A stretch of 36,316 bases of DNA, from the NCBI RefSeq assembly GCF_013044125.1, contig NZ_JABEVC010000063.1:1-36316 (forward strand), in the 5' to 3' direction. Origin of the DNA: Acidocella sp. GTDB taxonomy: Bacteria; Pseudomonadota; Alphaproteobacteria; Acetobacterales; Acetobacteraceae. The position numbers and the translations under genes were made by a program. Numbering within the stretch: position 1 is the first letter of the stretch; each line of letters begins with the position of its first letter. Below, in pieces: positions 1-36,316 of this stretch. Below the pieces are notes generated by a model, which saw only the letters and a list, made by a program, of their open reading frames with translations, was not told where the DNA came from and did no database searches.

Positions 1-318
1 CATCAACGGCGGTCTCAGGCCTCTCAGAAACCCTACATCCGCATGGGACTTTTGAATAGGCTTATGCCGGTTTTTTGTTCCGCTCAGCCGAACAGGCCTA
101 ATTCTTCCACGCAGCAAGCCGCCGCTGGGTTTGTCTATTCGGGCCAGAGCAATGGCCAACAGATCGCCAATACAGCCCTGGAAAACAGCATCAACATCGC
201 TCCAACATTGAGCAAAAATCAGGGCGACACGGTTTCACTTATCGTCGCCCATGATCTTGATTTCTCAAATGTCTATAAACTTCAAGTTAACAATTCGGGG
301 GGCGGTTATGGCGGGTGA
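1..318 (+). CDS. virB10: VirB10/TrbI-like T4SS protein, C-terminal part
   Basis: The window opens inside this gene; the frame is open from base 1 to a TGA at 316-318. VirB10 spans both membranes and links the inner-membrane ATPases to the outer-membrane core of a type IV secretion system. The last ~50 residues carry the family's C-terminal signature: a [15 protein letters not shown] segment, then a PTLSKNQGD turn and an ending of the type [15 protein letters not shown]. The segment just upstream (residues 1-40 of what is visible) is less typical and cysteine/proline-containing, so a frameshift near the window edge is possible. The stop lies 11 bases inside the next gene, so translation of virB11 is probably coupled. 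The call rests on the C-terminal motif and on the virB11-virD4 neighbours. Confidence 0.8.
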
Positions 319-1348
319 GGCGGCGCTTCAACTCAATTATCTGATAAAACCCCTGGCTCCGTGGCTGGATGATCCTGCCACGGAGGAAGTTTGTATCAAC
401 CGCCCTGGCGAGTTGTTTGTTCGGCAAAAGGGCGTGTTCCGCCGCGAGGAAGTGGCATTCGATTATTTCGATTTGGAGGATATCGCCACACTGGCCGGCG
501 CGCTACGGAAACAGGATGTCGGCGCGTGCAATCCGCTCTGCGCGACGGAACTGCCGGGCGGCGAGCGATTGCAAATTTGTATGCCGCCATCTGTTCCGGC
601 TGGGACGCTTAGCATGACGATCCGCAAGCCGGGCAATTCGGTGTCGCCTTTGGCTGCTGTGTCGAACCGTTATGAAACCACCCGATGGAATCGCTGGGAT
701 GGCCGCAAAGAAGGCACGACGCGCGACTACGGCGAGCTGCTGGCGCTGTACGATTCAGGAAATCTGCAAGCCTTTCTGCAAAAAGCCGTGCAATCAAAAT
801 TGACGATTTTACTGTGCGGCGCGACGGGCTCCGGCAAAACCACAATGAGCAAAACCCTCATCGACGCCATTCCGGACCATGAGCGTCTTATCACCATCGA
901 GGACACGCTGGAGCTGGTGATACGCCACTCGAACCACGTCCGGCTGCTCTACTCGAAAGACAATATCGGCCAGTCTCGCGTGACGGCTGAGATGCTGTTG
1001 CAAGCGTGCCTACGGATGAAGCCGGACCGTATCTTGCTGCAAGAGCTGCGTGATGATGCGGCATGGACCTATATCAATGAAGTCGTGAGCGGTCATCCTG
1101 GCAGCATCACGACGATACACGGAAAAACTGCCGAACAAGCCTTCAAGCGGCTGTTCACGCTCGTAAAAGGTAGCTCTCAAGGCGGCCAGTGGGATGATAA
1201 AACACTGGTTAGTTTTTTGTCGTCTGCCGTGGATTTAATTATCCCGTTCCATAATGAGGGGACGCTCTACCAAATTCAGGAAGTCTGGTTTGCGCCCGAT
1301 GCCGCGCGCCGGGGAGAAAATGCCGGCGATTTGATGCTGGCTGCTTAA
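308..1348 (+). CDS. virB11: VirB11 traffic ATPase
   Basis: Hexameric inner-membrane-associated ATPase that powers substrate transfer and pilus work in type IV secretion. The start chosen is ATG 308, which follows a G-rich Shine-Dalgarno stretch and overlaps the virB10 stop; it gives 346 residues, the normal VirB11 length. Visible motifs: Walker A GATGSGKT at about residues 171-178, the Asp box ITIEDT near 195, the Walker B region [10 protein letters not shown] near 239, and the His box [11 protein letters not shown] near 261-271. All are intact. It is followed after 17 bases by virD4, so the order virB10-virB11-virD4 of VirB-type systems is kept. Confidence 0.96.
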
Positions 1349-1365
1349 ACAAGGGGAGTTTGACG

Positions 1366-3201
1366 ATGAGTGTATCAATCTCGGACGCAACCGGCCAGGC
1401 TATCGTTAAAGCAGGCTTCGGGCTTATCATGGCGGGAATTGCCTGGACGGTCGTTGCCTCCATGGTTTTCTTATTTGGCACTGGTCTTCTGCATTATTTT
1501 CCTCACCCGTTCTATCAATGGTGGTTGTATTTTTTTAACTTCGACGGCAACCCGCGCGTCGCCCTCTGGCTTAAGATTGGCGCCGCGGCCGGAGCTGCGC
1601 CGCCTGTCGTCATGTTGTTCGCCGTCGTCGCGCGCGGTCAGCGCCTGACGGGCGCAAAGTTACGCCGCCCTCTGTTCGGCGGCCTGGTGCGCTCACCGCT
1701 GGCGGTGACGGATAATCATGGTCATGCTGAATGGTTGACCATGGAACGCGCAAAGCAGAGGTTTACTGGGCCGAACCCCGTATTCGGCGGGGTGGTGGTT
1801 GGCGAAGCCTACCGGGTCGATCAGGACAAGGTGGCGAAAATGCCTTTCTTGCCCGAGAACCAAAAAAGCTGGGGGCAGGGGGGTAAAGCCCCGCTTTTGA
1901 TAGACCCGTGTCAAGAAGGCTCTACGCACTCCATGATGGTGATTGGCAGCGGCGGCTACAAAACGGCCTCCGCGATATCAACCCTCCTGTATTGGACGGG
2001 TTCTGCGGTGATTCTCGATCCCGCTGGCGAGATCGCGCCAATGTTGCGGGACGCGCGCGAAAAGATGGGGCATACCGTTTATGAGATTTCACCCGGCTCG
2101 GCTGTGGGTCTCAATGTCCTCGAATGGATTGATATAAATTCACCGCTGGCGTCCACAAATATTGAATCCATCGTGACATGGGTGTGTGGTGATCCGCCCA
2201 AAGACCTGCCCGGCAATGGCGGATTTTTCGACAAGTTTGGCCGGAACGTCGTACGTTGTCTAACGGCTCATATTCTGAGTGACCCAGCAACGCCGCCTGA
2301 ACTTAAAACCCTGGCCTCGGTGCGCAATGCCATCGCGAAGCCGACGCCGGTTTTGCGCGCCGTCCTGAGCGGCATCTATGAAACCAGCCCTAACAAATAC
2401 GCCCGCCAGCACGCCGGCACACTTTGCGGCCTGGTGGATCAGACATTCAGCGGCGTGATTGGCAGCGCCGCCGAGTTGACCGGCTGGCTGGCCAACGAGG
2501 CGTATGCCGACCTTGTTTCCAAGAGCACTTTCAAAACAAAGGATTTGCTTAACGGCAAGGTGACGGTTTTCCTCAAGATGCCGCTAAAGGTACTTGAAAC
2601 GACGCCCGGCATTTCGCGCACCATCATCGGCGCGCTCCTGAACGCGGCATATGAGGCGGATGGCAATGTGGCGGGGCGGATACTTTATCTTCTCGATGAA
2701 GCCAAGCAACTCGGCTATATGAAGATCTTAGAGACCGCGCGTGATGCTGGCCGGAAATACGGAATCACGATGCAATTGCTCTATCAATCCACGGGGCAGA
2801 TAGTCGATCAATGGGGCGAGCAAGGCAAACGCGCCTGGTATGACGGCGTTTCTTATCGCTGCTATGCCGCGGTGCAGGATTTGGATACCGCGACGGAATT
2901 GGAAAATAGCTGCGGAACGTATGGCGTCATCGCCAGTTCGGAAGGCGTGAATAGCGGCACATCGGGGAAGGGCTTTGAGACCGGCAACCGCTCGCGCGGT
3001 TCCACAACCAACTCGCACGAGATTTCCAGGCCCCTCACTCGCAAAGCAGAGTTGATGCACGATTGCCGGGACGATGAGATGTTTGTTCTCATTCGTGGCG
3101 CTCCGCCAATGCGCTGTGGCCGGCCGATTTATTTCCGGCGGCCGGAGATGGCAGCCAGGGTAGCTGCCAATCGATTTTTTAAACCGAGTCAACCAAAGTA
3201 A
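1366..3201 (+). CDS. virD4: VirD4/TraG-type coupling protein
   Basis: Type IV coupling protein, an inner-membrane ATPase that brings the relaxase-DNA complex to the secretion channel. ATG 1366 is chosen over a TTG six bases upstream because AAGGGGAG lies 7 bases before it; the product is 611 residues. The N-terminus shows two hydrophobic segments (about residues 17-45 and 65-90), the usual membrane anchor. The P-loop at 194-202 reads GSGGYKTAS, so the glycine normally before the lysine is a tyrosine. A Walker B-like LLDEAKQLG lies near 443. The rest follows TraG/VirD4, including the late QxxD-like QIVDQWGEQGKRAW stretch. The C-terminal tail is arginine-rich. Confidence 0.95.
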   Translation: MSVSISDATGQAIVKAGFGLIMAGIAWTVVASMVFLFGTGLLHYFPHPFYQWWLYFFNFDGNPRVALWLKIGAAAGAAPPVVMLFAVVARGQRLTGAKLRRPLFGGLVRSPLAVTDNHGHAEWLTMERAKQRFTGPNPVFGGVVVGEAYRVDQDKVAKMPFLPENQKSWGQGGKAPLLIDPCQEGSTHSMMVIGSGGYKTASAISTLLYWTGSAVILDPAGEIAPMLRDAREKMGHTVYEISPGSAVGLNVLEWIDINSPLASTNIESIVTWVCGDPPKDLPGNGGFFDKFGRNVVRCLTAHILSDPATPPELKTLASVRNAIAKPTPVLRAVLSGIYETSPNKYARQHAGTLCGLVDQTFSGVIGSAAELTGWLANEAYADLVSKSTFKTKDLLNGKVTVFLKMPLKVLETTPGISRTIIGALLNAAYEADGNVAGRILYLLDEAKQLGYMKILETARDAGRKYGITMQLLYQSTGQIVDQWGEQGKRAWYDGVSYRCYAAVQDLDTATELENSCGTYGVIASSEGVNSGTSGKGFETGNRSRGSTTNSHEISRPLTRKAELMHDCRDDEMFVLIRGAPPMRCGRPIYFRRPEMAARVAANRFFKPSQPK

Positions 3202-3213
3202 AGGAAACCCTCA

Positions 3214-3438
3214 ATGTCTGAAATCGAATCGAACCTCGATAGAGCCGCGTCGTTCTATTGGATGAGTGTCGCGGCCAAGGCTGGCCCGGATTACGCTCTT
3301 GCTGTGAGCAATGCCAGCAATCTTGAACGGGATTCGCGGGCGGAAGCCCGCATTCCCGATAGCCCATGGCAGCCTACTCTGAACACGATGGAAGCGCCGC
3401 CTCTCGATGTGCTGAGGTCGCAACCTTTGGTGCCCTGA
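3214..3438 (+). CDS. Small unknown protein downstream of virD4
   Basis: A 74-residue protein of no recognised family. ATG 3214 follows AAAGGAAA by 7 bases, and the gene sits 12 bases after the virD4 stop and 20 bases before the next start, so it is very likely translated as part of the same operon. The N-terminal half is alpha-helix-like with many alanines and a YWMSVAAKAG stretch; the C-terminal half is proline-rich. There is no signal peptide or clear membrane segment. A role in transfer is inferred only from position. Confidence 0.6.
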   Translation: MSEIESNLDRAASFYWMSVAAKAGPDYALAVSNASNLERDSRAEARIPDSPWQPTLNTMEAPPLDVLRSQPLVP

Positions 3439-3458
3439 TAACAGCAAAGGAACGCATT

Positions 3459-4343
3459 ATGGCCGATACGAGCCCGCAAAAATCTTCAACCAGATTACCC
3501 AAGCCGAAAGCCGGAGCGCCCTTCACGCCCGGCTCAAGCGCCTTCAGGGGTAGGGAGGTTGATTTAACTGCCCTGGCCCCCAAGCAGGAGCCGGAACCCC
3601 TTATTGAGCAAGGTATCGATCTTAGCGGTAAGCCCAAAATCATCTTCGCGGCTGGTCGCGGCAAAACCGGCAAAACCACGCTACTTCGGTGGATCGCGGA
3701 AAAAACTGTCCAGAGCGGTGGTGAAACAATTCTAGCCGACATTGATCCAAGTAATGCCAGCTTCTCGCAATATTTTGAGGGTGTGGTGAGGCCCGAAACG
3801 GACAATCCGGCCGGCGTTACCCGTTGGTTGCAACAATTGATGGAGCATTGCGTTAAGAACAGACAATCTGCCATTGTTGATCTTGGCGGCGGCGATACGA
3901 CACTGCGCACCCTGGCGAGCGAAATGCCGGAGCTGGCGTCACAAATCGAAGCGTCCGGCCTGGTGCCCGTCATGCTCTACATGCTCGGCACCCAAGCGGA
4001 GGATTTGATACCCGCACTGACGTTAACCTCACGCGGCTTTTCCGCAAAAGCCCAAGCGTTGGTCTTGAATGAGGTCGCGATTGATGCGGGGACGACGCGC
4101 AGAGAGGCGTTTGCGCGGATTACGACCCTGCCCGGTTTTGCGGAATTGGCAAGGTCGAGCGTTCAAGTATGGATGCCGCGGTTATTCGCAGCGGAGGCTG
4201 TCGAAATCCGCCGCTGCCTTTTTCACGACGCGCGTGACGGCCTCGTTTCACCGCCTCTCGGCATTTTTGATGCCGCGCGGGTGCGTGCCTGGATGGATAC
4301 CATGGATCGGCGCTTTGACGGGATCGGTTCATGGATTCCGTAA
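3459..4343 (+). CDS. MinD/ParA-like P-loop ATPase in the transfer operon
   Basis: A 294-residue cytoplasmic ATPase of the SIMIBI (MinD/ParA) type. ATG 3459 is preceded by AAAGGAA at a good distance; a longer upstream frame has no ribosome site. The first ~55 residues are a proline-rich, probably disordered tail. The nucleotide site GRGKTGKTT is at about 66-74, an arginine-containing variant of the deviant Walker A motif. ADIDPSNASFSQYF near 95-108 matches the switch/Walker A' region, and IVDLGGGD near 145 the Walker B region. Its place beside virD4 recalls the StbB/TraL and MobD ATPases of conjugative plasmids, which help position plasmid DNA, but this parallel is an inference. It overlaps the next gene by 13 bases. 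Confidence 0.8.
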   Translation: MADTSPQKSSTRLPKPKAGAPFTPGSSAFRGREVDLTALAPKQEPEPLIEQGIDLSGKPKIIFAAGRGKTGKTTLLRWIAEKTVQSGGETILADIDPSNASFSQYFEGVVRPETDNPAGVTRWLQQLMEHCVKNRQSAIVDLGGGDTTLRTLASEMPELASQIEASGLVPVMLYMLGTQAEDLIPALTLTSRGFSAKAQALVLNEVAIDAGTTRREAFARITTLPGFAELARSSVQVWMPRLFAAEAVEIRRCLFHDARDGLVSPPLGIFDAARVRAWMDTMDRRFDGIGSWIP

Positions 4344-4996
4344 CCGCCCCCCCGCGCCATGAAATCTTGCGCCAGAAGATCGCGCTGGCACAGCAGAATT
4401 TACAGCAAGCCGCCGCTGCTGCGATCCTGAAAAATGATCCATTGGCCGATTACCTCAAGGCGGTGGCGTTTTCCTTTGACACGCAAGTCGATATTTATGA
4501 GGCGTTTGAAACCGCGCACCGGGAGATTACTCATGTTCTGAACGATGCCTCGGCGATCGTGCAAGAAACAGTGTCGAACGAAGCCCTTCCGCAACTGCAC
4601 ACTTCTTGTGCAGCGATTATCGACCAGCTAGGGCCGCAACTGGTCGCCACGGTCGAAAAAACCATGCAATACCGCCAAAAAACGCTTAGGTTGCGGACCA
4701 TACTCGGCGGGACTGCGGCCTTGCTCGGGGTGGTGGCGGTTGGTGGATGCCTCACTTATGGCACGGGCTACACTGCGGGCCGGACTCAAGGCGAGATTAT
4801 CGGCAATACGACGAATGCCGCCATGAGGTTCGGTCCGAACGCCGCCGCCGACTGGGCGTTGCTCATGGCCTATAACGATCCGGTCTCAGCACTCGCAGCC
4901 TGCAAAAAATCCATAGCCGCCGACGCAAACGGCCAGCATTACTGTTTGATGCCGGTCTGGACCGAACCCCCGCAACCTGCCAACTCCGGACGATAA
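4331..4996 (+). CDS. Single-pass membrane protein of the transfer operon
   Basis: A 221-residue protein whose start lies inside the end of the ATPase gene, so the two are probably translationally coupled. Residues 1-120 are mostly helical and charged with a likely coiled coil (QKIALAQQNLQQAAAAA). A basic stretch near 113-122 precedes one strong hydrophobic segment at about 123-146, rich in glycine and alanine. The C-terminal ~75 residues contain two cysteines and end proline-rich. The basic residues before the membrane segment suggest an N-terminus in the cytoplasm. I do not recognise the family; mobilisation accessory proteins with one membrane helix often sit in this position, so a partner role for the neighbouring ATPase is possible. 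Confidence 0.7.
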   Translation: MDSVTAPPRHEILRQKIALAQQNLQQAAAAAILKNDPLADYLKAVAFSFDTQVDIYEAFETAHREITHVLNDASAIVQETVSNEALPQLHTSCAAIIDQLGPQLVATVEKTMQYRQKTLRLRTILGGTAALLGVVAVGGCLTYGTGYTAGRTQGEIIGNTTNAAMRFGPNAAADWALLMAYNDPVSALAACKKSIAADANGQHYCLMPVWTEPPQPANSGR

Positions 4997-5001
4997 GAGC
5001 G

Positions 5002-5237
5002 ATGGCGATTACTGAAGTTAGGAGTGGCAAGCAGAACTTAGTTACGGGGTAACTCTAAGCGCCTTATTATCACCGTTGTTATTGGTGGGGGAGCTGGCAT
5101 TTATGCCGCCAGTCACGCATGGCTTCCGCATTTTGTTGATTTTTATTGACGTCGGCATCACCGTGGGTTTTTTTATCTGGCTCATCAAACGCCGCGAGGG
5201 CAGGGTTATTTTTAAACGGATATCCATGACTCAATAA
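5002..5237 (+). pseudogene. Frameshifted small membrane-protein gene
   Basis: Five bases after the previous stop, ATG 5002 opens a frame that stops after 16 codons at TAA 5050-5052. Removing one G from the GGGG run at 5046-5049 continues it into a hydrophobic segment (KRLIITVVIGGGAGIYAAS). Removing one T from the TTTTT run near 5142-5147 then joins a second hydrophobic segment (DVGITVGFFIWLIKRREG) and a TAA at 5235-5237. A second reconstruction needs only one inserted base near 5019 and reads a different hydrophobic N-terminal half into the same C-terminus. Either way the result is a ~77-residue, two-helix membrane protein at the end of the operon. Whether the indels are real or sequencing errors in homopolymers cannot be told from one sequence. 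Confidence 0.5.
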
Positions 5238-5371
5238 GCAAAAGTCGCAAATTCTTGAGGGAATTCAATAGTTAGTATTAATCGCAGAATGTTAATTATG
5301 GAAAGTACGATTGCCTAATCTAGGCATGGTACTTATGCTGGAGGACTTGATGACCCGAAGTAACGGCGGGC

Positions 5372-8344
5372 CTACAAGCAGATCGTCCCGGCCACTTCGG
5401 CCGCATTACCCCGCGCCAAGGGATCAGGATGGGGGATATCGTCCGCTGAATGCTGATAGCGCTCATCCAATAAGCGCTTCATTGCATCGAAATCTGGGGT
5501 AGGCCGGTGAGACACGAGACCCCACGTCTTAAAGACAGCCGGGATACCCAGCTTCAACTGCATCCGGATTCTTTGCTCCGTCAGTAAGCCAAGATCAAAG
5601 TGCGGGTCGTCCTCCCGCTCTTCCCGGAAGGCGCGATCCATCATTGCCCGCGAATCACCCGTAGGGGAAATTGGGCGGCCAAGTTTCGTCTCAACCTGCC
5701 ATTGTACCACAATGGTGAGCAGCGCGTTTAGAATCTGCCAGTCAAGACATCCCTCTGCTCTCAGGCGCAAGAGCAGGTGGCGACAACTCTTGTCCTTGAT
5801 GACCCGTGGCAACGTCAGACGCAGGCCGCGTGTGGTTGTCTCATAGCGGTTCTGTAGGTATTTTTCAGCTAGGGAGCGGCTGTAACCAGGTCCTGGACCA
5901 GTCCGCCAACAGAGTTCGGCCGCCTCAATTGGCTGAAAATTGGTGTGAAGGGCGGGTCGCGTCACTGATGCCAGCTCAGCAAAGGCGGGATTGTCTGGTT
6001 GCGCAAGCTTCATCAACTCACGCAAGGGCCGCACGGAAAACACGCGCGCGGGGAGACCGCGCTCTATTCTTTTCTCAATCAGCTCACCTAACTTTGGCAC
6101 CGAGAGCGCGGTAGTCTGACCCAGCACCATCAGAACCACGCCCACCAAGTAGGCTTCATATTCTTGACTCGGTGTGTCTGGCGTTGCCTTCGGCATGGTG
6201 ACCTTCCACCCCAGCTTGCCGTTATCCGGCAGTTGAACGCAGATCGGCGCTGTCCCGTCGTTTAGCTCAACGTCAATCACCACGCTTGACGGAATGATCA
6301 AGAGATCAACGTCGGCAAACTCGACCTGTACAATTTGAACTGCGGCCGCCAGTTCGAGCGCGGCAAGCCAAGTGTCTCTGTCATTCACGCAACGTACGGT
6401 CCAAAGGACACCGAAAGAGGACCAGGCCATAGACCTCTCTGCGCCTATATCGCCAAATGGATGCTGCCCCAACTCAGTGGCGATCTTCCCCTCGATCTCA
6501 TCGGCCGTCATGCTAGACCAGGGTGGCTCATCAGACATGACACGAAAGGTGTTTTGTTCTGATTTCGGCAGTGGCCAAGCCGCGATCCCGTCGTCGATCA
6601 GGGGAATCATTCGTGGCGCAATGTGACTGGCAATCGCACGTAGAACTACAGCATGGGCGAACGATCTTTGCACCTGGGGATGCTTGGTCCAGTCATGTGG
6701 ATTGCTCGCAACCCCATGGTGAGCTGCCAATGCGAAACTCAGGCTGTGAACGTACGTTATTCCCTCACCGGCAACGTAAAAGGTATCAGCAACACGGAAG
6801 GCCGCTTCTCCTACTAACCGTGAGGTACGCTCGTTATCGACGTGCAAGGCGGTGAAGAGTGCGCCGGCCGCATAGTAGCGGGCTGCCATATGTAGCCCAA
6901 GGTCTTCGTAGGATTGGCTGAGCAACAGCATCGAGAGAATCGACCCCTCGATGGCCTCGCCGGTGAACCAGTCGGCTTTCGCGTGGTGAAGTTCGTCAAT
7001 AGCAGCCATGCACCGACCGGCAGCAAGATAATTGACCGCGCGGCGCCGTGCACGATCGGCGGCAGCCCCTTTTCCAGCGCGCTGTGCAACCAGTGCATCA
7101 ACCTGACTGATGAGGGAGCGGAGCTGCTCGTTGGGTTCGACCAGGGTGGCGGTGGCCTCAAAAATATCCGCGATGTGGGTAATCGGGAAAAGCGGCGTTT
7201 CCCGCACTATATCGACTGTGGCCTGCCAGCGATCAAAGAAGCGATTTAGACCGTCTTTTGGGGCGAGGTCAGTTTCACGCGGAAGAAAGGCCGTGAGTGC
7301 CTGGGCTTCGAGCAACAGACAGCGGTCGCCACGCGACGGGTTGGCAGCTAAAGCATCTGCGAGCACCTCATCATTTCGTTTAAGCCATTCAGCCAACTTT
7401 TCGGGTGAAGCCGAGCTTTGCTTATGCTCCCTGGAACCCCATGCGTAGACCGTAAGAACCGCGGCGTCGAGCAGCTCGGCAGCGGGACGATCGTTCGATG
7501 CCGTCGCGAGGAAGGTCTCGACAAGTGCCATCGCGGGGTCAAGGGAACCACGGCCTCGGAGTTCCGCGACCGAGATTTCATAGCGGGCTTTCTGTATCAA
7601 GCGATCCGGAAGGCCGACGGCGAGGAAGCGCCGCATCGCCTCTATCCATCTACCGAGGTCGCGCTTAGCGTCATCCTCAAAAGTTGCGGCTCGCAGACCG
7701 CGCTTAATCTCAATGAAATCCGCGTAGTTCTCCGGCGTCTGGTTCTGTGTCAGCCAACGATCACGCGAGGAAGTGTAGTGCTCGTCCAGCGACGTGGTCG
7801 GCCACAAATCTGATGGTATATCCAGATATTTATCCGCAATCCAGCTTGTATCCCGATCAGCAAGCATATCGGCAATCGCTTGCCCGTCGAAAATGTCGAG
7901 CACAGCTCCGTGGTTATCTTGGCAGTACTTTTTCAGGATGTGTCGCTTTGCAACCGGCAGGTCTGGCTCGCAGAAGTAAGCTATATGGGTTGGCCGTTCG
8001 CCCGATGCAAAAATGGTTCGCAGGTCCGATTTGATTTTACGTACGATCTTTTTGTCGAGTGTGCATGCTCCGGCAATGATTCCCTCAGTAGCCAGAGCGG
8101 CAAATGATGAATTAGCGAGTGGTGATTTGGCGAGATAAGTGCGGTAGCTCTCGAAATCTCTCCCTTGATCGCCTCCAGACTGGACAGGACCAGTGGCAGG
8201 CAAAAGGTTTGAAGCAACCCGCACGCGCGCGAGATCAAACGCCAGATGCTCAAAATCATGCGCGGCATTTTGGGCCGATAGTTGAGCAAGCTGAAATCTA
8301 ATGTAAGGCCTTAAGTCCGTGCGCTTGCCCGGCGCTTTGCTCAC
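5372..8344 (-). CDS. Large protein with nuclease-like N-terminus and helical-repeat body
   Basis: A 990-residue protein starting at GTG 8344, which overlaps the TGA of the recombinase remnant (GTGA), with AGG-containing sequence just upstream. The N-terminal ~150 residues look like a PD-(D/E)xK/Mrr-type restriction nuclease fold: FEHLAFDLARVR near 31-42, then TGPVQSGGDQGRDFE at 51-65, the usual place of the first catalytic Asp. ACTLDKKIVRKIKSDL near 93-108 resembles the helix that follows the ExK strand, although the E and K are not obvious. The remaining ~800 residues are alpha-helical and repeat-like (TPR/HEAT style) with no Walker A motif, so it is not a STAND ATPase. A phage- or plasmid-sensing nuclease is a reasonable guess. 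No family name can be given. Confidence 0.72.
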   Translation of the reverse strand: MSKAPGKRTDLRPYIRFQLAQLSAQNAAHDFEHLAFDLARVRVASNLLPATGPVQSGGDQGRDFESYRTYLAKSPLANSSFAALATEGIIAGACTLDKKIVRKIKSDLRTIFASGERPTHIAYFCEPDLPVAKRHILKKYCQDNHGAVLDIFDGQAIADMLADRDTSWIADKYLDIPSDLWPTTSLDEHYTSSRDRWLTQNQTPENYADFIEIKRGLRAATFEDDAKRDLGRWIEAMRRFLAVGLPDRLIQKARYEISVAELRGRGSLDPAMALVETFLATASNDRPAAELLDAAVLTVYAWGSREHKQSSASPEKLAEWLKRNDEVLADALAANPSRGDRCLLLEAQALTAFLPRETDLAPKDGLNRFFDRWQATVDIVRETPLFPITHIADIFEATATLVEPNEQLRSLISQVDALVAQRAGKGAAADRARRRAVNYLAAGRCMAAIDELHHAKADWFTGEAIEGSILSMLLLSQSYEDLGLHMAARYYAAGALFTALHVDNERTSRLVGEAAFRVADTFYVAGEGITYVHSLSFALAAHHGVASNPHDWTKHPQVQRSFAHAVVLRAIASHIAPRMIPLIDDGIAAWPLPKSEQNTFRVMSDEPPWSSMTADEIEGKIATELGQHPFGDIGAERSMAWSSFGVLWTVRCVNDRDTWLAALELAAAVQIVQVEFADVDLLIIPSSVVIDVELNDGTAPICVQLPDNGKLGWKVTMPKATPDTPSQEYEAYLVGVVLMVLGQTTALSVPKLGELIEKRIERGLPARVFSVRPLRELMKLAQPDNPAFAELASVTRPALHTNFQPIEAAELCWRTGPGPGYSRSLAEKYLQNRYETTTRGLRLTLPRVIKDKSCRHLLLRLRAEGCLDWQILNALLTIVVQWQVETKLGRPISPTGDSRAMMDRAFREEREDDPHFDLGLLTEQRIRMQLKLGIPAVFKTWGLVSHRPTPDFDAMKRLLDERYQHSADDIPHPDPLARGNAAEVAGTICL

Positions 8345-8729
8345 AACCTGATCCTTTCCACTTCGTCCTGTGTCAACCGTTCCTTAGTCCGATCATAGAG
8401 CTTGGTCGTTCGTGGACACTCATGCGCCGCCATTTCCTGCGCGTGTTCCAACGCACCACCGTTGGAAAGATACGCCGTGCTCCCTGTCGCACGAAAGCTG
8501 TGGTTGCCGATCGACGCGTTGATACCAACAGCAACAGCACGCCGGCGGATCATGCGCCATAGGCCCGCCGGGTGTTCGGGTAGCGGATGTTGGCGGTGAA
8601 AAATTCGATCTAGCGCCAGCACGCTTGCTCGCCGGCGGCGGCAATCATCACCGGCACCAGACGGGTGTCGGGCATCGGCGTCAAAGCGCCGGGCTGGATG
8701 ATCTCGGGAATCTGGTCGGGAAGCGTCAT
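8341..8729 (-). pseudogene. Tyrosine recombinase remnant with internal deletion
   Basis: Starting at ATG 8729 the minus strand encodes an integrase-type N-terminus (TLPDQIPEIIQPGALTP, then AAAGEQACWR). It is interrupted by TAG at 8610-8612 (codon 40) and resumes as IEFFTANIRYPNTRRAYGA, the usual start of the core-binding domain. The next ~200 codons are missing. In another frame the sequence continues with MIRRRAVAVGI, HSFRATG (the HxxR catalytic pair) and CPRTTKLYDR, which holds the nucleophilic tyrosine, ending ...DEVERIRL. So the ends survive and the middle, with the first catalytic Arg, is gone. It shares ATGA with the upstream ParB-like gene and GTGA with the downstream nuclease-like gene, so the three were one tightly packed operon. 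Confidence 0.85.
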
Positions 8730-9154
8730 GTTTCAACCGCTCCCGGCAGCAACCGGCTGATGTCCACCCGATCCCAAACATACAATAGCGCTTCGACATG
8801 CGCATCGCCCCGGACAATAGCGGCGGCGATGCGGTGATTTCCGTTCATAACTCCAATTTCGCTCCCGTCGGGCTGCCGCTGTAGATCGAGTTGGATGCTA
8901 TGCTTGTCATTGGGAAGCCCGCTCTCCACGAAATGGGCGACGCGGCGGATATGAAAGTCGCGGCCAGATGGTCCTTGTAGGTTGGCGCTGGCGCTATCCC
9001 AGGCCTCGGTCTCAAATTGCCGGGCGGCAACCGCCGTCCGGATTTCGGCTTCGGTAATGGCGTCGCAGCCCCAAAGCCGCCCCTTAAGAGGATCGACGTG
9101 CTTTTGGAGTCCTATAACTGGAACCCGGTATCGTTTGATCTTCAATGTCTGCAC
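8726..9154 (-). CDS. ParB/Srx-like domain protein
   Basis: A 142-residue protein starting at GTG 9154, preceded on the minus strand by AGGAAAGGGG. Near the C-terminus, NGNHRIAAAIVRG (about residues 104-116) matches the GxHR box of the ParB N-terminal/sulfiredoxin fold, which binds and hydrolyses nucleotides in chromosomal ParB and is used as a nuclease in some plasmid proteins. There is no helix-turn-helix domain, so it is not a partition ParB. It lies first in the leftward operon with the recombinase remnant and the nuclease-like protein, directly behind a palindromic putative operator. Its actual role is unknown. Confidence 0.7.
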   Translation of the reverse strand: MQTLKIKRYRVPVIGLQKHVDPLKGRLWGCDAITEAEIRTAVAARQFETEAWDSASANLQGPSGRDFHIRRVAHFVESGLPNDKHSIQLDLQRQPDGSEIGVMNGNHRIAAAIVRGDAHVEALLYVWDRVDISRLLPGAVET

Positions 9155-9177
9155 ACCCCTTTCCTACCGTGTATCTA

Positions 9178-9205
9178 ACGCATGATAAAGGACGTTATCA
9201 TGCGT
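9178..9205. promoter_or_regulatory. Perfect 11-bp inverted repeat, putative operator
   Basis: Arms ACGCATGATAA (9178-9188) and TTATCATGCGT (9195-9205) are perfectly complementary around a 6-base spacer. The repeat lies 24 bases upstream of the leftward ParB-like gene and 158 bases upstream of the rightward XRE regulator. A TAGATA sequence on the minus strand (9172-9177) next to it could be a -10 element, with the palindrome covering the -35 region. The size and position fit a dimeric repressor, most simply the XRE protein encoded at 9363. Confidence 0.6.
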
Positions 9206-9362
9206 GATTGGGCGAAAACCTTCGCTCGGATCGATAAGCCGCAACCCATAAACAGCCTGTGCGGCTGGCATACAATTGGGTTATCGCTATGCTGTCGTGC
9301 GGCTGTCGTGTTGCGCCAGCCCCGCGGCCCGCATGGTCAGAGCAGCAACAGGAGCTTGACCC

Positions 9363-10082
9363 ATGACCACTGCCACCGCAGAGCCAAACCAAACGGCCGA
9401 AGGCGGCCCGCGCCACCTTACGCCGGAAGAAATCGGCTGGATGGTGAAGGCCTTCCGCACCGCCCATGGCTGGACGCAAGAGACTCTGGCCGAGCTGTCT
9501 GGCCTGCAAACCCGCACCATCCAGCGCGTCGAGCAGGGCCAGCCGAGCAGCACCGACACGCGCCGCGCCATCGGGCGCGCCTTAAAATTCGACGACCTCG
9601 ACTTTTTCAACACTCTGAAAGGCCCTCCCACGGGCGAAGAGATGCAGAAGCAGCGGGAAGCGTTTGACCGCGAACACCTCCTCCTTGATGCCCGCGTTGT
9701 GGATGGACGTCAGCTCCTCGCATTGATGCAGGACGGCCCCGGCTTCGGGGCAATTTGCGCTATGAGCGTGGCCGATTTGCCGCGCTCGGCGCAGGAAGCG
9801 TTTGCGGGCATCGTAGATTTCGTGCGCGACTGCATGGACATCTTCGACGTTGCTCCGCAGTCGGAACTCCTCGGCTACGGCGACACGCTGGACGGAAGCA
9901 TTGCCGAGCTGAAGGCGGCGGGCTTCTGCCTGTGCGCGGCCTTCCGGGATACGAAGCTCACCAACGACAGTTGGGCCGAAAAGATGCCCCTGCCCTGCCG
10001 CATCACCTACCTGCTGGCCGCTTCGAAAGACAAGCCTCCGGCAAAGGTCGCGGTCGCACGCAAGGTGTCCGGCGGATTTTGA
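9363..10082 (+). CDS. XRE-family transcriptional regulator with C-terminal domain
   Basis: A 239-residue protein; ATG 9363 follows AGGAG by 7 bases. Residues about 26-75 form a helix-turn-helix of the XRE/Cro type (AFRTAHGWTQETLAELSG then TRTIQRVEQGQ). The C-terminal ~150 residues are an unrecognised domain, with two cysteines close together near 190 (FCLCAAF) and many helices. It probably controls the divergent promoters around the palindrome at 9178-9205. The next gene starts 19 bases after its stop, so the two are probably co-transcribed. This layout (regulator plus small membrane protein) recalls paired regulatory or toxin-antitoxin-like modules, but no such family was recognised. Confidence 0.85.
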   Translation: MTTATAEPNQTAEGGPRHLTPEEIGWMVKAFRTAHGWTQETLAELSGLQTRTIQRVEQGQPSSTDTRRAIGRALKFDDLDFFNTLKGPPTGEEMQKQREAFDREHLLLDARVVDGRQLLALMQDGPGFGAICAMSVADLPRSAQEAFAGIVDFVRDCMDIFDVAPQSELLGYGDTLDGSIAELKAAGFCLCAAFRDTKLTNDSWAEKMPLPCRITYLLAASKDKPPAKVAVARKVSGGF

Positions 10083-10101
10083 GCGACCAGGAGCCGCAGC
10101 G

Positions 10102-10770
10102 ATGAACATGGGCTGGCCTTCCTACCTGACCGTATACAAGCTATTCACCGATTGGGGGAGCTTGATAGGAGGCGTGTTCGCGCTCATCGCCGGAGCCGTG
10201 GCCTACATTGCAGGAACCTTGCAGGCCAAAGCCACGCGCCAGGCAGCGCAGATGCAGGTGGAGGCGATGCGACGCAGCGAGGAGCGTGAGGTTGACGCAT
10301 TGCGGAAGTCGCTTGCCACCGAGATGCGCCAGCTCGTCGGGCGCTCCCTTGGCGCACACACATCGCTCAGAAACCTTGCGACGAAGACGAACGGCCCGAT
10401 TACGGCGCGCATGGTGGATAGCTCCTCCCGCGTTCCTGCCGCCGTCATCTATCCTGGCAGCGCTCCCAAAATCGGTTTGCTAGACGGCAGCGACGCGATG
10501 GACGTGGTGATAGTCTACAACACGATAGAAATTGCGCGCGAGGGCGCAGCGGAGATTCTGCGCAGTCGGACGCCAGACGATATCACACCGCTAAATGTCG
10601 CAGCAGTCGCATCCGCGTTCCTGGAAGCCTGCAAATACGCCCGTGGAGTCCTGCCAAAGCTGAAGACGGGTGTTGCGCTCCATGACGATAAAGACAGAGG
10701 GCTCATCGCCATGATTGACGAGGCTGCATCTGCATGGGAGGTGACTATGAAGAGCTGGCCGAAATCCTAA
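10102..10770 (+). CDS. Membrane-anchored coiled-coil protein
   Basis: A 222-residue protein of unknown family. ATG 10102 lies 8 bases after AGGAG. It has one hydrophobic helix at about residues 17-40 (LIGGVFALIAGAVAYIAGTL), followed by a long charged helix to about 85 (QAAQMQVEAMRRSEEREVDAL), very probably a coiled coil. The C-terminal ~130 residues form a mixed domain with no known motif. The organisation suggests an inner-membrane anchor with a cytoplasmic domain. It is co-transcribed with the XRE regulator, so it may be the effector of that pair; this is inference from position only. Confidence 0.7.
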   Translation: MNMGWPSYLTVYKLFTDWGSLIGGVFALIAGAVAYIAGTLQAKATRQAAQMQVEAMRRSEEREVDALRKSLATEMRQLVGRSLGAHTSLRNLATKTNGPITARMVDSSSRVPAAVIYPGSAPKIGLLDGSDAMDVVIVYNTIEIAREGAAEILRSRTPDDITPLNVAAVASAFLEACKYARGVLPKLKTGVALHDDKDRGLIAMIDEAASAWEVTMKSWPKS

Positions 10771-10925
10771 TGAGGCAGAAGCCGCACTATCGCTCAATCC
10801 CCACCTGCATAGTCTAGCCGTAGGTGCTAATATGGGCATAACGGAGCCATATCGGTACGCCGGCCAGTACACTATAATGCCTCGCGCGAGGCTGCTTCAG
10901 CGGATTTATGGGTGATTGAGAACCA

Positions 10926-11972
10926 ATGCTGTGCATTTTTTGCTCTGAAGAACGGCCCCCCAGCCTTGAGCATGTGTTTCCGCTCGCGATTGGCGGCACT
11001 ATCACGACGGACAGAGTTTGCGAGCCGTGCAACTCGATGCTGGGAACCCGCGTTGATGCAGCTCTCAGCGATTTTTTTCCTATCCGAACACGCCGGGCAC
11101 AGCTTCGCTTGGCTGGTAACAGCGGCAACCCGCCCGTACTACACGAAATTTTCCTCGGTCAGGTGAAGCTCATCGGTCAAACCGCAGACCGAGCCCAAAC
11201 GACTTTTAATACAGCTACGGGAAAGCTGGACACCAGACAGCTTTACCACGCGACCGAGATTGTCACACCGGACGGCAAAAAGACGCGCCAGATAACTGTC
11301 GACGAACGAGACAAAGATCAGATTCCTATAATTATTCAGCGGGAACGGAAGCGGCACGGCTTGCCACCGTTATCTGATGAACAGCTTTCAATTGAATCCA
11401 AAAATTACACGGTAAATTCCATCGACAGCCCATTAGTGCAGGTGTCACTTAGTGTAAGCTTCGCGTACCTCCGGCACGCAATGATGAAGATCGCCTACGA
11501 ACTTGCATTCCTATGGCTAGGTGAATCCTATCTTGCAGACCCACTAGCTGCCGATCTGCGCGCCGCCATTTGCAAATCGGACTTGGCATCGACTGATAAT
11601 TTGCCTGGGTACGTCGGCGAAGCGGAAAATTGTCCGCCCTTTACTAATTTCTGGACACCACACCAAGAACGTCATCTTGCATACGCCCAAATTGTCGGCG
11701 GTACCCTCATAATTGCCGTCCGTGTTTTTGATATATATGCGGCCGCTATAGTTGTCAGCAAAGAACCTGGTCGATATTTTCGGCGCCCCACGGATTCAGT
11801 GAAACTTCGATATCTTGCTATTGATGCCGTAAGCGGAAAAACTATCGACACAACCTTTGAAGAAGAATCGAAACGGCTCTTGGAAGCAATGAGACAGTAT
11901 CAGCGCCGTCCGCCCTTCACAGACCCACTTTCGTCATCCGAGCCAGAGGCAAGATGTCAGAGCAATCCATAA
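10926..11972 (+). CDS. HNH endonuclease family protein
   Basis: A 348-residue protein with an N-terminal zinc-bound HNH finger: CIFC at residues 3-6, EHVFPLAIGG at 15-24 and CEPCN at 32-36, the standard C-x2-C, E/H-x-V-x-P, C-x2-C-N pattern of HNH_5-like nucleases. The remaining ~300 residues are an unrecognised domain with a YLRHAMMKIAYELAFLWLG helix near 180. ATG 10926 starts the finger at once; the ribosome site is weak (GATTGAGAA). It overlaps the next gene by 19 bases, so the two are translated together. Base composition is lower in GC than the flanking transfer genes. Cleavage of invading DNA or RNA is the likely activity. Confidence 0.82.
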   Translation: MLCIFCSEERPPSLEHVFPLAIGGTITTDRVCEPCNSMLGTRVDAALSDFFPIRTRRAQLRLAGNSGNPPVLHEIFLGQVKLIGQTADRAQTTFNTATGKLDTRQLYHATEIVTPDGKKTRQITVDERDKDQIPIIIQRERKRHGLPPLSDEQLSIESKNYTVNSIDSPLVQVSLSVSFAYLRHAMMKIAYELAFLWLGESYLADPLAADLRAAICKSDLASTDNLPGYVGEAENCPPFTNFWTPHQERHLAYAQIVGGTLIIAVRVFDIYAAAIVVSKEPGRYFRRPTDSVKLRYLAIDAVSGKTIDTTFEEESKRLLEAMRQYQRRPPFTDPLSSSEPEARCQSNP

Positions 11973-12490
11973 TAATGGCTATGTTTTTAGAGCCGTTCAA
12001 AACTGCCGCTGCGGATGGGGCAGTTGTGGAATTAAAATTGCGGATGCTCGCGGGTAAAGTGCCCGCGCTACAAAAATATGCCCATAAGAAGAATCTTGAA
12101 AATATCGAAGATGACCTAGCCGCGCACTTTTCCCTCTCGGCCGAAGATCAGGAGACGCTTCAATTGTGCCGCCAGCTCCGCAATAAAATACTGCACAGTG
12201 ATTTCCGCGCAGCACGAAGGAAGCTAAACGAGCTAGGAGCCGAAACGACTCCTGGTGGGGTAAAAAAAGTTGACCTTCCTACCGTTACCGTGGCTGCGCT
12301 AGCTGACAAAATTCGCGGTGTTCAAGCAGGCACTGAGGGGGTGACTGTTGCTGATGCTTCCTCGGAAGATGGCGGCGTGTTGGGTTGGTTTATGGAAGCT
12401 GCAACCGCTGGCGATTTCCAGAAGGCGAGCAGCGCCTTCAAGGGAGCGGCGGCGATAGTCGATAGGCTAGCTGCCCTCGATAACAGTTAA
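11954..12490 (+). CDS. Helical protein with HEPN-like RNKILH motif
   Basis: A 178-residue helical protein whose start lies inside the end of the HNH gene. Residues 71-84 read LCRQLRNKILHSDF: an R-x4-H motif (R76, H81) with N next to the arginine, as in HEPN RNase and HEPN-like domains of toxins and abortive-infection proteins. A short lysine/valine linker follows near 105-115, then a second helical part. With the HNH nuclease it forms a compact two-gene unit. It could be an RNase toxin, an antitoxin-like partner or a sensor. The HEPN call rests on one short motif, so it is moderate. Confidence 0.65.
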   Translation: MSEQSIIMAMFLEPFKTAAADGAVVELKLRMLAGKVPALQKYAHKKNLENIEDDLAAHFSLSAEDQETLQLCRQLRNKILHSDFRAARRKLNELGAETTPGGVKKVDLPTVTVAALADKIRGVQAGTEGVTVADASSEDGGVLGWFMEAATAGDFQKASSAFKGAAAIVDRLAALDNS

Positions 12491-12560
12491 AAAAGGGGTG
12501 CCCTGCGACTTGTTTGGGTTTGGTGATAATCTAGCAAACACACTCTTTGAGGAACCCCAC

Positions 12561-12761
12561 ATGCTAATCAGATCAATCCCCTGCCCTACTTGTCGCAATG
12601 ATGTCGAGCCGTGCCCAGGGCAAATAAATTCAAAAAGTAGGCCGGAAATTTTGATGCCGTGTGGGGCACTGTATTGCCCCGACTGCAAAAAATTTCTTGG
12701 TGGGAAAACAAATTGCGGCCTGAACCTGGAAGCGATCAGTTGCCCAGCCCAAAACCCATAA
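12561..12761 (+). CDS. Small zinc-ribbon protein
   Basis: A 66-residue protein. ATG 12561 is preferred over an upstream GTG (12498) because GAGGAA lies 6 bases before it. It contains CPTC (8-11), a lone cysteine near 18, CGALYCPDC (34-42) and two later cysteines, a pattern that suggests one or two zinc ribbons. The family is not recognised. It lies 70 bases after the HEPN-like gene on the same strand and may be a third member of that unit. Confidence 0.5.
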   Translation: MLIRSIPCPTCRNDVEPCPGQINSKSRPEILMPCGALYCPDCKKFLGGKTNCGLNLEAISCPAQNP

Positions 12762-12902
12762 CAGCGCGAACATCGTCCTGTGCCTGTGGGGTCTCGTCGG
12801 CGCGGCCGGTGCAGTGGCGAAACTCCACTTGAGTCAGCCTTATCAAAGGGTTACAACTTCCGAAAGATCTGGGCGAAAGTGAGTTTTCTTCTTTATCTCC
12901 AC

Positions 12903-15900
12903 TCAATGTGCCAAACCCTGATGTTTTGAGAGATTTTGGGCCTGGTCTTGTTCCGGCTGTGACGCACCCTTCGCCGCCACACTCTCCCAATACTGTTCTA
13001 CCGTCTGCCGTTTGGTCTGGCGCCGGGCCATGGCCGCAATCCGCTCGGCGAGAGCCGTGCCGGATCGAGCTATATGAGCGACGGTTTCACCATAGCGCCG
13101 CAACTGCGCTGACAAGCCGGGCAACCGGCTTTCAAGAGCGCGGGTCAGACGCCGGTTCGCAAAGCGCTCCGGCAGACTGGTCGGTGCTTCCTGGGCTACG
13201 ACACGCGCCTGTATTTTTTGGTGCGATTGCTGCACACTCTGAATCGTCCCCCGCCGCACATTCGCCGCGCGGGCTACAAAATCGACGGATGACCCCTTCT
13301 CCGGCTGCCGCGCTAGGTTGCGCTTCATATTATCCAGAACATCGCCGAGCGAAACTTCACGCCTGTCGCCCAGCGGTCGCCGTCCAGCGATCTCCGAGCG
13401 CTCAGCACCCTCTGAGGTGACGATAAAACTCTGCTCCCGGTGCCGGCTGCCCGACGTGTACGCCCCAAATGCAGAAACCAGCCGTGAGCCACTCGGCATG
13501 GCATGAATATGCTCGGTCACGGTGGACCCTTGCGCCGTGTTGGTCGTCAGCGCCTCACCATAAGCAAGCCGGACCTGGCCGCTGGTTTCGCCCTTGAGCG
13601 TCGTCCACGCGACAAAGCCCATTTTTCCAGACGGGTTGCGCATCATCAAGCCGTCTTCATGGATCGCGGTGATTTCGAGCACCGTGCCGTTCCGGCCGAT
13701 ATTGCCGACGGTGTCGGTTTCGGTGAATTTGGCGTTGGTCCGGGCAAACAAACGTACCCGATCGCCTTCAGCCAAAGGCAGATTGTAGCTCCGTACCCCC
13801 TCCCCGTCCGTGGCTTGCACGGTGATCTTATCGGCGCCGATCTGTCCTATCGTACGCCGGCGTTCGCGGATCGCCACGCTGATGTCATGCGCTTCGGTGT
13901 TGGTCGGAGCGCTTACGGTAATGGTGAAATCCGGCCGGCCGCGATGCTCATCACGCCGTTGTTGCCAAAGTGTGGCGACATGCGCGATGGCTTCCCGGTA
14001 GCCACCAGGGGCGATATGCAGAGTGTCATTAGCCGCCTTACGATCCAGCGCTTCAGCCGTCTGCCCATTGCGGAACATCAGCGTGGTTTCGCGTTCCTCC
14101 GCCCCCTTCTGCCTCACGGAACCCCCCAGCTCCGGCACGTTCTCCGCCCCAAGGGCGCGGCGCAACAGGTCAATCACGGGACCGGCCTCAACGGCCTGCA
14201 TCTGTTTCGGGTCGCCGATCATCACAAGCTGAAATTTTTTCTCCTTCTGGACCGCCAGAATGTCATTGAGCTGGCGCGTGCCAAGCAATCCAACCTCGTC
14301 CACCACGACAACCGAGTTTCGGGTAAGCTGTATGGTCTTGGCTTCAATTCCCTTCAGAAACGACGCCACGGCTCGGATGTTTCCTTTGCCGATCCCTGCC
14401 TCAGCCAGGTCATCGGATTGCCGCCAGGCCAGGGCCATCCCGTAAACCACCCTCCCCTCCTCCTGCCAGGCCCGGACCAGCGGTTTGAGCAAGGTGCTTT
14501 TGCCGGAACCGGCAACGCCGATGGCAAGCCCGATGCGGCCGCCAGTACCCAGCTTGTCGATGATCGCGCGCTGCGCCTGGCCATGTTCGTTCTTGAAATT
14601 CAGATCGGGGAACGCCCGAACCGCGGTCTCGATCTTCGCCGGGGGAAGTGCTGCGCTTTTGTCCCGCCCCCCTGCCCTCGCCGTCGCAATCAGAATCGTT
14701 TCCTCACGCTCCTCCAGCGTGGTGGTAATCGAGATTTTTTCTTTGCCCTGGGTGCCGGCGACACTGCCCCAAACCAAGGCCGCATTCTCGCCCCGCCGGT
14801 TGATCCCGCGCTCACGGAACGCACGGGTGATGGTGCTCACATCCTCGGGCGATTCGATGCCCGCGATAATCAATCCTTTCGCGGCGGTGACTCGGGCATC
14901 GGCGCCATCAATCACCGCGCGCCGGTCAAAATGCTTTTCCAGCAAGGGCAATGCCGCCCGGTAAGCCGTCTCCAGGCGTTCCTCGCGGCTGAGTTCCGCT
15001 TGAATGGCATCCGGCCGCAATACGCTGCGGTGTTCATAGCCGATGGTCTCGGCCATTTTACGCCACGCCGCGATATCACTCACATCGTCGGATTTGGCGC
15101 CGCGCGGGTCCTGCACTCCGGATTTGAGCAGAAAGATTTTGCGTTCCGGGCTCAGACTATCCCAATCCACACCCTGGCTTTGTGCATAGGCGCGGGCGGC
15201 CTCGGTGCCGCCCAAGGTGCGCTTGCTGAATTGCGCCACCACGCTTTCGGGTACCGCCGCAAGCCGTGACATTTCGGTACGGTGATCGAGCGCCACCTCA
15301 ACGCCATGTTTGCGGACATTTTTCGCGAGATAGGCGTGATAGAGCGCGCCCCATTCGTGAATCCGGCCTTCGAGCTGGGCGAGATCCAGCCCGCCTACCC
15401 TTCCGCTCTGCGTCTCAACCGCATTCATCACCGCGGCATGGGTGTGAATCTGCATGTCGCCCGGCACACGCCCTTTCGTGCCGGTGAGCGTGTGCAGTTC
15501 GGTCATGGGGCGGCCATGCTCGTCCTCTCGGATCACTTCGACGGTCGGCCGCGCCGAGTAATGGTCGAACGTGACGTAGCCAATGGAACCCGGCTCAAAC
15601 CCGTTTTTGCCGCCATGCCCTAATCGCGCTCGGCCGATTTCCGTTTCAATCGCTAAAAGTGTGCTGTGAACCGCGTCGGTATGCGCCTGGTGCAACATCG
15701 CGCGCTCGGCCTGTGTGGGTGCCAGTGCCCAGGCAACGGAGAGCGATTTCGGCGCTGAAAAGGTGAGGTCGATATAGCCGATCCTGGATTTGCTCGCCTC
15801 GATTCCGGCTCGGTACTCCCGGTCAGACAATTCACTTCCGTCGGTCTTGCGGCCCGAGAGAATGTTTTCCCGTTCCACCGGCGAGAGGTCTTTCGATTTT

Positions 15901-16658
15901 GCCCCCATGGCGGCGATAAAGCGGATGACCGCCCTGCCCGCCTGGTCCTTGGCCAGTGGTTCACCGTCGGCCGTCTGGCCGGCAAGCACGCGCTCCAGCT
16001 CCGGCCTTGTCGGCCTGCTTGCCGCATCGAGACCGAACAATTCACCCAGAGAGAGCGTTGCGGACTGTTTTTCTTTACCCTCGATGTCCTTTCCATCGGC
16101 CCGTTGCCCATTGAGCAGAAAGGCAACCTCCTTGGCTGTGAGCCCGCGGTTCGGGTCGATGCCCAACCGGTTCGCCAGCGCCGGATTCATATCGCGGCGT
16201 GGTGTCGCGGTCGCACTGCTATGATCGCGCTCGGTGATCGCGGCCTGGATAGCAGCATCCATGCGCTCGGCCGGCATCTCGCCCGTAAGCCTGGCCAAAC
16301 TGGCAAGCGCCTCGTCGTAAGGAATCATCCCGGCAGCCGTGAACGCGGCCAAGGCGCGCAAGTGCAATTCGTCACCCTCGATCGCCCTACCGTCATGCCC
16401 CAGCGCGCTCTCGCCCAGTCGCGCGGCTTCCGTATTCACCAGCTCGTCCAACGCCGCGCCTGGGCGCAACTGTCCGTCCACCGTATGCCGAAAATAGCGG
16501 CTGGCCGCTGCCGTCGCCGCAGTTGGCGGCGCCACGCCCTGCTCATAATAATCCGCCATCACCGCCATCTCCGGCGTCAATGTTTGCTGCAACAAGTGCT
16601 CGGCCATATTCCGCGCCCCGCGCCCGCTGCCTGCTGAACCGGTGCGGTAGGTCAGCAT
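12903..16658 (-). CDS. MOBF (TrwC/TraI-type) conjugative relaxase-helicase
   Basis: A 1251-residue bifunctional protein: the N-terminal part nicks oriT and stays bound to the 5' end, and the C-terminal RecD-like helicase unwinds the plasmid. ATG 16658 is chosen because it follows the TGA of the upstream gene by one base and begins MLTYRTG, as MOBF proteins do; a further 29 in-frame codons upstream overlap that gene. MADYYEQG (tyrosines 37-38) corresponds to the catalytic Tyr pair of TrwC. The metal-binding histidine triad is in IHTHAAVMN near 404-412. The helicase Walker A GVAGSGKST is near 714-722, Walker B VVVVDEVG near 783-790 and motif III-like VMIGDPKQMQAV near 812-823. A long insertion separates the first tyrosines from the rest of the nicking domain. 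Confidence 0.93.
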   Translation of the reverse strand: MLTYRTGSAGSGRGARNMAEHLLQQTLTPEMAVMADYYEQGVAPPTAATAAASRYFRHTVDGQLRPGAALDELVNTEAARLGESALGHDGRAIEGDELHLRALAAFTAAGMIPYDEALASLARLTGEMPAERMDAAIQAAITERDHSSATATPRRDMNPALANRLGIDPNRGLTAKEVAFLLNGQRADGKDIEGKEKQSATLSLGELFGLDAASRPTRPELERVLAGQTADGEPLAKDQAGRAVIRFIAAMGAKSKDLSPVERENILSGRKTDGSELSDREYRAGIEASKSRIGYIDLTFSAPKSLSVAWALAPTQAERAMLHQAHTDAVHSTLLAIETEIGRARLGHGGKNGFEPGSIGYVTFDHYSARPTVEVIREDEHGRPMTELHTLTGTKGRVPGDMQIHTHAAVMNAVETQSGRVGGLDLAQLEGRIHEWGALYHAYLAKNVRKHGVEVALDHRTEMSRLAAVPESVVAQFSKRTLGGTEAARAYAQSQGVDWDSLSPERKIFLLKSGVQDPRGAKSDDVSDIAAWRKMAETIGYEHRSVLRPDAIQAELSREERLETAYRAALPLLEKHFDRRAVIDGADARVTAAKGLIIAGIESPEDVSTITRAFRERGINRRGENAALVWGSVAGTQGKEKISITTTLEEREETILIATARAGGRDKSAALPPAKIETAVRAFPDLNFKNEHGQAQRAIIDKLGTGGRIGLAIGVAGSGKSTLLKPLVRAWQEEGRVVYGMALAWRQSDDLAEAGIGKGNIRAVASFLKGIEAKTIQLTRNSVVVVDEVGLLGTRQLNDILAVQKEKKFQLVMIGDPKQMQAVEAGPVIDLLRRALGAENVPELGGSVRQKGAEERETTLMFRNGQTAEALDRKAANDTLHIAPGGYREAIAHVATLWQQRRDEHRGRPDFTITVSAPTNTEAHDISVAIRERRRTIGQIGADKITVQATDGEGVRSYNLPLAEGDRVRLFARTNAKFTETDTVGNIGRNGTVLEITAIHEDGLMMRNPSGKMGFVAWTTLKGETSGQVRLAYGEALTTNTAQGSTVTEHIHAMPSGSRLVSAFGAYTSGSRHREQSFIVTSEGAERSEIAGRRPLGDRREVSLGDVLDNMKRNLARQPEKGSSVDFVARAANVRRGTIQSVQQSHQKIQARVVAQEAPTSLPERFANRRLTRALESRLPGLSAQLRRYGETVAHIARSGTALAERIAAMARRQTKRQTVEQYWESVAAKGASQPEQDQAQNLSKHQGLAH

Positions 16659-16659
16659 C

Positions 16660-16992
16660 TCAGGGTGACGCCGGAGCTGCGGGTGCGCTCCCCTGCCCCG
16701 CTCCTTCCGCGAAAGCGGCGCCGATGGCATCCGGCAATCCGTCAAATTTCTGGGCCAGGATTTCGACCCCTGCCCCCATCCGAACCACGGCTTCGGTTAG
16801 CTCGTCCAGGCTGGTGATAACGGGCGATGCCCCCGGTTCGTCACGGGCCGCGTCCACCAGCTCGTGCAGCAAATTGGTCTGCTGTTGCAACGTATCGAGC
16901 ACCAGGCCAAGCGCGGTGACGATGGCTGTCTGGCCAGCCTCCAAGGCCGCAAGACGGCTGGAATCAGGGGCGGGCGACTTGTCTGCGGGCAT
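16660..16992 (-). CDS. Small coiled-coil protein upstream of the relaxase
   Basis: A 110-residue protein. ATG 16992 is preceded by GGAG at 8 bases, and its stop precedes the relaxase start by one base (TGAGATG), so the two are translationally coupled. The central part is helical with heptad-like leucines (LVLDTLQQQTNLLHELVDAAR), and the ends are alanine/proline-rich and probably disordered. It resembles no named family. Its position beside the oriT candidate suggests a relaxosome accessory protein, but it lacks an evident DNA-binding motif. Confidence 0.7.
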   Translation of the reverse strand: MPADKSPAPDSSRLAALEAGQTAIVTALGLVLDTLQQQTNLLHELVDAARDEPGASPVITSLDELTEAVVRMGAGVEILAQKFDGLPDAIGAAFAEGAGQGSAPAAPASP

Positions 16993-17208
16993 CGGCTGCT
17001 CCAGCTTTGCGGGCCACTCGGGCGGCGATTTTCGCTATCCTATCCTCGGCGGCGGAGCGCCGCAACAAGTACCCGCTAGGGTGCCTTGGTCTGCTACAAA
17101 AGCTAAACTCAAAAATCCCGCTCACTGCAAGATTAGACGCTACTAAAAGCGCCTCGAAACAAGCATCTATTTACGCTACGGAATGCGCTACTAAACCTAC
17201 AAAATAAC
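16993..17208. other. Candidate oriT / divergent promoter region
   Basis: This is the 216-bp gap between the leftward relaxase operon and the rightward accessory gene. It becomes AT-rich toward the right. It holds a 6-bp hairpin GCGGCG-GAG-CGCCGC (17049-17063). GCTAC followed by an A-rich run occurs at 17093, 17139, 17175 and 17187, with a variant CCTAC-AAAA at 17196; the spacing shrinks rightward (46, 36, 12, 9 bases). Clustered short repeats next to a relaxase gene are typical of oriT, where accessory proteins bind. I cannot place the nic site. Confidence 0.5.
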
Positions 17209-17244
17209 TTGACCAAAAGAACCAATCTGGAGCCTGATAGCACC

Positions 17245-17795
17245 ATGGTCGGCAAACGCATTCCTCCTGACAATGAAATCGAAGCCCTCGCGGCGATGTT
17301 GCGCCCGCTGGTTAAGCGCGGCGAAACAATCCGCCCGTTCCTCCGGCGCAATCAAACCCGGTTGCGGGAAATCGTGGATGAGGAATCCTGGGCCAGTTTG
17401 GCGCTCGTCCTGACAAAACTCGGCATGACCTACAGCACGGGCCGGGCCTGGACCGCGCACACCATCCGGGTTGAAATGACGCGCGCCATCGCCCCTCGCA
17501 AAAGGGAGCGCGATCAGCAAAAAACTGCCACAGTCGAACCTCACGCGCCTTTGCTGTCCGCGCCCCAAGCGGCGCCTCATGCGGCTTCACCTTCGCAAAC
17601 GCCACCCGATTCCGGGCCACAATTCAAGCCCGCCTCCCCCCTCCCGCGCCCGTGCCAGCGCCTCATCCACTCGCGGCAAACCCAGCACCGAAATTCAAAG
17701 CCTTTTCGGTAAAGCCCAACGCACCACCCCAGGAACCAACCCCGGCTGAACTTCAAGAGCGTGAGGAAATTCAAAAACGCTTCTTCCCATCATAA
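17245..17795 (+). CDS. Mobilisation accessory protein, frameshifted
   Basis: A small DNA-binding-like protein divergent from the relaxase operon. The start is uncertain: ATG 17245 has GGAG 12 bases upstream, and a TTG at 17209 is in the same frame. Residues 1-85 are helical and end TYSTGRAWTAHTIRVEMTRA, a pattern like the end of helix-turn-helix domains in plasmid mobilisation and recombinase proteins. Then comes a proline-rich tail. As written the frame stops at 17712, but adding one C to the C6 run at 17636-17641 restores a tail (PAPKFKAFSVKPNAPPQ ... ELQEREEIQKRFFPS) ending at TAA 17793-17795. The restored tail has better composition, so the shift is a recent mutation or a sequencing error. 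Confidence 0.6.
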
Positions 17796-18278
17796 TGATC
17801 CATTCTTTTCCGATGAAATCGGCAAAGCCGTTATTTTATGTGCAGGATAGGCGGCTGGTGATACTCCGGCGCGATATGCCACGCTCAATGTTAGGGAGCG
17901 AACCGGCTTACGGAAGATGAAAGACGTGATATAAGGCTCGTGGGGCGGTACGCGCCGCTCTGGGGTGTGGAAACCTCTCATTACGCGGTTCGGTGTCGCC
18001 GTGAGGCACCGGAACTCCTGGACCAGTTGGTCGGGGAGCCTGTGACGCATGTCCAGGTTTCCTGCGAAACTAAAGGTCACAGGGCCGTCGTAATGCGGTT
18101 TTCCAACTCCCCGATCAGGGTCAGGATGTTGTCAGCGGGGGCGCACCGCAGACATTGCACGCATAGGAAGTGAGAATGACTGGCCGCGCCGCGCCAAAAT
18201 TCAATAGTCTGCCGGGCGACGTTTACGGCGTTGGTAAAGGTCTCTCGTGCTTTGGTGGACCAGGGGAAGGGGCTAGGG
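17796..18278. other. Gap with no convincing gene
   Basis: These 483 bases hold overlapping open frames on both strands, none with a ribosome site, known motif or good composition. A 14-base string, GCGCGATATGCCAC (near 17871), recurs almost unchanged near 24224 (GCGCGATATGCCAC), which may hint at shared ancestry with the right part. No terminator or promoter stands out. Confidence 0.4.
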
Positions 18279-18809
18279 ATGAAGCTATGGCCTAAACGCA
18301 AACCCCGCTCGGAAGCCAAGACGCCCGCCGGTCCCAATCCAGGAGCGCCGTCGTTCAACGTCCGCGCGCCTACCTACCTCGTCGCGGGCAATCACCTTCG
18401 TTGTTGGACATGCAGTGGCAATGCCGCCGTCTATGCGCTCGTTGTTGCGCCCCCATTTGACCGCCGCGATGGCGCACGACAATGGGAGCCTGGCACCAGT
18501 CCCGCCGTCCTGGCGTATATTGAGAGTTTGCCGGAGCGGATCGCAGATCACCTCAAGCTGACCGCCCCACGGTATTTCCGCGACGCAAGCCAATGGCATC
18601 GCCGGCCCTACTGGATGAATCATTGCGAATACTGCGGCGCAAAGATCGGTGATGCCGAGACTATCGAATCTGCCATCGCGCCATTGAATACCGGGCGTTT
18701 TCAACCTGCCAACGTCAAATTATCTCACGTACCACAACCGTTCGAGGCATTAGCAACTCTTCACAATTGTTCCGATCCGGTCTCAGTTGAGGCGTGGAGG
18801 ACAAAATAA
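18279..18809 (+). CDS. Unknown protein with two CxxC pairs
   Basis: A 176-residue protein. ATG 18279 follows GGGGAAGGGGC closely; a longer frame upstream lacks a ribosome site. The first ~28 residues are basic and proline-rich. RCWTC (near 45-49) and HCEYCGAKIGDAE (near 117-129) supply two CxxC pairs that could bind one zinc ion as a rubredoxin-like knuckle, separated by a ~70-residue helical part. No family is recognised. It stands alone on the + strand between the mobilisation region and the DUF2971 gene. Confidence 0.6.
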   Translation: MKLWPKRKPRSEAKTPAGPNPGAPSFNVRAPTYLVAGNHLRCWTCSGNAAVYALVVAPPFDRRDGARQWEPGTSPAVLAYIESLPERIADHLKLTAPRYFRDASQWHRRPYWMNHCEYCGAKIGDAETIESAIAPLNTGRFQPANVKLSHVPQPFEALATLHNCSDPVSVEAWRTK

Positions 18810-19020
18810 TCGGGTGGCCGTGAAACGGGGGAACCATTCGGGGGCCTTCGAGACCGTCCAGGCATACCCGCGTGCAGAAGGACGAGTATGACCCATTATC
18901 GTCATTTCCAGGACGCGCTGCGGGACCGTAAGCGGTCATTCGTTGAAAAGTAAAGAGGCTTGCTTGCCCCCCGGCGATCTGCCAGCCTTCCGATATTGAT
19001 CGATCTTCGAGGTGTAAACT

Positions 19021-20037
19021 GTGGCGACTTCACCACCTAATGTGCCCGGCTCAGGGTACCTCAACGCCGAATGGTGGCCGATTCGCGTAGGCGAGGAAAA
19101 TGCCAACGGCACGGCTGAGCTATCTCCATTGGTCAAACAATTCGTAAAAAAATACGTCTTGAGGTTTCCTGAAGAAAACAAGCTGTTCCATTACACTACC
19201 ATCAGCGGTCTGTTTGGAATTATCGAGGCGAACGATATATACGTTAGCCACGTTCGGTACCTGAACGACATTTCTGAAGTCACGCACGGACAGGAGCTGG
19301 CCGCTAATGCGCTTCGAAAGATGGCCACTAAGCCGCGTTTTGGTGGGTTTTCCAAAATCCTAGAACACGCTGCAGGACTAATTTTAAAAAATGTTGTTAA
19401 AGATTATTTTGTGGCGTCGTTTTCGAGGGTGGGTAATGACCTTACTCAGTGGCGTTCATACGGAAAGGAGAGTGGTGTCTGTATCGAATTCGATCTCTCT
19501 GCTCCGCACAGTTTTGTGCATTTTCACGCTGGCAGTCTTGCCCGGGCGGTGTACAGATCGGGGGACAAATTGAGGCTTACCTTGTTTTGGGTTCAGAGAT
19601 ATCTTGCAGAATATAGGGCAGAACTGAATCGCTCTCATTCGTTGCCAGATTGGGCACATGAAGCATACGCAAAATCTCTTACAAGGAAACTTGAGTACGA
19701 ATTTTCCAGATTCAAGCATGATTGCTTCAGTTCCGAACAGGAGATAAGGCTTATAATTTCCGGGGACGAACCTATTCACCGCCCCCGCCGCTATCGTACA
19801 AGCGGGCGTTTTATCATTCCATACTATCATGCTTCTGATACAACGCTACGAGAGGATGGTACCATATGCATTGATGGCACAGTCATCGAGTGTCCCAAGC
19901 TACCCGTAGCATCGGTGACGGTTGGCCCGATGCAAAACCAAAGTTTATGCGCTCAGAGTGTTCAGGAGTTTCTTGCAGCACGTGGATACAATCCAAATGT
20001 TGTACGAACGTCGGAATTGCCATATCAGTCGTATTGA
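19021..20037 (+). CDS. DUF2971 family protein
   Basis: A 338-residue protein starting at GTG 19021 with GAGG upstream. It matches the DUF2971 pattern: FHYTTISGLFGIIEANDIYVS near 55-75, RYLNDISEVTHG near 79-90, then FVASFSRVGNDLTQWRSYG near 132-150 and GVCIEFD just after. A later HDCFSSEQEIRLII completes it. Proteins of this family are common in defence islands and mobile elements, but their biochemical activity is not established. GC content is lower than in the backbone genes, which fits separate acquisition. There is no operon partner. Confidence 0.85.
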   Translation: MATSPPNVPGSGYLNAEWWPIRVGEENANGTAELSPLVKQFVKKYVLRFPEENKLFHYTTISGLFGIIEANDIYVSHVRYLNDISEVTHGQELAANALRKMATKPRFGGFSKILEHAAGLILKNVVKDYFVASFSRVGNDLTQWRSYGKESGVCIEFDLSAPHSFVHFHAGSLARAVYRSGDKLRLTLFWVQRYLAEYRAELNRSHSLPDWAHEAYAKSLTRKLEYEFSRFKHDCFSSEQEIRLIISGDEPIHRPRRYRTSGRFIIPYYHASDTTLREDGTICIDGTVIECPKLPVASVTVGPMQNQSLCAQSVQEFLAARGYNPNVVRTSELPYQSY

Positions 20038-20308
20038 CAGGCGTCTTTAAATTTATCCCGCAATAACACCGCGCCACGGTATGGCGATGGGACGCAAGCG
20101 CACGGCGTCCGGTTCCGTGATCACTCCATCACCAGCTTGGTGACTGACTTGGGTCGATTTGGGATCGGCGGCTTTCCCGGTTCAAGTGCCGGAAAGCCTC
20201 CAAGCAGTTATCGTGCCGCCCGAAACCGGACCAACCGCTTTCCACCCAAAGCCGAAATTCAAACCGAGGCACTACCCAACAGCCCTTCGGTAAGCCGCAT
20301 GACCGGCG
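20038..20308. other. Gap, possible degraded coding remnant
   Basis: No intact gene seen. On the + strand at 20144-20296 an open stretch without a start reads VIVPPETGPTAFHPKPKFKP. Its proline-rich, PKFK-containing style resembles the tail of the accessory protein at 17245-17795. It may be the 3' end of a degraded paralogue; the evidence is weak. Confidence 0.3.
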
Positions 20309-20575
20309 TCATTCTTTCCTATCCCAATAACCGCGCCGCCGCTTGGTTCGCGCCAGCGTGGCGAGCGCGCCCAGCGCGGCGGCAACGGTTTCATGAGCAT
20401 CAAGCCGCACCCGACCGGTCGTACCCAGCCGTCCCCAATGCCGTGCCAGTAGCGCACAGCCGAACAAATCGACATCAACCGCAAGCGCATAGAAACGCCG
20501 TTCATTTTTCTCAGGCCGGACGCGGATGAGAGAAACTGCGCCGATGGAGCCCTTGGTGGGAGGATGATCCGACAA
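20309..20575 (-). CDS. Stand-alone WGR domain protein
   Basis: An 88-residue protein made almost entirely of a WGR domain: RRFYALAVDVDLFGCALLAR, then HWGRLGTTGRVRLDAH and a helix ALGALATLARTKRRRGY. WGR domains bind nucleic acid ends or strands in PARPs and occur alone on many plasmids. The start is TTG 20575, as no ATG is available in front of the domain, and GGAAGG lies 7 bases upstream. It is the first of the leftward genes to the right of the presumed oriT. Function on the element is unknown. Confidence 0.82.
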   Translation of the reverse strand: MSDHPPTKGSIGAVSLIRVRPEKNERRFYALAVDVDLFGCALLARHWGRLGTTGRVRLDAHETVAAALGALATLARTKRRRGYWDRKE

Positions 20576-20825
20576 TTTGTTGCCTTCCGAACTGTGCCGC
20601 CAACCAGATTTGTACGCGCGGCCGACTCGGAGCAGGTGAGTCTTTTTTGGAATCCCGCTGATTCCGAAACCGCATGGCTGAGCTGGGGTTCCTATCCCTC
20701 TGGGCCCGGCTCAAAGTGAACGCCAATCATTCCCTGGAAATCGCGACCGGGCCTATTGGACCCGCGGTATCCCCGGTGACGACGTCGCGGTAATCTCCCC
20801 GGCATGGGGGCATAGGGCAGGAATC

Positions 20826-22073
20826 ATGGCAACCGTTCGTAAGTGGGAATTCAAGTCAAAATTTCGGGCCAATGCCTATGGTTGGCGTGGCTCAAACCTC
20901 GCCGTCATCCGGCTTAAGGAAGCCGCCGCTGAGATCAAATCCGTGGCAAAGTCCGATCCTGTCCTAGCGGGTGACGGCGTCGTATCCCTGGCCGAGCGCA
21001 TCTGGCCAAGTTTGCAGGGAATCGATAGCTCGTCCGGCGCCCTTGGGTCAGCGGTCTTTCGGACCCTGAACGAGCTGATTCCGATCCTTATCGCCGCACC
21101 CGCGGATCACGCCACCAGAGGCAAGTGGCTGGCGCGCTTATTCGAGGCGGTCCAGAACGACGGCGTCGACTATCTGGCGCCGATCGAAGAGCGCTGGGGC
21201 GAGATCGCGCAATATCCCGTTTTGATGGACGAATATGCAGACCTCATGCTCGCAATGGTGCGTCGTGCCTGGGCCGACCATCAGAATTTCTCGTATGTAA
21301 CAGGCACTTCTATCTGCTTGTCCTGCCTGCTGGAACGTGGCCGTTACGACGAGCTTCAGGAATTGCTCGCCACCCACCGTGTAAAATTCTGGCCCTACCA
21401 TCGTTTCGGCGCGGAGGCCCTGGTGCGTCAAGGCTTGTGGGAGGCCGCCATCGCTTTTGCCGAAGCCGCCCGCAGCAAGACAAATCCCGGCTACTACGAA
21501 CTTTCCATCGATCGGTTTTGTGAGGCCCTGTTGATCGAACAAGGCCGCTCGGATGAGGCGTATCAAAGTTACGGGCTGCGGGCGGCAAACGGCACAACGA
21601 ATCTCGCCATCTACCGCGCTCTGGTCCGTGCCTACCCCGCCCGCGACCGTCGCCGGATGCTGCTGGATCTGATCGACTCTCGTGGCGATAAAGGAAAATG
21701 GTTCGCCGCCGCGAAGGATGCCGGATTTTTCGACATCGCCATTGAGTGTGCTGCCGTCTACGGCGCAGATCCCTCGACATTGCTACGCGCGGCGCGGGAT
21801 TTTGTTGGCAAGGAGGCAAAATTCGCCGCCACTGTCGCACTGCTGGCTCTATCCAGCTTGCTGAACGGCGGCGGGTATGACCCGAGGCCTGCGGAAGCGG
21901 CCGACGCAGTCAAATATCTTCTCGCCGCATCGCGCGAACTGACAGCGCTCGACTGGGCAGTCGGCGAACTCGGCAAGCTGGCGGCGCAGCCCTGTGCCGC
22001 TGGCCGGGAGCCGTTTCAGGCGGCCATGAGAACCGCGCTGGCGCAATGGCATCAAGATGAGAACAAAGCGTAG
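20826..22073 (+). CDS. Helical-repeat protein of unknown function
   Basis: A 415-residue protein, ATG 20826 with AGGA 4 bases upstream. It is almost entirely alpha-helical and rich in alanine, in paired-helix units such as GLWEAAIAFAEAARSKTN near 201-218 and GFFDIAIECAAVYG near 301-314, which suggests a TPR-like solenoid. There is no catalytic motif, signal peptide or membrane segment. Similar repeats occur beside SWIM-type zinc-finger proteins, but no zinc finger is present here. It is the only rightward gene in this stretch and is followed by a copy of the 105-nt repeated element. A scaffolding role is possible. Confidence 0.7.
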   Translation: MATVRKWEFKSKFRANAYGWRGSNLAVIRLKEAAAEIKSVAKSDPVLAGDGVVSLAERIWPSLQGIDSSSGALGSAVFRTLNELIPILIAAPADHATRGKWLARLFEAVQNDGVDYLAPIEERWGEIAQYPVLMDEYADLMLAMVRRAWADHQNFSYVTGTSICLSCLLERGRYDELQELLATHRVKFWPYHRFGAEALVRQGLWEAAIAFAEAARSKTNPGYYELSIDRFCEALLIEQGRSDEAYQSYGLRAANGTTNLAIYRALVRAYPARDRRRMLLDLIDSRGDKGKWFAAAKDAGFFDIAIECAAVYGADPSTLLRAARDFVGKEAKFAATVALLALSSLLNGGGYDPRPAEAADAVKYLLAASRELTALDWAVGELGKLAAQPCAAGREPFQAAMRTALAQWHQDENKA

Positions 22074-22265
22074 CGGCCACTGCGATGGCGCGCAGCGGTC
22101 GCGCTTTATCAGCCCAGCGATGGGTTTGTATTTCCTGATTTTTCCATTTCTTCCGTACTGACGGCACTCCGGCGGTGCTGGCTGTGAGGAGGGCCGGTGC
22201 AGCCGGCCGTCCTGCTGATCGTATTGTGGAGACTTTATGTGGCGCTGGTGAGATGAATTGTACGG

Positions 22266-22370
22266 TTGCGGCAGTGATCGTGACCCGGATGGGCTGAAAC
22301 CCGCTTGGGGTTCAGTGGAGCCCGGCTTCTGGGCTGAATAGAGCGCGGCCGGCGATAGCCGGGCCGCCAT
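22266..22370 (+). repeat. 105-nt structured repeat element, copy 1
   Basis: This is 105 bases long and aligns without gaps to 36037-36141 with 9 differences. It can fold into a hairpin GGGC-TGAAACCC/GGGTTCA-GTGGA-GCCC, a second hairpin AGCCC/GGGCT that competes for the same GCCC, and a GC-rich hairpin with a GATA loop near the end. Differences between copies fall mainly in the two apical loops. It lies 193 bases after the helical-repeat gene and 17 bases from the end of the primase-like gene. The reading orientation is not certain. Confidence 0.75.
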
Positions 22371-22386
22371 TATGTTGGCGGAGACG

Positions 22387-23394
22387 TTAAATGGCTGCCG
22401 TTACCTTCTGTGCGAATAAGCGTTGAAGGGTTTGCCCGCCGTGGATCTGGCAATAGTCGTTCCAATCCGTGCCCTCGGAGGATGAATCGAAGTCGGGGAA
22501 AATCGTTATAGCATTGCTTGCGGCGGCGGCTTCTTCGGCTTTTACGATGCCGATATTCTGGAGCGGGATTTTTCTGCGAGGGAGATGGTGGTCATTGTCG
22601 CCGGCAATAAGCATCAGCCGAGACGGAAATTTTTCACGGAGGGCAAGCGTCACCGGCAGGAGGTTGCCGGAGTGGCAGGCGACCACAACCGGGAACTGGG
22701 TGGCTTCGTGGATACTGGCACCGGTGGCGTATCCCTCGACGATGATTAAAGGCTCGTCGGTGTCGAGCAGGCCGATGGGATGAAAGGTCGCTTTGGCAAG
22801 CGCGCCTCTCATATATGTTTTTTGGTTGCTCTGATTGGCAGCATCGAATGAAATTCGCTGACAATTCCAAATGGTGCCATCCACCGTTTGGAGCGGGAGC
22901 AAGAGGTCGCTGTTGTCAAACAAGAACAGGCCGTGAGCGCAGACGCCCTTCATGGCGAGGTATGGGTGAGAAGTCGCGGGCAGCGAATTAGCGATGAGAG
23001 ATTGCGCCTCGATGGCCGCCTGTTTCTGGCGGTCTTCACGGACCTGCTCATCGCGGATTGCGCGGGCGCGGATTTCGCGGCTCGCTTGCTGGCGGTCGGT
23101 GGCGCTCAAGGGCGGGACGCATTCCGGCCGCCAGGTTGCCTCGTAATCTGTTTTCCAGTTTTTGATGTAGCCGACGGGCATCTTATCGAGGTGCAGCTTA
23201 TAGGCTCCAGACTTGGCGCCGTGCCGGTCGCCAAGCACTGGCAGACGATGAAGATGCCCATCGAGTTGCAACGGTTGATTGACGAGTATGCCTGCGGCTT
23301 TTATGGCGCAGGTGAATTCGGCAATGATGTCGGAGACATTTGTTTTCATTCTGGATATGACAGGCATTTTATTCTCGCGAATGGCATCGTACAT
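22387..23394 (-). CDS. TOPRIM primase-like protein (TraC-type)
   Basis: A 335-residue protein. ATG 23394 follows AAAGGAG at 11 bases; an in-frame ATG at 23367 is an alternative. The N-terminal ~100 residues include HLHRLPVLGDRHGAKSGAY, typical of plasmid primases of the TraC/DUF7146 type. The TOPRIM domain lies in the second half: LIIVEGYATGASI at 216-228 (catalytic Glu 220) and AGDNDHH at 264-270 (Asp 266 and 268). Such proteins prime complementary-strand synthesis on transferred single strands. The gene points toward the presumed oriT, in the early-entering region, where a primase would be useful. Confidence 0.85.
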   Translation of the reverse strand: MYDAIRENKMPVISRMKTNVSDIIAEFTCAIKAAGILVNQPLQLDGHLHRLPVLGDRHGAKSGAYKLHLDKMPVGYIKNWKTDYEATWRPECVPPLSATDRQQASREIRARAIRDEQVREDRQKQAAIEAQSLIANSLPATSHPYLAMKGVCAHGLFLFDNSDLLLPLQTVDGTIWNCQRISFDAANQSNQKTYMRGALAKATFHPIGLLDTDEPLIIVEGYATGASIHEATQFPVVVACHSGNLLPVTLALREKFPSRLMLIAGDNDHHLPRRKIPLQNIGIVKAEEAAAASNAITIFPDFDSSSEGTDWNDYCQIHGGQTLQRLFAQKVTAAI

Positions 23395-23445
23395 GATGCG
23401 CCGGGCTCCTTTCTTATATTGATTTTTTGGCGTGTTGTTAAGCCG

Positions 23446-23470
23446 AAAAAGGCCGGGCGTGAGCCCGGCC
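23446..23470 (-). terminator. Rho-independent terminator
   Basis: Stem GGCCGGGC (23451-23458) and GCCCGGCC (23463-23470) with a 4-base loop. On the minus strand it is followed by TTTTT. It ends the transcript of the gene at 23481-24068, just before the primase-like gene. Confidence 0.9.
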
Positions 23471-23480
23471 TTCAGGCGTC

Positions 23481-24068
23481 TTAGTCGAAGGCTTGCATCT
23501 CCGCCTCTGCGGCAAGGCGATCCACTTTCTTGTCGTTGGGGAGCGCGCGGGCGTACGGTTTCCATTCGCTGCCGGTGATTTTAGCGAACGCTTCCACCGC
23601 GCCTTCGGCGGCGGCAAGCAGCGCCATTGCCTGGAGACCGACCTGGGCGGCAAACTCCCGTGCGCGGGTAGCTTTGCTGTCAAAACCTGCAACCCCGTCT
23701 CGGTCTTCATCGCGGCTGTCGTTGGACAACCGCGTGGTCAGCTCGCGGGCGAGCGTGACTTTGGCGCTGTAGAAGTCACCAGCTCCGCAGGCGGAGGCAA
23801 CAAAGGCTCCAACAATGCGCTGGAGGTGGATTTCCAGAGCCTGTTCGTTCATCGCGCTTTCAATGGCGGTTGAGGATGCGGTGATTGCTCCCTGGGTTGC
23901 GTCCTTAATCTCGTGAAAATCGAGGGGTTCCAGTGCGAAGCGGACTGCAAGGCGTTCAGCTTGATCCACGGTCGGGCAAAGGAGGCGTGCCCGTTCGATT
24001 GTGTAGGCCGGGCGGATAACCGCTTTGGCGGCCGGGGCGGTGGAGGATTTCTTCGCAGTGTTTGCCAT
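23481..24068 (-). CDS. Unknown helical protein of the leading region
   Basis: A 195-residue protein; ATG 24068 has GAAAGG 9 bases upstream, while an upstream TTG has none. The N-terminus (MANTAKKSSTAPAAKAV) is basic and low-complexity. The rest is alanine-rich helix, including FVASACGAGDFYSAKVTLA and a charged loop SNDSRDEDRDG. No family was recognised. It has its own terminator at 23446-23470, and a large structured element begins about 65 bases upstream of the start. It is probably a conserved accessory protein of this plasmid type. Confidence 0.7.
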   Translation of the reverse strand: MANTAKKSSTAPAAKAVIRPAYTIERARLLCPTVDQAERLAVRFALEPLDFHEIKDATQGAITASSTAIESAMNEQALEIHLQRIVGAFVASACGAGDFYSAKVTLARELTTRLSNDSRDEDRDGVAGFDSKATRAREFAAQVGLQAMALLAAAEGAVEAFAKITGSEWKPYARALPNDKKVDRLAAEAEMQAFD

Positions 24069-24134
24069 AATCGTGGAACCTTTCAAATTCCGAGGTGTCG
24101 GCCCATGCCGGCATCGTTTCGGTGTGGGCGAAAA

Positions 24135-24348
24135 AAGCCGTGATCTTCTGGGCTGCCTGCCTGGAGTGGTTAGATGACCGGCACGTTGGCGGGTTGAATA
24201 GCGGGCGGTCCCTCTTGGGGGGCTGCGCGATATGCCACCTGCCTATGTGTAGGCCAGGGGCCGTCTTGGCGGCCCTTGGAGACTAACCACGCAACCGAAG
24301 GCACAACGCGCAGCGTTGTGGGTATGGTGGCTCAGAAGATTGCGGCTT
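24135..24348 (+). ncRNA. Multibranched structured element closed by a 23-bp helix
   Basis: The ends 24135-24157 and 24326-24348 pair over 23 bases without a bulge, 18 by Watson-Crick and 5 by G-U when read on the + strand; on the minus strand the five become A-C mismatches. Inside are GTGGTTAG/CTAACCAC (24166-24173 with 24283-24290), CACAACGC/GCGTTGTG (24302-24309 with 24313-24320), GCCTA/TAGGC (24241-24254), GACCG/CGGTC (24176-24210) and a GGCCG/CGGCC hairpin near 24258-24273. It lies upstream of the minus-strand gene starting at 24068. It is either a + strand RNA or a fold of the + single strand. No Rfam family is recognised. Confidence 0.6.
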
Positions 24349-24871
24349 AGACCACATAAACCGAAGCGATCCCGACATGAGCCATGACACAAGAGGTTGA
24401 AGTGGGTTGTACGTCTTTATGGCACTGCGAAGGCTAAATCCTTTTCAACCGCCCCGGCCGTCAAAGATTTCGTCAAGGTTGCGTTCGTCGGGTTGACTTG
24501 TTCGGCGGTGATTACCTGAGCGGCGTAGCCACTTCGTGCTTTCCGTCGTCACGAGATTGGATGAAACTGAGGGGGCAATCACTGAAACCTCCCTTTGCCG
24601 TCCGCGATGATCGTGGTGTGAAATCTTGCGTACCGTGTTGCTGGAGCCTTTGTTGCCTCTGCTTGTTGAGATGGTGAAAGGCGGCAACGTCAGCATCGCC
24701 AGCGCGACAATGTGTTGGCCGATGGCAGCCGTGGTGCAGATGAACGGGGTGTTTTGACGGCGCTCGCTGAGCGTAGGCAGTTTTCCGCTATAAAACGTTT
24801 CTTTTCAATGGCTTATGACTTGCGCGATGTGGTTCGGTTGGTTTAAGTTGCGATCATCAGGGAGCATGGAA
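24349..24871. other. Gap with no convincing gene
   Basis: About 520 bases in which short open frames on both strands lack ribosome sites, motifs and good composition. A TATAAAACG string near 24791 upstream of the next + gene could be part of its promoter. Nothing else stands out. Confidence 0.4.
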
Positions 24872-25408
24872 ATGTTGATCGACGGTATCTGGGTAGAGAA
24901 TGCGGTTCGGTTTCCCGTGGAAAAGCGAAGCCATCCGAGCTTGGACGTGCTGGAGGAGGTCAGGCCGGACTATAAGGTCGTTGCTGCCGTTCTCGAAATG
25001 TTGGGCCGTGAGCCTTTGGAGTCCGATCTGAAGAACATGGCTGACGATGCAATGGCGGAGTTTCTTAAGAGCTTCGGTTTTTTGCAAAGCGCAGCAGAGC
25101 TAAAAGGTTTGATTTCTAATCTGCGCGAGAGCTTGATTACGGAAGCTATCGCGCTTTGTGGCGAGGCGAAGTTGCTCGCCGACGAAGCGTATAAGGCTGG
25201 TACCCTCGCTCGAACGGCAAAGCACGAAAAGAGCCGGAATATTGCCGGGCATCACGCGCGGGCCAATAAACTTCTAAATCAATCGGCTGAAGCGACCGTG
25301 GAGGCTTACCGATTCAGCGAGGAGGTTTTCGGCAAGTGCCGTGCCCTGGATTCTTATCTTCGGTCGTTCGGTGCGGTTTCAAGCGAATGGTTGATCGCGG
25401 CCGGTTAG
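24872..25408 (+). CDS. Unknown helical protein
   Basis: A 178-residue protein on the + strand inside an otherwise leftward region. ATG 24872 is chosen because GGGAG lies 7 bases upstream; ATG 24866 would be too close to it. The sequence begins MLIDGIWVENAVRF and is then helical throughout, with a likely coiled coil at about 85-150 (LISNLRESLITEAIALCGE, then KLLNQSAEATVEAYRFSEE). There is no membrane segment or known motif. It ends 14 bases before the stop of the converging gene, with no clear terminator between them. Its function is unknown. Confidence 0.6.
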   Translation: MLIDGIWVENAVRFPVEKRSHPSLDVLEEVRPDYKVVAAVLEMLGREPLESDLKNMADDAMAEFLKSFGFLQSAAELKGLISNLRESLITEAIALCGEAKLLADEAYKAGTLARTAKHEKSRNIAGHHARANKLLNQSAEATVEAYRFSEEVFGKCRALDSYLRSFGAVSSEWLIAAG

Positions 25409-25422
25409 CCCTCGGAGGGCGA

Positions 25423-25797
25423 TCAATCTCTTTCGATGCGATGCTTTAATCGCATCCGCAAATCAGGCGGCACCCAGCGCACGATGAGGCGCGGGGTGTT
25501 TACCTGATCGGCGCATCGTTTGGCAGACCAAAACCAGTCCTGGGACCATTTTCGGCCTTGCCCGTAGCCGGGGACGTGGCGGTTGATGCGGTCGTGGATG
25601 CCACGGCGCATTTCTGCGCGGATTTGCGCGGCGGTCATGGGCGCCCAGGAGCCCGGCCCGTTGGGGTATATCTTGCCGGGATCGTCGAGCTTCACCTGTT
25701 TCCACGCGCGGAGGTATGACTCCATGGAGACGCGGCGGCCTTGGTATAACGTGACCGCATAGCCGCCTCTGTTCGTTCGGGGCGTGGCGTTAATCAT
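25423..25797 (-). CDS. Unknown basic protein
   Basis: A 124-residue, strongly basic protein. Its ATG (25797) lies inside the end of the preceding gene (8-base overlap) with GGAA upstream, so it is translationally coupled. It contains many Trp, Arg and Tyr residues (RAWKQVKLDDPGKIYP, KWSQDWFWSAKRCADQ, RLIVRWVPPDLRMRLK), a composition common in nucleic-acid-binding plasmid proteins. No family is recognised. It closes a run of small leftward genes. Confidence 0.68.
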   Translation of the reverse strand: MINATPRTNRGGYAVTLYQGRRVSMESYLRAWKQVKLDDPGKIYPNGPGSWAPMTAAQIRAEMRRGIHDRINRHVPGYGQGRKWSQDWFWSAKRCADQVNTPRLIVRWVPPDLRMRLKHRIERD

Positions 25798-26377
25798 GAT
25801 CGCGATTCCAGAGGTGGGCGTATTCCATGCGGCGCGGGTACCAGTGGATAAACTGGTGGGGCGTGTTGCTGTCGTCGTCGGGCGGCATCGTATCCACCGT
25901 TATATCGGTGTAGTCGCGCGGCCCGATAGGTTCGCCTGATTTCGTACACGGCATCAAGTCAAAAATGTGGTGATATGAAGCGTTGTGCCATATCTTCCGG
26001 CACATCTGCCAGCACCAGAGACCTTGATGCTCATCGACATAATAGACGCGACAATAATCATCATCGGTTGAATGATATTTCAGGTGCATGGGCTTGGTCT
26101 TTGGCTTGGCCCCTGGCTGATTGCTGGGATGGTCGGCGTCGGCGGCATTGACCGCCCATCCGAAGAGCGAGCCCGCGAGCACCGCATTGGCGTGTGCTGT
26201 GGTGATGTTCCAAGACTCGTTGAACGAATCAACGTCAATGTTCGAGGAGGCGGGGAAGTACCCCTTTTCCCCCGCGACAATAAAAACCGGTTCTTGGGTT
26301 GAGGGATGCTTCGCGGCGCATATTTTTGGCAGTTTGGCGAGGTTTGCTCTAATGACCTCCCCGTTTGAGTTCGACAT
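25790..26377 (-). CDS. Unknown plasmid accessory protein
   Basis: A 195-residue protein; ATG 26377 follows AAAAGGAA by about 7 bases. It has several Trp/His-rich stretches (YCRVYYVDEHQGLWCW, MCRKIWHNASYHHIFD) and a late acidic MPPDDDSNTPHQF segment. No signal peptide or membrane helix is present. I do not recognise it. It overlaps the next gene by 8 bases, and a G-T-containing hairpin lies 35 bases upstream of its start. Confidence 0.68.
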   Translation of the reverse strand: MSNSNGEVIRANLAKLPKICAAKHPSTQEPVFIVAGEKGYFPASSNIDVDSFNESWNITTAHANAVLAGSLFGWAVNAADADHPSNQPGAKPKTKPMHLKYHSTDDDYCRVYYVDEHQGLWCWQMCRKIWHNASYHHIFDLMPCTKSGEPIGPRDYTDITVDTMPPDDDSNTPHQFIHWYPRRMEYAHLWNRDHD

Positions 26378-26411
26378 GATATGTTCCTTTTCTTATTACG
26401 TGCGAATTTGC

Positions 26412-26447
26412 AGAGAACCGCTTATGTAGCGGTTTTCTGTTTTTTTG
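26412..26447 (+). terminator. Hairpin with T-run, + strand
   Basis: AGAGAACCGCT (26412-26422) pairs with AGCGGTTTTCT (26428-26438), 11 pairs including one G-T on the + strand, followed by a run of seven T. It has the form of a rightward terminator, yet no rightward gene lies just upstream. It also covers the stop of the leftward gene at 26422 and lies upstream of the gene at 26377. Confidence 0.5.
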
Positions 26448-26670
26448 CTTCGCGTTCGAGGCTGCGGGCAATCGTTTTGAATTTGGTCAGGCTGACCTCG
26501 CCGGGTTCGAAGAGGCCGCCGTCAGGTGTTGGAAGCACACCGCGATAGCCGCGCATGTTCCAATAAAGCCGCTGAACGCGCTTTCCGTTCAGCAGGACGT
26601 GATAATCGGGAATGGTCTGCAAGCAGTGGCGCTGCGTGCTTTCCTCGAAGGTGATCCTGAACGGGGTCAT
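26422..26670 (-). CDS. Small unknown protein
   Basis: An 82-residue protein; its ATG (26670) shares ATGA with the stop of the preceding gene, so translation is coupled. It has a compact beta-like N-terminus (ITFEESTQRHCLQTIPDYHVLLNGK) with a WNMRGYRGVLPTPDGG stretch typical of small plasmid proteins, and a basic helical C-terminus (RSLEREAKKQKTAT). No known family. The gene pair 27011/26670 probably works together. Confidence 0.68.
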   Translation of the reverse strand: MTPFRITFEESTQRHCLQTIPDYHVLLNGKRVQRLYWNMRGYRGVLPTPDGGLFEPGEVSLTKFKTIARSLEREAKKQKTAT

Positions 26671-27011
26671 TGTTTAGTGCTGTCGATCGTTTTGACGAAG
26701 CGGTCCAGGCCGAGCGGATCGGTCTTGTCGTCGATCAGCCTATCAAAGCCGGGCGGCTTACGTTGGCCGCGGCTGACGGCGACGTGGATCGCGTAGGACT
26801 CATCGGGAATGGCTTCGCGCGCTTTCGCCGCAAAATGATCGACGATCTCCTTGAGGTCGCTCGCGCGTTTGATTTCCGCGAGCCTTCTGAATTTGCTCAA
26901 CAGATCCAGGCCGGCAACATCGAATGTCATGGTGCGCGAGATGTAGGGCACACCGTTGTACTCATTGCGCTCGAAAACCGTGGGGGTCAGGCTAAGGTTG
27001 ATTTGTGTCAT
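26667..27011 (-). CDS. Small unknown protein
   Basis: A 114-residue protein; ATG 27011 follows GAGGAG closely, a strong ribosome site. The N-terminal third is beta-like (INLSLTPTVFERNEYNGVPYISRTM), followed by helices (LDLLSKFRRLAEIKRASDLKEIVDHFAAK). It is coupled to the next gene by an ATGA overlap. Upstream lies a short region with two mutually exclusive hairpins. Not recognised. Confidence 0.68.
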   Translation of the reverse strand: MTQINLSLTPTVFERNEYNGVPYISRTMTFDVAGLDLLSKFRRLAEIKRASDLKEIVDHFAAKAREAIPDESYAIHVAVSRGQRKPPGFDRLIDDKTDPLGLDRFVKTIDSTKQ

Positions 27012-27052
27012 TTGAAACTCCTCATTGTTGCAAAATTGCCGAAGCCACGGAT

Positions 27053-27097
27053 GTGGGTGCGGATTCCGATGAAGTCGGAACCCACAAATGTGGGTTC
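27053..27097 (-). promoter_or_regulatory. Two mutually exclusive hairpins in a leader
   Basis: GAACCCAC (27078-27085) pairs perfectly with GTGGGTTC (27090-27097) around a 4-base loop. The same CCCAC can instead pair with GTGGG at 27053-27057, extended by TTCCGA/TCGGAA (27064-27080). The two folds exclude each other. The site is 42 bases upstream of the gene starting at 27011, a position for attenuation or switching, or simply two overlapping repeats. Confidence 0.45.
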
Positions 27098-27108
27098 GTA
27101 GTGGAATG

Positions 27109-27639
27109 CTATTTGTTACCGGGAGGTGGGCGGCTCGCTGTATTTGTTAGCCAGTCCCCGCGTGGCTCCACCTCCCGAATGGGCAAGAACGTCGGAGACT
27201 GCGCGGGCAGCCCGAGGCCATAAGTTCTTTCGAGTTTTTCAACGAAAGCCATGGCGATGGGCAGCGTTACGTCGCACACCATCTCTTCGTAAAGTAGAGC
27301 AGAGATACGGCGTTCGGGGGGTGCGCTCTTGTAGCGCCCGCCGATCCATATGGGTTCGTCGGGTTCGCCACCGACATCCCAATCGTAATAGTTGACGAAC
27401 AGGAAACTCCCGTCGTTGAGATTTTTGCGCCAGGCCAAGCCGCCCCCGCCGGTGATTTCCGGTTGAAAACCAGCGGCGAGCATGGCGGAAAGTTCAGGCG
27501 CTTCGTTAATGCGGCGGTTCACCATCTGCCAAAACCGGCTGGTGGCTTCGTCGGCGTACCGGGTGTTCAAGCCGAAAAGGCTGGTTGTGTTGCTGCGTGC
27601 CATCGAGGGCTGGCGCGTCGTGTGGGCTGCGGACTCCAT
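27109..27639 (-). CDS. Unknown plasmid accessory protein
   Basis: A 176-residue protein; the start is taken as ATG 27639 with TTGGAA upstream, and ATG 27603 is an alternative. The middle carries GGGGLAWRKNLNDGSFLFVNYYDWDVGG and a PIWIGGRYKS loop, so it is probably a beta-rich domain, followed by a helix (LYEEMVCDVTLPIAMAFVEKLE). The C-terminus is proline-rich. The family is not recognised. It sits directly after the terminator of the ParB-family gene, so it needs its own promoter in the ~60-base gap. Confidence 0.66.
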   Translation of the reverse strand: MESAAHTTRQPSMARSNTTSLFGLNTRYADEATSRFWQMVNRRINEAPELSAMLAAGFQPEITGGGGLAWRKNLNDGSFLFVNYYDWDVGGEPDEPIWIGGRYKSAPPERRISALLYEEMVCDVTLPIAMAFVEKLERTYGLGLPAQSPTFLPIREVEPRGDWLTNTASRPPPGNK

Positions 27640-27663
27640 GATGAATTCCAATCTTGAAAGATG

Positions 27664-27694
27664 AAAAAGCCCGCCGGGTTAGGGGCGGGCTTTT
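27664..27694. terminator. Bidirectional rho-independent terminator
   Basis: GCCCGCC (27669-27675) and GGCGGGC (27684-27690) form a stem with an 8-base loop, flanked by AAAAA on one side and TTTT on the other. On the minus strand it ends the transcript of the ParB-family gene 6 bases after its stop. Confidence 0.9.
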
Positions 27695-27699
27695 GAGGA

Positions 27700-29454
27700 T
27701 CAGGCGGCTACGGAATCTTGCCCCGCGTCGTCCGCGTCGGGCTCCGGGTCTTGGCCGGTGTGACCGATGCTGCGAAGAATTTCCGCATTATCGTCCCCCT
27801 CCCCTGCGACGCTTTCAATGGAATCATCCTCAGTTTGACCATAGATTTCGTAATGACGGGGTGCGTCGATGGCCTTTGCATCCTCCGGCGTTACGGTGAA
27901 GTTGGCGGCCGGGTGAACGTAGTGCTGCCCCGCCAATTCCTTCAGGATTGCGCCTCGCGTTTCCTTTCCGGTGTTGCGCGGCTGGATTTTATGCTGACGG
28001 CCGACATTTTCGATTTCGGCTTTCGACAAGCAGGAAAGGAACTCTTCGGTCGCCATGTTGGGCAGATGGCGGTCAGCGTTGATCGCCGTCGCTGCGACCA
28101 GGGCGAGAGGGCCGGTTTTTGCGCTGTAGGAATCGCGCAGATTCAGGCCGAACCGGAGGCAATCACGCGCGGCCTGCCGGAGCGTTTCAGGGTCGGCGGT
28201 CAAAGTACCGCCGGCGGCGATGGCGCGGGCGATGGCCGGGCGGCCTTTTGTCCGCAATTTCTCGTCGGAGGTGCCGGTTTTCACGTCAACGTTATTGCCA
28301 CAGAAGGCCATCACCAGCAGCCCTATGAGGGTCAAGTCGTCGATGGCGTCGTTGGCGAGGCCCTCGTGCAAAGCGTCGGTACGCATGTCGCCGATCATCG
28401 CCATGCCCGCCTGGGTGATGGGTGCGCGAGATGGCGCCGGTTCGGCACTGGGCGCCGCAACGGCCGCGGCGGTCGCTGTGGCGCCCGCCGTTATGCCTGC
28501 TTTCCCGGCGGCGGGTTTGGCGGGCTTTACTTCGACCGGCATCCGGTAGGTGATGACTTCAATCTTCCCGGTACTTTCATTGATATAGGAGCCGGTCAGG
28601 TCGGACTTTTTCGCGCCGTGATAAATGCGCTCGGCCTTCTTATGGGGAAGCTGGGGCGTGCCTTGTTTGTCGACCGTCAGGATGATGCCCTTTTTCGGCA
28701 AAGTGTTGGCCATATGCTCGTACTGAGCACCCAGGAATTCCTCGGTCTGGGTCGTGTAGCGATTGTCCTGATCGCCCTGATCGAACAGATCTTCGAGCCA
28801 GACGATGCCGTGGGCCTTGGCCAGTTCGGGGTCAAATTTCGCATCGCGGGCGTAGTAGCGGCGATTGTCGAGCGCCTGGGCGATGGCATACCATTGGGCG
28901 TGTTCGCCGCGCTTCGGCTTGTGTTTTTTCCAAACCTCGGCCTGGTCCTCGATGCTGGCGGACGCGATGAGGCGCAGCTCGCGGGCGTTGGGCTCATCGT
29001 TCAGGGCCATCTGTTCCAGCATGGCCGGGTGCATCTTGCCGCACTGGCGTAGGCGCTGAATCGTGCGGGTAGGCAGGTTCAAGGCGGTCGCGATGGCGTC
29101 TTCGGTCCAATCGGCGCCGGTCAGGCTGACGATGGCCCGCCAGGTGTCCACAGTGTTGAGGCCCGTGCGGACGACATTTTCCGCGACGGACCGCATCGCG
29201 TTGGTACGCGTATCGCTGTCGGTGAAAAGGGCTTCGATTTCGGAGAAGCCGGCGCGGATGCAGGCTTGCACGCGGCGGTGTCCAGCGACGATGAAGAATT
29301 CACCTTCGCGTTCCTTGCAGAGTGGCAACTGGATGAGGCCGACAGCTTGAATGTTGGCAAGAAGCTGTTCTTCGTAGGCGGGCGCCGCGGGGCTTCTACG
29401 CGGGTTGAGAGGGTCTTCCTTCAACAGGCGTGGATCAACTTTTTTGAGTTCCAT
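27700..29454 (-). CDS. ParB/RepB/Spo0J-family protein
   Basis: A 584-residue protein. ATG 29454 follows GAAGGA by 8 bases. The ParB N-terminal domain is clear: PLNPRRSP near 15-22, LLANIQAVGLIQLPLCKE near 31-48 and the nucleotide box VAGHRRVQACIRAGF near 56-70. It is followed by a helix-turn-helix region (TEDAIATALNLPTRTIQRL near 117-135). A long C-terminal extension includes an alanine-rich linker (~330-350) and an acidic tail. No ParA gene is adjacent, so this is more likely an accessory ParB-like protein of the kind found in conjugative leading regions than a partition protein. A ~150-nt hairpin element lies just upstream. Confidence 0.88.
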   Translation of the reverse strand: MELKKVDPRLLKEDPLNPRRSPAAPAYEEQLLANIQAVGLIQLPLCKEREGEFFIVAGHRRVQACIRAGFSEIEALFTDSDTRTNAMRSVAENVVRTGLNTVDTWRAIVSLTGADWTEDAIATALNLPTRTIQRLRQCGKMHPAMLEQMALNDEPNARELRLIASASIEDQAEVWKKHKPKRGEHAQWYAIAQALDNRRYYARDAKFDPELAKAHGIVWLEDLFDQGDQDNRYTTQTEEFLGAQYEHMANTLPKKGIILTVDKQGTPQLPHKKAERIYHGAKKSDLTGSYINESTGKIEVITYRMPVEVKPAKPAAGKAGITAGATATAAAVAAPSAEPAPSRAPITQAGMAMIGDMRTDALHEGLANDAIDDLTLIGLLVMAFCGNNVDVKTGTSDEKLRTKGRPAIARAIAAGGTLTADPETLRQAARDCLRFGLNLRDSYSAKTGPLALVAATAINADRHLPNMATEEFLSCLSKAEIENVGRQHKIQPRNTGKETRGAILKELAGQHYVHPAANFTVTPEDAKAIDAPRHYEIYGQTEDDSIESVAGEGDDNAEILRSIGHTGQDPEPDADDAGQDSVAA

Positions 29455-29500
29455 GGTAGTAATCCTTCGTTGGTTTGGGTAAAATGTTGACGACAACTGC

Positions 29501-29649
29501 AACCGTTGCAGGGCGGCGTAGAAACACCATTGCTGGCGAGCGGCCCTGCCCGGTGCTTGGGCCGGGCAGGGCTGCGTAGGCAGCGATGGAGCGGAGCGGT
29601 GGTTCTTAAGCGGTTCTGCGAGAGGGCTTTATTTTTGATTTTTCTCTCG
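29501..29649 (+). repeat. ~150-nt hairpin element, copy A
   Basis: It aligns over its whole length with 30180-30330. Outer arms 29508-29528 and 29598-29619 pair with several G-U pairs on the + strand (A-C on the other). Inside, CCATTGCTG pairs with CAGCGATGG with one mismatch, and an 11-bp stem GCCCTGCCCGG/CCGGGCAGGGC (29543-29553, 29562-29572) caps the structure. A T-rich tail follows on the + strand. It ends 46 bases before the start of the ParB-family gene. Confidence 0.75.
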
Positions 29650-29671
29650 TTGTTTTCCGTAATCGCGGGCT

Positions 29672-29971
29672 TTAACGCGCCTGTGTTTGGGAAAGCCGAT
29701 AAGCGTTAGACCAAGCATCCTTGAGGGCTTGGTGCGACTGGCGGACATTGCCGCCAACATCCAATCGACTGTAGAGGCAGGTGAAATACTCTACGTTCAT
29801 ATCCGTCATGTGACCGATCGCTTGATGAGTTATGAATTCGCGCGCGCGGCTGCGGATATCCTCATCCTGGTCGTGCCATCCGTAGGGGCTTGGTGTCGTG
29901 TCGTGGGCTACCTCACGGCAGGCCAAGCCAAGCTCGTTCGTCCACATCACGCCGATTGGGTAGCGGGTCAT
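29672..29971 (-). CDS. Small unknown protein
   Basis: A 99-residue protein; ATG 29971 shares ATGA with the stop of the upstream gene, so they are translationally coupled. Longer upstream frames only overlap that gene. Its sequence has RYPIGVMWTNELGLACREV at the start and a late helical segment (HQALKDAWSNAYRLSQTQ), and is rich in His and Asp in the middle. Not recognised. It is followed by hairpin element copy A. Confidence 0.65.
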   Translation of the reverse strand: MTRYPIGVMWTNELGLACREVAHDTTPSPYGWHDQDEDIRSRAREFITHQAIGHMTDMNVEYFTCLYSRLDVGGNVRQSHQALKDAWSNAYRLSQTQAR

Positions 29972-30150
29972 AATGCGCGGGCATATAAAATGCACGCTGC
30001 ATTCGCCTCGTCGCGCGAAGCGAATGGGCCGTGGCGATCTGACCATGTTTCATCCCAAAAATACCACCCGCAAAATTCAATGTCGGCTGTTTCCGGCTCG
30101 CCGAGTTGCTCCGGTAAAACAGAGTGTACGGGGTCGGTGTCGTAGTTCAT
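29968..30150 (-). CDS. Small unknown protein
   Basis: A 60-residue protein. ATG 30150 is preferred over ATG 30162 because GGAG lies 6 bases before it, while the earlier ATG abuts GAAGGA. It contains FCGWYFWDETWSDRHGPFAS followed by DEANAACILYARAL, the pattern of small Trp-rich plasmid proteins ending in a helix. Hairpin element copy B lies 30 bases upstream, in the same relation as copy A to the ParB-family gene. Function unknown. Confidence 0.65.
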   Translation of the reverse strand: MNYDTDPVHSVLPEQLGEPETADIEFCGWYFWDETWSDRHGPFASRDEANAACILYARAL

Positions 30151-30179
30151 TTTGTTCTCCATTCCTTCGTTCTATCTCC

Positions 30180-30330
30180 AACCGTTGCAGGGCTGTGTAG
30201 AAACACCATTGCTGGCGAGCGGTCCCTGCCCGGCACTTAGGCCGGGCCGGGTTGCGCAGTCAGCGATGGAGCGGAGCGGTGTTTCTAAAGCAGCCCTGCG
30301 AGGAAGTTTTCAATTTCCAATTTCTCTCGC
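30180..30330 (+). repeat. ~150-nt hairpin element, copy B
   Basis: Second copy of the element at 29501-29649. Outer stem GCAGGGCTG/CAGCCCTGC (30187-30195, 30291-30299), then TAGAAACACC/GGTGTTTCTA (30198-30207, 30278-30287), both perfect, and a capping stem CCCTGCCCGG/CCGGGCCGGG with one mismatch (30224-30233, 30242-30251). Where copy A differs in the outer right arm, C-to-T changes keep pairing as G-U on the + strand. CCTTCGTT (ribosome site of the downstream leftward gene) is shared by both copies' flanks. Confidence 0.75.
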
Positions 30331-30339
30331 TCCTTAATT

Positions 30340-30534
30340 TTATTGATGGCCTGTCAGATAGCCTGACTGTCCGCGCGTGAGCCGATGGTTCAATATTTCG
30401 GATGGACACATTTCCGGCGGGAAAAGCGTTGAAATGCTGGTTTTGTCAGCGGTAAATATCCATCCGCCCGTGCCGTGGGCGTGGCGGTATGCGCGGGCGT
30501 CCTTGAGGCTCTCGAATTCGAGATACTGTTTCAT
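30340..30534 (-). CDS. Small unknown protein
   Basis: A 64-residue protein; ATG 30534 follows AAAGG by 8 bases. It starts MKQYLEFESLKDARAYRHAHG, then GGWIFTADK, a pattern shared with many small plasmid proteins of unknown role. The C-terminus is basic. It lies between the large methylase-helicase gene and hairpin element copy B and is probably transcribed with the former. Confidence 0.62.
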   Translation of the reverse strand: MKQYLEFESLKDARAYRHAHGTGGWIFTADKTSISTLFPPEMCPSEILNHRLTRGQSGYLTGHQ

Positions 30535-30606
30535 GAGATGAGCCTTTGTGATGGGGGTTGCGGTGCCCCGCATGTGTTCATGCAGCGCACCAGACAGGGG
30601 AGATTT

Positions 30607-33600
30607 TTAATCCACGTCGTCGTCATCAGCGTCGGGTGACGACATGTCTTCGAGGTCGTCGCCCATGTCGCGGCGGCGAGAAGAGTGGAAGATTTCCGCG
30701 AAGCGGATTTCCTCGTCGGTTGCGCCTGGCTCTGCTTCGGTCGAGGCCGCGAGAGAGGCTTCCAGCTCCTTGAGTTGGTCACGCTTGGCTTCCAGCTCGT
30801 CCTTCATATCGAACGGCTGGTCGAGACGCGGCGCAAAGTCTGCGATGCGGCGTTCCGCATCGCTTACGCGCTGTTTGGCCTCTTCAAGTTCTACTTCAAA
30901 CCTGGTGAGGGTGTTCTCCAAACGAGCCACCACGCCGAGGGCGGTAAGCTCTTCAGGGAGCCCGATGCGCTCGTTATTGTTGGAGCGATAGATGATCGCT
31001 TCGGTCCCTTCGATCTTATAGAGGTTGTTGACGGTTACAGCTATTTTGAAGGTGAAGCCGCCGATTTCGCCAAAGATCGGCTTTTTGCTATCCCACCCGC
31101 CTTCGAGAATTAAGCGGATCAGGTTCGCGCCCGCTTGTTTGCGTTCGGTGTACGTCACACCGTTAACGCTCATCGCGAATTGGTCCGCAGCGGTTGGGAT
31201 GCGCTTGGCCAGGTCGGCGGTAATGTGCTTGATCCGGCCGGCGTTGAACTCAATGCTGCTTTGCGCGGAATTGATGGTGCGGCGGATCGAAATTTGATTA
31301 TCGCCGTGGGCGTCGCGGAGGCGTTCCAGGCGGGCTAATTCCGCCTGGATTCCGGCTTTTTGCATCAAGCGCTGGTCACCCGATGAGATGGCCTTTGCCA
31401 TCGCAAACTGGTTAGATTGCGCGCCAACATCCTCCAGGCGGCGGACCGCACGGTCCCCGCTGAGCGACGCTTCGATGAAACGCTGCTTACGCTCGTTGTT
31501 CTGCCACATGGTGGCATCCATCGAGGTCAAGGTCGCGTAGGCGAAGATGCCGATTTCTTCGTTCTGGTTGCCCTGGCGCTCAATCCGGCCTTCGCGCTGC
31601 GAAATATCGGACGGCAACCAGGGCACGTCGAGGTGATGCAAGGCCGCGAGACGCTTTTGCACATTGACGCCGGTTCCCATCGTCAGGGTGGAGCCAATGA
31701 TGAAACGCACTTGGCCCGCATTAAAGGCGGCAAAGAGGCGTTGCTTCTCGGACGTTTTCTTATAGTCCTGCATGAAAGCGATTTGGCTTTCAGGGACGCC
31801 GCGCGCCACGAGCTGGGACTTGATCCAACGATAGGCGGAGAAGCCGCGCTTCAGTTCCACGCCATTGGTACCAATGTCGGAAAAGATCAGTTGCCCAGCA
31901 CCCGGCTGCTCGTAGGGCACGCCGGCAGAGGCGTAGTACAATTTGTCGGCGGTTGCCTGATAGATATTGAAGGCGTTTTCGATAAGCGCGTTCAATTTGC
32001 TTCCAGGCTCGTCGGGGAGCCGCGACGCGACGAGGCGGAGGTCCACCGCGGCATGGCGGCCATCGGTGATGACCGAGAGAAGAATATCGTCACCTTTTCC
32101 GGGCCGCCCGGTACGGTTTTCGATAGCCTTGATACGGCTATCGAGGTGGCGTTGATACGCCTTGAACGCGGCGGTTGGCTTCGCCGTTATCATTTGGCGC
32201 TTGCCGGTGGCGATGCGCGGCAGCTTGAGATTTTCGCGCAGATCGCTTTGCAGAACCACGTCGGCAAAGAAGCGGAAAATATCAACCAGCTCGGGCACAT
32301 TCACAAATTCGCTGAAGCGTGTGACCGGCTTGTAAGAGCCGGAGGGCTGAAGTTCGAGTTCGGTACGGCTGTCGCCAAAGTTTCCGGCCCAGGCGTCAAA
32401 GTGCTGCACCCCTGCCCGCTCCAAAATGTCGGAGGCAAAGAACCGCTGGAGCGTATAGAGTTCGCCCATCGTATTGGTGATGGGCGTACCGCTTGCCATC
32501 ACCAGGCTACGGCCTTGGTTGATGGTCTCGATGTAACGGGTTTTCACGAACAGATCCCAAGCGCGTTGTGAGCCGTTCGGGTCGATGCCCTTCAGAGTGC
32601 TTTGGTTGGTGGCAAATGCCAGCTTGCGGAATTCCTGAGCCTCATCGACGATGATTTGGTCAACGCCCATTTCGCTGATCGTCAGGAGGTCGTCTTTCCG
32701 GGTCTCCATGGACGATAGTTTCGCCTCAAAACCTTCCTTGAGCCGTTCAATTTTTTTGCGGCTTACCGCATCGTCAACTTCGTCCAGCATCGCCTCGAAT
32801 TCTTCCATCTGGCTGCGCACCATTTCACGCTCAAATTCCGATGGTATGGAGATGAATTTGAACGCTGAGTGGGTGATGATGATGCAATCCCAATCGCCGA
32901 GGGCGGCACGCGCTATAAAACGCTGCCGCTTGTCTTTGGCGAAGTTCACTTCGTCGGCCACCATGATTTTCGCGGTCGGGTAGAGCAGCAGAAATTCGCG
33001 GCTGGCCTGAGCCAGGCAATGGCCTGGCACCACCATCATCGCCTTGGTGATGAGGCTCAGGCGTTTCTGTTCCATGACGGCGGCCGCCATGGAGAAGGTT
33101 TTCCCCGCACCTACAGCGTGTGCGATGTAGGTTGAGCCGGCGGAAATGACCCGCCAGATGACGCGCTTCTGGTGGGGATAGAAATTGATGACGGGGCTGG
33201 CGCCGGGCAATGTCAGGTGCGAGCCATCGAAGTGGCGCGGCACGAGATTATTCATCGTCTCGTTGTAGATCGTGCAAAGCAGCTCGGAACGATTGGCGTC
33301 GGTCCATATCCAATTCTGGAAGGCAAGCTTGATTGCCGCCAGCTTTTCCTTGGCGGCTTCGGTTGCTTCGGCGTTCAGGACGCGGCTCTCGCTGCCATCG
33401 TCATTCCTAAAAATGTCGAAGATTTGCGGGATGGACGAATTGAGCGCGTCGTGCATCAGTTCGCCCGCATGGCGGCGCTCGGTGCCCCATTCGGTATAGC
33501 ATAGCGAGTTGGAAAAGCGGTGCTGTTCGAGGCTCCATGAGCCGATGAGCGGGACGTAGCGAACGCGGGTTTTCACGTCGAAAGTCGTGGCGCAGTATTG

Positions 33601-35766
33601 TTCGATAACCTCGGTGGGAATCCACGATGCGCCGAGGCGGGCGGTAATTTCGGAGGGTTTGAGGTCGGTCGGCTGTGCTTCTTTCAGGGCTTCGACATTA
33701 TGCGCGAAGCGAGGATCGGTTTTCACGGCGGCGAGAGCGGCCTTCAACTTGGTGCGGACTGGCCCGGACAGGTAGTTGTCGGCGGTCTCCCATTCGTTGG
33801 TTTCCGGGTTGAGGAAGATCATGCCCCGCAATTCTATGCAGACATGCTCCAGGGTGCTGCCGAGGCTATCGACGATGTAGTCGAGGTCCACCTTGCCAGT
33901 GTCGTGCAACGACACGGTAAGGGCATCGGCGGCGGTGATGATCTGCGGGCAGGCGGGCGGCAGGATGACGCGCTGACTAAAGATCGGGCCATGTTTGGCT
34001 TGATTCCGCTCGGCGTCGTAGTCCTCGATGCTGGCGACCAGCCAAACATCGGGATCGTCGGCGAACGGCGCCAGGTTGGGGCGGCGCACCACTTCCTTGG
34101 TGCGCCCGGTCGCCTCGTCGGTGATGACGGTCACGTCGGTCTTGTTGATCGGCCCGAAATTGCGGAGGAACCGGCTATAGGCGCGGCGCAGTGCCACTTG
34201 GGCATCGGCGTAGGGGCGATTTGCTTCCTGATCGCGAAGGATCTGCCGCACCGCGTCGCGGATCGGAATCATGCACTCGATGATTTCCGCGGTGCGGAGC
34301 GAGATACCCTCACCCTTGGCTTTGCCCCGCTTGATGGCGATTTGGACGGGGCGGCCGTCAATGATCTGGTGGAGGCAGTGCTTGGTGATGAGATAGGAAC
34401 CCTCACGCACCGTGCCATTTTGCGGAATACGAACGGCGGTTTCGCCGGCGCGGCGCATCGCGCTGCGGTCGGGCGTATGGATGCCGGTCGGCAGGGTATG
34501 CAGGGCCGCTTGGATTGCGGCTTTCAGCACCTCGCCGGTTTCACCCTTACAGGTATAGACCGGGCCATAAGGGCTGGAGGTGCGGTCGTGCGCGCCCAGA
34601 ACCATCGCCGGATTGTTCGAAAAATACTGGTTGCAGTAGAAAGCCTCGCTGTCGACGGTCGCGGGCACGGCCTCGACCACGTTCATCCAGCTCGTTGCGT
34701 CGGCCGGTTCGCCATCGGGGCGGCGCTGAAAGAATAGCATATCCACCACCACATCGGTGCCGGCGTCCTGGCGCATGGAGGCGGCAGGGAGGCGGATCGC
34801 GCCGAGGAGATTGGCCTTATCGGCAATCGCCAGCCGGGCGGTTGGGTCGAGCTTATCCATCGTCCAGCGGCTCACGATAAAGGCCGCGAGTCCGCCGGGG
34901 CGAAGGTTAAAGATGGATTTGGTGATGAAATAGTCGTGCAAGCTGAGCTGGACGGCGGGTTTAACATCGTTGAAGCGGACCGTCCGGTCCGAGAACGGCG
35001 GATTGCCGATGGCCAGGTCATAGGTAGGGCTCAACTTGGTCTTGGTGAAATCGCCCTGCCGAATATCGCTTTCGGGATAGAGTTGTCCGGCGATGCGGGC
35101 CGTGATCGGGTCCGCTTCGATCCCGGTGAAATAGCTCTGGCTCGCGATTGCTTCCGGGCTTGCGGCGAAAAACAGGCCGGTGCCGCAACCGGGTTCGATG
35201 ATGGAGCCGCCTTCAAAGCCGAACTGCTCCACGGTGTTCCACATGGCCGCGATGAGGTACTCGGGCGTATAGTGGGCATATTGCGTTGCCCGCATGAGGC
35301 CGGTTTTTTCTTCGGCGGTCACGAGTTCTTCGAGCTGCGTGGCCAAGCCCTCAAAACCCTTCTTAGGGGCTTCGCTGCCGCGCTTGAAGGCATTTTGTGC
35401 GAGGTCCGTGCTGCTGAAGGCGCAGAATTTGATCAGAGCGGCCTGTTCGTCCTTATTTGCGGCGCGGCTTTCGGTTTCGAGCTGGTGGAGCAGGCGAATA
35501 GCGGCGAGGTTATCCTGGCCACGGCCCTTCCAGTTGGGTGCGAGCTTCCGGTCGCCGTCGAGGCGGAAATTTGTGGTGACGGCCGCGGCCTTCTTGGCCG
35601 CAGGGATGGGATTATGAATGTCCGGCGTGGACTCACTTTCCTCTGCACTTTCTTTCATCGGTATGCGGATCAGGCCAACGGGCGCCAAGAGATCAGAACT
35701 TATCGCTGTGCTGCCAAAGAGGTCATAGGTGAATTGGGAGAGTTCATTGCGCATGGGATTTGTCAT
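30607..35766 (-). CDS. N6-adenine methylase / SF2 helicase, DarB-like antirestriction protein
   Basis: A 1719-residue protein; ATG 35766 has AAAGG upstream. An N-terminal methyltransferase domain shows EPGCGTG (191-197, SAM binding) and GNPPF (254-258, the catalytic NPPY/F motif of N6-adenine methylases). A superfamily 2 helicase follows: Walker A AVGAGKTF near 882-889, IIVDEAQEF near 1035, SGTPITNTMGEL near 1089 and REGRIERQGNQ near 1387. The C-terminal ~250 residues are helical, with a coiled coil and an acidic end. The layout resembles phage P1 DarB and related plasmid proteins, which protect incoming DNA from restriction. This role on the element is inferred. A 130-nt inverted repeat lies just upstream. 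Confidence 0.88.
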   Translation of the reverse strand: MTNPMRNELSQFTYDLFGSTAISSDLLAPVGLIRIPMKESAEESESTPDIHNPIPAAKKAAAVTTNFRLDGDRKLAPNWKGRGQDNLAAIRLLHQLETESRAANKDEQAALIKFCAFSSTDLAQNAFKRGSEAPKKGFEGLATQLEELVTAEEKTGLMRATQYAHYTPEYLIAAMWNTVEQFGFEGGSIIEPGCGTGLFFAASPEAIASQSYFTGIEADPITARIAGQLYPESDIRQGDFTKTKLSPTYDLAIGNPPFSDRTVRFNDVKPAVQLSLHDYFITKSIFNLRPGGLAAFIVSRWTMDKLDPTARLAIADKANLLGAIRLPAASMRQDAGTDVVVDMLFFQRRPDGEPADATSWMNVVEAVPATVDSEAFYCNQYFSNNPAMVLGAHDRTSSPYGPVYTCKGETGEVLKAAIQAALHTLPTGIHTPDRSAMRRAGETAVRIPQNGTVREGSYLITKHCLHQIIDGRPVQIAIKRGKAKGEGISLRTAEIIECMIPIRDAVRQILRDQEANRPYADAQVALRRAYSRFLRNFGPINKTDVTVITDEATGRTKEVVRRPNLAPFADDPDVWLVASIEDYDAERNQAKHGPIFSQRVILPPACPQIITAADALTVSLHDTGKVDLDYIVDSLGSTLEHVCIELRGMIFLNPETNEWETADNYLSGPVRTKLKAALAAVKTDPRFAHNVEALKEAQPTDLKPSEITARLGASWIPTEVIEQYCATTFDVKTRVRYVPLIGSWSLEQHRFSNSLCYTEWGTERRHAGELMHDALNSSIPQIFDIFRNDDGSESRVLNAEATEAAKEKLAAIKLAFQNWIWTDANRSELLCTIYNETMNNLVPRHFDGSHLTLPGASPVINFYPHQKRVIWRVISAGSTYIAHAVGAGKTFSMAAAVMEQKRLSLITKAMMVVPGHCLAQASREFLLLYPTAKIMVADEVNFAKDKRQRFIARAALGDWDCIIITHSAFKFISIPSEFEREMVRSQMEEFEAMLDEVDDAVSRKKIERLKEGFEAKLSSMETRKDDLLTISEMGVDQIIVDEAQEFRKLAFATNQSTLKGIDPNGSQRAWDLFVKTRYIETINQGRSLVMASGTPITNTMGELYTLQRFFASDILERAGVQHFDAWAGNFGDSRTELELQPSGSYKPVTRFSEFVNVPELVDIFRFFADVVLQSDLRENLKLPRIATGKRQMITAKPTAAFKAYQRHLDSRIKAIENRTGRPGKGDDILLSVITDGRHAAVDLRLVASRLPDEPGSKLNALIENAFNIYQATADKLYYASAGVPYEQPGAGQLIFSDIGTNGVELKRGFSAYRWIKSQLVARGVPESQIAFMQDYKKTSEKQRLFAAFNAGQVRFIIGSTLTMGTGVNVQKRLAALHHLDVPWLPSDISQREGRIERQGNQNEEIGIFAYATLTSMDATMWQNNERKQRFIEASLSGDRAVRRLEDVGAQSNQFAMAKAISSGDQRLMQKAGIQAELARLERLRDAHGDNQISIRRTINSAQSSIEFNAGRIKHITADLAKRIPTAADQFAMSVNGVTYTERKQAGANLIRLILEGGWDSKKPIFGEIGGFTFKIAVTVNNLYKIEGTEAIIYRSNNNERIGLPEELTALGVVARLENTLTRFEVELEEAKQRVSDAERRIADFAPRLDQPFDMKDELEAKRDQLKELEASLAASTEAEPGATDEEIRFAEIFHSSRRRDMGDDLEDMSSPDADDDDVD

Positions 35767-35793
35767 TTTTTCTACCTTTCATCTTCTCCCAGC

Positions 35794-35923
35794 GCGGTAA
35801 TCGGGGGCGGAAAAGCAAAGGCGCGTTCGGCATCTTTGCCTAACGCGGGACCGACAAGCCACGCACAGCCGAAGGCGAGCATGGCGCGGACCCACCCTTT
35901 GCTTTTCCGCCGCCGATTACTGC
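35794..35923. repeat. 28-bp inverted repeat enclosing nested hairpins
   Basis: Arms 35794-35821 and 35896-35923 pair over 28 bases with a single G-G mismatch and one G-T. Between them TTCGGC/GCCGAA can form an inner stem. It lies 28 bases upstream of the methylase-helicase gene. Two short minus-strand frames run through it (35840-35941, 33 codons; 35772-35882, 36 codons); the second ends at the ribosome site of the large gene. On position it is a leader, a single-strand promoter or a priming site. Confidence 0.7.
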
Positions 35924-35974
35924 AAGCCATTTTAATTTCATTTTTTCATTCAATTTCCTCCTGTAATCGGAACA

Positions 35975-36005
35975 CAAAAAAGGCCGTGACCGAGTGAGGC
36001 GGCCC
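35975..36005 (-). terminator. Rho-independent terminator, minus strand
   Basis: GGGCCG/CGGCC stem with a 13-base loop (minus strand), followed by TTTTTT. It ends any leftward transcript that passes through the 105-nt element copy 2, upstream of the methylase-helicase leader. Confidence 0.75.
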
Positions 36006-36036
36006 TATCGGGATTGCGTCAGAGCGAGCTGTCTTT

Positions 36037-36141
36037 TTGCGGCAGTGATCGTCACCCGGATGGGCTGAAACCCGTGAGGGGTTCGGTGGAGCCCGTTTTG
36101 TGGGCGGAATAGAGCGCGGCCGGCGATAGCCGGGCCGCCAT
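36037..36141 (+). repeat. 105-nt structured repeat element, copy 2
   Basis: Same length as copy 1 (22266-22370) with 9 substitutions, 6 of them in two hairpin loops. It lies between a bidirectional terminator (36203-36234) and a leftward terminator (35975-36005), in a stretch without a gene. A minus-strand reading from the edge of the element gives a short peptide-like frame in both copies (MAARLSPAALYSA), but it stops inside copy 2, so conservation is of the nucleic acid, not of a protein. Confidence 0.75.
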
Positions 36142-36202
36142 CAATGGCTGAGTGTTATGAGAAAATAAGCGGCTCCACGCTTAGAGGGCCTCCCGCCAGA
36201 CT

Positions 36203-36234
36203 AAAAACCCCGCCGGCGAGACCGGCGGGGTTTT
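36203..36234. terminator. Bidirectional rho-independent terminator
   Basis: CCCCGCCGG (36208-36216) and CCGGCGGGG (36222-36230), 5-base loop, with AAAAA before and TTTT after, so it can act on both strands. Confidence 0.88.
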
Positions 36235-36257
36235 CTACGGTCCTGGCAAGGAACAGC

Positions 36258-36281
36258 AAAAAGCCCCGGCGATGCCGGGGC
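36258..36281 (-). terminator. Rho-independent terminator, minus strand
   Basis: GCCCCGGC/GCCGGGGC stem (36263-36270, 36274-36281), 3-base loop, followed on the minus strand by TTTTT. It fits the end of the leftward gene that stops at 36301. Confidence 0.88.
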
Positions 36282-36300
36282 GTTCTTGGGAGGGGGGTGG

Positions 36301-36316
36301 TTAGGCCGCCTTGGGG
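36301..36316 (-). CDS. C-terminal end of a leftward gene (partial)
   Basis: The last bases, read on the minus strand, give PKAA and a TAA stop at 36301-36303. A terminator 20 bases downstream supports a real gene end, but nothing can be said about the product. Confidence 0.4.

Follow-up and report, generated by a model that had tools for sequence, protein, structure and literature searches.

The window, as we call the whole 36,316-nucleotide stretch of DNA analyzed here, is an Acidocella-like plasmid contig that encodes a MobF relaxase. Its features are listed by position; R1 and R2 denote the covariance models of type A and type D elements, respectively.

12903 to 16745, minus strand: MobF (TrwC-type) relaxase-helicase gene (Pfam TrwC 1e-36, AAA_30 4e-35)
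17069 to 17092, plus strand: nic-like oriT core, an inverted repeat (17069-17084, one T-G pair) followed by CTTGGTCT
22387 to 24086, minus strand: genes behind element C, p23481 and then a toprim/primase-like gene (22387-23565)
24135 to 24348, plus strand: element C, a long branched hairpin with side hairpin CACAACGC-GCA-GCGTTGTG (cGCAg triloop)
27700 to 29502, minus strand: ParB-like gene of the probable leading region (600 aa as listed; likely ATG at 29454)
29507 to 29619, plus strand: element A1, type A (R1 86.8 bits; member of the R1 training set)
29672 to 30046, minus strand: p29672, a small gene flanked by the two type A copies
30186 to 30299, plus strand: element A2, second co-oriented type A copy (R1 85.9 bits; training set member)
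30607 to 35766, minus strand: DarB-like SNF2-type helicase gene of the probable leading region (Helicase_C, ResIII, and SNF2 matches)
35794 to 35923, plus strand: element D, type D (core 35805-35909, R2 69.9 bits; training set member)

The nic-like core lies upstream of the relaxase operon and is common to six MobF plasmids, including the window. It has diverged in L101, and the inverted repeat is clear in five of the six. By presumed analogy with R388, we place the nic after 17092, a position derived from the common motif and not from mapping. The MobF-type core points to the + strand as the one that is very probably transferred, running rightwards from the nic, and to a probable leading region on the right side of the window; the relaxase gene falls on the other, lagging side. 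A first-pass annotation had presumed this oriT and the transfer of the + strand, both of which the core backs. It had also placed nearly all genes right of oriT on the minus strand, which holds from about 22 kb on but not for the first 5 kb, where the ORFs (17209-22073) are on the + strand. From 22387 rightwards, the main ORFs (toprim, p23481, p25423, p25790, p26667, p27109, ParB-like, p29672, and DarB-like) are minus, with p24815 (+) as the single exception.

The toprim/primase-like gene matches Toprim_3 (2e-10) and a phrog DNA primase (7e-57). The ParB-like protein matches ParB_N (2e-7) and NCBIfam NF010406 (2e-181, under that family's cutoff), and its relatives occur in 532 plasmid records. 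Among the 19 loci fetched via the ParB-like protein, 8 have a relative of p23481. The Acidocella aquatica counterpart locus (L010) has a counterpart of element C.

Four large folds had been reported in this region, close upstream of minus-strand genes and with three pairing better on the + strand. In single-stranded DNA folding, the + strand reached −65.6 kcal/mol for element C (z = −8.5; −45.7 for the minus strand), −36.9 for the A1 fold at 29501-29649 (z = −4.4), −42.3 for the A2 fold at 30180-30330 (z = −5.9), and −51.6 for the D fold at 35794-35923 (z = −9.5). For each element, the native sequence folded better than all 200 dinucleotide shuffles, and the folds are thus real. The + strand was favored by 19.9 kcal/mol at 24135, 11.4 at 29497-29633, and 5.5 at 30176-30313, compared with 2.4 at 35794, so the three-of-four strand claim is correct and the fourth fold is nearly symmetric. 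All four do lie 28 to about 140 nt from minus-strand gene starts: 53 nt separate the end of A1 from the likely start codon of the ParB-like gene, and 28 nt separate element D from the ATG of the DarB-like gene. The elements at 29501 and 30180 form a direct repeat with 87% identity. A1 carries a GC-GGA-GC minihairpin on its 3' side, and the minihairpin loops in the window are GGA (A1 and A2), GCA (C), and GAA (D).

DNA similarity to the elements gave little in plasmid collections (a single 55-nt match, inside A1, to a Roseomonas mucosa plasmid; none in another search), and relatives were reached via the ParB-like protein. Type A elements were found upstream of the ParB-like gene in plasmids of Rhizobiales and Acetobacteraceae. 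They have an outer stem and a long inner one, with a GC-GN(N)A-GC minihairpin placed at their junction; the loop of this minihairpin is GNA or GNNA in 20 of 22 elements. Across these 22 elements, 33 of 47 pairs show double changes, which none of 500 shuffles reached, and 87% of alignment cells are paired versus 32 to 44% when the alignment is slid. Paired positions hold 80 G-T cells versus 6 A-C cells, and alifold gave −15.9 for the transferred strand versus −4.3 for the mRNA-sense strand. Several rhizobial elements have weak stand-alone z values (−0.8 in L037, −0.9 in L038), and the case for type A therefore stands on covariation.

In the cross-plasmid comparison that the first-pass annotation had called for, the element ends 51 to 91 nt before the ParB-like start in 21 of 21 loci, with starts estimated by alignment (the annotated start in L032 would fall inside the element). 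In all 15 annotated plasmids, the neighbor on this side is ParB, and the opposite neighbor varies. Thirteen plasmid records carry one copy (11 records) or two (2 records), and in two Roseomonas plasmids, copies precede both the DarB operon and ParB. An R1 search of 384 other genomes of the class, under stricter filters, gave no match; a class-wide protein search gave, besides the window, no more than weak matches at the level of ParB_N (5.5e-11 for the best). A MobQ-type nic motif was present in 6 of 14 records searched (5 exact, 1 with two mismatches). In all six, the element is on the nic strand, 8 to 23 kb downstream of nic; for the transferred-strand reading, we take the polarity of nicking as an assumption.

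The transferred strand folded better than its complement in all 23 elements examined (21 of type A, plus C and the window D), versus 61% of background windows. Selection of the folds on the transferred strand is supported. We also considered the G-T bias as a mere product of a G+T-rich + strand and rejected this; with each strand shuffled separately, z was lower for the transferred strand in 23 of 23.

Type B elements stand in place of type A at 11 loci; the transferred strand folds better in all 11, and covariation is present. Type D (R2) matches 50 of 249 genomes of the family Acetobacteraceae, and one match, in a Lichenicola plasmid, is located about 6 kb downstream on the strand that is nicked. 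As a family, type D has no energetic strand bias (transferred strand better in 33 of 52, mean −0.97 versus −1.1 for background), and its strand was assigned by loops. A strongly strand-biased element D was considered and dropped, given the near-background family result; in two of six type D elements tried, the complement folds slightly better. A cGNAg hairpin is present in 7 of 11 type B elements plus C and D and in 0 of 13 complements (about 1.1 expected), and cGN(N)Ag is present in 31 of 52 type D elements versus 5 complements (8.9 expected). At least three families recur, and the elements are not the oddity of a single plasmid.

Multi-copy A/D clusters are co-oriented in 26 of 28 cases, including 9 of 9 that hold both A and D, although co-orientation would be expected anyway if elements were simply inherited with co-oriented genes. 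The largest array has six co-oriented copies in 12 kb (G546:C37), and pSH1 of Acetobacter pomorum has elements at four sites, preceding several genes. Several of the multi-copy clusters look like relatives of one plasmid. With a crude gene model, 31 of 41 type D copies have a gene of the complementary strand where one would be expected (18 within 250 nt), a count we do not lean on since the ORF caller puts many elements inside ORFs and spurious ORFs are common at this G+C content. Not every leading operon has an element: the best fold ahead of the DarB gene has z < −3 in 4 of 12 loci, and the best ahead of p23481 does so in 7 of 9.

The closest known systems are Frpo1 and Frpo2 of F and the ssi promoters of ColIb-P9, which occupy the same place in the leading region, with the transferred strand as the gene template. 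In F, a ParB-like gene lies behind one of two co-oriented Frpo copies, as here, and the best windows at both Frpo regions likewise fold better on the minus strand. The elements described here differ from Frpo in their junction minihairpin, their GC richness, and their occurrence in Alphaproteobacteria. R1 had no match in the F leading region (L102), neither R1 nor R2 had one in the whole F record (W21), and a blastn comparison of all four with the Frpo regions gave only 10- to 19-nt matches (E, 0.15 to 0.64). The suggestion that the elements are unlike known Frpo thus holds for the comparison with F. The further suggestion of an undescribed class gained strength from the recurrent families; among the literature matches listed, there was no description of these families.

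The Frpo stem rebuilds −35/−10 boxes, whereas the elements here contain no such pair above chance when scored against the E. coli sigma70 consensus alone, either across 22 type A elements (mean best, 6.6 versus 7.1 in shuffles) or in the window's four. A mechanism of the Frpo type is therefore not simply to be assumed. The promoter of the bacteriophage N4 virion RNA polymerase is a template-strand hairpin with a three-base loop and a GC-rich heptamer that contains a sheared G:A pair (PMC4496689). No N4-like polymerase was among the families that the proteins matched in a general scan. The type A heptamer of the window, GCGGAGC, is of the same kind as the N4 heptamer. N4 promoters require a phage-encoded polymerase and have a stem of some 5 to 7 bp, versus 2 bp inside a much larger fold in type A and 8 bp in type C. 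Minihairpins of the d(GCGNAGC) kind are ultra-stable in DNA and have a GNA or GNNA loop closed by two or more G-C pairs (PMC4686876). They are known as a physical motif, which here is built into a genetic element and conserved.

We favor, with moderate confidence, the reading that the four elements are hairpins of the entering single-stranded DNA, predicted to start transcription of leading genes in the manner of Frpo. It draws on the folds, their strand (by energy for A, B, and C; by loops for D), covariation in A and B, the distance to gene starts, and the agreement of strand with the nic motif; we infer the transcription itself, its polymerase or factor, and its switch-off. The + strand would enter 5' end first, from a nic at about 17092, and each element would fold into a branched hairpin before complement synthesis. 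The folded template strand would recruit the transcription apparatus, and transcription would start near the hairpin foot and read leftwards into the ParB-like, p29672, DarB-like, and p23481/toprim genes. Leading products could then be made before the plasmid becomes double-stranded, and second-strand synthesis would remove the hairpin, ending hairpin-driven transcription.

The elements could instead be ssi or primosome/primase sites, where primers for the complementary strand are laid without a direct role in expression. The strand, the folds, and the leading-region setting fit this equally well, as do promoter boxes at chance level (E. coli sigma70 consensus) and the toprim primase-like gene in the same region; Frpo itself has been reported in both roles. 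Priming has no need, however, for a 51- to 91-nt spacing before the start in 21 of 21 loci, nor for a constant ParB neighbor with the other side changing in 15 plasmids, and as many as six co-oriented copies within 12 kb (G546:C37) seem more than it would require. We regard priming sites as an unlikely but serious contender.

It is improbable that the + strand is transcribed and folds as a structured noncoding RNA that is antisense to the leader of ParB or DarB. Tolerated G-U pairs would explain the strand asymmetry taken alone, but such an RNA would run away from the neighboring gene, and the interchanging GNA/GNNA loops (GTCA, GCCA) are the ultra-stable DNA motif (PMC4686876). Rfam had no match in the window at gathering thresholds and one, far from the elements, at E ≤ 1; in seven related loci, nothing fell at an element, and one Atu_Ti1 match lay elsewhere. 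Attenuator or riboswitch-like hairpins in the mRNA leaders of the minus-strand genes would suit the location just before starts, and the wider D family folds about equally on both strands. However, the mRNA-sense strand folds less well in every one of the 34 elements compared (21 of type A, 11 of type B, C, and the window D), G-T pairs turn into A-C mismatches there (with the poorer type A alifold energy given above), and GNA loops turn into TNC. The strand test already disfavors this reading for A, B, and C, and overall we consider it very unlikely. We give equally little credence to folded sites of recombination or integration (attC- or IS200/IS605-like), with the A copies flanking a p29672 cassette. 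Direct copies do bracket p29672, which has no relative in L010, but 11 of 13 plasmid records have one copy and 2 have two, the position is gene linked, and 15 annotation tables list no integrase or transposase as an immediate neighbor.

Building on the reading of the elements as promoters on entering single-stranded DNA, we tentatively raise a broader and rather less probable possibility: that conjugative plasmids of Alphaproteobacteria use box-less single-stranded promoters made of interchangeable hairpin modules (A, B, D, and probably C) that have in common an ultra-stable GN(N)A minihairpin, are read by structure as N4 promoters are, and are shuffled ahead of leading genes, with as many as six in a co-oriented array. 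Single-stranded DNA promoters are known chiefly from enterobacterial plasmids and have been sought by Frpo similarity or −35/−10 boxes. If the reading is true, the occurrence of families defined by structure in plasmids of the Ti/Ri, symbiotic, and acetic-acid-bacterial kinds would point to early expression from entering DNA as a general phenomenon, one that arose on unrelated sequences and may do without promoter boxes. Conserved hairpin families on the first-entering strand may be arrival-only switches ahead of early genes, and what it is that reads folded single-stranded DNA can now be put directly to the test. The covariance models also aid in finding leading regions and the transferred strand.

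We also scanned nine further element-bearing contigs for the MobF nic motif and found seven sites, two on the element strand and five opposite. None adjoins a relaxase gene, and we take them as chance matches that do not help the case; two of them, in G009:C102 and G002:C42, are homologous to each other and have a 7-bp repeat. Two of the nine contigs have a relaxase match (36 to 39% identity), with the same gene order and strands as in the window.

The window is the entire contig C176 of a 2.68-Mb assembly, and Acidocella aquatica carries a closely related leading region, with a ParB-like protein that is 95% identical, which places the window in the Acetobacteraceae, the family referred to below. 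Its conjugation genes encode VirB11, T4CP and a MobF relaxase. The first-pass annotation placed nearly all genes right of the presumed oriT on the minus strand; this layout holds from 22387 onward and fails for the 5 kb right of the relaxase, which have + strand ORFs. The leading region comprises:

From 22387, minus strand: a block encoding a toprim/primase-like protein, p23481, small proteins, a ParB-like protein (600 aa) and a DarB-like helicase (1719 aa)
24135, + strand: element C
29501 and 30180, + strand: elements A1 and A2, copies of one element (type A) with 87% identity
35794, + strand: element D

These four large folds, proposed earlier from inspection, are real. Folded as single-stranded DNA they have z scores of -8.5, -4.4, -5.9 and -9.5, none of 200 shuffles equaled the fold of any of them, and the + strand is favored by 19.9, 11.4, 5.5 and 2.4 kcal/mol, respectively. 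The small gene p29672 is flanked by the two type A copies (29497-30313). The related locus L010 has a single copy and no match to p29672, so this segment probably arose by duplication or by insertion at a type A element.

Relatives of the ParB-like protein were found in 532 of 72,556 plasmid records, and a type A hairpin lies upstream of the gene, on the template strand, in 20 loci besides the window. The resulting alignment of 22 elements, two of them from the window, includes some redundancy (L010 is almost identical in sequence to the window, while L005, L007 and L008 are mutually close). Type A consists of an outer stem, an inner stem and a two-pair minihairpin on the 3' side. Double changes occur at 33 of 47 pairs (129 cells), and none of 500 shuffles attained any of five covariation measures; pairing holds in 87% of cells and falls to 32-44% once the partner is slid by 1 to 3 columns. 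The alignment folds at -15.9 on the template and -4.3 on the complement, with 80 G-T versus 6 A-C cells on the template and 17 versus 12 on the complement, a comparison biased in the template's favor since the structure was predicted on that strand. One T-G wobble is conserved in 18 of 22 elements, next to a pair that alternates between C-G and T-A. Individually, the template folds better in 21/21 elements tested (mean, -9.2, versus a background of -1.1 [SD, 3.5]), and some elements have weak z scores (L037, -0.8; L038, -0.9).

Both minihairpin pairs form in 22/22 type A elements. The loop is GNA or GNNA in 20 of them (L039 has TTCA and L022 has CGT instead), and the stem is altered pairwise in three, to GG..CC in L020 and L021 and to CC..GG in L040. 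Loop and stem match a motif described in PMC4686876, in which a GNA or GNNA loop closed by two or more G-C pairs gives a DNA minihairpin of extraordinary stability that resists nucleases.

Eleven further loci have another hairpin, type B, in the slot ahead of ParB; its CGGGGCAAGGGC / CCCTTGCGGCG core hardly varies. Its template strand folds better in 11/11 (margin, 2.1 to 11.6 kcal/mol), and double changes occur at 10 of 21 pairs, a level reached by 0/500 shuffles. A symmetric GG/GG internal loop is seen in the inner stem of nine of the 11 folds (e.g., L012:2114-2221). A second short hairpin, GTCTTC...GAAGAC, noticed by eye between element and ParB start, recurs alongside elements of either type, in several rhizobial loci (e.g., L034 and L042) and in type B loci, and is absent from the window.

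Relatives of element D precede the DarB-like gene in L010 and L033 and p23481 in L011, L016 and L018. The complete Acetobacter pomorum plasmid pSH1 has three, which together with one type B element precede DarB, ParB, a DUF6876 gene and a hypothetical gene adjoining a zincin-type metallopeptidase gene. A covariance model built from eight type D elements (R2) matched at least 130 places, spread over 50 of the 249 genomes searched in the family (the window's genome is one of the 50). As a family, type D showed no energetic strand bias (33/52 favor the element strand); cGN(N)Ag loops occur in 31/52 on the element strand and 5/52 on the other, with 8.9 expected. Among types B, C and the window's D, a cGNAg triloop is present in 9/13 elements and 0/13 complements (about 1.1 expected). 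The counterpart of element C comes from one locus, L010. Not every leading gene shows a hairpin, since the best upstream fold went beyond a z of -3 in 4/12 DarB loci and 7/9 p23481 loci.

The type A covariance model (R1) matched 13 of 21 whole plasmid records, 11 of them with a single copy and 2 with a pair. Across these 21 records the matches precede ParB, and in two Roseomonas records also the DarB operon; the ParB plasmids that R1 missed, W03 and W05, carry type B. No match was found in the remaining six of the 21 records (five chosen for their relaxase, plus F). Counting the window's, R1-positive genomes numbered 3/38 in the genus, 12/299 in the family, 3/100 in the order and 1/385 in the class, where the order sample overlaps the others and the large searches used stricter filters. 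Outside the window, the family search gave 17 matches, at least one of which (G424:C3:234863) is at the same position as a training element (L041 in W13): 13 lie before ParB, 2 lie before DarB at some distance, and 2 (L085 and L090) follow the end of DarB, with no ParB in the stretch examined. With the ParB start set at the residue that aligns to the likely ATG in the window, the element ends 51 to 91 nt away from it in 21/21. In 15/15 annotated plasmids ParB neighbors the element on one side; the other neighbor is a DarB-like gene in 3 (in L035 assigned by size and place), another gene in 10 and nothing annotated within 1.5 kb in 2. Clusters of matches within 15 kb are co-oriented in 26/28 cases (exceptions, G387:C38 and G443:C8), including 9/9 of those with both A and D, although several look like one plasmid type and are not all independent. 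The matches need not all be plasmid-borne: both models matched the 3.6-Mb contig G473:C18, and R2 matched the large contig G463:C1 weakly at 302601, 4553524 and 4915549. These may be integrated copies, and the weak matches may also be due to chance.

A core upstream of the relaxase operon is common to six MobF plasmids, the window counted, and diverged in L101. On the window's + strand it reads as an inverted repeat (17069-17084), then CTTGGTCT, then G at 17093. At the R388 nic a repeat is followed by TGTCT/A; by analogy, the + strand would be nicked at about 17092 and enter rightwards, in agreement with its earlier designation as the transferred strand. This nic-like core (inverted repeat, then a CTTGGTCTGTAG-like sequence; window 17069-17092, L097-L101), which resembles that of R388, could help locate oriT in Acetobacteraceae and Skermanella hosts. 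Among 14 plasmid records searched, six Ti plasmid relatives contain CGACGTATAATTGCGCCCT, five exactly and W11 with 2 mismatches; five type as MOBQ and pTiEU6 as non-mobilizable. The R1 element is on the same strand as CGACGTATAATTGCGCCCT in 6/6 and, given the polarity of nicking, lies downstream in the transfer direction by about 13.9, 20.7, 18.0, 23.3, 8.4 and 12.8 kb (W01, W04, W06, W07, W09 and W11, respectively). In a Lichenicola plasmid the MobF core (about 61441) and the sole R2 match (67505) are both on the record's + strand.

These hairpins are expected to fold where the transferred strand is single, during transfer and on arrival, and they lie ahead of leading genes for which this strand is the template. 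Most simply, they would be promoters of the Frpo kind. In F, according to PMC9849209, genes on the incoming DNA are expressed early and transiently from Frpo, until second-strand synthesis switches this off. Frpo rebuilds -35/-10 boxes, whereas in the 22 type A elements and in the window's four boxes were not above chance, as scored with the E. coli sigma70 consensus. Because of this difference, it is more likely that shape is recognized, perhaps that of the minihairpin; the N4 virion RNA polymerase, as outlined in PMC4496689, reads a hairpin of the template strand that has a GC-rich heptamer and a loop of three bases. The elements may instead, or in addition, serve as priming sites.

Rfam gave no match at the elements of the window or of seven related loci. 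Samuel et al. (PMC11541004) used known Frpo/ssi sequences as BLAST queries and also looked for a -35/-10 consensus, and PMC12826799 drew on sequences from an earlier large-scale analysis; neither the main text of the former nor the latter mentions "alphaproteobacteria" or "rhizob." Among the papers listed (titles and abstract starts, mostly in openly available journals), we found no description of such elements in these plasmids. The single-strand promoter principle is already known; what looks new is the set of families, their hosts and structure, and their apparent lack of boxes.

Across 22001-36000 the + strand is rich in G and T (GC skew, +0.04 to +0.19; AT skew, about -0.07 to -0.22) despite the main genes there being on the minus strand; cytosine deamination of an often-single strand would fit this composition over the leading region. 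A weaker + strand fold at 27031-27180 (-36.4 versus -32.1), directly upstream of the minus-strand gene p26667, is a possible fifth element.
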